Positions 1 through 64,000 of a stretch of 64,000 nt of DNA are shown one piece after another. A program made the translations under genes and the position numbers. The DNA is from an uncultured Aquimarina sp. (GTDB lineage: Bacteria > Bacteroidota > Bacteroidia > Flavobacteriales > Flavobacteriaceae), in contig CANMMM010000009.1 in NCBI GenBank assembly GCA_947498935.1, positions 62,001-126,000 of the forward strand, read 5' to 3'. Under the pieces are notes generated by a model. It was not told the DNA's origin. It worked only from the letters and a program-made list of their open reading frames with translations, and made no database searches. The number at the start of each line of letters is the position of its first letter. Position 1 is the stretch's first letter.

Positions 1-100
1 GCCCAAGATAAACAACGAAGTAGGAGTGTTATTTTTATAGCATATAGTATGTGCTAGTTAATGATGATAGTGTGTTTATTGACGTGTTAAAATTCTAATC

Positions 101-2893
101 ATGTATCGTTTATTTATTATTTGCTTTTTTACATGGATGTCTGTTTTCTCTCAATCTATAGAGCAAAAAGCATTGCCGCGCATCACCCATTATGATACTA
201 AAAATATGGGGTTTAGTGCTCAGTCATGGGATATTAAACAAGATGAAAATGGGGTTGTGTATGTGGCTAATGGGAATAATATCTTGGTTTTCGATGGGCA
301 ATACTGGAAGTCTATAGGGATCAATCCAGAGAATGTAACTCGTAGTATGTATGTGAAAAAATCCGATTCTATTTATTTTGGAGGGGATGGTCATCATGGG
401 TTATTGGTGAATAGTAATTTCTCGGATCATGCAATTTCTTTTTTACCGAATAGTAATAAAGAGGTGACTGCAGATGTAGAGGAGTACTGGAGGACTCATT
501 TTGTAGAAGATCAGGTGGTTTTTCAGACATTTCGAAATTTGTATGTAAATCAGGGGAATATCATTACTAAAATTCCTGCTCCTTATCGATTTAAGTGGAG
601 CTATATGGTGAATGGGCAGGTGTATGTAAATGACTTGCGGTATGGTATTTTTAAATTACAACAGACGAATTTGATTCCTGTAATTAGTGATGAGACAATT
701 AACGAACATATCGTTGGGTTGACAGAGGTCAATGGAGTTTTGTGTGTTATTACTGATACAAAAGGAATCTTTAAAATTACAGATGATGCGACACTAGAGG
801 CGGTAACGATTCCTATAACTGAGGAATTAAAAAAATATCAAATTTTTTCTTTCTTAAAACTTTCGGATAACAGGCTAGCATTAGGTACGGTGTCTAATGG
901 ATTGTACTTAGTAGATCTCACTACTGGTGTCATAGAAAACTTAAATAAAAAGACAGGGCTACAAAACAATACGATTTTATCTATTTATCAGGACGATGAA
1001 GATAACTTATGGCTGGCATTGGATTATGGAATCGATCATGTAAAGCTGAATTCTCCGCTACATTATTTCTATGATTATTTTGGAGAGATTGGTACTACCT
1101 ATGCTGTTAAGGTTGAAGACAATGCAGCATATTTAGGTACCAACCAAGGGTTGTATATGATGTCTAGTACGGGAGGTAACGCAGGTGTAGATTTTGAGCT
1201 ATTGCTTAATGGTCAGGTGTGGAATATCGATAAGGTAAACGGGGAGCTGTTTGTAGGGCATGATAAGGGTGCCTTTGTATTAGATGGAACAAGCTTGAAG
1301 AGAATTGGAGAGGACTTAGGGGTTTGGAATTTTAAACCAATGCAGTTACAGGGGGGAGGAGAAACCAGTATTTTATCAGGGAATTATAATGGTGTTTCTC
1401 TGTATACCAAGAGAAATGGTGTTTGGAATGGATATCGACTGAAAGGATTTGAAAAGTCTGGGAGATACCTAGAGATCGATAAAAATAACTATATATGGTT
1501 GGCGCTACGTACAGAAGGGGTGTTTCGATTCGAATTGGATGCTGCACATGAGACTTTGCAAAATCCAACATTTTATCCATTAAAAGATTTTGGAGGAGAT
1601 TTTCTGTCTTTATCTAAGGTTGGTGATGCTATTGTAGTGACTTCGGATTTTAATGCTTTTACCTATTCCGAAGCGACTTCTTCTTTTGAAAAAAAGGCGT
1701 TAGGGTATGAAAAAGGAATTGCTCCTACTATTTATGTAGATGGTGATGAGACGTGGTATTTAGGGAATGATAGCGCTGTGGTAGAAACGGCTACTGATAC
1801 GGTGACGCTTCGAGAACTAAAAGACCAACTTGTGCCAGATGTATTAAGTGTATTTCCATTAAATGAGCTACAAAAAATTATTCCTGTATTTAACGGTTTT
1901 TCGGTGTACACAAAGCCAAGTAGTAAGGTTCAGAAAACAAATGATAATGCAGTGTTGATACGAGACTTTGTATCTGTAAATAGTGATAAAAGGTATGTAG
2001 AGCATTCTGAAATTCCTTATAAAGATAACAACCTGAAAGTAACCTATGCATTGCCAATGTATGGGCAGGAGGTATTGTATCAAACTAAGATAAATGATGG
2101 AGAATGGAGTGCTCTGACTTCGGAAACAGAACGAATGTTATACAATCTGAGTGAAGGAACGTATCGTTTTTATGTAAGGGCAAGTTATGATGGGGTTGTG
2201 AAAGAGAACGCTTTTGAATTTTTGATTCAACCTCCTATGTATAGAACTACATGGGCTTATTTGTTTTACTTTTTGTTGTTTTTGATTTTGATATTTGTAG
2301 TGATAGCAATCAATCGTTACAAAATGAAAAAGCAAGAAAAATTATTGCTAGAACAGAAGACACAAAAGTTGTTAAAACAAGAGGAGGAGTACAAAGCGCA
2401 AAAATTAGAGCAGGAACGTAAAATTATAGAGTTGAATAACTCTAAATTGCAAGATGAGATCAAGGCAAAAAGTAGAGAGTTAACTCAGATTGCTTACGTG
2501 AATCTGAATAAGAATAAGATTCTGAAAAAGATCCGTGATAAGATTGTGAAAATACAAGAAACGTCTTCTCAGAAGCTGCCAACGAATAGCTATAATGAGC
2601 TAGTAAGATTGGTAGAATATTACATTACTGATAAAGAGAGCAAGTTGTTTGAAATTAATTTTGACAAGTCTCATCAGGAGTTTTACGAAAAATTATCAAA
2701 GAATTATCCAGATCTAACTTCTAAAGATTTGAGGCTGTGTGCGTACTTGAAAATGAACTTGTCTTCTAAAGAGATCGCACCATTGTTAGGAATTAGTTCA
2801 CAAAGTGTAGATGTAAGCAGGCATAGGTTAAGAAAAAAGCTTAATTTAGGGTCTAAAGATAATCTAACTAATATTTTGATCAGTCTTAAATAA
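101..2893 (+). CDS. SusR-like propeller regulator with Y_Y_Y domain and LuxR-type HTH
   Basis: Membrane-anchored one-component sensor/regulator, 930 aa. Residues 1-17 form a signal peptide. A long region of short repeats (for example EDNLWLALDYGIDHV) looks like a two-component-regulator beta-propeller. About 640-712 is a Y_Y_Y-type Ig domain, about 717-737 a hydrophobic membrane segment, about 738-800 a charged coiled coil, and about 870-917 a LuxR/GerE-like helix-turn-helix (LSSKEIAPLLGIS). There is no histidine kinase or receiver domain, so the periplasmic sensor is joined directly to the DNA-binding end. It lies 23 bp before lacI 1 and upstream of susCD, so it is probably a local regulator sensing the glycan breakdown product. 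The ligand is not deducible. Confidence 0.85.
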   Translation: MYRLFIICFFTWMSVFSQSIEQKALPRITHYDTKNMGFSAQSWDIKQDENGVVYVANGNNILVFDGQYWKSIGINPENVTRSMYVKKSDSIYFGGDGHHGLLVNSNFSDHAISFLPNSNKEVTADVEEYWRTHFVEDQVVFQTFRNLYVNQGNIITKIPAPYRFKWSYMVNGQVYVNDLRYGIFKLQQTNLIPVISDETINEHIVGLTEVNGVLCVITDTKGIFKITDDATLEAVTIPITEELKKYQIFSFLKLSDNRLALGTVSNGLYLVDLTTGVIENLNKKTGLQNNTILSIYQDDEDNLWLALDYGIDHVKLNSPLHYFYDYFGEIGTTYAVKVEDNAAYLGTNQGLYMMSSTGGNAGVDFELLLNGQVWNIDKVNGELFVGHDKGAFVLDGTSLKRIGEDLGVWNFKPMQLQGGGETSILSGNYNGVSLYTKRNGVWNGYRLKGFEKSGRYLEIDKNNYIWLALRTEGVFRFELDAAHETLQNPTFYPLKDFGGDFLSLSKVGDAIVVTSDFNAFTYSEATSSFEKKALGYEKGIAPTIYVDGDETWYLGNDSAVVETATDTVTLRELKDQLVPDVLSVFPLNELQKIIPVFNGFSVYTKPSSKVQKTNDNAVLIRDFVSVNSDKRYVEHSEIPYKDNNLKVTYALPMYGQEVLYQTKINDGEWSALTSETERMLYNLSEGTYRFYVRASYDGVVKENAFEFLIQPPMYRTTWAYLFYFLLFLILIFVVIAINRYKMKKQEKLLLEQKTQKLLKQEEEYKAQKLEQERKIIELNNSKLQDEIKAKSRELTQIAYVNLNKNKILKKIRDKIVKIQETSSQKLPTNSYNELVRLVEYYITDKESKLFEINFDKSHQEFYEKLSKNYPDLTSKDLRLCAYLKMNLSSKEIAPLLGISSQSVDVSRHRLRKKLNLGSKDNLTNILISLK

Positions 2894-2916
2894 CGAATCT
2901 GTAATACATTACTGTT

Positions 2917-3930
2917 ATGAGAAAAAAGGTGACATTAAAACAGCTTGCCAAAGAGCTTAATTTATCTATTTCTACTGTGTCTAAATCATTAAAGAATGAT
3001 TCGGAAATTAGTCAAAAAACTATTAATAGAGTGCATGAACTGGCAAACTTTTATAATTATAAGCCTAATGCACTTGCGGTAAGTCTAAAAAGTAATAAGA
3101 CCAAAACTATTGGAGTGATCCTACCAGAAATCTTAAATCACTTTTTTGCAAAAGTACTCTATGGTATCGAGCAACAGGCTTCTGAAAAAGGATACAAGAT
3201 TGTAACCTGTATTACGAATGAGTCTTTTGAAAAGGAAGTGGAATATGTAGAGATGCTAAATTATAGTAGTGTAGATGGATTTATCATGGCATTGAGTCAG
3301 GAAACTCAAATGTACAATAGGTTGTATCATGTAAAGGAATTGCAAAGAGATGATGTGCCGATTGTAATGTTTGATCGTGTTAGCGAAGAAATAGATTGTG
3401 ATAAGGTAATTGTAGATGATAAATATGCTTCGAAAACTGCGGTACAATATTTAATAGAAACAGGATGTAAGAAAATAGCGGTGATTTCTACTATTTTTGA
3501 TTTGAGTGTAGGAAAGTTGCGCTTGGAAGGGGCTAGAGAAGTAGTGGCAGAAAATACAGATGTAGGATTGATAGAGTTTCCAATTATGAATATAGAGAAG
3601 GAAGAGGACGAAATCGAATTGTTTATTAAAAGTAATAATATCGATGCTGTATTAGGGTTGGATGAGACTGCTGCTGCAATAGCTATCAATATGTCTAATA
3701 AATTAGGATATCGTATACCAGATGACATTTCGGTAGTAGGGTTTACCGATGGGTTGCTTTCGAAGCATTCATATCCTAAATTGACTACAGTTTCGCAACA
3801 TGCAGAAGAATTAGGAGCGAAGGCCGCGGACATGTTGTTAGAACGCTTAGAAAATGTGTCTGAAACGAAGTATAGCGCAAAGACAGAGGTCGTAAAAACG
3901 TCGTTGATTCTAAGAGATTCGACGAAATAG
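2917..3930 (+). CDS. LacI-family transcriptional regulator 1
   Basis: Cytoplasmic repressor or activator, 337 aa. The N-terminal LacI helix-turn-helix (VTLKQLAKELNLSISTVSKSL, about residues 5-25) is followed by a hinge and a periplasmic-binding-protein-like sugar domain (from TIGVILPEI, about 63, to the end). It is co-oriented with and 23 bp after the SusR-like gene and is followed by a terminator. It is clearly paralogous to the regulator at 18634-19668: both share KPNxxAxxLxxxKTKTIGxIxPxILNHFF and EKGYxIxTCIxNESxEKEV. Together they bracket the locus. A LacI-type palindrome lies ahead of susC (4250) and a weaker one ahead of the PhyH gene (10797), both plausible targets. The effector is unknown. 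Confidence 0.9.
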   Translation: MRKKVTLKQLAKELNLSISTVSKSLKNDSEISQKTINRVHELANFYNYKPNALAVSLKSNKTKTIGVILPEILNHFFAKVLYGIEQQASEKGYKIVTCITNESFEKEVEYVEMLNYSSVDGFIMALSQETQMYNRLYHVKELQRDDVPIVMFDRVSEEIDCDKVIVDDKYASKTAVQYLIETGCKKIAVISTIFDLSVGKLRLEGAREVVAENTDVGLIEFPIMNIEKEEDEIELFIKSNNIDAVLGLDETAAAIAINMSNKLGYRIPDDISVVGFTDGLLSKHSYPKLTTVSQHAEELGAKAADMLLERLENVSETKYSAKTEVVKTSLILRDSTK

Positions 3931-3956
3931 AGAGTTATTACAAGAATAATATGCAG

Positions 3957-3986
3957 AAAAACTCACCTTTTTTAGGTGAGTTTTTT
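3957..3986 (+). terminator. Rho-independent terminator after lacI 1
   Basis: Stem AAAACTCACCT / AGGTGAGTTTT with a short T loop, followed by a T run. It is 27 bp after the lacI 1 stop codon and separates the regulator pair from the susC transcription unit. Confidence 0.85.
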
Positions 3987-4485
3987 GGTTAAAGACGTTT
4001 GTTAGGTTAACTCATTGTTGTGAGAGTGTTTTTTTATTAACATTTTTTTATGCAAAAATGTAAAAAAACGACTTTTTGGGTGCGCTTTTTCTTTTTGTAT
4101 AGAATTGCGATTTAGGGGGTGTTTTTTTGTTTTTTAGAAAATAAAGCAAGCTTTTGTGGCTAGTGTGTTTTCCCATCAGGCAATGCAGTACTTGTGGAAA
4201 TTTCAGTCTTTTCGGCAAAAAACGCTCTAATGTTACCTGAAAGTTACTTAAACGTTTGCGGAGTGCTTTTGTTGCTTTTTTTTTAACATTTCAAATACTT
4301 GATTTCCTTTTATTTAATAAGGTTTCACAGGCTTTTAGTAATTCAAATGTCTGATAAAAAGACTGTTTGAAAAAACTCCTTGTATAAGTACTTTTTTTTT
4401 ATGAAATTACCATATAATTTAACTTAGAAGCAGTAAAATTCAAACAAAACAAGCAAATCATTAATTAATTAACAATTTGGGTCAT
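3987..4485 (+). promoter_or_regulatory. Long leader region of the susC operon
   Basis: About 500 bp without a gene, rich in T runs on the + strand. It contains the LacI-type palindrome at 4250 and a small hairpin CATTTTT-TTATG-CAAAAATG near 4040-4059. I see no good TAnnTTTG promoter; TATAATTT near 4412 is only a weak candidate. A long untranslated leader is common ahead of susC genes. I recognise no riboswitch fold. Confidence 0.4.
4250..4257. promoter_or_regulatory. Candidate LacI-family operator upstream of susC
   Basis: A perfect AAACGTTT palindrome with the CpG centre typical of LacI-family operators (context CTTAAACGTTTGCG). It is 229 bp ahead of the susC start, between two lacI paralogues. 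A related GAAAACGTTGT occurs before the PhyH operon at 10797-10807. Assignment to a particular regulator is inference. Confidence 0.5.
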
Positions 4486-7400
4486 ATGAAAATTAAATTG
4501 AGAGGACTCTTCTTTTTGGGGATTCTTCTATCAGTCAGTTACACTTTTGCGCAAAGTGTATCAGGAACGGTTACAGAAAATGGAATTCCTATTCCAGGGG
4601 TAAACGTTATTGTAAAGGGAACAACTAATGGAACAACAACAGACTTCGACGGGTTGTACACGGTAAACAATGTAAGTCAGGGATCCGTCTTGGTGTTTAG
4701 CTATATCGGTTTCCAAGCACAGGAAATTACATATACAGGGCAACCAAGCATCGATGTGGCATTACTTCCAGATGCACAGGCACTAGAGCAAGTAGTCGTT
4801 TTGGCGTACGGACAGGTGCAAAACAAAAAGTCTGTGACAACTTCTATCGCTACGGTAGATACGGATGTGATTAAGCAATTGCCAATATCACAGGCGGAGG
4901 CAGCATTACAGGGTACAGTACCTGGGGTAGTGGTACAACAAAACTCTGGGTCACCAGGATCGCCTCAGACAGTACGTGTAAGAGGGGTAGGTACGCCTAA
5001 CCAATCAAATCCTTTATATATAGTAGATGGGGTGCAAGTGCCAAACTTAACTTTTTTGAATCCTAATGATATTAAGTCACAAACAGTATTAAAAGATGCT
5101 GCTTCGAGTGCGATTTATGGATCTAGAGGGGGTAACGGGGTTATTCTGGTAGAAACATTACGTGGTAAAAAGTCTTTAGGAAAACCGAAAGTAACGGTTT
5201 CTGGGTATTATGGAATTCAGAGTTTGGCAAATAAGCCAGATTTGATGAATAAAGAGCAATATACAGCATATTACAATGCAGGTGTTCAACAAGGAAATAT
5301 TGCACAAGGATTTAGAGGTGAATTTACGCCCGAAGAAATTGCAGCATTGCCTGATACAGATTGGTACGATGTAATGTTTGATGACGCACCTATCCAAGAC
5401 ATTTATGCATCTGTAGTAGGTGGAGGCGAAAAGATAAGCTACTCTGTATCTGGTGGGCACTTTGGACAAGAAGGTATTCTAGGTGGAGATAACAAAGCTG
5501 AATTTAATAGACGTAACATACGTGGAACATTGGCAGGAGATATTAGTGATCGTTTGAGTTTTAACGTAGTGGCACAATACCAAAACCAAGAACGTTTTAG
5601 TATTTTTCAAAACCAAGGTGGAGCGGGAACTGCAATTAGTAGTTTTATCAATGCATTGCCTCCGATCTATCCAGCATATGATGAAGATGGTAATTTCTTT
5701 AATCCAGGTGTACAAGGTAGGAGACCTATAGCGAACGGAGTACCTCTAAATAGTTTAGGGGCGGTTCAGAATCCGTTGTTCTCTATGGCATTATCAAATA
5801 CACAAACGACACAGGATATTGTGAACTTATCGACTTCATTAACATGGGAGCCAATTGATAATTTGATTTTCAAAGGTACTTATGGGGCATTCGAAGCAGA
5901 TATATTCACTAGAGTGTTTACGCCTAGAATAGTTCAGCCAGAGCAACAGTTTGATACTACTGCTAATGTGTCTTATCAAGAAAGTCCTGCTAGGACAATG
6001 AATAGACAATATGGAGGTACTGCAGAATATACGTTTGAAACATTGGCTGAAACAGGACATAATGTAAATGTACTTGGAGGGTATGAAGTAGTAGAAAATA
6101 GGTTTGATAGTGCGGCAACGGTGATAAGTCCAGGGCCATTTTTCACCAACAATTTTGAAGATGTGAATTTTGCGTTATCAGTAGAAAATGTAAGTGAAGC
6201 AGTAGTAACCCCAGGTTTATCTCAAGCTATTGGTTTACAATCTTATTTTGGAAAAGTAGACTATAACTATCAGGAAAAATATTTATTTAGCGGGGTGTTA
6301 CGAAATGATAGGTCTTCTAATTTTGGACCTAATAATCGTTCTGGATGGTTTCCTGCGGTATCTGCTGGTTGGGTAGCTTCAGAAGAAGCTTTCTTACAGG
6401 ATAGCGAAAATATCAACTTACTAAAACTAAGAGGTAGCTGGGGTATTAGTGGTAATGACGGTTCTAGCAGAGCATTAGCATATTTAGCAACGGTTAATAG
6501 CCAAGCTAGATTTGCAGATCAACCCGCTGTAGTATTATCTGCATTGGCAAATCCAAACTTAAAATGGGAAGAAATTACGCAATTTAACGTAGGGGTAGAC
6601 CTAAATGCATTTAGAAATAGATTAGGGGTGACTGTTGATTATTATATCAAAGAAACAAGTGATATCTTATTGCAAGCAACAACGCCATTAACAACTGGTT
6701 TACAGCCTTCTGTAGAAAACACGGGGGATATAGAAAATAAAGGTTTTGAATTTATAGTATCATGGCAGGATAGCGTCAGTGAAGATTTTTCTTGGAATGC
6801 AAGTGTGAATTTAGGATTTAATAAAAATGAAGTAACCAGTTTAGGAGAAACGTCTTTTATAGATGGTGCTGCAATTCAACCACAATTTCAAGGATTTGTG
6901 TCCAGAACTAGAGTAGGAGATCCAATAGCGAGTTTCTTTGGATTCCAAGTAGAGGGAATAGATGCGAATGGAAATTTAGTATTTGCAGATTTGGATAATA
7001 GTGGAAATAATAAATTAACACCAGATGCTGGAGATAGAACGATCATAGGGGATCCAAATCCAGATGTTACTTTTGGTCTTAATGTAGGATTTAATTACAA
7101 AGGACTTGATTTTTCAGCTTTTATGTCAGGGACAGCAGGAAATGATATTTTTGATGCTACCATTCGATATGATGGCATCGGAAGTAATCGTCCAGCATCT
7201 TATGCTGTTACTGAAGGAGGAACAAGAAATGTAGCGGTTAGAGCAACAGATAACGGGGAGCAATTAATATCTGATTTCCATGTAAAGGATGGAAGTTTTG
7301 CAAAACTAAAGAATGTAACTGTAGGGTATACATTGCCAGAGGTGGCAGCGAAGTCTATTGGAGCAACAGATATCAGAATTTATCTATCCGCTCAAAATTT

Positions 7401-7539
7401 ATTTATGATTACAAAATACGATGGGTTAGATCCAGAGATAGGTCAGAATAACACACAAACGCCATTAAATATTGGGATTGATCAAGGGTTTTTTCCACAA
7501 TCTCGTAATTTCTTAATGGGATTCAACTTTAATTTCTAA
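4486..7539 (+). CDS. SusC/RagA-family TonB-linked outer-membrane transporter
   Basis: TonB-dependent outer-membrane porin, 1017 aa, importing oligosaccharides together with its SusD partner. Signal peptide (LFFLGILLSVSYTFAQS), then a carboxypeptidase-regulatory-like domain (VSGTVTENGIPIPGVNVIV; KGTTNGTTTDFDGLYTV), then the plug with RVRGVGTP, NPLYIVDGVQ and SSAIYGSRGGNGVILV, the usual SusC signatures, then a long beta-barrel ending in aromatic FNFNF. I start at the ATG at 4486 rather than the in-frame TTG at 4477 because MKIKLRG gives a normal signal peptide. The SusD gene follows after 9 bp. The substrate is set by context: the later GH43 and GH26 genes point to a xylan. Confidence 0.93.
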   Translation: MKIKLRGLFFLGILLSVSYTFAQSVSGTVTENGIPIPGVNVIVKGTTNGTTTDFDGLYTVNNVSQGSVLVFSYIGFQAQEITYTGQPSIDVALLPDAQALEQVVVLAYGQVQNKKSVTTSIATVDTDVIKQLPISQAEAALQGTVPGVVVQQNSGSPGSPQTVRVRGVGTPNQSNPLYIVDGVQVPNLTFLNPNDIKSQTVLKDAASSAIYGSRGGNGVILVETLRGKKSLGKPKVTVSGYYGIQSLANKPDLMNKEQYTAYYNAGVQQGNIAQGFRGEFTPEEIAALPDTDWYDVMFDDAPIQDIYASVVGGGEKISYSVSGGHFGQEGILGGDNKAEFNRRNIRGTLAGDISDRLSFNVVAQYQNQERFSIFQNQGGAGTAISSFINALPPIYPAYDEDGNFFNPGVQGRRPIANGVPLNSLGAVQNPLFSMALSNTQTTQDIVNLSTSLTWEPIDNLIFKGTYGAFEADIFTRVFTPRIVQPEQQFDTTANVSYQESPARTMNRQYGGTAEYTFETLAETGHNVNVLGGYEVVENRFDSAATVISPGPFFTNNFEDVNFALSVENVSEAVVTPGLSQAIGLQSYFGKVDYNYQEKYLFSGVLRNDRSSNFGPNNRSGWFPAVSAGWVASEEAFLQDSENINLLKLRGSWGISGNDGSSRALAYLATVNSQARFADQPAVVLSALANPNLKWEEITQFNVGVDLNAFRNRLGVTVDYYIKETSDILLQATTPLTTGLQPSVENTGDIENKGFEFIVSWQDSVSEDFSWNASVNLGFNKNEVTSLGETSFIDGAAIQPQFQGFVSRTRVGDPIASFFGFQVEGIDANGNLVFADLDNSGNNKLTPDAGDRTIIGDPNPDVTFGLNVGFNYKGLDFSAFMSGTAGNDIFDATIRYDGIGSNRPASYAVTEGGTRNVAVRATDNGEQLISDFHVKDGSFAKLKNVTVGYTLPEVAAKSIGATDIRIYLSAQNLFMITKYDGLDPEIGQNNTQTPLNIGIDQGFFPQSRNFLMGFNFNF

Positions 7540-7548
7540 AAAAAATCG

Positions 7549-9126
7549 ATGAAACTATTTAAATATATCACACAAAAAAGAACAAAAACATTCTTGCTTA
7601 CTTTGGCAGGAGGAGTTGCTTTGTTCACATCTTGTTCCGACGAGATATTAGAAAAAGAGCCAATCACTGAAATTTTGATTGATACGGCTTTTGAAGATGA
7701 AAATAATATTTTATTTAATCTAAATGGAGCATACGATCCATTACAATGGCAAAGTGTAGGAGGAAATCAGACATTTCCGTTAATGCAACAAGGGGTAAGA
7801 GCTGATGACATACATTCGCAATCAGCAGCTTTCTGGGCAATTGGAGCGCAGTACGATCAATTTACGACCATTGATCCTAACCTTACATCGGTAGCTTCTG
7901 TATGGAGTAAATGGTATCAGGGGGTAGCGAGAACTAATTTTACGATACAATTAGCAGAAAATTTTGGAGGTTTCGAAACAGAAGGTTTGCAAGATCAGAT
8001 TTTAGGAGAGGCGAAGTTTTTGAGAGGATTGTATTATTTCGAGTTGGTACGTTTATTTGGTGGAGTGCCTTTGTTTGATAAGCCCATTACTTCTGCAGAG
8101 CAAAATCAATTTAAGCCGCGATCAACTGCTGAAGAAGTGTATGCATTTATAGAAGCAGACTTAAAGGCCGCCGCAACTAATCTACCTGTAAAAGGAGGAG
8201 AACGTTTTCAAGGAGCAGCAACTTCTGGTGCAGCATTGGCTTTGCTGACAAAAGTATACTTATACCAAGAAAAATGGAGCGAAGCTGTAACTACGGCAGA
8301 GCAAGTAATAGGGCAAGGAGTGTATAGTCTTGAAGAAAACTTTAGAGACAACTTTATTGTAGAAAATGAATTTGGAAAAGAATCTATCTTTGAGATCAAT
8401 TATGTAGATGGGCTTTCTACAGGAACTTTTGACGATGGAAGACAAGCACAAGAAGGGTCTGGCTCATGGAAGTGGAGTTTTCCATTTATACCAGCAGGAT
8501 ACAGGTCTTTTAATAATTTTATTCCAAGACAAAAGTTAGTAGACTTTTTTGATGATAGTGATCAGCGAAAAGAAGCTACGTTTTTATTGCCAGGTCAGGT
8601 GTTAAACTCACCAGGATTGGCTGCTCTAGAATGGGATCCTGCACCTGCGGATTTTAATTATGCTATAGGAGTGAGTACTGGTGCTAAAAAATACTTTTTG
8701 ACTTTTGAGCAAGTACAAGATTTATTAAGTGAATTTCAGTCGCCATTAAATGAAAAAATCATTCGTTATGCAGATGTATTGTTAATGCATGCTGAAGCTT
8801 CGCTTATGGGAGGTGGAGGAACAGGTTCTGAATCTTTCCAGCAGGTAATTGATAGAGCTTATGGAGCAGGAAATGTAGCTGCCCCTGCATATACGATCCA
8901 AGGAGTGAGAGATGAGCGTCGTAGAGAATTGGCTACAGAAGGATGGAATCGATTTACAGATTTAGTTCGTTGGGATAAAGCTGATGGCGGCGGAGTAATC
9001 AAAGAAGCTTTGGAAGAAGCAGGTAAGACTGATTTTAAGAAGCCTAGAGATTTATTGTTGCCTATCCCACAGCAAGAAATAGACACCTATCCTCAGGGGA
9101 TGTTAAGCCAGAATCCTGGTTATTAA
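7549..9126 (+). CDS. RagB/SusD-family nutrient-uptake outer-membrane lipoprotein
   Basis: Surface lipoprotein, 525 aa, that caps the SusC barrel and binds the glycan. Signal peptide with lipobox (ALFTSC, lipidated Cys29). TPR-like helical SusD features follow: AKFLRGLYYFELVRLFGGVPLFD (about 150-175), then ALLTKVYLYQEKWSEA, and the C-terminal RDERRRELATEGWNRFTDLVRWDKA and LLPIPQQEIDTYP, all standard for the family. It is 9 bp after susC and 14 bp before the next lipoprotein gene, so it is in one transcript with both. Length is typical. Confidence 0.93.
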   Translation: MKLFKYITQKRTKTFLLTLAGGVALFTSCSDEILEKEPITEILIDTAFEDENNILFNLNGAYDPLQWQSVGGNQTFPLMQQGVRADDIHSQSAAFWAIGAQYDQFTTIDPNLTSVASVWSKWYQGVARTNFTIQLAENFGGFETEGLQDQILGEAKFLRGLYYFELVRLFGGVPLFDKPITSAEQNQFKPRSTAEEVYAFIEADLKAAATNLPVKGGERFQGAATSGAALALLTKVYLYQEKWSEAVTTAEQVIGQGVYSLEENFRDNFIVENEFGKESIFEINYVDGLSTGTFDDGRQAQEGSGSWKWSFPFIPAGYRSFNNFIPRQKLVDFFDDSDQRKEATFLLPGQVLNSPGLAALEWDPAPADFNYAIGVSTGAKKYFLTFEQVQDLLSEFQSPLNEKIIRYADVLLMHAEASLMGGGGTGSESFQQVIDRAYGAGNVAAPAYTIQGVRDERRRELATEGWNRFTDLVRWDKADGGGVIKEALEEAGKTDFKKPRDLLLPIPQQEIDTYPQGMLSQNPGY

Positions 9127-9140
9127 TAAAAAAATAGATT

Positions 9141-10580
9141 ATGAAAAATACAATTCAAATAAAAAGTATAGTGAAACATGCTTTGCTAATTGCAGGATTG
9201 GCAGTGGTAAGTGTATCTTGTGAAGAAGAAAATCCATTTGATTTTCCAACGGTTGCTTCTAATGGAGATGGAATCCAAAACTTAGATGAAACGGGTGTAG
9301 ATTGTGGTGGAAGTAGCGGAATAGCTTGTCCTACTTGTACCGATGGTATTCAAAACCAAGGAGAAGAAGGTGTAGATTGTGGAGGGCCTTGTACAGCTGT
9401 GTGTCCAGAAGCAACTCCAAGATTTGATGAACTGTCTTTGCAGACAGCGCTTCCTTATTTTCATTCATTTGAATTAGCGGAATCTGGTAAGGAATTGACT
9501 TCTTTTAGTGGAAATACAGTTACTTTGGATTTTGGAATAGAAGATCCTGCTGGAGGTGATGGTATAGTAGGTCGTTACAGAAGGCCAGAAGGAGATGTTG
9601 CTCAAGGTTTTTCGGATTTTAAATTCACTGCGTTTGATGAGCCAATCAATTTTTCAGAATTTCATAAATTTACATTAGATGTGTATATTCCTTCTAGTAA
9701 TAATTTTGCGGGTAATTTCGCGCCTACTGTAGAATTGATATTGCATGATAATGTAGATGATAATTTTTGGCAACGTTGGACATTAATATCAAAAACTATT
9801 GATCCTAGTGATTTTGATAAGTGGATTACATTGCGATTTGATGGTACAGAAGCTGCAGCTGCAGACACAGGGGTGTTATTACCAAATAATAATGATTTCT
9901 ATGATAATATTACGATTCGTATTGGAGGTAGTAATCATAATGAAGCAGGAGAGTTTTTTGTTAGGGATTTTGTGCCAACGACAAGTTTTGTAGCACCAGG
10001 GACACCTAGAGCAGATGCTATTAGAGCTAGCGGAGTACCTTACTTTTTTACATTTGAATCAGGAGATGCTTCATCTGGTTCGAATTTAGTGCCAGTTGAT
10101 ACGCCAAGTCAAGGTGTTGTGCCGTCTTACGGAGTAGCTGATCCTGCAGGGTCAGCGGATGGAGTAGCTAGAATATATAGACCAGAAAATGGGCCTTTTG
10201 GAGGATTTGAAGATTTTAAATTTCAACAAAAAGATGAGCCAATCGACTTTTCAGAATATCATAAGTTTAAATTAGATGTGTATGTGCCTTCTAGTAATGA
10301 CTTTACAGGAAGTTTAACTCCTAAGATAGAACTGATATTTCATGATAATATAGATAGTAATTTTTGGCAGCGTTGGACTTTGTTGGATTATACTGTAACA
10401 GAAGCAGAGTTTGATAAATGGATCACTATAGAGTTCGATGCTACAAATGCTGAGGCAATTGATACAGGAATTTTATTGCCAGACAGTAATGTGTATGATA
10501 ATATTACACTGCGTTTTGGTGGAAGTAATCATAAAGCAAAAGGAGAGTTTTTTGTAAAAGACTTTGTGTCTTTTAAATAA
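9141..10580 (+). CDS. Surface lipoprotein with two DGIQN-GVDCGG repeats and a tandem glycan-binding-type module
   Basis: 479 aa, third gene of the susCD transcript, in the position of a surface glycan-binding protein. Lipobox SVSC gives Cys27. Residues about 41-57 and 67-84 are two copies of a short Cys/Asp-rich motif, DGIQN..E.GVDCGG, probably a calcium- or disulfide-stabilised spacer. Then come two copies of a roughly 180-aa module, about 103-277 and 300-478. Both start PYFxxFE, share EPI(N/D)FSEYHKFxLDVYxPSSNxF and NFWQRWTL, and end GEFFVxDFV. The copies are similar enough for a fairly recent internal duplication. No catalytic signature and no type IX C-terminal signal was seen. Carbohydrate binding is inferred from position. 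Confidence 0.75.
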   Translation: MKNTIQIKSIVKHALLIAGLAVVSVSCEEENPFDFPTVASNGDGIQNLDETGVDCGGSSGIACPTCTDGIQNQGEEGVDCGGPCTAVCPEATPRFDELSLQTALPYFHSFELAESGKELTSFSGNTVTLDFGIEDPAGGDGIVGRYRRPEGDVAQGFSDFKFTAFDEPINFSEFHKFTLDVYIPSSNNFAGNFAPTVELILHDNVDDNFWQRWTLISKTIDPSDFDKWITLRFDGTEAAAADTGVLLPNNNDFYDNITIRIGGSNHNEAGEFFVRDFVPTTSFVAPGTPRADAIRASGVPYFFTFESGDASSGSNLVPVDTPSQGVVPSYGVADPAGSADGVARIYRPENGPFGGFEDFKFQQKDEPIDFSEYHKFKLDVYVPSSNDFTGSLTPKIELIFHDNIDSNFWQRWTLLDYTVTEAEFDKWITIEFDATNAEAIDTGILLPDSNVYDNITLRFGGSNHKAKGEFFVKDFVSFK

Positions 10581-10605
10581 GAAATTCAATTTTGTTTAAA
10601 TTATT

Positions 10606-10641
10606 AAAAGCAACAAGAGAAAATTTTCTCTTGTTGCTTTT
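10606..10641 (+). terminator. Terminator after the susCD-lipoprotein unit
   Basis: A perfect 18-bp inverted repeat, AAAAGCAACAAGAGAAAA paired with its complement, beginning 26 bp after the lipoprotein stop codon and ending in TTTT. The A and T tails make it able to work in either direction. Confidence 0.85.
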
Positions 10642-10796
10642 ATGATATTGTAAGTAATCTTTCTACTTAAATTTTACGTAAAAAACATACGCTATCCTTA
10701 TCATATTGTTAATGAATTGTGTGCTTTTTGTGTAACTTTATGATATTTAAAGTTAGGGAAAAAGCATACTTGTAGTAAGGGATAGGTAGCGATTAC

Positions 10797-10810
10797 GAAA
10801 ACGTTGTAAT
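10797..10810. promoter_or_regulatory. Candidate LacI-family operator before the PhyH operon
   Basis: GAAAACGTTGTAAT shares the AAACGTT core of the susC-upstream site and is flanked by ATTAC / GTAAT arms (10792-10796 and 10806-10810). It lies about 40 bp before the PhyH start, a position suited to repression. It is an imperfect palindrome, so the call is tentative. Confidence 0.4.
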
Positions 10811-10850
10811 GAATATTGCGTGTAACAAGGAATTAAAAGCATAATAGGTT

Positions 10851-11552
10851 ATGGAAATAGATAAATATGTAGCAGAGTTTTGGGAAAAAGGATATGTGAT
10901 TTTTGAAAATTTTTTTAGTGATGAATTGATGGATACGTATAATGATAAAATTTTAGATCATTATGGCGTAAATCCCAATTGGGAACATACCGATGAGTTC
11001 ATTTCTAAGTCTTCTGTAGAAGTGATCCCTTGGTTTCCATACCGAGAAAACAAACCGTATTTTGATGGTATCGATAAGGAAGAACGCTTTAATAAGATCA
11101 CAGATGCGATCCTTAAAGAAGGATGGGAAAATCTGTATTGTATGATGATGTTTTCTAAAGCAGGAAGCAAAGGACAGGCATGGCATCAAGATTGTCCGCC
11201 AGATGATCCTAAAAAATACAATCTAAATAGGTTGGTATATACACACGATATTACCGACGAGACAGGAGGCGAAATCGTAATTATGCCCGAAGCACATAAA
11301 GCAGGAATACTACCTGTAGGAAAACCACACGAAGATATCGAAGGACAAGTAGTGTTTAAGCCTAAGAAAGGAACGGTGATTTTCTTGCATGGGCATTGTT
11401 TTCATCGCGTGATGCCAGTAAAAAGCGATCGTATATCCTCTAACTTTAGAGCAGTTCCTAAAGGAACGCCAGAAGATATTACAGATATCTGTGTGTATAG
11501 AAATATGAAGTACAAATTCTCGACTAGTGAGGTGATTGAAGAGAGGATATAA
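10851..11552 (+). CDS. Phytanoyl-CoA dioxygenase (PhyH) family Fe(II)/2-oxoglutarate oxygenase
   Basis: Predicted non-haem iron oxygenase, 233 aa, cytoplasmic (no signal peptide). The jelly-roll metal triad is visible: H112 and D114 in WHQDCPPDD, and a distal His in HGHCFHRVMP (about H185). A downstream Arg (about R199) is the likely 2-oxoglutarate salt-bridge residue. It is the first gene of the second transcript of the locus, and its stop overlaps the next gene's ATG by one base (TAATG). The substrate is unknown. In a sugar locus it might hydroxylate or demethylate a modified sugar, but nothing in the sequence proves this. Confidence 0.8.
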   Translation: MEIDKYVAEFWEKGYVIFENFFSDELMDTYNDKILDHYGVNPNWEHTDEFISKSSVEVIPWFPYRENKPYFDGIDKEERFNKITDAILKEGWENLYCMMMFSKAGSKGQAWHQDCPPDDPKKYNLNRLVYTHDITDETGGEIVIMPEAHKAGILPVGKPHEDIEGQVVFKPKKGTVIFLHGHCFHRVMPVKSDRISSNFRAVPKGTPEDITDICVYRNMKYKFSTSEVIEERI

Positions 11553-12913
11553 TGAAACACATACTCAGCATATTCTTTTTTTTAGGGGCTTTACATACAA
11601 TAACACTTACTTACAGTCAGAGTACTGCATCTTTTGATACATTGGCCGATAGGAAACCTGCTAAGGTAATGGTCAAAGCCGCTGAGGGGCGCTATCAATT
11701 TTATGTTAATGATCAACCATTAGCACTCAGAGGTGTGGGTATTAATTATGTAGATGGACATGATTTCGAAGCGCTGTACAAGGCAGGCGGTAATGCGTTT
11801 AGAACATGGGGTACAGATCATGCCGCTATAGAATTAGCTGCCGCCAAAAAATACGGTTTCATGGTAGCATTGGGAATCAAAATAGAGAAAGAGCTCTATG
11901 GATTCGATTACAATGACGAAGCTGCTGTAGCTAAACAACTAGAAAGGGTAAAAAAAACAATCCTCGCCTATAAAAATCATCCCAATCTATTGTGTTGGGT
12001 GGTAGGGAATGAATTAAACCTCTTGTTAGATGAAGACGGGGCATTAAAAGAAGTAAATCCAAAGGTGTATGATGCAGTAGCCGATATTGTAGCGTATATA
12101 CACGAAGTAGATCCCAACCATCCAGTCACCACTACATTTGCAGGAGTACATAAGTCTCATCTCAAAGAAGCCGTCGCTCGATGTCCTGATTTAGAAATCA
12201 TATCAGTACAGGTATATCAGGATTTAGCACGTGTAGAAGAACTAATCGTAGATGCGGGAATTGAAAAGCCGTATATGATTACGGAATATGGTCCTAGAGG
12301 ATTTTGGGAAATGCCTAAAACAGCATGGAAGCGCGAAATAGAAGAGCCAAGCGGACCAAAAGCAGATGGCATATTTCAGCGAATCCATACAGGAATTATC
12401 AACAATCAATCTGGGAAATGTTTAGGTGGTTTCGCTTTTGAATGGGGGCAAAAACACGAGCGTACTCCTACTTGGTTTGGGATGTTTGATGAAGAAGGAA
12501 GGCAGACCGAAAACATAGACAACCTTACCAAACTATGGACGGGCGCATATCCCTCAAATAGAGCTCCAAGAGTAGATTCATTACTATTAGACAATCAGCG
12601 AGCAGAAAATAGCATTTATCTAGCACCTGATACAAAATACTCAGCAAAGGTATTTGCTTCAGATCCTGATGGAGACGAGTTGGTATATAAATGGGAAATT
12701 GCAGAAGAAGTAAAGATTCGTAGTAATGGAGGAGCTAAAGAAATCAAACCTCCAAGAATTCCTGTTCGTATCGAAAAAGATGCCAATGGAGAGCTAGTTT
12801 TTTATACACCAAAGAAAGAAGGTGCATACCGTATATTAGTATATGTATACGATCAAAAACACAAATTAGGGAATGCTAATATTCCTTTTTATATCAAAAA
12901 CACACATCATTAG
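11552..12913 (+). CDS. Secreted clan GH-A TIM-barrel glycoside hydrolase (GH2-like)
   Basis: 453 aa with a signal peptide (about 1-23). The start FYVNDQPLALRGVGINY and AGGNAFRTWGTD resemble the beginning of the GH2 TIM barrel. The acid/base Glu is E154 in NHPNLLCWVVGNE and the nucleophile Glu is E245 in MITEYGPRG, the two strand-4 and strand-7 glutamates of clan GH-A. It has no N-terminal GH2 jelly-roll domains, so it is much shorter than a true beta-galactosidase. A C-terminal Ig-like domain (about 365-453, PDGDELVYKWEI) follows. It is translationally coupled to the genes on both sides by one-base overlaps. The exact family and substrate are uncertain. Confidence 0.72.
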   Translation: MKHILSIFFFLGALHTITLTYSQSTASFDTLADRKPAKVMVKAAEGRYQFYVNDQPLALRGVGINYVDGHDFEALYKAGGNAFRTWGTDHAAIELAAAKKYGFMVALGIKIEKELYGFDYNDEAAVAKQLERVKKTILAYKNHPNLLCWVVGNELNLLLDEDGALKEVNPKVYDAVADIVAYIHEVDPNHPVTTTFAGVHKSHLKEAVARCPDLEIISVQVYQDLARVEELIVDAGIEKPYMITEYGPRGFWEMPKTAWKREIEEPSGPKADGIFQRIHTGIINNQSGKCLGGFAFEWGQKHERTPTWFGMFDEEGRQTENIDNLTKLWTGAYPSNRAPRVDSLLLDNQRAENSIYLAPDTKYSAKVFASDPDGDELVYKWEIAEEVKIRSNGGAKEIKPPRIPVRIEKDANGELVFYTPKKEGAYRILVYVYDQKHKLGNANIPFYIKNTHH

Positions 12914-13890
12914 TGACAACGACAAAAAAGATACAATGGGGGCTGATAGGATTGGGTAATATAGCACATCAATTTGCCAAAGATTTACGTTTAGTGCCAG
13001 ATGCAGCCATCTATGCCGTAGCATCTAGAAGTACAGAAAAAGCAGCTGCCTTTGCAGCGCAATACCAAGCTGCAAAATCGTATGGTGATTATGATGCCAT
13101 CTTAGAAGATCCAGCAGTAGATATTATTTATATAGCGACTCCACACGATTCGCATGCAGAATTATGTATAAAAGCGTTAGCGGCGGGGAAACATGTACTT
13201 TGCGAAAAGCCGATAGCCATTAATTTGGAGCAAGCAAAAAGCATGATAGCGGCATCCAAAAAGTACAATAAGTTTTTAATGGAAGCTTTTTGGACACGTT
13301 TTAATCCTTCTGTACAAGAAGCTTTGCAAAAAGTAGCAGATGGAGATATAGGAGACATCCGATATATCAATGCTGATTTTGCATTCCATGTGCCCAACCC
13401 GCAAGGTAGAATGACGAACATAGACAATGGAGGAGGTTCGTTATTGGATATGGGCGTATATCCATTATTCTTATCCTACGTAGTGTTAGGGATGCCAGAA
13501 AAAATAATGGCGAGTGCCAATTTCTTTTCGTCAGGGGCAGACGAGCAAACCTCGATGATTTTGCATTATAAAAATGCACAAGCTGTATTGCACAGTAGTT
13601 TTGTATCTTCTTCTAATATGATTGCTACAATTAGTGGAACACAAGGTAGAATCAATCTACATCCTGTATGGCATGAGACCCAAGGGTATGACATGATTAG
13701 AAATAATCACAAAGTTACATATGCATTACCTACAGTTGGCAAAGGCTTTACGTATGAGATTCTCGAATGTCATCAATGTATTAGAAATCATCAAATAGAA
13801 AGTACCGTTTGGTCACACCAAAACAGCATTGATTTAGCCACTATAGTAGAAGAAGTGCGCCATCAAACAGGACTGAAATTTTCGGTCTAA
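12913..13890 (+). CDS. Gfo/Idh/MocA-family NAD(P)-dependent oxidoreductase
   Basis: 325-aa cytoplasmic dehydrogenase. N-terminal Rossmann fold (WGLIGLGNIAHQFAKDL), then the family signature LCEKPIAINLEQAKSM containing the catalytic-type Lys, then the C-terminal alpha/beta domain with NGGGSLLDMGVYPL. It likely oxidises a sugar or inositol-type substrate released by the locus. The start is GTG at 12913, overlapping the previous TAG by one base. No better ATG lies nearby and the Rossmann strand starts at once, so translational coupling is likely. Confidence 0.87.
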   Translation: MTTTKKIQWGLIGLGNIAHQFAKDLRLVPDAAIYAVASRSTEKAAAFAAQYQAAKSYGDYDAILEDPAVDIIYIATPHDSHAELCIKALAAGKHVLCEKPIAINLEQAKSMIAASKKYNKFLMEAFWTRFNPSVQEALQKVADGDIGDIRYINADFAFHVPNPQGRMTNIDNGGGSLLDMGVYPLFLSYVVLGMPEKIMASANFFSSGADEQTSMILHYKNAQAVLHSSFVSSSNMIATISGTQGRINLHPVWHETQGYDMIRNNHKVTYALPTVGKGFTYEILECHQCIRNHQIESTVWSHQNSIDLATIVEEVRHQTGLKFSV

Positions 13891-13926
13891 AAAATATCAC
13901 ACAAAGAATTAAAGAAAATAGAAGCA

Positions 13927-15465
13927 ATGTCTAAAAAAACAATTTTTATCGCATTTGTAGTCTCTCTAGGGGGGTTTTTATTCGGATTTGATGCAGGGAT
14001 CATATCTGGAGTTATGGAATTTGCAGGGCCAAAGTTCAATCTGTCGGAAGCACAAACAGGATGGGCCGTAAGTGCGCCTTCATTTGCAGCTATGTTTGCC
14101 ATGCTTTTTTCAGGAAGAATTAGCGACATCGTAGGGCGAAAAAAAATGCTATTGTTAGTAGCATTTTTGTATGCACTATCAGCGCTGTTATCAGCTTATG
14201 CGAATTCATACCACATGCTTTGGATTGCTAGGATGATTGGAGGTGTCGCTTTTGGAGCCGCATTAATTTTAGCACCAGTATACATAGCCGAGGTTTCTAC
14301 GGCCAAGAGTAGAGGGAAATTAGTTTCGATTCAGCAATTGAATATTGTACTCGGTTTTTTTGCCGCTTTTTTATGCAACAATTACCTAAACGGATTAAAT
14401 AGTGGAGGGAGCACTTTTTTTAATGACGAAACCGTATGGAGATGGATGCTAGGTATAGAATTAGTACCTGCAATTTCTTATTTAGTACTCTTACTATTCG
14501 TACCAGAAAGTCCTCGTTGGTTATTTGCACAGCAAAGAACTGAGGAAGCAGAAAAAGTACTAAAATCCTTGCATAGCGAGCAAGTAGCAGATCAAGAAAT
14601 TAGCACTATTAAACAAGCCATAGATAGCGAAAAGAATAAAGAAAAAGTGGCAGTCACAGAAATTTTTAAGCCAGCATTGCGCTATATCATTACTGTAGGA
14701 CTCGTTATAGGAGTATTACAACAGATTACAGGAATCAATGCCATTTACTTCTATGCTACCTCTATTTTTAAACAAACAGGGATCGGTACAGATGCTGCAT
14801 TTACATCGGGAGTATTATTGAGTTTTACCACAGTAGTATTTACTATTGTGGCAATGTTCCTGATCGATAAAATGGGAAGAAGGCCTTTGTTATTGTTAGG
14901 AATTGGAGGAATAGCTATTAGTTTATTGGTGTGTGCTTATGGATTCAAACAGGCAACCTATCAACTTACAGCCTCTAAGATCGAAAAGATTGAAGGAGTG
15001 ACAGCAGCGCAATTACAAGACGTAGTCGATGTTACCTATTATAATGATGTAGACTTTAAGAATGCGATGAAAGCTGCGTTAGGAAATCAAGAATATACCA
15101 AACGAGAAGGAGATATTTTAGAAATGGCTATCGATATGAATGCTACGATGGTATTAGTAGGAATCTTAGGATTTATAGCTTGTTTTGCCTTTTCATTAGG
15201 GCCTGTCATGTGGGTCATGTTATCAGAGTTATATCCTAATAAATACAGAGGACTTGCAATAGGATTTATCGGTTTTGTCAACTCTTTTGCGAGTTGGTTG
15301 GTACAGCAAGTATTCCCTTGGGAGTTATCGAATTTAGGGAACTCGGTAAGTTTTATGATTTTTGGAGTCATAGCCTCTATAGGCTTCTTTATCTTGCTTA
15401 AAATATTGCCAGAAACCAAAGGAAAAACATTAGAAGAATTAGAAAGAGATCTTGTAAAAGCATAA
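13927..15465 (+). CDS. Sugar porter family MFS transporter (XylE-like)
   Basis: 512-aa inner-membrane sugar/H+ symporter with twelve predicted helices. Sugar-porter signatures are GGFLFGFDAGIISG (helix 1), GRISDIVGRKK (loop 2-3), VPESPRWL (after helix 6), QQITGINAIYFYA (helix 7), DKMGRRPLLL (loop 8-9) and LPETKGKTLEELE at the C terminus. A longer than usual insert (about 345-400) lies between helices 9 and 10. It probably imports the monosaccharide or disaccharide made in the periplasm, xylose or xylobiose if the GH43 and GH26 readings are right. It lies 36 bp after the oxidoreductase in the same operon. Confidence 0.9.
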   Translation: MSKKTIFIAFVVSLGGFLFGFDAGIISGVMEFAGPKFNLSEAQTGWAVSAPSFAAMFAMLFSGRISDIVGRKKMLLLVAFLYALSALLSAYANSYHMLWIARMIGGVAFGAALILAPVYIAEVSTAKSRGKLVSIQQLNIVLGFFAAFLCNNYLNGLNSGGSTFFNDETVWRWMLGIELVPAISYLVLLLFVPESPRWLFAQQRTEEAEKVLKSLHSEQVADQEISTIKQAIDSEKNKEKVAVTEIFKPALRYIITVGLVIGVLQQITGINAIYFYATSIFKQTGIGTDAAFTSGVLLSFTTVVFTIVAMFLIDKMGRRPLLLLGIGGIAISLLVCAYGFKQATYQLTASKIEKIEGVTAAQLQDVVDVTYYNDVDFKNAMKAALGNQEYTKREGDILEMAIDMNATMVLVGILGFIACFAFSLGPVMWVMLSELYPNKYRGLAIGFIGFVNSFASWLVQQVFPWELSNLGNSVSFMIFGVIASIGFFILLKILPETKGKTLEELERDLVKA

Positions 15466-15478
15466 CGACTATACATTA

Positions 15479-17080
15479 ATGAATACAATTCAAAACCCAA
15501 TACTCAGAGGTTTTAATCCAGACCCTTCTATTATTAGAGTAGGAGACGATTATTATATAGCAACATCCACTTTTGAGTGGTTTCCAGGGGTGCAGATACA
15601 TCACTCCAAAGATTTAAAAAATTGGAAAGTAATTGCACAGCCCCTTAATAGAATTTCGCAATTAGATATGAAAGGAAATCCAGACTCCTGCGGAGTATGG
15701 GCACCTTGTCTTTCTTATGATAAGGGTGTTTTTTATCTTGTATATTCTAATGTGCGTTCGTTTAATGGGGTGTGGAAAGATACTCCCAATTACTTGGTGA
15801 CCACTACAGATATTACAGGAGACTGGTCAGAACCAGTATATCTAAATTCTAGAGGTTTTGACGCTTCGTTGTTTCATGACCAGAACGGAAAGAAGTATTA
15901 CCTAAATATGTTGGTAGATCATAGAGGCGGTAAATTTTTTGGTGGTATAGAAATGCAGGAGTACGATCCGATCCAACAAAAACTAGTAGGAGACATCAAG
16001 TACCTACATGACGGTACAGCGCATGGATGTACAGAAGGGCCTCATTTATTGCAGAAAGACGGTTATTATTACTTATTGCTAGCAGAAGGAGGTACGGAGT
16101 ACAATCATACAGAAACCATCTTGCGATCAAAAACGATCGAAGGTCCTTATGAGTTACATCCCGAGGTCAATATTGTGAGTTGTGCAGACACACCATCGCA
16201 TGGATTGCAAAAATCAGGGCATGGCGACTTCGTACAAACACAGGATGGTAGTTGGTATTTCGTATTTCTAGTAGGAAGACCGCTTACAGAACGAGGACGA
16301 TGTATATTAGGTAGGGAAACAGCGATCGAAGCTCTCGAATGGAAAGACGGATGGCCGTATTTAAAAAGCGGATCTAAAACCCCTCGCGTAACGCTGCCGA
16401 TGCCTGACCTGAATCCGCATCCATTTGCCAAAACACCAGAGCGTGATGATTTTGGTACCACGCAATTAGCGATAGCATTCCAATCACTACGTATTCCGTG
16501 TACCGAAGATTGGATGAGTTTGAGCGATGCTCCAGGATTTTTGCGTCTAAAAGGAAAAGAATCATTATCTTCCATTCATCAGCAAGCGCTAATAGCTCGA
16601 CGTGTACAGCATTTTCATATAGAAGCAGCTACCAGTGTAGTATTTGATCCAGAAAGTTTTATGCAAATGGCGGGATTAGTGTTCTATTATAACACCACGC
16701 ACTATCACTATTTGCATATCACGAGTAATTACGAGGGCACTCAGAAATTACTTAAAATTATATCCTGCGATAATGCAGTTATGTCAGAACAGGAGCAAGA
16801 GATCGATATCACCGATGTTGCCATCGACCGTATTGCGCTCAAAGGGATATTAAATAGAGAACAATTACAATTTTATTACAGTATAGATAACGGTGAGCAG
16901 TACCAACAGCTAGGGCATGCGTTAGACGCCAGTATATTGTCAGATGATTATATACAACAAGGAGGCGACCAATACCGACCTGCATTTACAGGATGTTTTG
17001 TAGGGATGTGTTGTCAGGATTTGTCTACGTTGCACAAGCATGCCGATTTTGATTGGTTTGATTACAAAGAAATAGACTAG
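15479..17080 (+). CDS. GH43 beta-xylosidase (subfamily 11 type)
   Basis: 533-aa exo-acting beta-xylosidase. It opens with NPILRGFNPDPSI and IATSTFEWFPGVQIHHSKDL, characteristic of the XynB3/SXA group. The GH43 triad is visible: base D15 (NPDPS), pKa-tuning D128 (GFDAS) and acid E186 (CTEGPH). Residues about 330-533 form the beta-sandwich that usually completes this active site. There is no signal peptide, so it is cytoplasmic and would act on imported xylo-oligosaccharides. It lies 13 bp after the sugar porter and 5 bp before the GH26 gene. Length fits the subfamily. alpha-L-arabinofuranosidase activity is a possible side activity. Confidence 0.9.
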   Translation: MNTIQNPILRGFNPDPSIIRVGDDYYIATSTFEWFPGVQIHHSKDLKNWKVIAQPLNRISQLDMKGNPDSCGVWAPCLSYDKGVFYLVYSNVRSFNGVWKDTPNYLVTTTDITGDWSEPVYLNSRGFDASLFHDQNGKKYYLNMLVDHRGGKFFGGIEMQEYDPIQQKLVGDIKYLHDGTAHGCTEGPHLLQKDGYYYLLLAEGGTEYNHTETILRSKTIEGPYELHPEVNIVSCADTPSHGLQKSGHGDFVQTQDGSWYFVFLVGRPLTERGRCILGRETAIEALEWKDGWPYLKSGSKTPRVTLPMPDLNPHPFAKTPERDDFGTTQLAIAFQSLRIPCTEDWMSLSDAPGFLRLKGKESLSSIHQQALIARRVQHFHIEAATSVVFDPESFMQMAGLVFYYNTTHYHYLHITSNYEGTQKLLKIISCDNAVMSEQEQEIDITDVAIDRIALKGILNREQLQFYYSIDNGEQYQQLGHALDASILSDDYIQQGGDQYRPAFTGCFVGMCCQDLSTLHKHADFDWFDYKEID

Positions 17081-17085
17081 AAATT

Positions 17086-18234
17086 ATGTTAAAAAAGGGA
17101 GTAGTGGCAATGAGCATCTTAAGTCTCGTTGCCTGTAAACAAGAAAAAGTAGAGAAAGTAGCGGAACAGCCAGCAGCTGTAGTAGAAGAAACCGTTGCAA
17201 AACCAACGCGTAAGCTTGCGAAATTCGAACCAGAAGAAGGAAAGGTATTGCTTTTTGCAGGGCAAGAATTAGAAGCTGTAGGAGGATTAGAGAAATACAA
17301 TGATGGGTATTTAGATCATTTTGATAAGCCAGCAGGATGGACGACCTATAGTAATATCAATCCTGGAGAAAACTCATTTGGTCGTATACAAGAAGGATTA
17401 GATGGGATTTATGAAACACATGACTGGGGAGATCACGATTACAATGCTTCTTTGCAATTAAAGGATTCTAGCTATACCGATATGGCGATGGCTATTGGAT
17501 TACAGTTCGTGAATCACGAAGAAAAAGTAGCAGACGGTACGCATGATAAGTACATCGACAAACTAGGTGATTTTCTACTATCTTTAGGGAAGCGTCCTGT
17601 GTTTCTACGTATTGCATATGAATTTGATGGAGATCCATGGAATAGTTATGAAAGAGAAGCTACTATCAAGGCTTACAGAAGAATTGTAGATAAGTTGAGA
17701 GCCAAGGGAGTGACCAATACCGCTTATGTATGGCAATCGGTAGGATTTATCTCTAATCTAGAGCATTTAGAAGGTTGGTATCCTGGCGATGACTACGTAG
17801 ATTGGTGTGCAGTATCGTTTTTTAACCGATGGGATGAAATCCAAATGTTTAAGTTTGCACGTAGTAAAGGAAAACCAGTTTTCATAGCAGAAGCAACACC
17901 TACCATCTCAGATTATACAGGGAAGTTATATGGAACGACCAAGGAAACGCAATTAAGCAATCCTGAGCAAGCACAAGAAGCATGGGATAAGTGGTTTGTA
18001 CCTTTCTTTAATGCGATTGAAGAAAATGCAGATGTGGTAAAAGCGGTACATTACATCAATTGCCATTGGGATTCGCACAGAATGTGGGATGAGAATCCAA
18101 CGTTTCAGAAAATCGACGCTCGATTACAGCTGAGTGAGATGATCTCTAACAAGTGGAAAGCAGAAACATCAAAACCAAAGTATATAAAATCATCACCAGA
18201 TTTATACGCTTATTTATACGGAGAGCGTAAGTAA
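17086..18234 (+). CDS. GH26-type lipoprotein glycanase, beta-1,3-xylanase-like
   Basis: 382-aa lipoprotein (SLVAC, Cys17) with a 40-residue Glu/Ala/Val-rich linker before the catalytic barrel. Features match what I know of GH26 beta-1,3-xylanases: GKVLLFAGQELEAV, GWTTYSNI, FLRIAYEFDG with acid/base E179, AYVWQ, WYPGDDYVDW, and KPVFIAEATP with nucleophile E269, then YINCHWDS near the C terminus. The paired GH43 xylosidase supports a xylan substrate. Mannanase is less likely, because the usual HE(M)xG context at the acid/base is replaced by YEFDG. It is the last gene of the operon, followed at once by a long palindrome and a terminator. Confidence 0.75.
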   Translation: MLKKGVVAMSILSLVACKQEKVEKVAEQPAAVVEETVAKPTRKLAKFEPEEGKVLLFAGQELEAVGGLEKYNDGYLDHFDKPAGWTTYSNINPGENSFGRIQEGLDGIYETHDWGDHDYNASLQLKDSSYTDMAMAIGLQFVNHEEKVADGTHDKYIDKLGDFLLSLGKRPVFLRIAYEFDGDPWNSYEREATIKAYRRIVDKLRAKGVTNTAYVWQSVGFISNLEHLEGWYPGDDYVDWCAVSFFNRWDEIQMFKFARSKGKPVFIAEATPTISDYTGKLYGTTKETQLSNPEQAQEAWDKWFVPFFNAIEENADVVKAVHYINCHWDSHRMWDENPTFQKIDARLQLSEMISNKWKAETSKPKYIKSSPDLYAYLYGERK

Positions 18235-18240
18235 AAGGAG

Positions 18241-18408
18241 TTAATACCAGTTATTGTTTGAATTTGCTGGAAAAGAAAATAAAGATTTTTTTGTTTCAAT
18301 GAAGAAGAAAAATTAAGCATAGCAGAGCTACGGTTTATTTTTATTCTGAAATTGAGGCGAAAAAAGAACATTTTATTACAGTAAATTCAAATGATAAATG
18401 GTATAAGT
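18241..18408. repeat. 168-bp long imperfect palindrome (MITE-like or giant hairpin)
   Basis: The two halves are inverted copies of each other around TAGC-AGA-GCTA (18320-18330). Outer arms TTAATACCAGTTATTGTTTG and GGTATAA at 18401-18407 pair with one small bulge. Further matched blocks are GAATTT(G/A)CTG, TTTTTT.G, TCAAT, AGAA.AAAAAT and TAGC. Identity of the arms is about 70 per cent by eye. It starts 6 bp after the GH26 stop codon and has no open reading frame. It could be a transposon-derived miniature element, or a 3' RNA hairpin stabilising the operon message. Confidence 0.7.
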
Positions 18409-18420
18409 AGTGTTCAATAA

Positions 18421-18459
18421 AAAAGAGGTTACGCTGTTTTATAGGTAACCTCTTTTTTT
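18421..18459 (+). terminator. Terminator of the hydrolase operon (bidirectional)
   Basis: AAAAGAGGTTAC paired with GTAACCTCTTTT, 12-nt loop, T run on the + strand and A run on the other side. It can end both the operon arriving from the left and the lacI 2 transcript arriving from the right. Confidence 0.8.
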
Positions 18460-18497
18460 ATGAAAGTAGTTTAAAATCTACCTCTCTATTTTTAATT

Positions 18498-18584
18498 GCG
18501 TTAGGGATAGGAGCGGCATCCTTTTGGTAGCACCTTAGTGCTGCCAAAAGATATAGCGGATAGCCCGACCCTTGGGGAACGCCC
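18498..18584 (+). repeat. Intergenic repeat copy A, subfamily 1
   Basis: Begins GCGTTAGGGATAGGAGCGGC and ends CGGATAGCCCGACCC-TTG-GGGAACGCCC. The core is a strong hairpin CTTTTGGTAGCAC / GTGCTGCCAAAAG. The same ends occur in five other places in the window (19806, 31137, 34204, 41984, 51774). It sits between the convergent hydrolase operon and lacI 2. Confidence 0.9.
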
Positions 18585-18633
18585 ATCTAATACATCATCA
18601 CAACTACGTTTTAGAAATACTTCGTTTTATGGA

Positions 18634-19668
18634 TTAATAAGTGATTTTTTTGGTAGTAGCACGTTCTATAATACTAGTTTTAATCACTTTGGTAGTATAT
18701 TCTGTTTCTTCGCTAGGGTTGTCCTGTTCTAGTTTTTCGATGAGAATACGAGCAGCCGTTTCTCCTAGATAGATTCCATGCTGGCTTACAGTAGTGATCG
18801 CAGGAGTGACGTGTCTAGGTAACTTTCCATTGGTAAATCCTATGATAGAAATATCCTCAGGTACTTTGTGTCCCTTAGACTGAATCAGTTTTAGCGAGTC
18901 TACGGCAGAGTCTTCCTCTAGGCAAAGTAGCGCGTCGATATTACGCGATCCAAGTAGGTTTTTAAGGAGTGTCTCAATATCATTAAATTCATCAATCCGT
19001 AGGATCAAAGCATCATCAATCGGTATGTTATAATCCCGAAGCGCATCCTTGTAGCCTTCGATACGTAGCTTCCCTACGCTCAGATTATCGATATTAGAAA
19101 CCAGTGCGATATTGGTACATCCTGTTTCTATAAAGTGTTTAGTGGCGTTATAGGCCCCTTCTTGGTCATTTACAATTACCTTATCGCAGTGAATCTCGTC
19201 AGAAACCCTGTCGAACATCACGATAGGAATCCCTTCATTGATCGTATTCTTAAAATGAGAAAAGTTTTCTTTAATCTGCGTCTCCTCTGCAATAGAGATG
19301 ATAAAGCCGTCAAGCGCTCCGTTTTTGATCAATTCCATGGCATTGACCTCTTTTTCATAAGACTCATTAGAGATGCAGGTAATAATGTTATAGCCTTTTT
19401 CAGTAGCTACTTTTTCGATACCCACAAATACCTTGGTAAAAAAGTGATTCAAAATATTGGGAATAATAATCCCGATCGTTTTGGTCTTTCTGTTCTGTAG
19501 ATTAAGGGCGATGCTATTGGGTTTATAATGATGCTCTTTAGCATATTCCTGTATTTTGGCTTTGGTTTTGGTGCTAATTTCATAGCTGTCATTCAGAGCC
19601 TTAGATACAGTAGCAATAGAAACATTAAATTCATTAGCAATATGTTTTAATGTTATTCTTTTCTTCAT
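18634..19668 (-). CDS. LacI-family transcriptional regulator 2
   Basis: 344-aa paralogue of the regulator at 2917-3930. N-terminal LacI helix-turn-helix (ITLKHIANEFNVSIATVSKAL, residues about 5-25) and a PBP-like ligand domain starting at TIGIIIPNILNHFF. It is convergent with the hydrolase operon and encoded alone. The gene is bracketed by oppositely oriented copies of the intergenic repeat (A on its 3' side, B on its 5' side). Together with regulator 1 it probably controls the two transcripts of the locus through AAACGTT-type sites. Whether the two answer to different ligands cannot be seen. Confidence 0.88.
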   Translation of the reverse strand: MKKRITLKHIANEFNVSIATVSKALNDSYEISTKTKAKIQEYAKEHHYKPNSIALNLQNRKTKTIGIIIPNILNHFFTKVFVGIEKVATEKGYNIITCISNESYEKEVNAMELIKNGALDGFIISIAEETQIKENFSHFKNTINEGIPIVMFDRVSDEIHCDKVIVNDQEGAYNATKHFIETGCTNIALVSNIDNLSVGKLRIEGYKDALRDYNIPIDDALILRIDEFNDIETLLKNLLGSRNIDALLCLEEDSAVDSLKLIQSKGHKVPEDISIIGFTNGKLPRHVTPAITTVSQHGIYLGETAARILIEKLEQDNPSEETEYTTKVIKTSIIERATTKKITY

Positions 19669-19805
19669 TGGAGCGGTACTTAGGGTTTATGATTGCTAAT
19701 TTAATAATATCTTAATTTAACATTTAGGGACTTTAAGAATAAATTATTAAAATTCTGTAAAATGATGTGTAATACGTGTCATATTGTTGCTGATTTTTGT
19801 TTTTT
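19669..19805 (-). promoter_or_regulatory. Upstream region of lacI 2
   Basis: AT-rich 137 bp holding whatever promoter drives lacI 2 on the minus strand. No good TTG-N20-TAnnTTTG match and no AAACGTTT operator seen. Confidence 0.3.
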
Positions 19806-19892
19806 GGGCGTTCCCCAAGGGTCGGGCTATCCGTTTCAATTCCTCGCACTCCTAAGGTCGTGCTGTGGGATTTCCACTGCTATCCCTAACGC
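19806..19892 (-). repeat. Intergenic repeat copy B, subfamily 2
   Basis: Read on the minus strand it begins GCGTTAGGGATAGCAG and ends CGGATAGCCCGACCC-TTG-GGGAACGCCC. The core differs from subfamily 1: GTGG-AAAT-CCCAC hairpin, then CAGCACGACCTTAGGAGTGC and GAGGAATTG. It lies between the lacI 2 promoter region and the 3' end of the haem-motif gene. Confidence 0.9.
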
Positions 19893-19970
19893 AAAAGAAT
19901 ACTTGTGTAAAGAGTAAGAAGAGATAGAATAAACCAGAATAGTGTAGTTAGTTGAAGTCTAGGTGTGTGG

Positions 19971-21416
19971 TCAGTTCTTTAGTAGCCCATCCTGTTGCCA
20001 TTTCGTGAGTATACTGCGATCTTTTGCAGAAAGGGGTTCTTTAGGAGGCATAGGATCGTTGGTGCTATGGATTCGCTGGATCAATTTTTTATGTCGTATC
20101 GCATGTACTAATTCCTTAAAATCAGTAAGGTCTAGCATGGCGCTAGGACTAGGGTGACTGTGGCAAATCACACAGTTATTCTCGATAATACTTTTTACAT
20201 CTCGATCATAGCTTACTGTCCAGTCTATAATTGTGGGAATATCCGAAAGCGTATCTTTTTTGGGAGCTACGTAAAAATCATCGCCTTGGCTTTGGTTGAT
20301 AAACATAGCACTTCGGTGAGTAATAGGGGCTATTGTAGCCGAGGTGTTGCTTTGGGGTGCTATGGTAATGGCAGTGCTCCTGCTTGCAAAATCCCCCTTA
20401 GAAATCGCATAATCCTGATCTAGATCAGCAATGGCAGTCATAAAATAATCTCCAGGGTGTAGGTAGGTATATGTAAAATCAGTTTCGCTATTCGTTAAAA
20501 AAGATTGTAAAACCGTACTGTTATAGCGAGAAAGTTCTTTAGAAAGTAGTCCGTCTTCGTCGGTTAGTGGTTGGGTAGAAAGATAGAGAAGTATGGGCGT
20601 GTTTTTGATTTTTTGGTGGCGCTGTAGCTGAATGTTTAGTGTAGCAATATGAGGGTAGTCACTGATCGTAATGGGGTCTAGTGAAGAGGTAGCCATTGCT
20701 TCAATAGCATCATTAGTAGCAGACTGCCATAAAAAAGAGGCAGAGTTTTTTATATACAAATACGCATTATCGAATCCGCTAGGAAAATGATAAGTAGGAT
20801 GTTTTTTCGGAAAATCAAATCGATCAGCAGCCCTCTGTGCGAGTGTAGTGGTATGTTTTTTTCCTTTGTAAGTCATATGTCTAGAGGGTGTGGGCTTGCT
20901 GCCGAGTTGACTGGTATAGGAGTTCCAATACAGACTGTCTTTGGTAAAACGCAGTTCCATATACATGGTTTTTTTGCCACCTACCGCGTCTACCAATCGA
21001 TAGTACCGCTGTAGTGTATCTTCTTGGATAGAATCTAGTACAAAATAGCTACTTCGGTAGATGCCATTTAATACACCACCATTTCTAGCCATAATGGTTT
21101 TAGTACCTTTAAAATTGGCAACAAAAAAGGAAGTCAATAAATTACCCATGGATCCGCCTTCATAAATTCCGTGAACATGTGAAGGCCCAATCGCCCTATA
21201 ATCCCAAGTAAACCAATTGAACTTCATACCTGCTACAGTATTGATACCGATCCATTGCCCTTGTATGTTGTTTAATAGTTCGATGCCCTTTTTTTCAATA
21301 TCCACCACGTTTAGTACTGGGACAGCACGGTAGGTGCCTTGGTCTGCATGTGTATAAAAGCTTAAAAACCCAATGATGATACAGAGTATGCTAACTGTTT
21401 TGACGATACATTTCAT
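19971..21416 (-). CDS. Uncharacterised secreted protein with C-terminal CxxCH haem-binding domain
   Basis: 481 aa with an N-terminal signal/anchor (about 1-24). I do not recognise the N-terminal part (about 45-200, IQGQWIGINTVAGMKFNWFTWDY), which repeats aromatic beta-type segments like a lipocalin or DUF domain. The last 70 residues look like a small mono-haem cytochrome c: CVICH at 415-419 attaches haem, and M456 in DPMPPKEPLS could be the axial ligand, as in planctomycete-type cytochrome domains. That would place it in the periplasm. No redox partner gene is adjacent. It is monocistronic on the minus strand. Confidence 0.65.
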   Translation of the reverse strand: MKCIVKTVSILCIIIGFLSFYTHADQGTYRAVPVLNVVDIEKKGIELLNNIQGQWIGINTVAGMKFNWFTWDYRAIGPSHVHGIYEGGSMGNLLTSFFVANFKGTKTIMARNGGVLNGIYRSSYFVLDSIQEDTLQRYYRLVDAVGGKKTMYMELRFTKDSLYWNSYTSQLGSKPTPSRHMTYKGKKHTTTLAQRAADRFDFPKKHPTYHFPSGFDNAYLYIKNSASFLWQSATNDAIEAMATSSLDPITISDYPHIATLNIQLQRHQKIKNTPILLYLSTQPLTDEDGLLSKELSRYNSTVLQSFLTNSETDFTYTYLHPGDYFMTAIADLDQDYAISKGDFASRSTAITIAPQSNTSATIAPITHRSAMFINQSQGDDFYVAPKKDTLSDIPTIIDWTVSYDRDVKSIIENNCVICHSHPSPSAMLDLTDFKELVHAIRHKKLIQRIHSTNDPMPPKEPLSAKDRSILTKWQQDGLLKN

Positions 21417-21642
21417 TCGTATAGATTCTAGGGAGTGTAGTCTATTGGAATATAGTGAATTATTATGGTGGAGGCAATAGAGATTGCAGAATGAGGGTCT
21501 CTATATATGGTAATTGGTCTTGATCCTATATATACTTAGTGATCATAATCCCACAAGTTTTCGGGTTGACCCCATAATTGGTCTTGACCCCTTGATCCAT
21601 TTGTTTTAGTAAAAAAATAAAATCACAAAAACATATAAAAAT
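21417..21642 (-). other. Non-coding region upstream of the haem-motif gene, with a 16-bp direct repeat
   Basis: Two copies of TAATTGGTCTTGA(T/C)CC lie at 21511-21526 and 21575-21590, 64 bp apart, with one difference. A related GGGTTGACCCC lies between them (21563-21573). No gene or promoter match is evident. The repeats could be binding sites for a regulator of the minus-strand gene or a decayed element. Confidence 0.4.
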
Positions 21643-21670
21643 AAAAAAGCCCTGCAAATGCAGGGCTTTT
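21643..21670 (-). terminator. Terminator after tRNA-Phe
   Basis: GCCCTGCA-AA-TGCAGGGC stem flanked by A and T runs; on the minus strand it is followed by a T run 9 nt after the tRNA 3' end. Confidence 0.85.
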
Positions 21671-21678
21671 CGTTAAGG

Positions 21679-21751
21679 TGGTGCCTCCAGGAATCGAACC
21701 AGGGACACAAGGATTTTCAGTCCTTTGCTCTACCAACTGAGCTAAGGCACC
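21679..21751 (-). tRNA. tRNA-Phe (GAA)
   Basis: Full cloverleaf on the minus strand, 73 nt. Acceptor GGTGCCT pairs with AGGCACC and discriminator A. D arm GCTC-AGTTGGTAGA-GAGC-like, anticodon loop CTGAAAA with anticodon GAA, T arm with GGTTCGATTCC. The 3' CCA is not encoded. Confidence 0.97.
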
Positions 21752-21823
21752 TTGTTGTAAGCGGTTGCAAATATAAGACAGTTTTTCAGTTGTGCAAAGA
21801 AAAAAAGTAAAAAAATCGTTTTG

Positions 21824-21831
21824 TAGCTTTG
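21824..21831 (+). promoter_or_regulatory. -7 element for coaX
   Basis: TAGCTTTG matches the Bacteroidota TAnnTTTG -7 motif and ends 18 bp before the coaX ATG. No TTG at the usual distance, so only the -7 box is called. Confidence 0.45.
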
Positions 21832-21849
21832 CAGCTATAGAAAATAGAT

Positions 21850-22581
21850 ATGAATATAGTAATTGATGCAGGTAATACTGCCATAAAGATAGGGGTCTTT
21901 AAGGGGGTTGAGTTGGTGTATAAAAAGGCGTTGGATAATAGTGTGTTAGCTTCGGAAATTGAAACGATTTTAAGGCAGTTTCCAGAGGTGAAACAAGGAA
22001 TTTTGTCGTCTGTTTCTAGCTTGAAATCTGAAAATGTTAAAGTTTTGCAAAAGAAAATAAATCTCATGATTCTCGATGCAAATACCGCAATGCCGTTCTC
22101 TAATTTATACAAAACCCCTACCACATTAGGAGTCGATCGTTTGGCATTAATTGCAGCAGCAGTGGGGCAGTATCCAAGACAGCATGTGCTAGTCATAGAT
22201 GCAGGAACTTGTATTACCTATGATTTTAAAGATGCCAATGAATGTTATTATGGCGGAGGGATTGCTCCGGGGCTACAACTGCGGTATAAAAGTTTACACG
22301 CACACACTGCCAAACTTCCTTTACTTGATGTAACTCCACCAACACACTTTATTGGTGACAGTACAGAACAAGCCATTCATGCAGGAGTTGTACTAGGAGT
22401 AATCTATGAAATAGAAGGAGTTATTGAGCAATATTGCAACACTTACGGTGATTTAACAGTTATTTTAACCGGTGGAGATGCACATTTTTTGTCTAAAAGA
22501 TTAAAAAATAGCATATTTGCCACCTCTAATTTTTTATTAGAGGGTCTAAATTACATTTTAGCATTTAATAACGATCAATGA
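21850..22581 (+). CDS. coaX: Type III pantothenate kinase
   Basis: 243-aa cytoplasmic enzyme phosphorylating pantothenate, the first step of coenzyme A synthesis. ASKHA-fold motifs are present: MNIVIDAGNTAIKIGVF (phosphate 1, Asp6), TLGVDRLALIAAA (pantothenate-site Asp), VIDAGTCITYDF (phosphate 2) and ILTGGDA near the C terminus. Length is typical. Its last four bases overlap the next ATG (ATGA), so it is cotranslated with the outer-membrane protein gene, a common flavobacterial order. Confidence 0.95.
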   Translation: MNIVIDAGNTAIKIGVFKGVELVYKKALDNSVLASEIETILRQFPEVKQGILSSVSSLKSENVKVLQKKINLMILDANTAMPFSNLYKTPTTLGVDRLALIAAAVGQYPRQHVLVIDAGTCITYDFKDANECYYGGGIAPGLQLRYKSLHAHTAKLPLLDVTPPTHFIGDSTEQAIHAGVVLGVIYEIEGVIEQYCNTYGDLTVILTGGDAHFLSKRLKNSIFATSNFLLEGLNYILAFNNDQ

Positions 22582-23825
22582 TAAAGAAGATTTTAGTAGT
22601 TGTTTTGGTAATAAGTACCAGTATATCTTATGCTCAGGAAGGAACTTCTTCGCCATATTCATTTTATGGAGTAGGGATACAGAAGTTCAAAGGGACGGTA
22701 GAAAATAGAACAATGGGGGGGCTAAGTATACTAACGGATAGTATTCACCTTAACCTGCAAAATCCGGCCGCATACGGAGCCCTAAAATTAACCACCTATG
22801 CGTTGGGGGCTAGTTATACAGGATTGAACTTAGATAATGCCGCAGGAGGAGATTCTTATAAAGATAATGCCTCGTTGAATTATTTAGCAATAGGAATTCC
22901 TGCTAAAATTTTTGGTTTTGGTTTTGGAGTTGTACCTCTTAATTCTGTGGGGTATAGAACAATTAGTATTGCTCAAGACGGATCGCAATCACAGTTTTCT
23001 GGTAATGGAGGGCTTAATAAAGTGTACTTAGCAGCAGGAATCGAGGTAACCAAAAACCTAAGCTTAGGGATTGATTTCAATTATAATTTCGGTAACATAG
23101 AAAACAAAGCAATTCTTAGAAAACCAAATGTACAATTTGATACCAGAGAGCTTAGAAATTCTGATCTATCTGGGATTAGTTTTACTTTTGGAGCAACTTA
23201 TAAAAAGATGCTTACCGATAAGCTACAATTGACAGCTACGGCTGTTTCTACACCGTCTTTTTCGCTTAAATCAGAAAACAATTTACAATTAGCCACAGTG
23301 ATTTTACAGGCCAATGGTAGGGAGATCGTTGTAGAGTCTCAGGATGTAGCGGTGGAAGATAGAGATTTAGATTTGCCATCAGAATTTAAATTTGGATTAG
23401 GAATAGGAGCTACTAGAAAATGGTTTGTAGGTACAGAGTTTGGTTATGTAGATACGCAAGTATTTGAAAATAGATTTGCTACTGTAGATGATGTAAAGTA
23501 CGAACCAGCTTCTCAATACAGATTAGGAGGATATTACATACCTAATTATAACTCACTTACCAGTTACCTGAGTAGGATTGTATACCGAGGGGGAATCCGC
23601 TATGAAGAAACAGGATTGAACATCAATGGACAATCGATAAATGAGTTTGGCATATCTTTTGGAGTAGGGTTACCAGTCGGGAATTTGTTCTCTAATGCAA
23701 ACTTAGGGTTTGAATTTGGTACCAGAGGGACAACCGATGCAGGCCTTGTCAAAGAAGAGTTTTTCAACATCTCACTAGGACTATCACTTAATGATAAATG
23801 GTTTAGACAAATAAAATTTAATTAA
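22578..23825 (+). CDS. Putative outer-membrane beta-barrel protein
   Basis: 415 aa, signal peptide about 1-19 (IKKILVVVLVISTSISYAQ). It then shows alternating amphipathic strands rich in Gly and aromatic residues (TSSPYSFYGVGIQKF, NLQNPAAYGAL, GIRYEETGLNINGQ, FNISLGLSLNDKWFRQIKFN) with an aromatic C-terminal residue region. The NPA motif near the start resembles long-chain fatty-acid-transporter-like (FadL/PorV-like) barrels. The transported molecule is unknown. It lies in a cluster with envelope genes (lptC, PpiD-like), consistent with an outer-membrane role. Confidence 0.7.
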   Translation: MIKKILVVVLVISTSISYAQEGTSSPYSFYGVGIQKFKGTVENRTMGGLSILTDSIHLNLQNPAAYGALKLTTYALGASYTGLNLDNAAGGDSYKDNASLNYLAIGIPAKIFGFGFGVVPLNSVGYRTISIAQDGSQSQFSGNGGLNKVYLAAGIEVTKNLSLGIDFNYNFGNIENKAILRKPNVQFDTRELRNSDLSGISFTFGATYKKMLTDKLQLTATAVSTPSFSLKSENNLQLATVILQANGREIVVESQDVAVEDRDLDLPSEFKFGLGIGATRKWFVGTEFGYVDTQVFENRFATVDDVKYEPASQYRLGGYYIPNYNSLTSYLSRIVYRGGIRYEETGLNINGQSINEFGISFGVGLPVGNLFSNANLGFEFGTRGTTDAGLVKEEFFNISLGLSLNDKWFRQIKFN

Positions 23826-23844
23826 CTACACAATTTATACAGCT

Positions 23845-25215
23845 ATGAATACTAAAGTTTTATATACGATAGCAGCAGGGTTGGTTATGAGTACTACAAC
23901 TATGAGTGCTCAGGCTACAGACTGTGCTACAACGGCTTCAATAGCCTATGAGCATGCTAAAGTAAAAAATTATGAAGCTGCCGAGGCTCCATTATGGAAG
24001 GTAATGAAAGAATGTCCTACACACAGTGTAGCTACCTTTCAGTTTGCAAAAAAAGTACTAGAGTCAAAATACAAAAAAGCTACAGGAGGCGATAAGATAG
24101 CGTTGGCCAAAGAAAGAATAGCACTTTGGGAAAAAAGAATGCAATACTTTCCTGCAAAAACGAAATTAGGAAACATGTATACCGATATAGGGCAAATCAT
24201 GTATGATAACAAGATTGGGTCTAAAGAAGAGCAGTTTTCTGAATTCGAAAAAGCATGGTTGAAAGACAAAAAGAATTTTAAAAACCCTAAGGGGATTTAT
24301 ACATACTTCTCTTTATTAGTGGATTTACAATCTGAAGGGAAGAAGCAATTACAAGATGTCTTTAATCTATATGATTCGGTAATCGAAAAGATCGAAGATG
24401 AAGAAAGTAAAAAAGCTAAAAAAGTAGCCGAACTTACAGAAAAAGAAGAATCTGGTGCTACTTTGTCTAGCAAAGAGAAAAAGAAATTGTCTACCTATAG
24501 TAAGATTTTGAACAACTACAGTAAAGTAAAAGCTGGAGTAAATCAAAAATTAGGAGAATTAGCAGATTGTAAGAATCTTATCCCACTATACAATGGTCAG
24601 TTTGAAGCTAAGCAAACAGATGTAAGCTGGTTAAGAGGAGCTGCGGGTAGAATGTCTGCAAAAGAATGTACAGAAGATCCGTTATTCTTTAAATTAGTAG
24701 AAGCATTGCATAAAGCAGAACCATCTGCTAAAACTGCATACTACTTAGGATTATTAGCGATGAAAGATAAGAATACAGCTAAATCTTTAGAATACTTTAA
24801 TCAGTCGGCAGAATTAGAGACGAAAGCTAGTGATAAGGCAAAAGTATACTTCAAGATCGCAGAGGTAATGAAGAAGAAGGGAAGCTTCGGGAAAGCAAGA
24901 ACGTATTACAAGAAAGCATTGGCTAACAAGCCTTCTTTCGGAACAGCGTACTTGCGTATTGCTGCTATGATTGCTAAAAGTGCTAACAACTGTGGATCAG
25001 ATGTATTTAGTAAAAGAGCAGTATATTGGTTAGCAGAGCGCTATGCGTATAAAGCAGGTAAGGTGGATCCTAGTTTAAAGAAAACAGCGTCTGCTACTGC
25101 GGCAAACTATCATGCAAAAGCACCGTCTAAAACAGATATTTTTAACAATCCAGGAGTAAGTTCTGTAAAAATAGGATGTTGGATCGGAGAAACGGTTAAT
25201 GTACCGAAATTGTAA
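23845..25215 (+). CDS. Secreted tetratricopeptide-repeat protein
   Basis: 456 aa with a signal peptide (about 1-23, ending MSAQA). Helical repeats include AYEHAKVKNYEAAEAPLWKV, TAYYLGLLAMKDKNTAKSLEYFNQSAEL and VYFKIAEVMKKKGSFGKARTYYKKALA, the last three arranged as consecutive TPR units (about 295-370). A lysine-rich stretch (about 190-230) separates the two helical parts. It probably scaffolds an envelope assembly. The stop codon shares a base with the lptC ATG. Confidence 0.75.
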   Translation: MNTKVLYTIAAGLVMSTTTMSAQATDCATTASIAYEHAKVKNYEAAEAPLWKVMKECPTHSVATFQFAKKVLESKYKKATGGDKIALAKERIALWEKRMQYFPAKTKLGNMYTDIGQIMYDNKIGSKEEQFSEFEKAWLKDKKNFKNPKGIYTYFSLLVDLQSEGKKQLQDVFNLYDSVIEKIEDEESKKAKKVAELTEKEESGATLSSKEKKKLSTYSKILNNYSKVKAGVNQKLGELADCKNLIPLYNGQFEAKQTDVSWLRGAAGRMSAKECTEDPLFFKLVEALHKAEPSAKTAYYLGLLAMKDKNTAKSLEYFNQSAELETKASDKAKVYFKIAEVMKKKGSFGKARTYYKKALANKPSFGTAYLRIAAMIAKSANNCGSDVFSKRAVYWLAERYAYKAGKVDPSLKKTASATAANYHAKAPSKTDIFNNPGVSSVKIGCWIGETVNVPKL

Positions 25216-25772
25216 TGCAACAGAAAACACTACATATCATATATAACTTTGTCACAGCATTTGCTGTGACATTGTTTTTTTCATGCCAGCCAAAGAGCGA
25301 GCAAAAGAAATCTGTAGCGATGGCATTGGATGCTCCTATTGCAGAAGCGTTTGATGTAACACTGAAATATACAGATTCAGGAAAGCTAAAGGCAATCCTT
25401 AGAACCCCAAAAGCATTGGACTATACCAATAAAAACTTTGATTATCATGAGTTTCCAGAAGGTGTCGTACTAGATGTAATCGATAACGAAGGAAAAGTCA
25501 GTGTGATCAAGGCGGAGTATGCGATATGGTACAAGCCAACAAACTTGGTGGACATGCGTGGGAATGTAGATATTTTTACGGCAGATAGTACGCATCTTAT
25601 TGCAGAACAATTGTATTGGGATCAACGCACCAATTGGGTGTTTACAGACCTGCCATATCAAAGTTTCCTGCCTGATGGAGGGGTTAATAAAGCAGATGGT
25701 TTTGATGCTAATCAAGACTTTACAGTACTCAATTCTAGAATCAATGACGGGATCATGCTCATTAAGGAATAA
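25215..25772 (+). CDS. lptC: LPS export ABC transporter periplasmic protein LptC
   Basis: 185-aa lipoprotein-type LptC (lipobox FFSC, Cys24). After the anchor come LptC-fold beta strands: YTDSGKLKAILRTPKALDY, EFPEGVVLDVIDNEGKVSVIKAEYAIWY, VDMRGNVDIF, TLIAEQLYWDQRTNWVFTD. It bridges LPS from the inner-membrane LptB2FG complex to LptA. Its partner lptE is at 48393-48893. Bacteroidota LptC is often lipid-anchored instead of having a transmembrane helix. The ATG overlaps the TPR gene stop. Confidence 0.88.
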   Translation: MQQKTLHIIYNFVTAFAVTLFFSCQPKSEQKKSVAMALDAPIAEAFDVTLKYTDSGKLKAILRTPKALDYTNKNFDYHEFPEGVVLDVIDNEGKVSVIKAEYAIWYKPTNLVDMRGNVDIFTADSTHLIAEQLYWDQRTNWVFTDLPYQSFLPDGGVNKADGFDANQDFTVLNSRINDGIMLIKE

Positions 25773-25901
25773 GAAGTAACGTGTGTTTTTTGTGTTACCA
25801 AAAAAGAAATATTTTGTAACACGTCATAAAAAAATAAATCGCTTTTCTGATGAATTAGGAGATTTCATTTGTTGGTTGTGTAAATATTGTATTTTTTTGT
25901 A

Positions 25902-25931
25902 ATTAGAAATGACGTTTATTACATTTCTAAT
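25902..25931. promoter_or_regulatory. Perfect 10-bp inverted repeat before the small membrane protein
   Basis: ATTAGAAATG and CATTTCTAAT separated by 10 bp, ending 17 bp before the ATG at 25949. There is no T run after it, so an operator or mRNA hairpin over the ribosome site is likelier than a terminator. Confidence 0.5.
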
Positions 25932-25948
25932 GACTAACCGAACAATAG

Positions 25949-26143
25949 ATGAAATTTTTTAAATTTTTTGAGTATGCTTACCTAGTAGTAATGTGTTTTT
26001 TTGCATACGAGGCTTTTCGTAACTGGGAGCAAGAGACCAATAAAGCTATTCTGTATATATGTTTTGCAGCAATAGCATTGTTTATGTACTTCTTTAAAAG
26101 AAATTTCAGAAAGCGTGTAGAGGCTAATAATAAGCAAGAATAA
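25949..26143 (+). CDS. Small membrane protein of unknown function
   Basis: 64 aa with two hydrophobic helices (FFKFFEYAYLVVMCFFAYEAF about 2-22, and AILYICFAAIALFMYFF about 33-49) joined by a short acidic loop and ending in a basic tail RNFRKRVEANN. The stop codon shares its last base with the next gene's ATG, so it is coupled to the CorC-type gene. I recognise it only as a flavobacterial small protein. Confidence 0.7.
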   Translation: MKFFKFFEYAYLVVMCFFAYEAFRNWEQETNKAILYICFAAIALFMYFFKRNFRKRVEANNKQE

Positions 26144-27411
26144 TGGAGTTTGAGATAGCGATTATTGTCATATCGGTACTCCTTTCTGCGTTTTTTTCGG
26201 GCATGGAAATTGCCTATATATCTTCCAATAAAATTCATATAGAGATAGAGAAAAAACAAGGTGGCTTTTTTTCTACGATTCTTACCCGACTGACCAAAAA
26301 GCCCTCTAAGTTTATTGCCACGATGCTCGTAGGGAATAACATTGCGCTAGTAGTATATGGTTTTTACATGGGGGATTTGATCATGCAGTTGGTTGAGCAG
26401 TATTATCCAGCGATGTTCGGCAGTCTTAACTTGTTAGTACAAACGATTATCTCTACAGGGGTTATTTTGATGACGGCAGAGTTTTTGCCCAAAGTTTTTT
26501 TTCAGATTTATGCCAATTCGTTATTGAAGGCTTTTGCTATTCCAGCCTATTTTTTCTATTTACTGTTTTATTTTATTTCTTCTTTTGTGATTTGGGTATC
26601 CGATGTGGTGCTTAAAAAATTCTTTAAAACAGAAGGAGATAATGTGCAATTGGCATTTAGTAAAACGGAATTAGGAGACTACATTACCGAGCAAATGGAA
26701 ACCATTGAAGAGCATGATGAAGTAGATAGCGAAATTCAGATTTTTCAGAATGCATTAGACTTTTCGGATGTAAAATCTAGAGAGGTCATGATTCCACGAA
26801 CAGAGCTGATCACGGTAGAGAAGTCACAGACGATGGAAGAGTTAAGTCAATTGTTTATAGAAACAGGCTTGTCTAAAATATTGGTATATAATGGTACGAT
26901 CGATGATATTATCGGGTATGTGCATTCGTTTGAGTTGTTTAAGAAACCAAAGTCCATACGTTCTATATTGCTACCAGTAATATTTGTGCCTGAAACTATG
27001 TATGTAAAAGACGTATTGAATCTGCTGACTAAAAAACGAAAAAGCATTGCAGTAGTGATAGATGAATACGGGGGTACTAGTGGGATCATTACTGTAGAAG
27101 ATATCGTCGAAGAATTGTTTGGAGAGATAGAAGATGAACACGATTCGGTAGACCTTATCGAAGATAAAATCGCAGAAAACCAATATCGATTTTCTGCCAG
27201 AATGGAAGTGGATTATATCAATGAGACGTATAAATTAAACCTTCCAGAAAGCGAATATTACGAGACATTAGGAGGTATGATCGTGAATCATACCGAAGAG
27301 ATACCACAGCAGGGCGATGTGGTGAGTATCGATCATCTACAGATCGATATTATAGAGACTTCCAATACCAAAATAGAAATTGTAGAGATCAGCATAGTAG
27401 CAGATGATTAA
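26143..27411 (+). CDS. CNNM/CorC-family (hemolysin-type) membrane protein with CBS pair
   Basis: 422 aa. The N-terminal DUF21/CNNM transmembrane domain (about 1-180) starts EIAIIVISVLLSAFFSGMEIAYISSNK. Two CBS domains follow (about 205-325, SREVMIPRTELITVE and RKSIAVVIDEYGGTSGIITVEDIVEELFGEIEDE), then a C-terminal CorC/HlyC domain. The family is linked to magnesium or cobalt export and membrane integrity, not proven haemolysis. GldE is a flavobacterial relative, but the expected ssb and gldD neighbours are absent here, so I do not use that name. Confidence 0.88.
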   Translation: MEFEIAIIVISVLLSAFFSGMEIAYISSNKIHIEIEKKQGGFFSTILTRLTKKPSKFIATMLVGNNIALVVYGFYMGDLIMQLVEQYYPAMFGSLNLLVQTIISTGVILMTAEFLPKVFFQIYANSLLKAFAIPAYFFYLLFYFISSFVIWVSDVVLKKFFKTEGDNVQLAFSKTELGDYITEQMETIEEHDEVDSEIQIFQNALDFSDVKSREVMIPRTELITVEKSQTMEELSQLFIETGLSKILVYNGTIDDIIGYVHSFELFKKPKSIRSILLPVIFVPETMYVKDVLNLLTKKRKSIAVVIDEYGGTSGIITVEDIVEELFGEIEDEHDSVDLIEDKIAENQYRFSARMEVDYINETYKLNLPESEYYETLGGMIVNHTEEIPQQGDVVSIDHLQIDIIETSNTKIEIVEISIVADD

Positions 27412-27552
27412 CATCGTTTTCGTAGTGTGTTCATAGCAGAGATTTAGAGGAAAACGTGTAGTGTAAAAAGCGATATAGACTGATACATGATTATACCTGT
27501 ATACTAAAAGATAAAAAAGCAAGAAAAAGTTGTAAAGACTTTTGGTCTTTAA

Positions 27553-27583
27553 TTGGTATTATTCTAATAAAATGGTATTTTCG
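27553..27583 (+). promoter_or_regulatory. Promoter of the PpiD/SurA-like gene
   Basis: TTG (27553-27555), 20-bp spacer, TATTTTCG (27576-27583), close to the Bacteroidota form TTG-N20-TAnnTTTG. It ends 29 bp before the ATG. Confidence 0.6.
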
Positions 27584-27612
27584 CCCACTAGATTCGAAAA
27601 ATTAATCTTATA

Positions 27613-29688
27613 ATGGCAGTATTAAATAAAATCAGACAACGTTCGGTTTTCCTAATCGTAATTATCGCATTAGCACTTTTCTCATTTGTATTAGCAGATT
27701 TGATTAGAAACGGGGGAGCGATCTCTCAAAAATCTCAAAATATCATTGCTACGATCAATGGAAAAGAAATTGATCGAACAGATTTTGCTAGAAAGGTAGA
27801 ACAAGCTTCTCGTAATTTTGGTCCAAATGGAACAAACTTACAAGCTGTAAACTATATCTGGAATCAAGAAGTAAAGCAAGTTGTTTTTGATGAGCAATAC
27901 GAAGCATTAGGTATCAGAGCTGGTGCTGATGAAGTAAGCCAATTATTAGAAGAAGGGTTGGCTACAAACCCTACGTTCCAAAATGATGCAGGAGTATTTG
28001 ATAGAGCAAAAATGCAAGAGTATGTAGCGAGTATCAAATCGAACCCAGCAGCATACCAGCAGTGGAAAGATTATAAATTGTCATTAGGAAAGACAGCATT
28101 AGAGAAAACGTATCTAAACATGATTAAGGCAGGTCTTGGAGTAACGCTTACAGAAGGAGAGCTTGCTTACAAGATGGAAAATGATATAGTAGACATTAAG
28201 TATGTGCAATTACCATTCTCTAGTATCAAAGATGAAGAGGTAACAGTAACTGATGCAGAAATCCAATCCTATATAAAAGCACATGCAGAGCAGTACGAAG
28301 CAGAAGCTGCTAGAGATATGAGATTTGTGTTTTTTGAAGAAGCACCTAGTCAAGAAGATGAAAATGCACTGATCGCTAAGATCGGAAAATTAGCAGGAGA
28401 ATTCAAAGCAGCAGAAAATGTAGCAGAATATGTAAATGTAGAACAAAATTCTACCACTAAATTCAATGATCGTTTTGTGTTCAAAAAAGACTTACCTACT
28501 ACAGTAGCAGATACCTTATATAACATGTCTGTAGGAGAAGTATACGGTCCGTATAAAGATGGAAAGTTTATCAAAATTTCTAGAGTAGTTGCGCACAAAC
28601 AAATGCATGACTCGATCAAAGCAAGTCATATCCTAGTTTCTTGGAAAGGATTAGGGACTGCTGGTGATACAGAAAGAAGCAAAGAAGATGCAAAAAAATT
28701 AGCAGATAGTATATTAGCTATAGTAAAGGGAAACAAATCTAAGTTTGCTGAATTGGCTAAAGAATACTCAGCAGATAATTCTAATAAAGAAAAAGGTGGA
28801 GATCTTGGGTATTTTGCTCCAGGAAGAATGGTACCTGCATTTAATGATTACTGTGTAGATAACAAAGTAGGTGATATGGGAGTAGTAGAAACTTCTTTTG
28901 GGTATCATGTAATTACGATCGAAGATCAGAAAAACTTACAGAAATCAGTAAAAGTAGCTACTATATCAGAAGAAATAGAGCCTAGCGAAAAAACAATTAG
29001 CGACATTTTTACAGAGACTACGAAATTCCAAATAGCGACCAAAGATGCTGATTTTGCAGAAAAAGCAAAAGAAAAGGAGTATACAGTACGTCCTGTAAAT
29101 AAAGTAAGTGAATTGACAGAGAATATCCCAGGTATCGGAAACCAAAGAAGTATCGTACAGTGGGCATTTAACGAAGATTCTAAGATCGGAGATGTAAAAC
29201 GTTTTGAAGTAGCTGGAGGGTATGCGGTAGTGCAATTGACAGCAAAAGCTGAGAAAGGAATCCAAAAAGTAGCAGATGCTAGTCCAGTAGTAAAGCCTAT
29301 ATTGATCAAAGAAAAGAAAGCTGCTCTATTAGAGGCTAAAATTGCGGGAGGTTCTTTAGACGAAATAGCGAAAGCACAATCTCAGACAGTTAAAAATGCA
29401 TCTGCATTAAATATGAAAACTCCTACGATCAGTGGAGCTGGTAACGAGCCAAAAGTAGTAGGTACAGCATTTGCACTAGAAAAAGGAGCAATCTCTAAGC
29501 CTATCGTGGGTGAAAAAGGAGTATATGTAATCGAAGTAACGAATAAGAAGGCGGCAGACGGATTAGATACCTATATTAGCTATGCGTCTCAGCAAACAAA
29601 AACGCAAGTAAATGCTGCTAACTCTAGAGTTGCCAATGCACTGAAAGAAGCTGCAGAGATCGAAGATAAAAGAGCAAACTTCTACTAG
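27613..29688 (+). CDS. Membrane-anchored peptidyl-prolyl isomerase (PpiD/SurA-like)
   Basis: 691-aa periplasmic folding factor. One N-terminal helix (about 12-32, SVFLIVIIALALFSFVLADLI) anchors it in the inner membrane. A SurA-N/PpiD chaperone segment follows. The parvulin domain runs from about 336 (KASHILVSWKG) to about 440, with the signatures LAKEYSADNSNKEKGGDLGYF and SFGYHVITI. The C-terminal part has a second weak repeat of chaperone type. It is expected to help outer-membrane proteins on the way to the barrel assembly machine. It has its own promoter and terminator. Confidence 0.9.
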   Translation: MAVLNKIRQRSVFLIVIIALALFSFVLADLIRNGGAISQKSQNIIATINGKEIDRTDFARKVEQASRNFGPNGTNLQAVNYIWNQEVKQVVFDEQYEALGIRAGADEVSQLLEEGLATNPTFQNDAGVFDRAKMQEYVASIKSNPAAYQQWKDYKLSLGKTALEKTYLNMIKAGLGVTLTEGELAYKMENDIVDIKYVQLPFSSIKDEEVTVTDAEIQSYIKAHAEQYEAEAARDMRFVFFEEAPSQEDENALIAKIGKLAGEFKAAENVAEYVNVEQNSTTKFNDRFVFKKDLPTTVADTLYNMSVGEVYGPYKDGKFIKISRVVAHKQMHDSIKASHILVSWKGLGTAGDTERSKEDAKKLADSILAIVKGNKSKFAELAKEYSADNSNKEKGGDLGYFAPGRMVPAFNDYCVDNKVGDMGVVETSFGYHVITIEDQKNLQKSVKVATISEEIEPSEKTISDIFTETTKFQIATKDADFAEKAKEKEYTVRPVNKVSELTENIPGIGNQRSIVQWAFNEDSKIGDVKRFEVAGGYAVVQLTAKAEKGIQKVADASPVVKPILIKEKKAALLEAKIAGGSLDEIAKAQSQTVKNASALNMKTPTISGAGNEPKVVGTAFALEKGAISKPIVGEKGVYVIEVTNKKAADGLDTYISYASQQTKTQVNAANSRVANALKEAAEIEDKRANFY

Positions 29689-29715
29689 TAGTAAGCGCTA
29701 TTTAGAAGACGAAAT

Positions 29716-29758
29716 AAAAAACTCCTGATGTGATTATTATCACATCAGGAGTTTTTTT
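29716..29758 (+). terminator. Terminator after the PpiD-like gene
   Basis: ACTCCTGATGTGAT paired with ATCACATCAGGAGT, 4-nt loop, A run before and T7 after. Confidence 0.88.
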
Positions 29759-29856
29759 ATGAAGTATAAACAATCTTTTCTAACCAAGAAAAGATCGTTT
29801 TATAGCATGCAAAGTTTACATCGCTTCTATGTCTTATTCAAGGAAAGAAGCTTTCT

Positions 29857-30873
29857 CTAATTACGTACCTTTTGTTCCCATTTCCAAGCAGATGCTAGTG
29901 CATCATCTAGGCTACTTTTGGCTTTCCAGCCCAATTCATTATTTGCTTTGTCTGTATTGGCGTAGGCAGCAATAATGTCTCCTGCTCTACGAGAGACTAT
30001 TTTATAATTAAGTTTTTGTTCCGCTACTTTTTCAAAAGAGTTGATCACTTCTAGTACAGAACTTCCTGTTCCAGTACCAACATTAAAGGTTTCGAAATTT
30101 GTTTTGTTTTTAGCTCCTATAAGGCGCTGTAGTGCCACTACATGTGCTTTGGCTAGATCTACGACATGTATATAGTCTCTGATGCACGTACCATCGTCTG
30201 TAGGGTAATCATCACCGAATACAGAAAGCTGTTCTCTAAGCCCGATTGCAGTTTGTGTGATAAATGGTACTAAGTTTTGTGGTACGCCAATAGGAAGCTC
30301 TCCAATAGCAGCAGAAGGGTGCGCTCCGATAGGGTTAAAATAGCGAAGGGCTATTGCATTGAGATTAGGCTGTACCTTACAAGTATCTCGTATGATCTCT
30401 TCACCGATTTGCTTGGTATTTCCATACGGAGACTCAGCAGGTTTTACAGGAGCATTTTCGGTAATTGGTAATTCATCAGCTTGTCCGTATACCGTACAAG
30501 AAGAACTAAAAATAAAACTAGTTTTTTCCTTTTTTTGTAGCTCTTGGAGTATGTAAACCAATACGCTAATATTGTTTTCGTAGTACAATAATGGTTTTTC
30601 TACACTTTCCCCTACCGCTTTAGAAGCAGCAAAATGAATGACACCAGCTATATCAGAATGTCTTTCAAAGAAATCTTGTACTTTCAGTTTATCCCTAAGG
30701 TCGAATTGTTCGAAGATAGGAGTCTTGCCAGTAATAGCTGTGATGCCTTTTAATACATCTGTAGAAGAATTAGAGCAGTTGTCTATGATTACTACTTCAT
30801 ATCCTTCGTTTTGTAATTCTACGGCTGTGTGTGATCCTATAAACCCCAAACCACCAGTGACTAAAATTTTCAT
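29857..30873 (-). CDS. galE: UDP-glucose 4-epimerase
   Basis: 338-aa NAD-dependent extended short-chain dehydrogenase interconverting UDP-glucose and UDP-galactose. The Rossmann motif GGLGFIGSHT (8-17) is followed by the catalytic Ser/Thr region SSSCTVYG and the catalytic Tyr-Lys pair in SPYGNTKQ. The sugar-binding motif ALRYFNPIGAHPSAAIGE and the DYPTDDGTCIRDYIHVVDLAKAH signature are typical of GalE. Length is normal. It is monocistronic, facing the terminator of the PpiD-like gene. Confidence 0.95.
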   Translation of the reverse strand: MKILVTGGLGFIGSHTAVELQNEGYEVVIIDNCSNSSTDVLKGITAITGKTPIFEQFDLRDKLKVQDFFERHSDIAGVIHFAASKAVGESVEKPLLYYENNISVLVYILQELQKKEKTSFIFSSSCTVYGQADELPITENAPVKPAESPYGNTKQIGEEIIRDTCKVQPNLNAIALRYFNPIGAHPSAAIGELPIGVPQNLVPFITQTAIGLREQLSVFGDDYPTDDGTCIRDYIHVVDLAKAHVVALQRLIGAKNKTNFETFNVGTGTGSSVLEVINSFEKVAEQKLNYKIVSRRAGDIIAAYANTDKANNELGWKAKSSLDDALASAWKWEQKVRN

Positions 30874-31136
30874 GTGTTTATACTATTGTTTTAGATGTCA
30901 CATAAACACACGTCAACTATATGTTTCATACGTATAGAGGTTGTGTTATGTGTTGTTGTTTTGTCTTATGTGACAAAGAATGAATGCTTTTATAGGGGTA
31001 TATCCAATACTTTGTGTTTGGTGAAGTGAAATACATCACCCCAACTAGTGTTGCTAAACGCTGATTGTAATACGTTTTACAACTATTCAAAAATAAGTAA
31101 AACAATATGTCTTTTAGCAATTGCTGTAAAAAAAAT

Positions 31137-31224
31137 GCGTTAGGGATAGCAGAGGAAATCCCACAGCCCGACCTTAGGAGGTGCGAGGAATTGGAACGGA
31201 TAGCCCGACCCTTGGGGAACGCCC
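31137..31224 (+). repeat. Intergenic repeat copy C, subfamily 2
   Basis: GCGTTAGGGATAGCAG at the left, CAGCCCGACCTTAGGAG then GCGAGGAATTGGAACGGATAGCCCGACCC-TTG-GGGAACGCCC at the right. Oriented opposite to copy D at 34204. The pair brackets glpD and its GntR regulator. It ends 21 bp from the glpD stop codon. Confidence 0.9.
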
Positions 31225-31245
31225 TAAGAATAAGCGAATATACAA

Positions 31246-32937
31246 TTACAGTATCTCATTGTCATAAAACGTACGTGCATCTTCTAGTAATAGTGCTAGG
31301 GCTTGCTGCTCTTGTTGTATGCGATCAGTATTCCAATCGAGATAGATGCTTAGATCTTTAGTAACTAAGTTTAGGTAGTGAGATACACTATGAATGTCAA
31401 AGTACAATCGTCCAGTCCTGCGTACAAAAAAATCGGCAAGTCCATTGGCCATTTCATAGTGTACGCTGTACCATACCTCTGCACGGATCAGGCGTTCTTC
31501 GATGGTTTCATTGGTAAAATGGCTAGCTTGTTCGATGATTTTGTCCGTTTGTTGTCCATAAGTGCTTACCAAATAGCTACCGTAGTAATCCGTAAGCATT
31601 CCGTTTTGTTTTAGACGCTGATTTACTGCTTCTAGATATGTTGTTACATCCTCAGAGTTAGCCAAAGGAGTATCGGTAAGCGGAATGGTATGGGTGTGTG
31701 AAGTTGCAAATTGATTTTCAGAGAGCGTAGATACGGTTTTTAGTACCGTATCGATCACCCGTTGTGCCATTTTGCGATAGCCAGTTAATTTTCCGCCTGC
31801 GATCGAAATCAAGCCCGTGTCTGAGACGAAGATTTCGTCTTTTCGGGATAGCTCAGAAGGATCTTTGCCGTCTTCATGAATCAGGGGTCTCAGTCCTGCC
31901 CAGTTAGAGTCTATATCTGCTAGCGTTAGTGCTAGAGAAGGAAACATATTATTCACCGCATCGAGTAGGTAGCTGGCATCAGCTTTGGTTGCTACCACGC
32001 GGTTTAGATTGGCATTATAGTTCGTATCTGTAGTGCCTACATAAGTCGTATTACCTCGCGGAATGGCAAAAATCATACGCCCGTCTGGTACATCAAAATA
32101 CACCGCTTGAGAAAGTGGGAATTTAGAACGTGGAAATACAATATGTACTCCTTTGGTTAGGTGCAATCGCTTGCTATTCATAGAATCATCCTTAGCACGT
32201 AATAGGTCTACCCAAGGCCCTGTAGCAGAGACATAACTTTTGGCACTTAGTTGAAAGGCCTGCCCTGTATTATGATCTAGACAAGCTAGATGTTGTATAC
32301 AACCTTCTGTATCATATACAAAGGAGGTCATTTCGCAGTAATTAATGCTACAAGCACCATAGGAAGCTGCTTTTTTGAGCAGTTCGATGGTCAATCGAGC
32401 ATCATCCGTGCGGTATTCGGCATAATAGCCACCACCAGTAATCAGGGTGGGATCGAGTAGAGGTTCTTTGGCTAATGTTTCTTGTACACTGAGCATTTTT
32501 CGCTTATCATCTCCCCCTACATTGGCCAGAAAATCATATACCATCAGTCCAATAGCCGTCATCATTTTTCCGTAGGTGCCTCCTTCTATGAGTGGCAATA
32601 ACATTTTCTCGGGTACCACTAAGTGTGGTGCTAATTGATGTACGATGGCACGTTCGCTACCAGATTCTTTGACCAGTCCGATTTCGAATTGTTTGAGGTA
32701 CCGCAAGCCACCATGAATCAGTTTGGTCGATTTATTGCTAGTACCCGAAGCAAAATCATTTTTCTCTATCAGGCATACGTGTAGCCCTCTGGAAGCAGCG
32801 TCTAATGCGATACCAGCTCCTGTGACACCGCCTCCGATAATGATCATATCATATACGGTGTTTTGTGCGGTAGCAAGTTGTTGTGCGCGATCTATGATCG
32901 AAAAACGAGGAGTTTTCATGGCTTCTTCGGGGTGCAT
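31246..32937 (-). CDS. glpD: Aerobic glycerol-3-phosphate dehydrogenase
   Basis: 563-aa FAD enzyme oxidising sn-glycerol-3-phosphate to dihydroxyacetone phosphate and passing electrons to quinone at the inner membrane. N-terminal dinucleotide-binding motif MIIIGGGVTGAGIALDAASRG (about 25-44), FAD motif TKLIHGGLRYL, and ISIAGGKLTGYRKMA near the end of the DAO domain. A C-terminal helical GlpD domain follows (about 400-563). It lies 171 bp after the GntR gene on the same strand, which suggests local control. No glpK or glpF is visible in the window. The first ATG was chosen; a second at residue 7 is also possible. Confidence 0.93.
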   Translation of the reverse strand: MHPEEAMKTPRFSIIDRAQQLATAQNTVYDMIIIGGGVTGAGIALDAASRGLHVCLIEKNDFASGTSNKSTKLIHGGLRYLKQFEIGLVKESGSERAIVHQLAPHLVVPEKMLLPLIEGGTYGKMMTAIGLMVYDFLANVGGDDKRKMLSVQETLAKEPLLDPTLITGGGYYAEYRTDDARLTIELLKKAASYGACSINYCEMTSFVYDTEGCIQHLACLDHNTGQAFQLSAKSYVSATGPWVDLLRAKDDSMNSKRLHLTKGVHIVFPRSKFPLSQAVYFDVPDGRMIFAIPRGNTTYVGTTDTNYNANLNRVVATKADASYLLDAVNNMFPSLALTLADIDSNWAGLRPLIHEDGKDPSELSRKDEIFVSDTGLISIAGGKLTGYRKMAQRVIDTVLKTVSTLSENQFATSHTHTIPLTDTPLANSEDVTTYLEAVNQRLKQNGMLTDYYGSYLVSTYGQQTDKIIEQASHFTNETIEERLIRAEVWYSVHYEMANGLADFFVRRTGRLYFDIHSVSHYLNLVTKDLSIYLDWNTDRIQQEQQALALLLEDARTFYDNEIL

Positions 32938-33108
32938 ACAGTGTCTTTTTTTTATGGGTATACGGATAGTGTGCTATTGTACACCTGTCGTATGTTATAA
33001 ATATCTGAATTATAGTAGAAAAACCAAGGGTAAGATACGTTAAAAACGAATAAAGAGTCGTTATACAACACTTTTTATAGCCAATTGAAAAAAAATTGAA
33101 AACTTCTA

Positions 33109-34128
33109 TCACAGAGAACCTCGTTCTCGCAAACGTACAGGAATATACACCGTAGCAGCAACCTTGTCTTTAATGAATCGAGCAATCTTTTGCACCATTG
33201 CTTCGTAATGAGGAGCAATAGTGGTAATTCCATCGCCTATGAGTGCTTTGGGAGGACTGTCGCCATAGCTTAGTATACCAATATCTTTGCCCATACGGAA
33301 TTCGTTTTTCTGTGCCTGTTTTACTAACTTCCATAGCAGGGCATCGTCCATACAGAAGTAGGCAGTGTTTTTTTGCAGCGTATCAAGCGTGCTATTTTTT
33401 ACCACCTGTCCGCTGAGATCGTATTCTTTTAGGTATCTTCTAAAAGCAGTAGTTACGGGAGCTGCTATTGCGATACGATTAGGGCAAAGCAATACAATGT
33501 TTTGATACTGTAGCAATCGGTGAGTAAGCTCCACAAGTTTTTGGTAGATAGCAATTTCTATTTGCACAGTCATCGTAGTGTATGTTTTAGGCAGCTCGAT
33601 AAGGTGTTGGATCACTACGAGTTTGGTAGGCGGAATGGATTGTAAAAGTTCAGAAGCTATATGAGTATCTATTATGGGGGATACGATAAGCAGCCCATAG
33701 CCAGCACGATGTGTTTCGATCAGCGTGCGTAATGTAGCAGCATCATGATGATGAAAAAACACATCGATATGATACCGTATGCCTAATGACTGTTTTAGGG
33801 AGGTATAGATGATCCCTGTAGCATCGTTAAAAGAGGACACTACTAATGCAATACGTAGTACGCGATGCGTATGGGTACTAGCTATAAAATATCCTTTCTG
33901 ACTTTTAGAAATCACCAACCCACGATCTTTTAACTCCGTATACGCTTTTACAAAAGTCTTGCGCGCATACCCAATTTCTGTAGCCATGGTATTGATAGAA
34001 GGTAGCTGATCCCCAACAGCTAAGATGCCTGCGTCGATGGCGTCAATGATGCCCAAAACGATGTGTTCGTGTTTAGACAAGGCATTGATACTACGGTGTG
34101 TATTAATACTTTCGAATATAGTAGCCAT
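33109..34128 (-). CDS. GntR-family regulator with LacI-like ligand domain
   Basis: 339 aa. The N-terminal winged helix of the GntR type is about 17-80: AGDQLPSINTMATEIGYARKTFVKAYTEL, DRGLVISKSQKGYF. From about 90 a periplasmic-binding-protein-like domain (LRIALVVSSFNDATGIIYTSLKQSL) replaces the aminotransferase or FadR domains of other GntR proteins. It is a likely repressor or activator of glpD just downstream. A 6-bp inverted repeat TTAGCA / TGCTAA (34132-34155) directly before its start is a candidate autoregulatory site. Confidence 0.85.
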   Translation of the reverse strand: MATIFESINTHRSINALSKHEHIVLGIIDAIDAGILAVGDQLPSINTMATEIGYARKTFVKAYTELKDRGLVISKSQKGYFIASTHTHRVLRIALVVSSFNDATGIIYTSLKQSLGIRYHIDVFFHHHDAATLRTLIETHRAGYGLLIVSPIIDTHIASELLQSIPPTKLVVIQHLIELPKTYTTMTVQIEIAIYQKLVELTHRLLQYQNIVLLCPNRIAIAAPVTTAFRRYLKEYDLSGQVVKNSTLDTLQKNTAYFCMDDALLWKLVKQAQKNEFRMGKDIGILSYGDSPPKALIGDGITTIAPHYEAMVQKIARFIKDKVAATVYIPVRLRERGSL

Positions 34129-34131
34129 CTG

Positions 34132-34155
34132 TTAGCAAGTTGTTAGTCATGCTAA
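34132..34155. promoter_or_regulatory. Candidate operator of the GntR regulator
   Basis: TTAGCA and TGCTAA separated by 12 bp, 4 bp before the start codon. Short, so weak evidence. Confidence 0.3.
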
Positions 34156-34203
34156 AGGTACGTTTTGTCACGTAAAATAAAAAAGAGATCGTGTTGAATA
34201 GTA

Positions 34204-34291
34204 GGGCGTTACCACAGGGGTCGGGCTATCCGCTGTATCTTTTTTGTTTTGTAAGGAAAACAAAAAAGGATGCCGCTCCTATCCCTAACGC
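34204..34291 (-). repeat. Intergenic repeat copy D, subfamily 1
   Basis: On the minus strand GCGTTAGGGATAGGAGCGGC, hairpin CTTTTTTGTTTT / AAAACAAAAAAG, then CAGCGGATAGCCCGACCCC-TGT-GGTAACGCCC. The hairpin arms differ completely from those of copy A although pairing is kept. Confidence 0.9.
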
Positions 34292-34424
34292 ATAGTTAGA
34301 AGTAGTGCTATAGTATAAGAAGTGGTATTGCCATATAAAAAGTTGTATAATACTGATTATCAAAACGTTACTTGTAATCTGTAAAGAGGGAGGTAATTAT
34401 GGTAATTTGGGTAGCTAGTGCTAT

Positions 34425-34456
34425 AATGACATCACAGCATAGCGCGTGATGTCATT
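34425..34456. repeat. Perfect 11-bp inverted repeat downstream of the GAF gene
   Basis: AATGACATCAC and GTGATGTCATT with a 10-nt loop. It lies 33-64 bp after the GAF stop codon on the minus strand, but no T run follows in that direction, so it is an atypical terminator or a protein-binding palindrome. The rest of 34292-34424 shows nothing recognisable. Confidence 0.5.
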
Positions 34457-34488
34457 GTGCAGCATTTTTTTTGAATAGCGATTGAGTT

Positions 34489-34944
34489 TTATAAGATACG
34501 AGCGACTTCTTGGTTTACAAACTCTAAGAAGCGTTCATCATCTTCGCTAAAAGGGTCAGGCGTATTCGAATCAATATCGATCTGACCAATATTTTCGCCA
34601 TCTTTAAACAGAGGGATTACAATCTCTGATTTTACATTAATGCTGCATGAGATATAATTGTCTTGTGCCTGTACATCAGGAACTACAAAATTTTCATTAC
34701 TCAGTGCCACCTGACCACAAATTCCCTTCCCAAAAGGAATAACCGTATGATCCGTAGTGTCACCTGCATAGGTTTTTAAAATTAGTTCTTTTTTATCTCC
34801 ATTTTTAAAATAAAATCCCACCCAATCATAATATGCGATACGCTCTTTGAGCAAATCACAAACCTGTTGTAATCGATCAGTTACAGATGTTTGAGAATCA
34901 CTTAGTAAGTTAATAACTAGGGGTTTTAAGGTTTCGAATAACAT
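34489..34944 (-). CDS. GAF-domain protein, free-methionine-(R)-sulfoxide reductase type
   Basis: 151 aa from the ATG at 34944; the longer start at 34986 overlaps the -7 box at 34965 and lacks conservation. The whole protein is one GAF domain of the fRMsr (MsrC) type: DWVGFYFKNGDKKELILKTYAG, GKGICGQVALS, SEIVIPLFKDGENIGQIDIDS. Cys76 and Cys100 are 24 residues apart, exactly as C94 and C118 in E. coli MsrC. The third Cys (E. coli C84) is replaced by a His-region residue. It probably reduces free methionine-R-sulfoxide with thioredoxin. Confidence 0.82.
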   Translation of the reverse strand: MLFETLKPLVINLLSDSQTSVTDRLQQVCDLLKERIAYYDWVGFYFKNGDKKELILKTYAGDTTDHTVIPFGKGICGQVALSNENFVVPDVQAQDNYISCSINVKSEIVIPLFKDGENIGQIDIDSNTPDPFSEDDERFLEFVNQEVARIL

Positions 34945-34964
34945 TGTTTTGCAATTTTTGGCTG

Positions 34965-34972
34965 CAAAAGTA
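34965..34972 (-). promoter_or_regulatory. -7 element for the GAF gene
   Basis: TACTTTTG on the minus strand, exact TAnnTTTG match, 21 bp before the ATG at 34944. The -33 box is not clear. Confidence 0.45.
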
Positions 34973-35047
34973 TTCAAAATATTCAAAAAAAGTGGAGCAT
35001 ATTTACACTATTATAACACTATTCAGGGCGTACACGATGATAGTAGG

Positions 35048-35078
35048 TTGAAGGATTGGAATATATTCCGTATTTTTG
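35048..35078 (+). promoter_or_regulatory. Promoter of the metal-efflux operon
   Basis: TTG (35048-35050), 20-bp spacer, TATTTTTG (35071-35078): an exact match to the Bacteroidota consensus. It ends 9 bp before the ATG of the HYC protein, so the leader is very short. Confidence 0.7.
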
Positions 35079-35087
35079 TGATGTATT

Positions 35088-35498
35088 ATGAGTCGATTTT
35101 TGTACAAAACACTATCTGTCCTATTAGCAGGCTTGGTATGGATGTCTACCCTTTCTTTTACAATAGAAAAGCACTATTGTGGGCGATTTTTGGTAGATGT
35201 ATCTATAGTAACTCCTGCCAAGGATTGTGGTATGCTACTAGCACAGCATAACAGCGATACCACTGTGCAGAAAATGCCCTGTTGCAAAGATGAACTGACC
35301 ATTATACAGGGGCAAGACGAATTAAAAAATACCTTAGCGTATTGCATACACAAGGTTTCGGTAGCTGCCACAATACCTACTTCTACAGGGATTACTTTTT
35401 TAGAAGTCGCAGAGCCGCAGGAAGTCGTATATACTACATATGCACCGCCTGATATTGGCATAGATATTCCTATCTTTTACCAAACATTTTTAATTTGA
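35088..35498 (+). CDS. HYC_CC_PP-family small secreted protein
   Basis: 136 aa with a signal peptide (about 1-24). Cysteines lie at HYC (29-31), C47, CC (65-66) and C86, and a PP lies in the C-terminal APPDIGIDIP, the features that give this flavobacterial family its name. Function is not established. It is the first gene of the metal-efflux unit and the His/Cys pattern could bind copper or silver in the periplasm. The next gene starts 155 bp downstream, in which I see no other feature. Confidence 0.72.
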   Translation: MSRFLYKTLSVLLAGLVWMSTLSFTIEKHYCGRFLVDVSIVTPAKDCGMLLAQHNSDTTVQKMPCCKDELTIIQGQDELKNTLAYCIHKVSVAATIPTSTGITFLEVAEPQEVVYTTYAPPDIGIDIPIFYQTFLI

Positions 35499-35653
35499 TA
35501 TAGCAAATAATCAACACATTAGCTGTGAGTATATCCATTGTATGCTTGCCTAATGGATTGTATCTTTAAGTAGCGATATATGCGATGCTAGTACGTATCA
35601 TTATATCCCACGCTTACATACTCATTTATACAAGGATTTGCTAAATCAATACT

Positions 35654-38600
35654 ATGCTCAATACAAGCATTCAATTTCTTATCAAACATAAAATTATAGC
35701 CCTATTGCTCTTGCTGATCAGTATTGGTTTTGGATGGATATACGCACCAATAGATACCAAAGTGTCATGGATGCCTAATGAACCTATTGCCGTGGATGCC
35801 ATACCCGATCTCGGAGAAAACCAACAAATCATAGTGGCCGAATGGGAGGGGCGCTCTCCACAAGATATAGAAGATCAAATCACCTATCCGCTCACTACAG
35901 CATTGCTAGGTATTCCAGGAGTAAAAACCATCAGAAGCTCCTCTATGTTTGGAGTGGCTACGATTTACCTCATCTTCGAAGAAGAAGTAGAATTCTATTG
36001 GAGTCGTAGCCGTATTCTCGAAAAACTAAACGCACTACCCCCAGAAACCCTCCCCCAAGGAGTACGCCCAGCACTGGGACCCGATGCCACAGGCTTAGGG
36101 CAGGTATTTTGGTATACATTAGAAGGCAGAGATACAAAAGGCGAAGTTACAGGTGGCTGGGATTTACAAGAATTACGAACCCTACAAGATACCTATGTAA
36201 AGTATGGACTGGCTACAGCACAAGGAGTAGCAGAAGTAGCTTCTATCGGTGGGTATGTAAAAGAATATCAGATTGATGTACATCCAGCAGCACTTAAGAA
36301 ATACCAACTCACATTACTAGAGCTAGTAGCAGCCATACGAGCAGCCAATAAAGATGTAGGAGCTAAAACGATAGAAATCAATCAAGCAGAATACATCGTC
36401 AGAGGATTAGGTAGTATCGCTAGCACCATCGATATAGAACAAACAGTCATTAGATCCGATGGATACACTCCCATTACCGTAGCAGATGTAGCCACGGTCA
36501 GTATCGGTCCCGCTGCGCGAAGAGGGATTTTAGACAAAGAAGGCGCAGAAGTAGTAGGAGGTGTCGCCATTGCTCGATACGGGGCCAATCCAATGCAGGT
36601 CATTAGCAATGTCAAGGAGAAAATAGCAGCCATGCAAAGCGGAATGCCTTCTAAAACACTGGCAGATGGTAGGCGCTCTACAGTAACCATTGTGCCTTTT
36701 TACGACCGATCCGAGCTGATCCATGAGACCTTAGATACACTATACGACGCCATCACACTAGAATTGCTCATTACCATACTCGTCATTATTCTGATGGTAC
36801 GGAATACACGTGCATCCCTACTCATCACTATGATTGTTCCCATATCGGTATTGCTCGTCTTTATCGCCATGAAAGTAGCAGGAGTCACAGCCAATATTGT
36901 AGCGCTATCTGGTATCGCTATCGCCATCGGTACGATGGTAGACATAGGTGTCATCGTATCAGAAAATATAGTACGGCACCTAGAAAAAAATCAAGGACAA
37001 TCTCCAATCAATACGATCGTATATCAAGCTACCAAAGAAGTAGCAGGAGCCATTATCACAGCAGTATTGACCACGATTATCAGCTTTTTACCCATTTTTA
37101 TGATGGTAGGCGCAGAAGGGAAGCTGTTTAGACCCCTGGCATTTACCAAAACAGCTGCATTGACAGCAGCGCTGCTGGTTACGCTAGCCATCTTGCCTCC
37201 CTTGGCAACTATGCTCTTTAAAAAACGACCGTTTTCCAAAACCATGTACTATGTCATAGGAATCAGTTTACTAATCATAGGGAGTATAGCGATTGCGAAT
37301 CATGTATATATAGGAATACTCATCATAGCCTTTGGAGCTATCGAATGTCTCAGACCATCCGCTAGACTGTCTGCCCAACGTATCGCTATGCTACAACACC
37401 TATTAATAGTAGGTGCAATTACTACTTTATTGGCCTACTTCTGGAAACCACTAGGGGTTGAAAAGCATATGATTTGGAATTTTCTTTTCGTAGCAGGATG
37501 CTGCGCTGTGGTATTAGGAGGATTTACCCTATTTAGATATTACTACGAGTCATTATTGCGATGGGCATTACAGCATAAAGTTCTATTCCTCGCACTGCCA
37601 CTTCTCATCGTTGCAGCAGGGGTAGGAGCGATGCTGCATACCGATAGTGAATTCATGCCCTCATTAGACGAAGGCTCATTTTTACTGATGCCTACATCGC
37701 TCCCTCATGCAGGAGTCGAAGCCAATAAGCGCGTCTTACAGCAATTAGACAGAGCAGTAGCGTCTATTCCCGAAGTCGAAACCGTAGTCGGCAAAGCAGG
37801 GAGGATCAACTCTGCATTAGATCCAGCACCATTATCTATGTATGAAAATATCATTCATTACAAGCCAGAGTACGTAGTAGACACAAACGGAAACCGACAA
37901 TTATTTAGCGTAGATGAAACAGGAGCATTTGTCCTAAAAAATGGATCAGTGTGTACGGATCAGTGCGATGTAGCACAGCTCATTCCAGCTAGCAGTGGAG
38001 CGTATTACCGCAATTGGAGATCACATATCCAAACCCCCGATGATATCTGGCAAGAAATCCTAGCGGTTACACGTTTACCAGGCGTTACAGCAGCACCCAA
38101 ACTACAACCCATCGAAACACGCTTGCTGATGTTACAAACAGGCATGCGTACCCCTATAGGGATCAAGATCAAAGGAACAGATCTAGATACCATTGCTTCA
38201 GTAGCAATGCAGTTAGAGGCACTCGTCAAAACAGTAGAAGGCGTACAAAAAGAAGCTGTTTTTGCCGATAGAGTAATCGGAAAACCCTATTTACTGATCG
38301 ATATCGACCGAAAAAAAGCGGCACGATACGGCGCATCGATCGATCAGATACAGCAAACCATTGCTGTCGCTATTGGAGGAGCTACTCTGACGCATACCCA
38401 AGAAGGAAGAGAGCGCTATGGAGTACGTGTCCGATATCCCAGAGCTTTCCGAGATACTCCAGAAGCCATACAAGCCATAGAAGTAGCGCTGCCCGAGGGT
38501 CGGTTAGTACCATTAGCAAGCTTAGCAAACATCCATTATAAGCAAGGCCCGCAATTGATTAAAAGCGAAGATACTTTTTTGGTAGCCTATGTATTATTAG

Positions 38601-39340
38601 ACGCAGTAGCAGGGTACACCGCAGAAACAATAGTCGAGAATACCCAGAAAACTATCGATCAGTCCATTACCGATGGCACACTGAGAATACCACAAAATGT
38701 AAACTACGAATTTACAGGAACCTATATACAGCAGCGCAATGCAGAGAAAACCCTAGCATGGGTGATTCCATTAGCATTACTCAGTATTTTTCTCATTTTG
38801 TACGCCCAGTTTCGTTCCGTGAGTACTACTTGCATGGTATTTGTAGGAGTAGCAGTAGCATTAGCGGGCGGTATGCTATTAATTTGGTTGTATGGACAGC
38901 ATTGGTTTATGGATGTATCCATTTTTGGGATAGATTTCAGTGCCATTTTTCAGATCAAGACCGTTCGACTCAGTGTAGCCGTATGGGTAGGATTTATAGC
39001 CTTATTCGGCATCGCTACCGATGATGGCGTAGTCATGGCTACCTATCTAACACAAACATTTGCCACGGAACAACCAACTACCACAGCACAAATACAGGAT
39101 TTGGTCGTTCAGGCAGGAAAAAAACGCATCAGAGCGTGTTTACTGACCACAGCCACCACCATATTAGCACTTTTGCCAGTACTCACCGCCACAGGAAGAG
39201 GAAGCGATATTCTAATACCCATGGCAATTCCTACCTTTGGGGGAATGCTGGTAGCAGTCATTACCCTATGTATTGTACCTGTTTTATACAGCTGGAAAGT
39301 TGAATATGTAGTAAAAAAACAACAAAAAAATGCAAAATAG
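35654..39340 (+). CDS. CusA/CzcA-type heavy-metal RND efflux pump
   Basis: 1228-aa inner-membrane proton-driven metal exporter. RND signatures: PDLGENQQIIVAEWEGRSPQDIEDQITYPLT, GIPGVKTIRSSSMFG near the start, GTMVDIGVIVSENIVRHLE in helix 4 and IATDDGVVMATYL in helix 10. It is longer than E. coli CusA because about 530-660 holds several extra hydrophobic segments between the two repeats, seen in other Bacteroidota members. A CTDQCD motif in the second periplasmic region could bind metal. The next gene overlaps by 11 bp. Cation specificity (Cu/Ag or Co/Zn/Cd) is not settled; the neighbours favour copper or silver. Confidence 0.9.
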   Translation: MLNTSIQFLIKHKIIALLLLLISIGFGWIYAPIDTKVSWMPNEPIAVDAIPDLGENQQIIVAEWEGRSPQDIEDQITYPLTTALLGIPGVKTIRSSSMFGVATIYLIFEEEVEFYWSRSRILEKLNALPPETLPQGVRPALGPDATGLGQVFWYTLEGRDTKGEVTGGWDLQELRTLQDTYVKYGLATAQGVAEVASIGGYVKEYQIDVHPAALKKYQLTLLELVAAIRAANKDVGAKTIEINQAEYIVRGLGSIASTIDIEQTVIRSDGYTPITVADVATVSIGPAARRGILDKEGAEVVGGVAIARYGANPMQVISNVKEKIAAMQSGMPSKTLADGRRSTVTIVPFYDRSELIHETLDTLYDAITLELLITILVIILMVRNTRASLLITMIVPISVLLVFIAMKVAGVTANIVALSGIAIAIGTMVDIGVIVSENIVRHLEKNQGQSPINTIVYQATKEVAGAIITAVLTTIISFLPIFMMVGAEGKLFRPLAFTKTAALTAALLVTLAILPPLATMLFKKRPFSKTMYYVIGISLLIIGSIAIANHVYIGILIIAFGAIECLRPSARLSAQRIAMLQHLLIVGAITTLLAYFWKPLGVEKHMIWNFLFVAGCCAVVLGGFTLFRYYYESLLRWALQHKVLFLALPLLIVAAGVGAMLHTDSEFMPSLDEGSFLLMPTSLPHAGVEANKRVLQQLDRAVASIPEVETVVGKAGRINSALDPAPLSMYENIIHYKPEYVVDTNGNRQLFSVDETGAFVLKNGSVCTDQCDVAQLIPASSGAYYRNWRSHIQTPDDIWQEILAVTRLPGVTAAPKLQPIETRLLMLQTGMRTPIGIKIKGTDLDTIASVAMQLEALVKTVEGVQKEAVFADRVIGKPYLLIDIDRKKAARYGASIDQIQQTIAVAIGGATLTHTQEGRERYGVRVRYPRAFRDTPEAIQAIEVALPEGRLVPLASLANIHYKQGPQLIKSEDTFLVAYVLLDAVAGYTAETIVENTQKTIDQSITDGTLRIPQNVNYEFTGTYIQQRNAEKTLAWVIPLALLSIFLILYAQFRSVSTTCMVFVGVAVALAGGMLLIWLYGQHWFMDVSIFGIDFSAIFQIKTVRLSVAVWVGFIALFGIATDDGVVMATYLTQTFATEQPTTTAQIQDLVVQAGKKRIRACLLTTATTILALLPVLTATGRGSDILIPMAIPTFGGMLVAVITLCIVPVLYSWKVEYVVKKQQKNAK

Positions 39341-40613
39341 CACTTATCATATGAATACAACCCCTACATCTTTAGTCCTGATCACAGGACTCCTATTGCG
39401 GTGTATACTACCCATCACACTGCTTATAATTCCGATACAGCAAGTTGTATATGGACAGAGCTTAACTGCCTATAAGCAAGAAGCAATGGCCAATAACCCA
39501 GCCATCAAGGCTATGGAACTGCGGCTAGAAGCACATGCCAAACAAGTAAAAGAAGTCGGCGCACTTCCTAATACACAGCTTACAACCGCTTATTTCGTCA
39601 GTGAACCCGAAACGAGAACAGGTGCACAAAAAGCAAGTGTCAGCGCGCAGCAATCACTCCCTTGGTTTGGAACGAACAAAGCAAAGAGGAATACCCTATT
39701 GGCCGAAAACAAAATCTACGAAAATACACTCGCCATCCAAAAGCGTAAGATTGCCTATCAGATCGAAAAACAATATTATAAGATTTATGAGCTCAAAGCC
39801 AAGCAAAAACTACTGATACAGCAAGACTCATTATTACAGCAATACCTAGATCTAGCACTAGTAGCAGTAGAAACCAACAAAGCAACTGCCATAGAAGTGC
39901 TCAAAATCAACATTGCTAGAAATACATTATTAGATCAAAAAGAAATTCTGAAAGGCACATTGTTATCAGAAGAAAGTACCATGAATCAATTATTGCACAG
40001 AGATGGATTTGATCCGCTATTAATACCCGATAATTTGTATATGCCTGACGAAGAACCCACCATGCTGCTAGATGATATCACCTTTCATCCAGAACTACTT
40101 ACCTACGATTATAGGGGTGAAGTACTCGAAAAAAAGGAAGCTGTCAATGCCAAGGAAGCCGCTCCCGCCATCGGTATAGGATTGGCATATACCATCGTCG
40201 AAGAACGCTCCAATATGCAATTTTCAGACAATGGAAAAGACATCATCATGCCCAGCCTTTCCGTATCGATTCCATTGTTTTCCAAGCGGTATAAAGCACG
40301 CTCAGATCGGTATGAATTAGAAAAAGAAGAAGCGCTGGCACTCCGAGAAGCAGCACAAACCCAATTAGCAGCACACTTAGAGCAAGCCATTAATAATCGA
40401 ATCACAGCACGGATTAATTATGATACACAGCAAAAAAATATCACACAAACCCAGCAAGTAGAAAAAATGCTCTTATCACAGTACGAAACCTCACAAGTAG
40501 GCTTCGAATCCCTATTAGAAATCCAAGAAATGCGTTTTTCCTATCAGCATAAAAAGATCGCAGCCATTGCCGAATACTTTTTGCATACGGCTACGCTTAA
40601 TTATTTACGTTAA
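39330..40613 (+). CDS. TolC-family outer-membrane efflux protein
   Basis: 427-aa outer-membrane channel of the tripartite pump. After an N-terminal leader (about 10-44) come the two long coiled-coil OEP repeats: NPAIKAMELRLEAHAKQVKEVGALPNTQL, AYQIEKQYYKIYELKAKQKLLIQQ, and the second half from TFHPELLTYDY to YETSQVGFESLLEIQEMRFSY. The start at 39330 overlaps the pump gene; the ATG at 39351 would also keep the signal peptide. It is 18 bp ahead of the DUF3347 gene. Confidence 0.88.
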   Translation: MQNSTYHMNTTPTSLVLITGLLLRCILPITLLIIPIQQVVYGQSLTAYKQEAMANNPAIKAMELRLEAHAKQVKEVGALPNTQLTTAYFVSEPETRTGAQKASVSAQQSLPWFGTNKAKRNTLLAENKIYENTLAIQKRKIAYQIEKQYYKIYELKAKQKLLIQQDSLLQQYLDLALVAVETNKATAIEVLKINIARNTLLDQKEILKGTLLSEESTMNQLLHRDGFDPLLIPDNLYMPDEEPTMLLDDITFHPELLTYDYRGEVLEKKEAVNAKEAAPAIGIGLAYTIVEERSNMQFSDNGKDIIMPSLSVSIPLFSKRYKARSDRYELEKEEALALREAAQTQLAAHLEQAINNRITARINYDTQQKNITQTQQVEKMLLSQYETSQVGFESLLEIQEMRFSYQHKKIAAIAEYFLHTATLNYLR

Positions 40614-40658
40614 AAAAATAGACCCATTATAATGAATCATTCACCTAAATACACAACT

Positions 40659-41228
40659 ATGAAAACTAGCCTATATAGTACCGTAGTATGCCTTAGTCTT
40701 TTGGTAGCCTGTGGCAAAGACCCTAAAGAAAAAAAAGGCGTTCGCTCTGTAGACACGCCTAGACCCACCACAGAGCAAGCAGCTCCTATAAAAAATAGCA
40801 ATGCTACCGAGACCAGTAGCACCGTTGTTTTCGAAGATGCAAAACTAACCAGTGTCTATACTGCCTATTTAGAGATCAAAAAAGGATTAGTCAATACCGA
40901 TCCCAGTTCGGTACAGCAAGCCGCGTCCAATCTAGAAAAAGCGCTAAAAGAAATCCAACCGTCCAGTCAATTACAATCCATAGCAGAGTTGATAGCACTG
41001 ACCAAAGGTATCGACAAGCAGCGTGACTTTTTTGTAACACTCAGTGCAGAAATCACCCAATTAGTAAGTGCAGCGCCGATCACCTCTGGAGCCATCTATC
41101 AGCAGTTTTGTCCTATGGCATTTGAGGGAGCAGGAGGCTATTGGTTATCCGATTCCAAAGAAATAAGAAATCCTTACTACGGTGATAAAATGCTCACCTG
41201 TGGTGCCGTAAAACAAACCATAGAATGA
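40659..41228 (+). CDS. DUF3347-domain lipoprotein
   Basis: 189 aa from the ATG at 40659, which places the lipobox LLVAC at Cys18; the upstream ATG at 40632 would add nine odd residues. After a Thr/Lys-rich spacer comes the helical DUF3347 domain (LTSVYTAYLEIKKGLVNTDPSSVQQAASNLEKAL) ending FCPMAFEGAGGYWLS, EIRNPYYGDKMLTCG. The same C-terminal Cys/Met motif occurs at the end of the CusB-type adaptor at 42176. This suggests a periplasmic metal-binding role. Stop overlaps the next ATG (4 bases). Confidence 0.82.
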   Translation: MKTSLYSTVVCLSLLVACGKDPKEKKGVRSVDTPRPTTEQAAPIKNSNATETSSTVVFEDAKLTSVYTAYLEIKKGLVNTDPSSVQQAASNLEKALKEIQPSSQLQSIAELIALTKGIDKQRDFFVTLSAEITQLVSAAPITSGAIYQQFCPMAFEGAGGYWLSDSKEIRNPYYGDKMLTCGAVKQTIE

Positions 41229-41938
41229 AACAATACCTACACATAGAAGGAATGACCTGTAATGGATGCAAGCATCAAGTAGAAAGCCTGCTAACCACCA
41301 TTCCAGCAGTTACCCATGTGACAGTAGATTTGGAGTCTAAAGTAGCCGCTATAGAAGCCTCAGCAACCATTGCAGCTTCTGAAGTAGCAGCAGTATTACC
41401 CGCTAAATATACAGTGACGCCTACAGCTACCCCACGAATCGAAACAGACCCGCCAGCAGACCGTCATTCCCTATTTCCATTAGCACTCGTGTTTGTATAC
41501 ATTACGATCGCAGCCATAGGACTCAATTACAGGGATTGGAAGATCGCCTCTTTGATGCTAGACTTTATGGGGATTTTCTATGCAGTATTTAGTTTTTTTA
41601 AGTTGCTAGATCTCAAAGGATTTGTACAGACTTTTCGTATGTATGACCCCATAGCAAAACGAATCCCTATATACGGATGGATATACCCCTTTATCGAAGT
41701 CAGTCTGGCAGTACTCTTTTTACTACGTAGTTACCAGACGATAGCGCTCATCAGTACAATAGTTGTATTAGGGATGACCACACTAGGCGTTGTCCGAGTA
41801 TTAGTAGCCAAAAAAGAGATACAATGCGCCTGTTTAGGAACAGCCCTACGATTACCCATGACGCAAGCCACCTTTATAGAAAATGCAATCATGCTCATCA
41901 TGGCGATTAGCATGTTATGGCAGCAATATGAAATATGA
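41225..41938 (+). CDS. HMA metal-binding domain fused to MauE/DoxX-type membrane domain
   Basis: 237 aa. Residues 1-66 are a heavy-metal-associated ferredoxin-like domain with the GMTCNGC CxxC site. A linker (about 66-85) leads to four or five membrane helices (about 88-235) of the MauE type, with CACLG in a loop before the last helix. The HMA domain would receive Cu(I)/Ag(I) and hand it to or through the membrane part. It is coupled to the DUF3347 gene and co-oriented with the adaptor gene 237 bp further on. Confidence 0.78.
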   Translation: MKQYLHIEGMTCNGCKHQVESLLTTIPAVTHVTVDLESKVAAIEASATIAASEVAAVLPAKYTVTPTATPRIETDPPADRHSLFPLALVFVYITIAAIGLNYRDWKIASLMLDFMGIFYAVFSFFKLLDLKGFVQTFRMYDPIAKRIPIYGWIYPFIEVSLAVLFLLRSYQTIALISTIVVLGMTTLGVVRVLVAKKEIQCACLGTALRLPMTQATFIENAIMLIMAISMLWQQYEI

Positions 41939-41983
41939 TATAATGTATAGACAGCGCTATATAGATATGATACGAGTAGTTCA

Positions 41984-42085
41984 GGGCGTTTCCCCCGATT
42001 CAGATCGGGGGTCGGGCTATCCGCTATATCTTTTTTGTTTTTTTAAAAGGAAAACAAAAAAGGATGCCGCTGCTATCCCTAACGC
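41984..42085 (-). repeat. Intergenic repeat copy E, subfamily 1, inside the efflux operon
   Basis: 102 bp. On the minus strand GCGTTAGGGATAGCAGCGGC, hairpin CTTTTTTGTTTT...AAAACAAAAAAG, CGGATAGCCCGAC then the strong hairpin CCCCCGAT-CTGA-ATCGGGGG and AAACGCCC. The second stem is longest in this copy. It separates the HMA-MauE gene from the adaptor gene and could act as a processing or attenuation site. Confidence 0.9.
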
Positions 42086-42175
42086 AGTAAAAAAACAGTT
42101 TACATCATCAGCTATGTATGCTATGAAGTGTAATCATTAAATATTATTGTAGAACCCCATTAAAATAGACCACAG

Positions 42176-43858
42176 ATGAAAAAAAAGTTAGCATACCTAC
42201 TTATCACCCTTATCATAGGGATGCTCATAGGCGCTAAGTGGTTTAGCCCTTCACCTACAGCCGTACACACGGATCATCCGCCAGAGGAACACCAACAGTG
42301 GACATGTGCCATGCACCCACAGATTCAAAAAAGTACCCAAGGCAATTGTCCCATATGCGGTATGGCATTAACACTGATGCAACAGGAGGCTAGCGATAGT
42401 AGCCAAGAGCAATTCACGATGACTAAAACAGCCATGGCATTGGCTAATATACAAACATCAGTAGTAAGCGCGGCTACCCCCACTACCCAACGATTACAAT
42501 TATCAGGAACGATCAGAGAAAATGAAAAAACACAATCCGTAGTTGTCAGTCATTTTGCAGGAAGAATCGAAAAACTATACGTAAAATCCATCGGAGAAAC
42601 CATACGCAAAGGACAACTGATAGCCATGCTATATGCGCCAGAATTGGTCACCGCTCAGCAAGAATTACTCACTGCGGCAGCTATCAAGCAGTCCCAACCC
42701 GCTTTGTACAATGCGGTGCGCAAAAAACTAAAAATCAAAAAAATTACCGAAGCCCAAATAACCGCTATAGAAACCACAGGTAAAATACAAGAAGCCTTTC
42801 CTATATACGCCCATTTCTCGGGAGTGGTCACAGCACAAATGGTCAAAGAAGGAGACCATGTAAGCAGTGGGCAAGCCTTATACCATGTTTCGGATCTCTC
42901 TACAGTATGGGCTACTTTCGATGTGTATGAACATCAAATGGTCAGTGTGCAAAAAGGACAATCCATAGAAGTAACCGCTAGTGCCTATCCCAATATGAAT
43001 ATAACAGCCACACTATCTTTTGTAGATCCCGTAGTTAATCCAGCTACGCAGATCGCCACAGCCAGAGCTGTAGTGTCCAATACTACTAACCGCCTAAAAC
43101 CAGGTATGTTTATAGAAGGGGAGTTACTTCAAGCAATAGCAAAAGATACAACGCAGATTCATATTCCTGCTAGTGCCGTACTATGGACAGGAAAAAAATC
43201 ATTGGTATATGTAAAAGTCGCAGCGCATCCCATCACTTTTGCATACAGAGAAGTATTATTAGGTACGAAACAAGGTGCTTACTATCCAATCCTCAGTGGA
43301 CTCCAAGTGGGAGAAGAGATCGTAACACATGGTGCTTTTACCGTTGATGCAGCAGCACAATTAGCAGGAAAAAAATCAATGATTCATTCAGTAGCTGCTA
43401 GTACACCAGTCACTAATACAATACCAATAGCATTCCGAAAATCCTTTACCGCCAGTTTATCACATTATTTCCTGCTCAAGAATGCCTTAGTATCGGATGA
43501 TACACAAGTAGCTACTACACAAGCGACACATTGGTTATCGGCATTACGTCAGTTAGAAGTTACTCATGCCGATGCAGTGTCTCAGATCCCCCTTCATGAG
43601 GTGATCATAGCAGTGGAAGCGCTGTCCAAGTTGCAAGAGATTAATGATCAGCGCGCAAAATTTGTAACCATAAATCAAGCAATGCTACCATGGATACAAA
43701 CAGTATATGCAGATTCGAAAGCACTGTATATACAACACTGTCCCATGGCTAATAATGATCAAGGAGCCAGTTGGATAAGCCAAGAAAAACAAATCCGAAA
43801 TTCGTATTTTGGTATGCAGATGCTTTCTTGTGGGAGTGTCGTAGAGGTATTGCAGTAA
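42176..43858 (+). CDS. CusB-type periplasmic adaptor with metal-binding head and DUF3347 tail
   Basis: 560-aa membrane-fusion protein of the RND pump. N-terminal helix (about 4-20), then a zinc-ribbon-like heavy-metal domain (WTCAMHPQIQKSTQGNCPICGMAL, about 42-67). The standard MFP body follows: barrel-sandwich GRIEKLYVKSIGETIRKGQLIAML, a helical hairpin, and beta-barrel LSTVWATFDVYEHQMVSVQKGQ and VNPATQIATARAVVSN. The last 140 residues repeat DUF3347 (HCPMANNDQGASWISQE, IRNSYFGMQMLSCG). It is the last gene of the efflux set; the pump gene comes 6 kb earlier rather than adjacent. Confidence 0.9.
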   Translation: MKKKLAYLLITLIIGMLIGAKWFSPSPTAVHTDHPPEEHQQWTCAMHPQIQKSTQGNCPICGMALTLMQQEASDSSQEQFTMTKTAMALANIQTSVVSAATPTTQRLQLSGTIRENEKTQSVVVSHFAGRIEKLYVKSIGETIRKGQLIAMLYAPELVTAQQELLTAAAIKQSQPALYNAVRKKLKIKKITEAQITAIETTGKIQEAFPIYAHFSGVVTAQMVKEGDHVSSGQALYHVSDLSTVWATFDVYEHQMVSVQKGQSIEVTASAYPNMNITATLSFVDPVVNPATQIATARAVVSNTTNRLKPGMFIEGELLQAIAKDTTQIHIPASAVLWTGKKSLVYVKVAAHPITFAYREVLLGTKQGAYYPILSGLQVGEEIVTHGAFTVDAAAQLAGKKSMIHSVAASTPVTNTIPIAFRKSFTASLSHYFLLKNALVSDDTQVATTQATHWLSALRQLEVTHADAVSQIPLHEVIIAVEALSKLQEINDQRAKFVTINQAMLPWIQTVYADSKALYIQHCPMANNDQGASWISQEKQIRNSYFGMQMLSCGSVVEVLQ

Positions 43859-43919
43859 CTATTTTTAGAGGTTTTTTGTTGTAAATCAATTGGTTGGGTG
43901 TCTCTCTCCATGTTTTTAG

Positions 43920-43953
43920 TTGGTAAAAATTCCTCAAAAACACCGTATATTTG
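43920..43953 (+). promoter_or_regulatory. Promoter of the VanX-like gene
   Basis: TTG (43920-43922), 23-bp spacer, TATATTTG (43946-43953), exact -7 motif with a slightly long spacer. It lies 165 bp before the preferred ATG. Confidence 0.5.
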
Positions 43954-44118
43954 CAGTATAAGTAGGTGATAGCCTACTTTATCGGGAAAAAATTGGATAC
44001 ATTCATGTAGTACTTGTTGACTACAAAAAAACAGCTAGGGGTGGTTGTTTTAGTGTAAGTATAAGCAATGGGAAGTGCTACAATGCGATGCTATCTAATG
44101 CAACAAAAACAGCATTAT

Positions 44119-44880
44119 ATGGTAAAAAAACTACTCTTCATTACATTTCTGGTCACCATAGTATCTTGTCAGGAGGCAAAAGTCACACCTGTATTAAGTA
44201 CGAGTACGCTAGCATTACTCGAAAAATCAAAATTACTACAAGAACGGGCCTTGCAATTAGAACAAAAAGTACAATCCTATCAAGCGACCTATGATACGAT
44301 AGAGGTAGGAGCAGCATTACTAACAGCGCTTAGTGACGATGCCTTTGTAGATGTAGAAAAAATATCGACCAATTTTATATTGGACATAAAATACGCTACA
44401 AACGATAATTTTCTAAACGAAGCCGTGTATTCCTGTGCCAAATGTTATGTGCGAGCTAAGATGGCAAAAGCATTGTACGCGGTAAGTAAAAAATTCATGA
44501 AACTAGGCTATCGCATCAAGTTGTTTGACTGTTATCGTCCATACAGCGTACAGAAAGCGATGTGGAAGCTGTACCCAAATCCTGGCTATGTAGCAGACCC
44601 TAAAGGAGGTTCTATTCATAATAGAGGCGCAGCGGTAGATATGACACTCACCGATCTTACAGGACAAGAACTCGATATGGGGACGGCATTCGATCATTTT
44701 GGGAGAGAAGCCAATCATACCTATACCCAATTACCAGCGGCAGTATTGGCTAATAGAAAACTATTGCGTAGCACCATGGAAGCACAAGGGTTTTCAATCA
44801 TCAGAACCGAATGGTGGCATTATAATTATAAAACAACCCCTAGATTTCCTATTGCTGATTTTAGATGGGAGTGTGAGTAA
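44119..44880 (+). CDS. D-alanyl-D-alanine dipeptidase (VanX/DdpX type) lipoprotein
   Basis: 253 aa from the ATG at 44119, which gives a lipobox signal (TIVSC, Cys17); earlier in-frame ATGs at 44068 and 44083 spoil it. A short coiled coil (about 30-58) leads to the peptidase M15D domain. Zinc ligands H167 and D174 (SIHNRGAAVDM) and H234, general base E231 (EWWHY), and R140 (CYRPYSVQ) are all present. It would cleave D-Ala-D-Ala in the periplasm, more likely for peptidoglycan recycling than vancomycin resistance because no vanHA genes are near. Confidence 0.88.
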   Translation: MVKKLLFITFLVTIVSCQEAKVTPVLSTSTLALLEKSKLLQERALQLEQKVQSYQATYDTIEVGAALLTALSDDAFVDVEKISTNFILDIKYATNDNFLNEAVYSCAKCYVRAKMAKALYAVSKKFMKLGYRIKLFDCYRPYSVQKAMWKLYPNPGYVADPKGGSIHNRGAAVDMTLTDLTGQELDMGTAFDHFGREANHTYTQLPAAVLANRKLLRSTMEAQGFSIIRTEWWHYNYKTTPRFPIADFRWECE

Positions 44881-44905
44881 GTAACAGGCATCAGTCTTAA
44901 AAAAA

Positions 44906-44938
44906 CAAATCCCGTTTCTAATATAGAAACGGGATTTG
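44906..44938 (-). terminator. Terminator of groESL
   Basis: CAAATCCCGTTTC and GAAACGGGATTTG with a 7-nt loop; T7 follows on the minus strand, 25 bp after the groL stop codon. It also faces the VanX-like gene but has no T run that way. Confidence 0.88.
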
Positions 44939-44962
44939 AGTAGTATTGTTAGGTGTATGAGA

Positions 44963-46615
<1,653 letters not shown>

Positions 46616-46677
46616 TTAAAATGATTCTGGAGTAGTATACCAGAATAGTTGATTTGTGATTGCTTATTGATTCAGCC

Positions 46678-46953
46678 TTATACAATCGCTAGGATATCCT
46701 CCTCGCGCATGATTAAATAATCTTTCCCTTCTAATTTTAGTTCAGTACCAGAATATTTTCCGTAAAGCACGGTGTCACCAACTTTAACGGTCATCTCATA
46801 ATCCTTTTTGCCATTACCTACAGCGGCAACTTTCCCTTTTTGTTGTTTTTCTTGAGCCGAGTCAGGAATGAAAAGTCCTGATGCTGTTTGTGTTTCCGCA
46901 GGAAGTGGCTCTACAACTACGCGATCTGAAAGAGGTTTAATATTTACTCCCAT
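46678..46953 (-). CDS. groS: 10-kDa co-chaperonin GroES
   Basis: 91 aa, the lid of the GroEL chamber. [20 protein letters not shown] opens the chaperonin-10 fold; the mobile loop is in [19 protein letters not shown], and [15 protein letters not shown] is typical. It is the first gene of the groESL pair. A promoter with a 20-bp spacer is proposed at 47011-47041. No CIRCE inverted repeat was seen before it. Confidence 0.98.
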
Positions 46954-47010
46954 TATGATTAGTTTTTATGAATTTTTAAAAATTTACTTTTTCGATACAG
47001 CACATATTTC

Positions 47011-47041
47011 AGAAATTATGCCAGCACTGTAATACTGACAA
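47011..47041 (-). promoter_or_regulatory. Candidate promoter of groESL
   Basis: On the minus strand TTG (47041-47039), 20-bp spacer, TAATTTCT (47018-47011). Spacing is exact but the -7 box has two mismatches to TAnnTTTG. It overlaps the region between secG terminator and groES. Confidence 0.35.
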
Positions 47042-47048
47042 ATTGAAA

Positions 47049-47081
47049 CAAAAAATGCCGACTGTATGACAAGTCGGCATT
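47049..47081 (-). terminator. Terminator of the miaB-secG operon
   Basis: ATGCCGACT and AGTCGGCAT with an 8-nt loop, T run on the minus strand, 25 bp after the secG stop codon. Confidence 0.85.
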
Positions 47082-47105
47082 GTATGCTGTATTTTTAGAA
47101 ATGAC

Positions 47106-47450
47106 TTACTCAGCAGGTGCTGCAGCTTTGTCATCGGTAGTAGTAGGAATGGCAGCAGGAGTATCAATAGCCTCTGTGTCATTGGTATCTACTGTAGTGT
47201 CTTCGCTACCAGTACCATTCATTAAATCGATATTCGATACTAAGATAAGTACTAATAAAAGTGTGGCCAGTGCCCATGTACTTTTATCAAGAAAGTCAGT
47301 TGTTTTCTTTACACCGCCTAATTGCTGCGTACCTCCGCCACCAAAAGAAGAAGATAATCCACCACCTTTTGGATTCTGAACCATGATTACTACGATGAGT
47401 AGAAAGGCTACGATGACGATCAGTACTAAAAAAATTGTAAATGTTGTCAT
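47106..47450 (-). CDS. secG: Preprotein translocase subunit SecG
   Basis: 114 aa. Two membrane helices (about 3-22 and 53-70) flank the conserved cytoplasmic loop MVQNPKGGGLSSSFGGG and LGGVKKTTDFLDKSTW. A tail rich in Asp, Thr and Ala (about 78-114) is common in Bacteroidota. It assists SecYE-mediated export. Last gene of the minus-strand operon starting at miaB, 9 bp after the preceding gene. Confidence 0.92.
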   Translation of the reverse strand: MTTFTIFLVLIVIVAFLLIVVIMVQNPKGGGLSSSFGGGGTQQLGGVKKTTDFLDKSTWALATLLLVLILVSNIDLMNGTGSEDTTVDTNDTEAIDTPAAIPTTTDDKAAAPAE

Positions 47451-47459
47451 TATAATATT

Positions 47460-48380
47460 TTATTTATTTTCGTGTATTTTCTCTATTGCCCGAATTTGGT
47501 CTGCAAAGAAACCACTTTTTTCGGGATTTTTCAAAATTAATATTTTATATGCCTGAATTGCTTGTTTGTACTTCTTCTGTGCAAGATAGACTCTAGCTAA
47601 GGTTTCGGTCATCAATTCATCTGGTGTAACGGTATGTTCGTTTGCTAAATTGCGTGAAGGGCTATTTTTATCTGCGGGTTTTATTTTGGGATTATTGGCT
47701 ATAAACTCGTCAATCAGCTCGAACTTCTCTTGCTGAGCAGTAGGGGGTGCTGTTGTTTCTACAGTTTCCTCTATTGCTTCTTCTGTAGCTTCTTCTGTAG
47801 CTTCTTCGGGAGTGGCGTTTGTAGCGTCAATTGGTTGGATTGAGGTGATTTTTAACCATTCGCTAAAAGAGTGCGTTTCTTTTTTGTCAAACTCAAGTGG
47901 CGTATCGATGGCCAACATAGAAGTCGCTTCTTCATGCGTAATAGCTGTCTCATCAACAGCTTTTTCGATGTCTTCTTTAGAAGAAAATAAGGCAGGATTA
48001 AGCACCTTCTCAGCTTCTTGTATGTCCATGTCCACCGCATCATCCATAGCGATTCGAGCTAATGCTTTTACCTCTTCTGGGTCAATCACTCCGATTTGAT
48101 CTGGTGTTTTTGGTGGAGTGCTAGTGGTGGGTGTTGGCTCTTGGAATAGCGGAGAGGTGATATAATCAAACAATACACTGCGGTCTACAGTATAGGCGGC
48201 GGTTGTTTTGAGTTCTTGATTGTATCTAAAACTTCCTTGTTCTTTGAGTCCTTTGAGTAGTATAGGTCTGATCGACTGGAAATACGGAAACTCCTTGCTA
48301 ATCTTGGCCAAGGCATCAGTTTGAGCTTCGCTGATCGAAGCTGGATGTTGTAATAGATGTGCGAGTTCTTTAATGGTCAC
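47460..48380 (-). CDS. TPR-like protein with acidic low-complexity centre
   Basis: 306 aa, no signal peptide. The N-terminal part (about 1-80) is helical (LAHLLQHPASISEAQTDALAKISKEFPYFQSI). The middle has a run of Thr/Glu repeats (EEATEEATEEAIEE, about 188-205). The C terminus (about 258-304) is a TPR-like pair (ETLARVYLAQKKYKQAIQAYKILILKNPEKSGF). Function is unknown. It is conserved in this position between lptE and secG in the order familiar from flavobacteria. 12 bp after lptE. Confidence 0.72.
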   Translation of the reverse strand: MTIKELAHLLQHPASISEAQTDALAKISKEFPYFQSIRPILLKGLKEQGSFRYNQELKTTAAYTVDRSVLFDYITSPLFQEPTPTTSTPPKTPDQIGVIDPEEVKALARIAMDDAVDMDIQEAEKVLNPALFSSKEDIEKAVDETAITHEEATSMLAIDTPLEFDKKETHSFSEWLKITSIQPIDATNATPEEATEEATEEAIEETVETTAPPTAQQEKFELIDEFIANNPKIKPADKNSPSRNLANEHTVTPDELMTETLARVYLAQKKYKQAIQAYKILILKNPEKSGFFADQIRAIEKIHENK

Positions 48381-48392
48381 GATGTTATGGTT

Positions 48393-48893
48393 TTACCACT
48401 TGGCAAGTGTAGCGTTTAGGATGTCTTGTGTGATACGCTCGTAAATAACAGCGATGGCTTGATCTCGAATACTGGTCTCTGGTTGCGAAGCACCAAAGTC
48501 AAAGAAAAAAGAGAACTGTTGTTCCATGTCCTCATCAGGATTTTTGGTGTCATAAAAACGTACATTAATCGCTACCGTTAATCGGTTTTGAGCAGCGGTG
48601 TTTTGTGCGGTCGCATTGGTAGGTGCTACGTAGTATTGTACAATCTCTCCTTCGTAGATGAGGTCTGCATCAGAGGTAACTAAATTCAGATTGGTTTGGT
48701 TTAGAATCAAATCTTGTAACTGATTGGTAAAGGTTTGGTCAATACCAGGGATGATAATAGGTGCTTGATTCTGAAAAAAGTTGACCTGAAAAGAAGTCGC
48801 AGTGGTATTGATACCACTAAAAGAGTATGCACCACAGCCTTGTAGTACTACAATTGCGATCATGCTGATAAGGATGTATGTTACTTTTTTCAT
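48393..48893 (-). CDS. lptE: LPS assembly lipoprotein LptE family
   Basis: 166-aa outer-membrane lipoprotein (VLQGC, Cys20) that plugs the LptD barrel. The mature part starts GAYSFSGINTTATSFQVNFFQNQAPI, the usual Bacteroidota LptE opening, then FTNQLQDLILNQTNLNLV and LIYEGEIVQYYVAP. It completes LPS export with LptC encoded at 25215. It is in operon with the sigma-54 activator, 22 bp after it. Confidence 0.87.
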   Translation of the reverse strand: MKKVTYILISMIAIVVLQGCGAYSFSGINTTATSFQVNFFQNQAPIIIPGIDQTFTNQLQDLILNQTNLNLVTSDADLIYEGEIVQYYVAPTNATAQNTAAQNRLTVAINVRFYDTKNPDEDMEQQFSFFFDFGASQPETSIRDQAIAVIYERITQDILNATLAKW

Positions 48894-48915
48894 ATAATAT
48901 GTATAATATTGTTTT

Positions 48916-50181
48916 TTAAAGATCGTATTGTTTGATTTTTCGATAGAGCGTACGTTCGCTAATTCCTAGTTCTTCGGCAGCCGCTTTGCGCTTTCCTCTA
49001 TGGCGTTCCAGTGATTTTTTGATCAATTCCAGTTCTTTGTCATGGAGGGATAGTGTTTCTTCTTCTTCGATCTCTTCTGCAAAATGATATTTGTCTTCTT
49101 CTTTAGGAATAGAGACACTAGGAGATTCTATTTGTAGTACCTCTGTAGTAGGGGTGCTAACTGTTTCTTCAAAACGAATGGTTTCTTCTTTGTCCTCTCG
49201 ATATATTTTACGGATCAGTCCTTCGTTTTCTTTTTGTACTTCTTGGGAATTACCGCTTTGCATTAATTCCATAGTCAGTTTCTTGAGATCATTCAGGTCA
49301 TTCTTCATATCGAAGAGTACTTTGTATAAAATCTCCCGTTCGTTGCTAAAGTCAGATTCTTTTTTGTCCGATGCCACTACGGCAGGTAGATTACTACCTA
49401 TATTGGGCAGGTATCCTCTGAGTGTAACCGCAGAAATACTTCTGTTTTGTTCAAGGACTGATATTTGCTCGGCGATGTTGCGTAATTGCCTGATATTTCC
49501 ACTCCAATGGTATTTTTCTAATAATACTACGGCATCTTCTTGTAGTCGAATGGTGGGCATCTTGTACTTAGTAGCAAAATCAGCTGCAAATTTTCTAAAT
49601 AAAAGATGGATATCCTCATTGCGATCACGAAGTGGAGGGAGTAAAATTTCTACGGTGCTAAGGCGGTAGTATAAATCCTCTCTAAACTTTTCTTTTTTGA
49701 TAGCCTCAAACATGTTTACGTTTGTGGCTGCTACAATACGAACATCTGTTTTTTGTACTTTAGAAGACCCTACTTTGATAAACTCTCCGTTTTCTAATAC
49801 CCGTAATAAGCGCACTTGTGTAGTAAGGGGTAGTTCACCTACTTCGTCTAAGAAGATGGTACCTCCGTCGGCTACCTCGAAATAGCCACTACGCGCAGCA
49901 GTAGCGCCTGTAAAGGCTCCTTTTTCGTGTCCGAAGAGTTCACTGTCTATGGTTCCTTCGGGGATAGCACCACAGTTTACGGCGATGTATTTTCCGTGTT
50001 TGCGGTGTGATAGCGAGTGAATAATTTTTGGTAAACTTTCTTTTCCAACGCCACTCTCTCCAGTAACCAACACAGAAATATCGGTAGGGGCTACCTGAAT
50101 AGCTTTTTCGATGGCACGATTGAGCTTTGGGTCATTCCCAATAATCCCAAATCGTTGTTTAGTAGCTTGTACTGATTCCAT
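48916..50181 (-). CDS. Sigma-54-dependent transcriptional activator (Fis-type HTH)
   Basis: 421 aa. AAA+ domain about 12-250 with Walker A GESGVGKE (41-48), the sigma-54 contact loop GAFTGA intact at 88-93, Walker B GGTIFLDEVGELP, and R-finger region REDLYYRLSTVEI. A variable linker (about 275-375) follows, then a C-terminal Fis-type helix-turn-helix (GKRKAAAEELGISERTLYRKIKQ). There is no N-terminal receiver or sensor domain, so activity must be set by level or partner. It lies between miaB and lptE in one operon, an arrangement also typical of flavobacteria. Targets are unknown. Confidence 0.92.
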   Translation of the reverse strand: MESVQATKQRFGIIGNDPKLNRAIEKAIQVAPTDISVLVTGESGVGKESLPKIIHSLSHRKHGKYIAVNCGAIPEGTIDSELFGHEKGAFTGATAARSGYFEVADGGTIFLDEVGELPLTTQVRLLRVLENGEFIKVGSSKVQKTDVRIVAATNVNMFEAIKKEKFREDLYYRLSTVEILLPPLRDRNEDIHLLFRKFAADFATKYKMPTIRLQEDAVVLLEKYHWSGNIRQLRNIAEQISVLEQNRSISAVTLRGYLPNIGSNLPAVVASDKKESDFSNEREILYKVLFDMKNDLNDLKKLTMELMQSGNSQEVQKENEGLIRKIYREDKEETIRFEETVSTPTTEVLQIESPSVSIPKEEDKYHFAEEIEEEETLSLHDKELELIKKSLERHRGKRKAAAEELGISERTLYRKIKQYDL

Positions 50182-50210
50182 AGTGTGTGAGCTTCTGGTT
50201 TTGTGTTAGA

Positions 50211-51656
50211 CTAGTTGTTTTTCGAATATCCTACAGCTTCTCCTAATAATGTAGCACTGGTGCATTCATCGATACGTACCATCACAAAATCTCCAATATT
50301 GTAGTTTTCTTTTGGGAATACTGCCACTGTATTTTGGGTAGTTCGTCCGCTCCAATGGGCATCTGATTTTTTGGATGCTTTTTCGATCAGGACTTCTACG
50401 GTTTGCCCTATATAGGCTTGGTGTCGGACGGCACTGTGTTGGCGTTGTAGTTCTATGATCTCGGCCAATCTTCGTTTTTTTGTAGCCTCGGGCACATCGT
50501 CTTCCATCTTTCGTTCTGCAAGTGTGCCAGGTCGCTCGGAATAGGCGAACATGAATCCATAGTCATATTTTACATATTCCATAAGGGAGAGCGTATCTTG
50601 ATGATCTGCTTCGGTTTCGGTAGGGAATCCTGTAATGATATCTTGCGATATGGCACAATCAGGAATCAGTCGTTTGATATTATCGATCAGATCAAAATAT
50701 TCTTGTCGCGTGTGTAATCGATTCATCTCTTTGAGGATGCGATCACTTCCACTTTGTATAGGTAGGTGTATGTATTTGCAAATGTTTGGATGTTTGGCCA
50801 TGACTTCGATCACGTCTAAGGTCATGTCTTGTGGATTAGAAGTGGTGAAGCGCAATCGCGTTTTTGGGTACTTAGTGGCTGCCATGTCTAATAGTTTGGC
50901 AAAGTTGGTAGCGGTTGCTTTTTGGAAATCACTGGCTTTCTCAAAATCTTTTTTGAGGCCTCCACCATACCAGAGATAACTGTCTACGTTTTGCCCTAGA
51001 AGGGTAATTTCTTTAAAATTATTGTTTACTAAGTCATCGATTTCTTCTAAGATGCTCTGAGGGTCACGACTACGCTCTCTACCTCTGGTAAAGGGTACCA
51101 CACAGAAGGTGCACATATTGTCGCATCCTCTGGTAATGGATACAAAAGCAGAGACGCCATTGCTTTGTAGACGTACTGGAGAAATGTCTGCGTAGGTTTC
51201 TTCTTTAGAAAGGATTACATTCACAGCGTTACGTCCTGCATCGACTTCTTCGATCAGATTCGGAAGGTCTTTGTAGGCATCGGGACCTACTACGAGGTCT
51301 ACGATTTTTTCTTCTTCTAAAAATTTATTTTTGAGTCGTTCTGCCATGCACCCGAGTACCCCAACTTTCATTTTAGGGTTATTTCTTTTGACAGCGTTGT
51401 ATTTTTCTAGACGTTTTCTAACGGTTTGCTCTGCTTTTTCTCGGATAGAACAGGTATTGACCAATACGAGATCAGCATCTTCTAGGTTTTGGGTTGTGTT
51501 AAATCCTTCTTTGGCTAGGATGGATGCTACGATTTCACTATCGCTAAAATTCATCTGGCATCCGTAACTTTCTATAAAGAGCTTTCGTGTATTTTCTTTT
51601 TTGCCTTCTAGGGTCAGTGCTTGTCCCTGTATACTTTCGTCAATTGTCTTCTCCAT
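50211..51656 (-). CDS. miaB: tRNA-2-methylthio-N6-dimethylallyladenosine synthase MiaB
   Basis: 481 aa from the ATG at 51656. The upstream ATG at 51689 is only 9 bp from the -7 box, so it is probably not used. N-terminal UPF0004 domain ([35 protein letters not shown]) with three cluster Cys; radical-SAM CxxxCxxC in [18 protein letters not shown]-terminal TRAM domain. It adds the methylthio group to A37 of tRNAs. First gene of the operon reaching secG. Confidence 0.94.
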
Positions 51657-51697
51657 GTTTTTTGTATATCCTTGGTGGATTAAACTCAAATAGTATG

Positions 51698-51728
51698 CAA
51701 AGATACTTTATTCCACTGTTTCTGACAA
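51698..51728 (-). promoter_or_regulatory. Promoter of the miaB operon
   Basis: Minus strand TTG (51728-51726), 20-bp spacer, TATCTTTG (51705-51698): an exact match. It favours the 51656 start of miaB and lies between miaB and repeat copy F. Confidence 0.7.
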
Positions 51729-51773
51729 AGTGGCAGGATGATATTTCTGTAAAACGAGCATGGTGTTGTTAGC

Positions 51774-51864
51774 GCGTTAGGGATTGCAGTGGAAATCCCA
51801 CAGCCCGACCTAAGGAGGAGCGAGGAATTGTAGCGGAAAGCCCGACCCCTTGTGGGTAACGCCC
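51774..51864 (+). repeat. Intergenic repeat copy F, subfamily 2
   Basis: GCGTTAGGGATTGCAG, GTGG-AAAT-CCCAC hairpin, CAGCCCGACCTAAGGAG, GCGAGGAATTGTAGCGGAAAGCCCGACCCC-TTGT-GGGTAACGCCC. It sits in the divergent gap between miaB and topA, upstream of both promoters' starts. The final short stem differs from copies B and C but still pairs. Confidence 0.9.
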
Positions 51865-52034
51865 TGATAAGAAAAAGGAGGGTGATGTGGATGAGAGATA
51901 TGTTATTATATTGTCAATTTTCGTAAAAAAGGATGTAGTTGTAGAGCTGTTTTATAGCGCCTAAAAGAGGTGTGTATCTACTATGGATAACGATAAATTT
52001 TGAGACAAAAAATCCTGAAATCAAAAAAATCATA

Positions 52035-52042
52035 TACATTTG
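52035..52042 (+). promoter_or_regulatory. -7 element for topA
   Basis: TACATTTG, exact -7 match, 110 bp before the topA ATG. No TTG at the right distance, so only this box is called. The rest of 51865-52152 shows nothing else. Confidence 0.4.
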
Positions 52043-52152
52043 TTCTGTGCACATACTCGTTTTTGTGCGATGTATTGCATAACCGAGAGGTTTGCTGGCT
52101 AAGAATGCAATGGCTAGTATATACAACTATCAACTGATCAAAAAATAGGATT

Positions 52153-54678
52153 ATGGCTAAGAATTTAGTGATTGTGGAGTCACCCGCAAAAGCGAAAACA
52201 ATAGAGAAGTTTCTGGGAAAAGAATTTACCGTAGCTTCTAGTTTTGGGCATATAGCGGATTTGCCTGCCAAGGAGCTAGGAGTGGATGTAGATGAGGGAT
52301 TTAAACCCAAATATATAGTCTCTAAGGATAAAAAGGAAGTCGTAAAGAAGTTGAAAGATTTGTCAAAAAAAGCTGAAATGGTTTGGTTGGCAAGTGATGA
52401 GGATCGAGAGGGAGAGGCGATTGCATGGCACTTAGCAGAGGAATTAAAATTAGAGAAAGAACGAACGCGAAGGATTGTTTTTCATGAGATTACTAAGAAG
52501 GCAATTTTAAAAGCAATAGAAAATCCGCGTGGTATAGATTATAACCTAGTCAATGCGCAACAGGCACGTAGAGTGCTGGATCGATTGGTAGGGTATGAGC
52601 TGTCTCCGGTGTTGTGGCGTAAGGTAAAAGGAGGGTTGTCTGCAGGACGGGTACAATCAGTTTCTGTACGATTGATCGTAGAAAGGGAGCGTGATATTAT
52701 TGGGTTTACACCTGTGGCGTCTTATAGAATCGACGCAGAGTTTTCGAATGCGGCAGGGAAGTCTTTTAAGGCAAAATTACCTAAGAATTTTAGTACCAAA
52801 GAGGCAGCAGAAGAATTTTTGCAAAAAAATATAGGAGCTGCTTTTGAAGTAGCAGATTTAACTACGAAACCTGCTAAGAAATCACCTGCACCACCATTTA
52901 CAACTTCTACATTGCAGCAAGAAGCGTCTAGGAAATTGTATTTTTCTGTGAGTAAGACGATGAATATGGCACAGCGTCTGTATGAAGCGGGATTGATTAC
53001 CTACATGAGAACGGATAGTGTGAATCTGTCTACAGAAGCACAAAAAGGCGCAGAGGCTGAGATTGTATCGGCATATGGAGCAGAATATAGTCATCCTAAA
53101 CAATATAAAGGAAAGTCCAAGGGAGCACAGGAGGCACACGAGGCGATTCGTCCTACGGATTTTTCGAGGCATACAGTGCCTGTAGAACCTGATCAACAGC
53201 GATTGTATGAGTTGATTTGGAAACGTGCGATTGCTTCGCAAATGAGCGATGCTAAATTAGAACGTACTAATGTAAAGATTGCTGCAGATGCGCATGACGA
53301 GCAATTCACGGCTAATGGAGAGGTGATTAAGTTCGAAGGGTTTTTAAAAGTGTATCTAGAAGGAAATGATGATGAGGATGAAGAGCAAAGCGGTATTTTG
53401 CCAGCTATGAAAGTGGCGGAAGCTTTGTATAATAAATTTATTTCGGCTACAGAGCGCTTTACGCGCCCTCCGAGTAGGTATTCAGAGGCAGCATTGGTAA
53501 AGAAGTTAGAAGAGTTGGGAATCGGAAGGCCATCTACATATGCGCCTACGATCTCTACTATACAGAATAGAAAGTATATAGAAAAAGGAGCGAAAGAAGG
53601 AGAAGAACGTTCCTACCTGCGTATGGTGCTAAAAGAGGGAGCGGTGACACGTACCCAACTGACTGAAAAAGTAGGAAGCGATAAAGGAAAATTGATTCCT
53701 ACAGATGTGGGAATGGTAGTGAATGATTTCTTGGTAAATCATTTTTCATCGATATTAGATTATAATTTTACGGCCAAGGTAGAGCAAGATTTTGATGGGA
53801 TTGCAGAAGGTAATGAGGATTGGACGCATGTGATGAAGGAGTTTTATGATGAGTTTCATCCCCGAGTAGAGGATGTGGCGCAGAATGCAGAACGAGAAGT
53901 GGGAGAACGAATCCTTGGCGAAGATCCTGCAACAGGCAAGCCGGTAAGTGTGCGATTGGGTAAATTTGGACCCATGGTACAGATAGGAACGGCTGAGGAT
54001 GAAGATAAACCTCGATTTGCGAGTCTTGCACCTGGACAAACGTTGAGTAGTGTGACGTTTGAAGAGGCAATGGATTTATTCCAATTGCCAAAAGAATTAG
54101 GAGAATATAAAGGAGAAACGATTGTCGTGAATAATGGACGTTTTGGTCCGTATGTGCGATTTGGAGATAAGTTTGTGTCATTAGAGAAAGGAGAAGATCC
54201 ATTGAATACAACATTGGATCGAGCTAAGGAATTGATTGATGCAAAGGAGAAGGCAGATGCACCTATTTATATGTATGAAGACTTGCCTGTGCAAAAAGGA
54301 GTAGGGCGTTTTGGGCCTTTTATCAAGTGGAAAGGCATGTTTATCAATGTGAATAAGAAATATGACTTTGATAATCTATCAGATGCAGATATTGTGCAAT
54401 TGATAGAGGATAAAAAGCAAAAAGAAATTGATAAGGTGATTCATAACTGGGAGGAAGAAGGAATTCGTGTAGAAAAAGCCCGATGGGGAAGAAGTAATAT
54501 CATCAAGGGTAAAACGAAAATAGAACTTCCTAAGACGGTAGATGCTACGAAGCTGACCTTGGAGAAGGTGAAAGACCTTATCGAAAAAAATGCTCCCAAG
54601 AAAAAAACAGCAGCTAAAAAGAAAACGACTGCCAAGAAAAAGACGACGGCTAAGAAATCTACTACTAAAAAGAAATAA
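52153..54678 (+). CDS. topA: DNA topoisomerase I
   Basis: 841-aa type IA topoisomerase relaxing negative supercoils. Toprim domain about 3-115 (VESPAKAKTIEKFLG; DEDREGEAIA near 82). Catalytic Tyr284 in TYMRTDS. The C terminus lacks clear zinc-ribbon cysteines and has repeated topo_C-type GRFGPYVRFGDKFVSL and GRFGPFIKWKG segments, then a Lys/Ala/Thr tail (about 815-841, KKKTAAKKKTTAKKK) that will bind DNA unspecifically. It is 3 bp before the arginase-fold gene. Confidence 0.96.
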   Translation: MAKNLVIVESPAKAKTIEKFLGKEFTVASSFGHIADLPAKELGVDVDEGFKPKYIVSKDKKEVVKKLKDLSKKAEMVWLASDEDREGEAIAWHLAEELKLEKERTRRIVFHEITKKAILKAIENPRGIDYNLVNAQQARRVLDRLVGYELSPVLWRKVKGGLSAGRVQSVSVRLIVERERDIIGFTPVASYRIDAEFSNAAGKSFKAKLPKNFSTKEAAEEFLQKNIGAAFEVADLTTKPAKKSPAPPFTTSTLQQEASRKLYFSVSKTMNMAQRLYEAGLITYMRTDSVNLSTEAQKGAEAEIVSAYGAEYSHPKQYKGKSKGAQEAHEAIRPTDFSRHTVPVEPDQQRLYELIWKRAIASQMSDAKLERTNVKIAADAHDEQFTANGEVIKFEGFLKVYLEGNDDEDEEQSGILPAMKVAEALYNKFISATERFTRPPSRYSEAALVKKLEELGIGRPSTYAPTISTIQNRKYIEKGAKEGEERSYLRMVLKEGAVTRTQLTEKVGSDKGKLIPTDVGMVVNDFLVNHFSSILDYNFTAKVEQDFDGIAEGNEDWTHVMKEFYDEFHPRVEDVAQNAEREVGERILGEDPATGKPVSVRLGKFGPMVQIGTAEDEDKPRFASLAPGQTLSSVTFEEAMDLFQLPKELGEYKGETIVVNNGRFGPYVRFGDKFVSLEKGEDPLNTTLDRAKELIDAKEKADAPIYMYEDLPVQKGVGRFGPFIKWKGMFINVNKKYDFDNLSDADIVQLIEDKKQKEIDKVIHNWEEEGIRVEKARWGRSNIIKGKTKIELPKTVDATKLTLEKVKDLIEKNAPKKKTAAKKKTTAKKKTTAKKSTTKKK

Positions 54679-54681
54679 TAT

Positions 54682-55845
54682 ATGTCTTTTGAGTTTTTGT
54701 CGCCCGTTAGCGATTTAGTAACGGAGCACAGTGATCTGCTTACCGATCAGCAGCTTGGGAAACAAGTAGCGATGCATACGGAAGCGGAGGGTATTCCTGA
54801 TCTACATCAAGTAGATGTTGCTATTATTGGGATTAGAGAAAACAGAAATGCCAATGGACATCTAGGAGAAAAGGTGTCTTTTGATGCGATACGCACTTCT
54901 TTGTATGAATTATATGCTGGAAATTGGAATCTAAATATTGTAGATTTAGGAGATATTTTCCCTGGAGAGGCTGTAAAAGATACGTACTTCTTAGTACAGG
55001 AGATTTTAGGAGCATTGCTGCAAAAAAATGTAATACCTCTCTTGCTAGGAGGGAGTCAGGATTTAGTATATGCACAGTATCGTTCTTTTGATATTTTAGA
55101 GCAGATGGTGAATCTGGTGAATGTAGATAGTAGATTCGACTTAGGGGATACTTCAGCGCCGATTTGTAATACTTCTTATATCGGAAAAATCATTATAGAG
55201 CAACCCTATAATTTATTTAATTATAGTAATATAGGGTATCAGACGTATTTTAATTCGCAAGATGAAATTGATTTGATGGAGCGTTTGTTTTTTGATGCTT
55301 ATCGATTGGGAGAAGTGATCTCTGACATTACGGTTGTAGAGCCTATTATGAGAGATGCAGATATTGTAGCGATTGATTTAGGTGCCATGGAGGCAAGTTG
55401 TTTGAATCATTATGACGCTTCTCCAAATGGATTTGATGGTAGAGAAATATGCGCGATTGCACGATATGCAGGGATCAGTGATAAGGTAAAAAGTTTTGGT
55501 GTTTATGAATTTAAAAATGCAAAACATGAGGCTACTGCTGCGATGCTTACAGCGCAGATTATATGGTATTTTATAGAAGGCTTGAATTATCGTTCGCATG
55601 AATTAAATGTTAAAAATCAGGCTACTACCTTGCATTACAGTGTGCCAGTAGGAGATGAAGTGTTATCGTTTTATAAAAGTGATAAGACAGGAAGATGGTG
55701 GATTGAAATCCCTTTTGTTAGTGCTGGCAATAATAAATTAAAAAGAAATACGTTATTACCTTGCACCTATCTTGATTATGAGCGTGCTTGTAATCAGGAA
55801 ATACCTGAAAGATGGTATAAAGCAAAACGTAAAAACGAAGTTTAA
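54682..55845 (+). CDS. Arginase/formimidoylglutamase-fold protein with degenerate metal site
   Basis: 387 aa. The ureohydrolase fold is recognisable from VAIIGIRENRNANGH, IPLLLGGSQD and SFGVYEFKN, and databases usually call such proteins formimidoylglutamase. The manganese ligands are mostly lost: GGDH becomes GGSQ (123-126), DAHxD becomes DSRFD (149-153), and SxDxDxxD becomes AIDLGAME (230-237). It is therefore likely non-catalytic. It lies 3 bp after topA and 110 bp before gldK, an arrangement I recognise from gliding flavobacteria. Its role may be structural or linked to motility. Confidence 0.8.
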   Translation: MSFEFLSPVSDLVTEHSDLLTDQQLGKQVAMHTEAEGIPDLHQVDVAIIGIRENRNANGHLGEKVSFDAIRTSLYELYAGNWNLNIVDLGDIFPGEAVKDTYFLVQEILGALLQKNVIPLLLGGSQDLVYAQYRSFDILEQMVNLVNVDSRFDLGDTSAPICNTSYIGKIIIEQPYNLFNYSNIGYQTYFNSQDEIDLMERLFFDAYRLGEVISDITVVEPIMRDADIVAIDLGAMEASCLNHYDASPNGFDGREICAIARYAGISDKVKSFGVYEFKNAKHEATAAMLTAQIIWYFIEGLNYRSHELNVKNQATTLHYSVPVGDEVLSFYKSDKTGRWWIEIPFVSAGNNKLKRNTLLPCTYLDYERACNQEIPERWYKAKRKNEV

Positions 55846-55886
55846 CATTTTTATTAGGGAGAATTAAGGTTTTTTTTAGAAAAAAA

Positions 55887-55917
55887 TTGCTTTTCTGAAA
55901 ATAAATAAATAGGTTTA
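55887..55917 (+). promoter_or_regulatory. Promoter of the gldKLMN operon
   Basis: TTG (55887-55889), 20-bp spacer, TAGGTTTA (55910-55917); spacing exact, last base of the -7 box differs. It ends 38 bp before the gldK ATG. Confidence 0.6.
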
Positions 55918-55955
55918 CGACCTTAAATCTCGAAGATCTTAACCTAAAACACGTT

Positions 55956-57326
55956 ATGAAGAAATTTGTATCACTCTTTGCTATTGTAGCATTGCTCTAT
56001 AGTTGTGGCGGCGGTAGTCGTGGAGAACTAGTAGGAGTGAAGGGTAAAAAATGGCACCCGGAGAAACCTTACGGTATGGCACTCATCCCAGGAGGGTCAT
56101 TTATCATGGGAAAATCCGATGATGACAAAGCGGCGTTAGCAAATGCCCCTACTAAAACAGTTACTGTTCGCTCGTTCTACATGGATGAAACTGAAGTTAC
56201 TAACAGTGAGTATCGTCAGTTCGTACGTTGGGTACGCGATTCTACAGTAAGAATGCGCCTAGCGATCATGGCGGATGATCTTGGAAAAACTCCCGGAGAC
56301 GATGGTATTGGTGAGTATGCTTTCTTAGATTCCAATACTGAAGATATGTCTGTATACGAAAAGTATGTATATGATAATTACAGCGGTACAGGAGAAACTG
56401 GTTATGAAGGAAGAAAGCTTAATAAGGACATCGATATCGAATGGGATACTGATGATTATCCTGATGAATTCTATACAGAAGTTATGGATTCATTATATAT
56501 TCCTCTAGAGGAATCATATAATGGTAGAAGAACATTCGATGTGAGTAAATTCAAATTCAGATTTTCTTGGATGGACATACAATCTGCAGCCCGTGCCAAG
56601 GAAGGAAGAAGAAAAGATTTCGTAAAAGAAACTGTAATCGAAGTGTATCCTGATACAACGGTATGGATTAAAGATTTTAATTATTCATACAATGAGCCAA
56701 TGCACAATGACTATTTCTGGCATAGTTCTTATGACGACTATCCAGTAGTAGGTGTTTCTTGGGAACAGGCAAAAGCATTTTGTACTTGGAGAACAATCGA
56801 AAAAAATTCGTACCAAAAGAAGCGTAACAAAGAGTTTGTAAACTACTTTAGATTACCAACAGAAGCAGAATGGGAGTATGCAGCCAGAGGAGGTTTGGAA
56901 TCTGGAACATACCCATGGGGAGGTCCGTATGCATTAAATGACAGAGGATGCTTTTTAGCAAACTTTAAGCCTCTAAGAGGAAATTATGCAGCAGATAACT
57001 TCCTATATACTGTAGAAGCTAAAACATTCGAGCCTAATGATTATAACCTGTATAACATGGCAGGTAATGTTTCGGAATGGGTGCAATCATCTTATGACCC
57101 TGCATCTTATGAATATGTATCATCAATGAACCCAAATGTCAGCGATGATCAGAACAAGCGTAAAGTCGTGCGTGGAGGATCCTGGAAAGATGTTGCTTAT
57201 TTCCTACAAGTAAGTACCAGAGATTATGAATACGCAGATTCAGCGAGAAGTTATATCGGATTCAGAACTGTACAAGATTACATGGGTACAGACGTAACTG
57301 GAGAAGGTAATACTAGAAACAAGTAA
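55956..57326 (+). CDS. gldK: Gliding motility / type IX secretion lipoprotein GldK
   Basis: 456-aa lipoprotein (YSC, Cys17) of the outer-membrane-associated GldK-GldN ring of the type IX secretion system. Most of it is a formylglycine-generating-enzyme-like (sulfatase-modifying) fold: YGMALIPGGSFIMG, RSFYMDETEVTNSEYRQFV, PVVGVSWEQAKAFCTWR, RLPTEAEWEYAARGG, NMAGNVSEWV, GGSWKD and GFRTV. FGE activity is not expected. First gene of the gldKLMN set, 72 bp before gldL. Confidence 0.94.
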   Translation: MKKFVSLFAIVALLYSCGGGSRGELVGVKGKKWHPEKPYGMALIPGGSFIMGKSDDDKAALANAPTKTVTVRSFYMDETEVTNSEYRQFVRWVRDSTVRMRLAIMADDLGKTPGDDGIGEYAFLDSNTEDMSVYEKYVYDNYSGTGETGYEGRKLNKDIDIEWDTDDYPDEFYTEVMDSLYIPLEESYNGRRTFDVSKFKFRFSWMDIQSAARAKEGRRKDFVKETVIEVYPDTTVWIKDFNYSYNEPMHNDYFWHSSYDDYPVVGVSWEQAKAFCTWRTIEKNSYQKKRNKEFVNYFRLPTEAEWEYAARGGLESGTYPWGGPYALNDRGCFLANFKPLRGNYAADNFLYTVEAKTFEPNDYNLYNMAGNVSEWVQSSYDPASYEYVSSMNPNVSDDQNKRKVVRGGSWKDVAYFLQVSTRDYEYADSARSYIGFRTVQDYMGTDVTGEGNTRNK

Positions 57327-57398
57327 GTCCCAAAATTTTCTATCAACTTTATTACTAACCTTTTTTAATTTTTTTTAAAAAAACTAAACACATTTATT

Positions 57399-58031
57399 AT
57401 GGCAAATTCAAAATCTAGCAAAAAACTAATGAACATGGTATATGGTCTGGGAGCGGCCGTTGTAATCCTTGGAGCATTATTTAAAATTATGCACTGGCCA
57501 GGAGGAAACGCGATGCTTATTGCAGGTCTGATTACTGAAGCATTAGTATTTACTATTTCTGCTTTCGAACCAGTAGACGAAGAATTAGATTGGTCTTTGG
57601 TGTACCCAGAATTAGCAGGTGGAACAAAAAGAGATAAAAAACAAAAAGAAGATACTTCGCCAGAAGGATTATTATCTAAGAAATTAGATGAAATGCTTAA
57701 GGAAGCTAAATTAGATGCTGGTTTAATGAGCAGCTTAGGAGAAAGTATCCGTAACTTCGAAGGAGCAGCTAAAGGAATCGCACCAACAGCAAGCTCTATC
57801 CAAGGACAACAGAAATACAGTGAAGAGATGGCTAAAGCAGCTACTCAATTAGAATCTTTAAACAGCTTATACAAGGTACAATTAGAATCATCTGCATCTC
57901 AGGCTGAAGCAAATCAAGCAATTGCTCAAAATGCTCAGAAACTGAAAGATCAAATGGAAAGTCTAGCAAGTAACCTTTCTTCTCTAAATGGAGTATATGG
58001 TGGTATGTTAAGTGCTATGAACAAGAGTTAA
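57399..58031 (+). CDS. gldL: Type IX secretion motor protein GldL
   Basis: 210-aa inner-membrane stator-like subunit of the proton-driven GldLM motor. Two N-terminal helices (about 12-31 and 36-54). Conserved polar residues of the proton path appear as Y15, K29, H32 and E47, matching by position those studied in F. johnsoniae GldL. A long cytoplasmic coiled-coil tail (about 85-205) follows, rich in Gln, Ala and Leu. It is 44 bp ahead of gldM. Confidence 0.93.
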   Translation: MANSKSSKKLMNMVYGLGAAVVILGALFKIMHWPGGNAMLIAGLITEALVFTISAFEPVDEELDWSLVYPELAGGTKRDKKQKEDTSPEGLLSKKLDEMLKEAKLDAGLMSSLGESIRNFEGAAKGIAPTASSIQGQQKYSEEMAKAATQLESLNSLYKVQLESSASQAEANQAIAQNAQKLKDQMESLASNLSSLNGVYGGMLSAMNKS

Positions 58032-58075
58032 TATAGTGTTTAATTAAATTTATAATAACTACCAAAATATAAAAT

Positions 58076-59620
58076 ATGGCAGGAGGAAAATTATCACCAA
58101 GGCAGAAGATGATTAATCTTATGTACTTGGTATTCATCGCGATGTTGGCATTAAACATGTCAAAAGAAGTGTTGGCAGCTTTTGGTTTAATGAACGAAAA
58201 GCTAACAGAGTCAAATCAAGCAACCACAGAGCGTAATACCGCTTTTATGAACGGATTAGCGGCTAAAGTAGAAGAGCAGGCTGCTAAGTATACTCCGCTT
58301 AAAGAAAAAGCTGATCAAACGAGCAAATTTTCTAACGAATTGGTTTCTTACATTGAAAACATCAAAACAGGTCTGACAGAAAATTTATCTGATCCTAAGG
58401 ACTATGTAACAATGGATAAGTCAATTGCTTTAGATGAGAAGTTTTTTAAAGGAGGAAACATTACTCCAGCAGGAGAAGAATTCGTAAGCAAGATTAATGA
58501 GTATAAAAGCGGAGTTGCTGGATTATTAGAAGAAAAGTATCCAGTAATTGCAGGAGATGTAAAAAAGACGTTTTCTACGGATGATGTAGAAAATAGAGAT
58601 AAACTAAAAGTAAATTGGTTAAAGTACAATTTCGAAGGCTATCCTCTTGTAGCATCTCTTACAAAACTGACACAAATACAATCTGATATTAAGAATACAG
58701 AAAGTAAAGTGTTGTCTAAGATGCTTTCTGGTCAATTAGAATCAGAAGTTTCTTTGTCTAACTTCGAAGCGATCGTAGTACCAGACAAAACAGCTTTCTT
58801 TAGCGGAGAGACTTTTAAAGGAAGAATTATCTTAGGTAAAAAAGATAAGACACTAAAAGCGCACAAAGTAGTAGTGAACGGTAAAGAATTAGCGCCGGAA
58901 TCTATGCAAGAAGGGCAGACAGTGTTAAGCTTTCCTGCAGGAAACGTAGGAGAAAGAGATATCAAAGGAGAGTTTCAATTCAAAGAAGGTGATTCTATTG
59001 TAACGATTCCGATTAGTAGCTCCTATGCAGTAATTCCTAAACCAAATTCTGCAGTAATTTCTGCTGATAAGATGAATGTGGTGTATAGAGGAGTACAGAA
59101 CCCGATGACTATTTCTATTCCAGGAGTACCTTCTGTAAATGCAAAGGCACCAGGATTAAGAAAAGCAGGAGGAGCAGGAAAATATGTAATGAACGTAACG
59201 ACTGTAAAAGCACGTGAGGTAAATATCAAGGTTAGTGGTAAATTACCAAACGGTTCTTCAGTAAGTAGTAGTAAGAAGTTCAGAATTAAAGATATTCCTA
59301 GACCAGTAGGAACAGTAAGAGGTGAAGATGGAAATGTGAAAATGACCAAAAGTGGTTTAGAAAAATCTTCTATCGGAGCAATCCTTCCTGATTTTGATTT
59401 TGATATTAAATTAAAAGTAACAAGTTTTAAATTTAAAGTAGAAGGACAACCAACAGTTAGTGTAAGTGGAGGTCGATTAAATTCTAGAGCCAAAGGGGTG
59501 CTTAGAAAAGCAAAACGAGGTTCTTCAGTACAGGTAATTGATATCAAAGCGAAGTTAACAACCAACGCAAAGTATAAATTAAAGAAGATATCTCCTGTAA
59601 TCGTTGAGTTGACCAACTAA
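58076..59620 (+). CDS. gldM: Type IX secretion motor protein GldM
   Basis: 514-aa partner of GldL. One N-terminal membrane helix (MINLMYLVFIAMLALNM, about 12-32) enters the GldL pentamer; the rest is a periplasmic shaft of one helical and several Ig-like domains (from about 220 on, AIVVPDKTAFFSGETFKGRI; PVGTVRGEDG). It transmits the motor's torque to GldK/GldN. Length is typical for flavobacterial GldM. It lies 12 bp before gldN. Confidence 0.94.
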   Translation: MAGGKLSPRQKMINLMYLVFIAMLALNMSKEVLAAFGLMNEKLTESNQATTERNTAFMNGLAAKVEEQAAKYTPLKEKADQTSKFSNELVSYIENIKTGLTENLSDPKDYVTMDKSIALDEKFFKGGNITPAGEEFVSKINEYKSGVAGLLEEKYPVIAGDVKKTFSTDDVENRDKLKVNWLKYNFEGYPLVASLTKLTQIQSDIKNTESKVLSKMLSGQLESEVSLSNFEAIVVPDKTAFFSGETFKGRIILGKKDKTLKAHKVVVNGKELAPESMQEGQTVLSFPAGNVGERDIKGEFQFKEGDSIVTIPISSSYAVIPKPNSAVISADKMNVVYRGVQNPMTISIPGVPSVNAKAPGLRKAGGAGKYVMNVTTVKAREVNIKVSGKLPNGSSVSSSKKFRIKDIPRPVGTVRGEDGNVKMTKSGLEKSSIGAILPDFDFDIKLKVTSFKFKVEGQPTVSVSGGRLNSRAKGVLRKAKRGSSVQVIDIKAKLTTNAKYKLKKISPVIVELTN

Positions 59621-59632
59621 AAATAAAGTGTA

Positions 59633-60529
59633 ATGATTATGAATTTGAGAAGTTTAATAGTAAGTGCTTTTGGTTTGTGTATGACCCTAGCATCTTATGG
59701 TCAGGCTAATATTCTGAACGCGTCGAATCCTGATGATATAGGGAAGAAAACGAAGGAGCAGATAGATGCGGATCACGATAAACCATTAGAGTATGGTTAT
59801 GTAGATAAGCGTGACGTACTATGGGCGAAAACAACTTGGGAAACAATTGATCTTGATGAGCGTATTAATTTCCCTTTGTATTACCCAATTGATACCGCCA
59901 ATATTGGTTCTGATAGAAGAGCTTTATACGATGTATTGATGACCAATATTAAAAATGGTAAAATAAAGACTATATATTCAGATTCATATTTTACAGAAAC
60001 AAGAACGCTCCAAGATTTAGAAACTACACTTTCTAAAATTGATACCTTGGATTTAGGATATGAGCAGTTCAATGCAGGAGAATCTGTAGATCCTCAGTAT
60101 ATCGAAAGAAGAGATATCTCTGCGGCTGATATATCTGAGTACAAAATCAGAGGATACTGGTACTTCGATAAGCGTCAAGGTGAGTTAAGATACCGTTTAT
60201 TAGGGATTGCTCCAGTAGCACCTGATGTAAACTTTATCGACGATGATGAACCAGATCAAGTAGCATTATTCTGGGTGTGGTATCCAGATGCTAGAGAAGT
60301 ATTGCATAATGCTATGGCATTTAATAGAAGAAATACTTCAATGCCATTTACATATGATCATATTTTAAATGCGAGACGTTTTAACTCAGTAATTTTTAAG
60401 GAAGATAACATACAAGGTGACCGATCGGTAAAAGAGTATGTCATCGATAATGCCTTAATGCAATTATTAGAAAGCGAACGTATCAAAGAAAGTATTAGAA
60501 ATTTCGAAATGGATATGTGGAGCTATTAA
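59633..60529 (+). CDS. gldN: Type IX secretion / gliding protein GldN
   Basis: 298-aa periplasmic protein completing the GldK-GldN ring. Signal peptide about 1-23 (ends SYGQA). Characteristic segments are YVDKRDVLWAKTTWETIDLDERINFPLYYP, YKIRGYWYFDKRQGELRYRLLGIAP and LFWVWYPDAREVLHNA. The ATG at 59633 is used; the ATG at 59639 (MNLRSL) would serve equally. A terminator follows. Confidence 0.93.
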   Translation: MIMNLRSLIVSAFGLCMTLASYGQANILNASNPDDIGKKTKEQIDADHDKPLEYGYVDKRDVLWAKTTWETIDLDERINFPLYYPIDTANIGSDRRALYDVLMTNIKNGKIKTIYSDSYFTETRTLQDLETTLSKIDTLDLGYEQFNAGESVDPQYIERRDISAADISEYKIRGYWYFDKRQGELRYRLLGIAPVAPDVNFIDDDEPDQVALFWVWYPDAREVLHNAMAFNRRNTSMPFTYDHILNARRFNSVIFKEDNIQGDRSVKEYVIDNALMQLLESERIKESIRNFEMDMWSY

Positions 60530-60556
60530 TGCTGCATTCATTACTAAAATACGATC

Positions 60557-60587
60557 AAAACGCTCAACAGTATTGTTGAGCGTTTTT
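60557..60587 (+). terminator. Terminator of gldKLMN
   Basis: CGCTCAACA-GTAT-TGTTGAGCG with A run before and T5 after, 28 bp after the gldN stop codon. Confidence 0.88.
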
Positions 60588-60612
60588 GTTGTTATGTCAT
60601 AAAAACCAATAG

Positions 60613-61653
60613 ATGGTAGATTTTATAATTGTAGGATATGGTTTAGCAGGTTTAGCTTTTGCTACGCAATTAGAAAAAGAGGATAAATCCTATATCGTAT
60701 TCGAAAATCACTCGCAGCAATCTTCTAGAGTAGCAGGTGGATTATACAATCCTGTGATCCTAAAAAGGTTTACTGCAGCATGGCAGGCAGAAGCTCAAAT
60801 GGGATATGCAGTGCCGTTTTATAAGCATATAGAGACAATATTAGGAGAACACTACCTTCATCCAATGGAAGTGGTAAGAAGGTTTAATTCTGTAGAAGAG
60901 CAGAACACTTGGTTCGAAGCATGTGATAAACCTATCTTAGAATATTTTTTAGCGCCGCAATTACAAAAAAATAATAATCCTACGATCTCAGCACCCTATC
61001 AATTCGGAAAAGTTAAGCATACTGGCAGGGTACAAGTCAAAGAGATGCTAGCAGCATCCTTAGCAAGATTGGCAGCAAAAGAGCAATTGCAGAAAGCTTC
61101 TTTTGTGTATGAAGATATAGTGATGACTCCGCAGGGAATATCCTACCAAGGCATCAATGCACGACATATTCTATTTGCAGAAGGATATGGAGTGCTACAG
61201 AATCCCTTTTTTCAGCACTTACCTTTGCAGGGTAATAAGGGAGAGTATCTGATCATACGGTCTACAGCATTACAGCTAAAACGAGCAGTGAAATCTTCGA
61301 TTTTTATTATCCCATTAGGCAATGATTATTATAAGATAGGGGCTACGTATAATAGCCAAGATAAAACCCCTGTATGTACTGAAGCTGCAAAAACGCAATT
61401 ACTCACCAAATTAGAAGCATTTATGACTGCGCCCTATGAAGTGGTGGGCCAAGAAGCAGGGATTCGTCCTACGGTCAGAGATAGACGTCCGCTAGTAGGT
61501 ACACATCCGAAGCATAAAAATGTACATATACTAAATGGTTTAGGAAGTAGAGGAATCCTGATCGCTCCATCGGTATCACAAGCGCTATACGACACCATTA
61601 TGCATGGAGAGCCTTTAGACGCAGCAATTGATATCAGTAGGTTTCAGCAGTAG
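60613..61653 (+). CDS. FAD-dependent oxidoreductase (DAO family)
   Basis: 346-aa flavoprotein. The N-terminal ADP-binding fold VDFIIVGYGLAGLAFATQLE gives the FAD site; GQEAGIRPTVRDRRPLVGTHP and HILNGLGSRGILIAPSVSQAL near the C terminus are typical of the D-amino-acid-oxidase/glycine-oxidase fold. No membrane or export signal, so cytoplasmic. Substrate unknown. Close flavobacterial relatives sit beside the gld genes. It ends 5 bp from the convergent DUF983 gene. Confidence 0.83.
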   Translation: MVDFIIVGYGLAGLAFATQLEKEDKSYIVFENHSQQSSRVAGGLYNPVILKRFTAAWQAEAQMGYAVPFYKHIETILGEHYLHPMEVVRRFNSVEEQNTWFEACDKPILEYFLAPQLQKNNNPTISAPYQFGKVKHTGRVQVKEMLAASLARLAAKEQLQKASFVYEDIVMTPQGISYQGINARHILFAEGYGVLQNPFFQHLPLQGNKGEYLIIRSTALQLKRAVKSSIFIIPLGNDYYKIGATYNSQDKTPVCTEAAKTQLLTKLEAFMTAPYEVVGQEAGIRPTVRDRRPLVGTHPKHKNVHILNGLGSRGILIAPSVSQALYDTIMHGEPLDAAIDISRFQQ

Positions 61654-61658
61654 AGATG

Positions 61659-62045
61659 TCAGTGTTTTCTGTGTTTGTGATCGTATTTCATAAAGAGGTT
61701 GATCCATATATTACGAGACCATCGCATAATAATGGGCATGAAAATGATCAATGTACCACAGATTACAAAAAAAGAAGCTAATAAGTCTAACTGCACTAAA
61801 AAATGACTTATCGCAAATGCGATGCCAGCAAATATAATCCCTACACCATAGCTGACATACATAGCTCCATAAAAGAAAGAAGGCTCTATTTTATATTTCG
61901 TATGGCAGTGACTACAGCGCTCATGCATTTTTAGTGTATAGCCTAATAAATAGGGATTGGCTTTCGTGTACATGTGTTCTTCGTGGCATACAGGGCAGGT
62001 ACCAGTAAAGATACTATAGATTTTAGTTCCTTTTAAGAAGCGCAT
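61659..62045 (-). CDS. DUF983 membrane protein
   Basis: 128 aa. Two zinc-ribbon-like pairs, CPVCHEEHMY (about 18-27) and CSHCHTKY (about 40-47), precede two membrane helices (about 57-78 and 84-108). The family has no established function and is widespread in alpha-proteobacteria and Bacteroidota. The tail is basic (WSRNIWINLFMKYDHKHRKH). It is divergent from the ABC-F gene with 55 bp between. Confidence 0.83.
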   Translation of the reverse strand: MRFLKGTKIYSIFTGTCPVCHEEHMYTKANPYLLGYTLKMHERCSHCHTKYKIEPSFFYGAMYVSYGVGIIFAGIAFAISHFLVQLDLLASFFVICGTLIIFMPIIMRWSRNIWINLFMKYDHKHRKH

Positions 62046-62100
62046 ACTGTTTTATTCTATCACAAAATTAGTCATCTTTGTACAAAATTATCAGAAGCAG

Positions 62101-64000
62101 ATGTTAAACATACATAATTTGTCTATTTCTTTTGGAGGCGAATACCTATTCCAAGAAATAGCTTTTAGACTCAGTGCAGGAGATCGTGTCGGATTAGTAG
62201 GAAAGAACGGAGCAGGAAAATCTACAATGCTCAAAATCTTATCCAAAGAACAAGAACCTGATTCTGGTCAGATCGCTATGGATAAAGAGGTGAAAATAGG
62301 ATTCCTAAAGCAGGATATAGACTTTGTGTTAGGTAGAACTGTTTTAGAAGAATCTTACGAAGCCTTTACAGAAATCAAAAAGATAGAGCGCACCATAGAA
62401 GGTATCAATGCACAGTTGGCAGAGCGTACTGATTATGAAAGCGACTCCTATAACCAGCTCATCACAGACCTCAGTGATCATACCCAGCAATACGAAATCT
62501 TAGGCGGGTATAACTACCAAGGCGAAACAGAACGTGTGTTACAAGGATTAGGATTCCAGCGAGAAGACTTCGACAAGCTAACTGATACCTTTTCGGGAGG
62601 ATGGCGAATGCGTATAGAATTAGCGAAGCTATTATTACAGAATAACGACATACTCCTACTCGATGAGCCTACCAACCATTTAGATATAGAATCGATTATC
62701 TGGTTAGAACAGTTTCTGAAAAATTATGCAGGTGTAGTAGTTATCGTATCGCATGATAAAATGTTTTTGGATAACGTAACCAACCGTACCATCGAAATAT
62801 CACTCGGTAGGATCTATGATTATAATAAACCATACTCAGCGTATTTAGTACTGCGCAAAGAAATTCGAGAACAGCAACTAGCCGCTCAAAAAAATCAATC
62901 CAAGCAGATCGAGCAAACCGAGAAACTGATCGAAAAATTTAGAGCCAAAGCCACTAAAGCTTCCATGGCACAATCACTGATCAAGAAGCTGGACAAGATA
63001 GATCGTATCGAAGTAGATGAAGATGACAATGCTGTAATGAATATTACTTTTCCAGTCAGTATACAGCCTGGAAAAGTAGTGATAGAAGCAGAAAACGTGT
63101 GTAAATCCTATGGAGAAAAGCATATATTACAAGATATTGATCTCTTAGTAGAGCGCGGGTCTAAAATAGCCTTTGTAGGGCAGAATGGACAAGGAAAATC
63201 TACCTTAGCTAAAATCATTATCGATGAGTTATCCTATCAGGGAAGTATGAAATTAGGGCACAATGTGCAGATAGGTTACTTCGCTCAAAACCAATCAGAG
63301 TACCTAGACGGCGAGCTTACGATCCACGATACCATGATCAATGCAGCTAACGAAAAAACCAGAACCAAGGTCCGAGACATGCTAGGAGCATTCCTGTTTA
63401 GAGGAGATGATGTAGATAAAAAAGTAAAAGTACTATCTGGGGGGGAGCGTAATCGATTGGCATTGTGCAAAATGCTGTTAGAGCCTTTTAATGTATTGGT
63501 GATGGATGAGCCTACCAACCATTTGGATATCAAATCTAAAAATATACTAAAAGAAGCGCTAAAAAATTTCGAAGGCACACTCATTCTCGTATCTCACGAT
63601 AGAGATTTTTTACAAGGGCTCACCAATTCCGTCTACGAATTTAAAAACAAACAGATCAAAGAATATCTAGGGGATATTGATTTCTATTTAGAGCAGCGCA
63701 GTGTTAGTGACCTGAGAGATATAGAGAAAAAAGATCCCACTGAGCAGCAAACACCCATTGCTCCTAAGCAAGCTGCTAAAAAATCATACGAAGATCAGAA
63801 AAAGATCAAATCGCTAAACAATAAAATCAGTAACCTAGAGTCTAAAATCAATAAGCTAGAGCGCGAGATCAAAGAAATAGATGTAGGACTAGCAATTAAT
63901 TATGATCAGACCATCGCACAACCTAATTTTTTTGACAGCTATCAAGCCAAAAAAGAGCAACTCACAGCCTTTATGGAATCATGGGAAACCCTACAAGAAG
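62101..64000 (+). CDS. ABC-F family ATPase (translation factor type), 3' end beyond window
   Basis: 633 codons are present and no stop is reached, so the gene is partial. It encodes tandem ABC domains without membrane segments: Walker A GKNGAGKST (about 35), signature SGGWRMRIELAKLLL, Walker B ILLLDEPTNHLD; a linker with a coiled coil (about 255-300); second Walker A GQNGQGKST and LSGGERNRLALCKMLL, LVMDEPTNHLD. The end shows the lysine-rich coiled-coil C-terminal domain of the Uup type. It likely acts on the ribosome and may influence antibiotic tolerance. Confidence 0.93.
   Translation, partial: MLNIHNLSISFGGEYLFQEIAFRLSAGDRVGLVGKNGAGKSTMLKILSKEQEPDSGQIAMDKEVKIGFLKQDIDFVLGRTVLEESYEAFTEIKKIERTIEGINAQLAERTDYESDSYNQLITDLSDHTQQYEILGGYNYQGETERVLQGLGFQREDFDKLTDTFSGGWRMRIELAKLLLQNNDILLLDEPTNHLDIESIIWLEQFLKNYAGVVVIVSHDKMFLDNVTNRTIEISLGRIYDYNKPYSAYLVLRKEIREQQLAAQKNQSKQIEQTEKLIEKFRAKATKASMAQSLIKKLDKIDRIEVDEDDNAVMNITFPVSIQPGKVVIEAENVCKSYGEKHILQDIDLLVERGSKIAFVGQNGQGKSTLAKIIIDELSYQGSMKLGHNVQIGYFAQNQSEYLDGELTIHDTMINAANEKTRTKVRDMLGAFLFRGDDVDKKVKVLSGGERNRLALCKMLLEPFNVLVMDEPTNHLDIKSKNILKEALKNFEGTLILVSHDRDFLQGLTNSVYEFKNKQIKEYLGDIDFYLEQRSVSDLRDIEKKDPTEQQTPIAPKQAAKKSYEDQKKIKSLNNKISNLESKINKLEREIKEIDVGLAINYDQTIAQPNFFDSYQAKKEQLTAFMESWETLQE

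Follow-up and report, generated by a model that had tools for sequence, protein, structure and literature searches.

A Flavo-1-type structured repeat, very probably mobile, occurs in hundreds of mostly alternating copies in an uncultured Aquimarina sp.

Introduction

The window analyzed here is a 64,000 nt stretch of DNA from an uncultured Aquimarina sp. (GCA_947498935.1, CANMMM010000009.1, positions 62,001–126,000), in which a first-pass annotation, made from the letters alone, claimed six intergenic copies of a repeat of 87–102 bp. What kind of element is this, how did it spread, and does the arrangement of its copies follow a rule? The answers offered had been a REP/REPIN-like element mobilized by a RAYT-type transposase, or a structured RNA or DNA-binding site. 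The structured RNA is in print as Flavo-1, without an assigned function in the passages available to us, and Rfam holds it as RF01705, typed 'Gene; sRNA' (Weinberg et al. 2010). In the excerpts at hand, Flavo-1 is named where the most abundant small RNAs are treated (PMC9029176), and several 5' transcribed regions coincide with Flavo-1 hits, which lie indistinctly sense or antisense, many of them outside transcribed regions (PMC9723704). Among titles and abstract openings, we found no account of orientation alternation or of a mobile Flavo-1.

The Copies in the Window and Their Relation to Flavo-1

All six copies were found at the positions, strands and lengths claimed, each of them full-length, and gene calls place 6/6 between genes. 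The copies at 31137 and 41984 are overlapped by two mechanical ORFs, 84–85 aa in length. The variation of the inner stem noted in the first pass is real, but two interior types had not been separated. Type A has the Flavo-1 interior, with a long CTTTT../..AAAAG hairpin, and is represented by the copies at 18498..18584 (+), 34204..34291 (−) and 41984..42085 (−), which score 59.6, 63.8 and 64.3 bits with RF01705 and 99.8, 98.2 and 100.4 bits with the full-length model R1. The last of these carries a long 3' hairpin (CCCCCGAT/ATCGGGGG), and its DNA fold has a z of −5.56. Type B has a different inner hairpin and comprises the copies at 19806..19892 (−), 31137..31224 (+) and 51774..51864 (+), with 38.5, 30.2 and 35.8 bits for RF01705 and 57.5, 46.1 and 47.1 bits for R1. 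The copy at 51774 has the T.A version of a covarying pair (GGGATT/CGGAAAGCCC): CGGAAAGCCC replaces CGGATAGCCC, and this is compensated by GGGATT replacing GGGATA.

The window repeats are the full-length form of an element of which only part is represented in Rfam, as Flavo-1 RNA. The same nested stems are present, with covariation in the nested helices, but the 76-position Rfam model lacks the outer stem and the 3' hairpin, and the element is longer. Type A reaches or exceeds the gathering score of 42 bits in 3/3 window copies, whereas type B falls below it in 3/3 window copies and in 15/15 copies of C1:20–160 kb. RF01705 matches occur in 158/249 genomes of the window's own bacterial family.

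Copy Number and Fold

The first-pass annotation named the six copies being the only ones in the genome as a finding that would count against it, which is not the case. The core GCGGATAGCCCGACCC occurs 242 + 237 times with at most 2 mismatches, against 0 + 0 for the reversed control, a frequency far above chance. In a sample of 140 copies (69 on the + strand, 71 on the −), 135 sequences are distinct, 135 start exactly with GCGTTAGGGAT and 139 end with ACGCCC; the length is 85–103 bp, apart from a single copy of 154 bp. Type B accounts for 85 of the 140, counting one with a third interior, and only 4/138 elements lie within called ORFs.

The element is predicted to fold into a three-way junction: the outer stem is GCGTT/AACGC, one arm bears a long, imperfect hairpin of type A or B, and a short hairpin follows on the 3' side. 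Pairing was examined in an alignment of 22 of the 53 distinct type A copies of this genome, picked for variety, and 8 of the 9 full-length copies read in G121, a second genome with many copies. In it, 94.9% of cells are paired and 15/30 pairs show a double change, with 0/500 shuffles as high, so the claim that pairing is kept where the sequence differs holds across many copies. The shared terminal inverted repeats are likewise confirmed, helix 1 being paired in 100% of cells. Compensatory change extends to this outer stem, which the Rfam model lacks, with CG to GC and GC to CG changes between genomes; in G121, 7/10 copies read have GGCTT with AAGCC or AAGCT.

Conserved pairing of this kind, the Rfam typing and the transcribed regions at several Flavo-1 hits (PMC9723704, as far as available) would suit an independent small RNA or a cis-regulatory RNA, as Rfam reads Flavo-1. 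We consider this distinctly unlikely, since the hits in the same source are sense or antisense alike and often outside transcribed regions, which speaks against a uniform sense transcript; of the 52 sites here that lie between tandem genes, 21 are same-strand and 31 opposite; and copies number in the hundreds in one species but are few in its congeners.

Distribution among Congeners and Mobility

Exact cores number 0–3 in each of 65 congeners, compared to ~480 cores (≤2 mismatches) in this genome. A closer comparison was made with congener G026, where 800 kb gave none that was convincing (one match, E 0.5), whereas 464 kb of the present genome contains 47 elements; elsewhere in G026 there are three RF01705 matches. 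The region C1:116–390 kb is largely colinear with G026, and within the conserved gene order copies are present here and absent there. In stretches of shared gene order the copies are thus additional insertions, which makes the element very probably mobile, and each repeat is, with high confidence, a non-autonomous mobile DNA element. The copy excess over congeners and the compensatory base changes support the first-pass view of a non-autonomous, structure-dependent repeat. The difference from G026 may instead reflect loss there.

No exact empty site was recovered at the eight junctions tried, the intergenic flanks in G026 being too diverged, and target-site duplications showed no excess over shuffles at 2–10 bp; for these reasons transposition itself is something we infer. 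Both ends lie close together in 95/97 core hits (864 kb read), so there is no gene between them. 5' transduction was considered and rejected; element flanks match elsewhere in 34/140 on the 5' side and 17/140 on the 3' side, with MITEs and one local duplication making up part of these matches. An integron attC reading was also tentatively set aside, as the copies are dispersed and their end polarity is opposite to that of attC boxes. Like MITEs, the element is short and non-autonomous and has terminal inverted repeats (5–6 bp), but it lacks a target-site duplication, retains its pairing by compensatory change, and has no related transposon in the sequence read.

The Question of a RAYT Transposase

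Several points favor a REP/REPIN-like element that owes its spread to a RAYT (Y1 HUH transposase): the repeat is extragenic, present in high copy number, forms hairpins and lacks a target duplication, and a search with Pfam PF01797 gave a single intact Y1 protein in the genome, which is RAYT-like. In addition, Quentin et al. 2018 (PMC6006769), in the portion available, describe 'atypical secondary structures' next to genes of Bacteroidetes subclass 2.6, and further copies of these structures in other parts of the genome. However, the suggested search for a RAYT gene flanked by the same ends showed the resident intact RAYT to be flanked by its own, different hairpin repeat. The element was found at 0/56 Y1/RAYT loci (56 of 60 fetched, with L061 counted in place of L106; the sequence covered was 177 kb, with some 1.5 kb on either side where the contig allows), and the Rfam model gave 0/20 such loci with the element. 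GT[AG]G occurs near the hairpin foot in 1/140 copies, and close inverted doublets are absent, the smallest distance between neighbors being 588 bp. Genome G024 (89% complete) has 31 cores at ≤1 mismatch yet only a stop-ridden match (E 8e-4) to the resident RAYT, although other Y1 genes are present. A RAYT is probably not the mover, and the proposal as a whole has very little likelihood. What is supported of it is the non-autonomous structured repeat; RAYT mobilization is not, and the element lacks the RAYT link and the GT[AG]G foot of REPs, BIMEs and REPINs. REPs in BIMEs are regularly spaced in alternating orientations (PMC2817692, in the part available), which resembles the order described below, but the present element alternates over ~9 kb and not inside a cluster.

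Alternating Orientation and Spacing

Random insertion would leave about 50% of neighbors in opposite orientation. In the first sample, 76/89 neighboring copies were opposite, and in a later, separate sample 39/42; pooled, the count is 116/133, with 0/20,000 label shuffles as high. Alternation holds across types (47/52 AB/BA neighbors). Copies are on average 8.9 kb apart and more evenly spaced than chance (CV 0.617; sites drawn at random from intergenic DNA average 0.893). We know of no mobile element with neighbors kilobases apart that are opposite in 87% of cases. In the window, a short '+ −' interval (18585..19805) holds one called gene, for a LacI-family-like regulator (18634–19668), and another (31225..34203) holds genes for glycerol-3-phosphate dehydrogenase-like and GntR-like proteins; in both cases the family matches are under curated cut-offs.

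Two causes were rejected. Lagging-strand bias does not apply, as the strands differ by no more than 1 in each of the 16 bins into which the discovery contigs were divided. Orientation predicted from GC as sole cause is right in 101/137 and alternates in 81/130, the baseline for random intergenic sites being 52% (sd 5%). Local features only give the orientation correctly in 82% (leave-one-out) and predict 61% alternation, compared to the 88% observed, while neighbors and local features together fit 98.3% in-sample (118/120, derived). This coupling beyond local features, its extension between types, the even spacing and the slightly more frequent sharing of type by neighbors (66%, against 54% of all pairs) would fit a process in which a resident copy guides the next nearby insertion into antiparallel orientation, with short-range immunity. 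Within a type, however, neighbors are not closer relatives (identity 0.876 vs 0.871), and '+ −' partners are no more alike than '− +' neighbors, a result that also removes paired insertion of two sister copies. Moreover, G121 shows no alternation (13 same and 6 opposite among listed neighbors within 20 kb), and a fixed polarity to genes and GC is not predicted, leaving such an insertion rule unlikely.

The G121 counts and the polarity also tell against purging, by which recombination between direct copies deletes the intervening genes and mostly inverted neighbors remain. Same-orientation neighbors are indeed further apart (median gap 12.5 kb vs 7.7 kb, p 0.057), but direct repeats prevail among second neighbors closer than 9 kb (9 same, 3 opposite), and the compared region has no inversion between inverted neighbors, save one inverted, rearranged block at C1:326.5–333 kb. 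We regard purging as very unlikely.

Equal orientations and regular spacing likewise recall DNA-uptake sequences spread by biased transformation. Uptake sequences are motifs of 9–12 bp, whereas the element is ~90 bp, structured and intergenic, and its alternation and polarity would be left unexplained, making this reading highly improbable. USS/DUS occur in hundreds of copies on both strands and are rather evenly spaced (PMC1939737, in which the passages available differ on evenness), and to that extent resemble the element.

Polarity towards Flanking Genes

The 3' end tends to face the nearer, longer and GC-richer gene. For 134 elements, the median distance to the nearest gene is 70 bp for the 3' side, compared to 175.5 bp for the 5' side, and the GC3 of that gene is 0.355 and 0.310, respectively. 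In the region compared, 11/32 elements have an orthologue on the 3' side only and 2/32 on the 5' side only, and MITE loci within 1 kb are found on the 5' side in 25/88 and on the 3' side in 8/88. These features were chosen after seeing the data, and the signs are not independent, because the presence of MITEs and accessory genes in itself makes 5' sides longer and richer in AT. The polarity is local and gone beyond ~3–5 kb. For segments of at least 9 kb, the mean GC at the center is 0.370 in both '+ −' (n = 21) and '− +' (n = 24) segments, and the difference in edge GC is not significant (p 0.09), so the segments are not homogeneous domains; nor do whole segment classes of the colinear region differ significantly in conservation, identity or GC3 (p 0.26, 0.33 and 0.09).

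Two further ideas were discarded. Elements are not significant synteny breakpoints (adjacency conserved in 13/28 at elements vs 65/111). That pairs bracket mobile gene cassettes was suggested by galE and its neighbor at 34489, which are adjacent in some congeners, but C1:116–390 kb keeps the G026 gene order across elements, although there are indels, such as the absence at 160674 of 68 kb found in G026, and one inverted block.

A Possible Polar Border Element

The explanation we prefer, to which we give somewhat less than an even chance as a whole, is a mobile Flavo-1-type element with polar copies that mark the borders of alternating chromosomal stretches. An enzyme other than the resident RAYT would have spread the element in this lineage, and insertions would survive, or be targeted, mostly with the 5' side at tolerant DNA and the 3' side at a gene-dense neighborhood. 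In this genome, most borders between such alternating stretches would by now carry a copy, and from this would follow the alternation in orientation, the evenness of the spacing and the surplus of AT-rich genes and MITEs at the 5' side. That a polar border is the cause of the alternation is a tentative proposal, held with slightly less assurance than the whole. Doubtful, if conceivable, is the stronger form, a genome-wide polar boundary set derived from a structured mobile element, a counterpart of oriented insulators that would cut the chromosome into alternating stretches of ~8–9 kb, with 3' ends facing gene-dense stretches and 5' ends facing those that collect foreign DNA. More speculatively, the element could act as a barrier, effective from one side, that holds back transcription, supercoiling or silencing; we know of no protein bound to it and of no transcript. 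A parallel is offered by the chromosomal hairpins (CHINs) and operon-sized domains (OPCIDs) of E. coli, in which active stretches adjoin silenced, AT-rich ones and borders could conceivably find a substrate, but the organizers there, in the part of the source available, are H-NS and StpA and not a repeated DNA element (PMC12460168).

Held as an 'sRNA' by Rfam, Flavo-1 on the present evidence behaves in this lineage as a mobile structured DNA element, of which the full outline and a second interior type are given here. The surprising part is the alternation, by which neighbors stand like opening and closing brackets round stretches of genes. If its cause is mechanistic, it points to a new insertion rule; if functional, the bounds of bacterial chromosomal domains would become testable by sequence.

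Copies of the element and their number in the genome

The six copies were confirmed in the window at the positions read by the first-pass annotation. RF01705 (Flavo-1), typed in Rfam as an sRNA, scores above its cut-off of 42 bits in the three copies of interior type A (18498(+), 34204(-) and 41984(-); 59.6–64.3 bits) and below it in the three of type B (19806(-), 38.5 bits; 31137(+), 30.2 bits; 51774(+), 35.8 bits). Excerpts of three papers name Flavo-1 (PMC2864571), report no sense/antisense preference for it (PMC9723704) and list it among abundant small RNAs (PMC9029176).

The window (C9:62001-126000) belongs to a 4.77 Mb assembly of 286 contigs (G000), where the short conserved core occurs 242 + 237 times when at most two mismatches are allowed (0 + 0 for the reversed control), so the family is not confined to six copies. 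A first sample of 864 kb (C1:1-400000, C2:1-300000, C3:1-80000, C11:11001-31000 and the window) held 96 full-length elements, 34 of type A and 62 of type B, one of the latter with a third interior; both ends were present at 95 of 97 core matches. At L084:594-696(+), equivalent to C2:20594-20696, the usual ends enclose a third interior unrelated to the others. A second set (C4:1-260000 and C5:1-140000), fetched as a test after strand alternation had been noticed in the first, added 44 elements (23 B, 21 A), giving 140 in 1.264 Mb. The search pattern requires both ends (≤2 and ≤1 substitutions) and favours intact copies. A full-length covariance model (R1), built from type A copies and free of that requirement, gave 57 matches on C1 and the window, comprising 47 pattern-set elements and 10 weak matches that echo type A copies on the reverse strand; truncated type B copies may escape both searches.

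Structure and covariation

The element is predicted to fold as a three-way junction. Its parts are the outer stem (GCGTT/AACGC), a short hairpin on the 3' side, and an arm (GGG-AT-X-G...Y-A-G-CCC) that carries the inner hairpin. The type A alignment combined 22 of the 53 distinct copies from this genome, picked for variety, with eight of nine full-length copies from G121, a genome of another genus in the same family. Within it, 94.9% of cells were paired and 15 of 30 pairs had changed on both sides. The structure used was itself derived from the Rfam model and the same sequences, which biases the result in its favour. The covariation score was 0.270, whereas shuffles gave 0.079 and none of 500 reached the observed value; shifting partners by one column lowered pairing to ~53%. 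The earlier claim that pairing is kept through compensatory change is borne out on this alignment. The outer stem, missing from Rfam's model, was paired in 100% of cells, and in the G121 copies shows C.G to G.C in five and G.C to C.G in six; the 3' hairpin was weaker (82%). Pair X.Y, parsed in 135 of the 140 elements, is A.T in 119, T.A in 12, C.G in three and mismatched in one.

The inner stem of type B is a different one and covaries too (CAC/GTG, CTC/GAG, CTAC/GTAG, CTGC/GCAG, CCCC/GGGG and CATC/GATG; 82 of 85 parsed). Its commonest form, CCC with GGTG or GGAG, pairs only with a bulge, and a few stems are not fully paired (e.g., CAC with GGG). In an alignment of 59 of the 81 distinct type B copies, the drawn pair 24-59 was unpaired in all 59, so that detail is wrong, and another drawn pair was unpaired in 11; the remaining structure exceeded shuffles in most measures, the number of pair types being an exception (142 of 500 shuffles). 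Folded as single-stranded DNA, type A copies outdid shuffled sequences (z -3.45, -5.56 and -2.89); the advantage was weak in type B (z -0.47, -1.20 and -1.98).

The copies at C2:52061 and C2:55229 share similar flanks (a local duplication) and have different 3' hairpin loops, GATA versus TTGT, which suggests 3' hairpin exchange. G121 also carries long versions of 144–182 bp (L221:19167-19342(-), L224:7344-7525(+) and L220:4060-4203(-)) with a common internal GGAGGCRACCTWAGAAGCCCACG-like module, and GCGAAAGGG ends in two of the three.

Mobility and the candidate transposase

Exact CGGANAGCCYGACCC matches number 378 in G000 and 0–3 in each of 65 other genomes of the genus; RF01705 occurs 0–37 times per genome in 32 congeners, among the matches scored. 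C1:116-390 kb is mostly colinear with G026:C1:3.90-4.28 Mb of a congener, interrupted by indels, the largest named being 68 kb, and by a single inverted block. Since 800 kb of G026 contained no convincing element (a single match, E 0.5), the elements of C1:116-390 kb would be insertions into an old gene order, unless all were lost in G026, which has three RF01705 matches elsewhere. The two genomes differ strongly in composition (GC 37.3% versus 32.2% in G026; orthologue GC3 ~0.31–0.33 versus 0.22).

No target-site duplication was found among the 140 elements. The preceding base is always T (120) or C (20), and W-A-A is preferred just after the element. There are 135 distinct sequences among the 140 copies, yet the start is exactly GCGTTAGGGAT in 135 and the end ACGCCC in 139; thus, interiors have diverged while the ends are undecayed. 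A mobile structured element is the safe part of the reading, and it would be young in this genome.

A second, MITE-like family of ~170 bp occupies 88 loci in the 1.264 Mb (e.g., C1:188500-188668 and C1:197573-197751), with TTTAAACTTTTTT near its ends and AACGATCTTTTGCAC and TCCGTAGCGCTGCTATG internally. It is also present in the congener G009, and the site of the C1:188500-188668 repeat corresponds to just 22 bp in G026.

Mobilization by a RAYT-type transposase, as proposed in the first-pass annotation, finds no support in the genome's own RAYT. A Pfam Y1 search of G000 found one intact and one broken protein; the former (194 aa; L061:1225-1809(-), on C11) matches the NCBIfam REP-associated tyrosine transposase at 91.9 bits. 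It is flanked by GCCACTAGT...ACTAGCGGTAG hairpins (also read as GCCACTAGT..ACTAGCGGTAGC) common to the RAYT loci of several congeners, and its flanks contain neither a Flavo-1 end nor the core. This RAYT group probably has its true REP in these CTAGT hairpins (RAYT subclasses in general are covered in PMC6006769); typical copies in the first 864 kb are the two RAYT flanks only. The proposed search for a RAYT gene between element ends was negative, as R1 at E 0.1 had no match in 56 Y1/RAYT loci (out of 60 fetched) that came from G000, its congeners and further genomes bearing Flavo-1. Near the RAYT gene, two genomes have matches to group II intron domains (L106:2390-2505(-) and L119:2519-2637(-)), and SAM and SAM-II riboswitch matches lie ≤0.4 kb apart on opposite strands at L068:11498-11606(-) and L068:11989-12074(+).

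Alternating orientation and spacing

The window copies follow the order + - + - - +, and neighbours lie on opposite strands in 76 of 89 cases (binomial p 5.4e-12) for the first contigs and in 39 of 42 (p 2.8e-9) for the second set. Pooled with C11, 116 of 133 are opposite, and none of 20,000 label shuffles was as high (maximum 89). The order extends over lags (same strand in 75/113 at lag 4 and 34/119 at lag 3). Neighbours of mixed type are opposite in 47 of 52 cases, and types A and B form one common lattice. Spacing is more regular (CV 0.617) than at random intergenic sites (0.893; none of ~2,000 simulations as low), and 2.9% of simulations had equally low 50-kb element counts. Comparison systems, taken from excerpts, are E. 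coli chromosomal hairpins/domains (PMC12460168), uptake sequences (PMC1939737) and BIMEs (PMC2817692).

Alternation is no fixed property of the element family, because G121 lacks it, including in a fully read 400 kb. That genome has at least 75 matches at E ≤0.001 (150 of 2,035 candidates scored); among 65 listed matches, neighbours on contigs with two or more were opposite in 19 cases and the same in 30, an incomplete listing that would itself dilute alternation, and strand bias by contig gave p 0.043. In C1:400-800 kb of G121, read whole with R1, 12 matches at E ≤0.0011 (3 plus, 9 minus) had opposite neighbours in 5 of 11 cases.

Local polarity around the elements

Genes were called with a simple longest-ORF script. 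Around 134 elements, the nearest gene is closer on the 3' side (median 70 versus 175.5 bp; p 1.5e-8) and has higher GC3 (0.355 versus 0.310; p 1.8e-9); the second set alone gave p 0.021 and 0.008, respectively. Segments between facing 3' ends exceed those between facing 5' ends in GC (0.3875 versus 0.3588; 58 each; p 3e-10), gene length and coding density. The polarity is local, being absent by 5 kb, and long segments show no difference between classes at their centres. MITE-like loci within 1 kb numbered 25 on the 5' side versus 8 on the 3' side (of 88). In the region compared with G026, an orthologue on one flank only was on the 3' side in 11 cases versus 2 on the 5' side (32 elements), and whole segment classes showed no significant difference.

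Local features gave the correct orientation in 82% of the 134 elements (leave-one-out), from which 61% alternation is expected versus 88% observed (of 127). Fitted in-sample, neighbours alone reached 90%, and neighbours with local features 98.3% (118/120, derived from the fraction).

As explanations of the alternation, cassettes, paired insertion, direct-repeat purging, guided insertion and GC alone each have some result against them, and what remains is a hidden, polar chromosomal state, which element orientation would read. GC, gene size and gene proximity would be noisy signs of this state, most of its borders would carry a copy, and the element may either make the border or report it.
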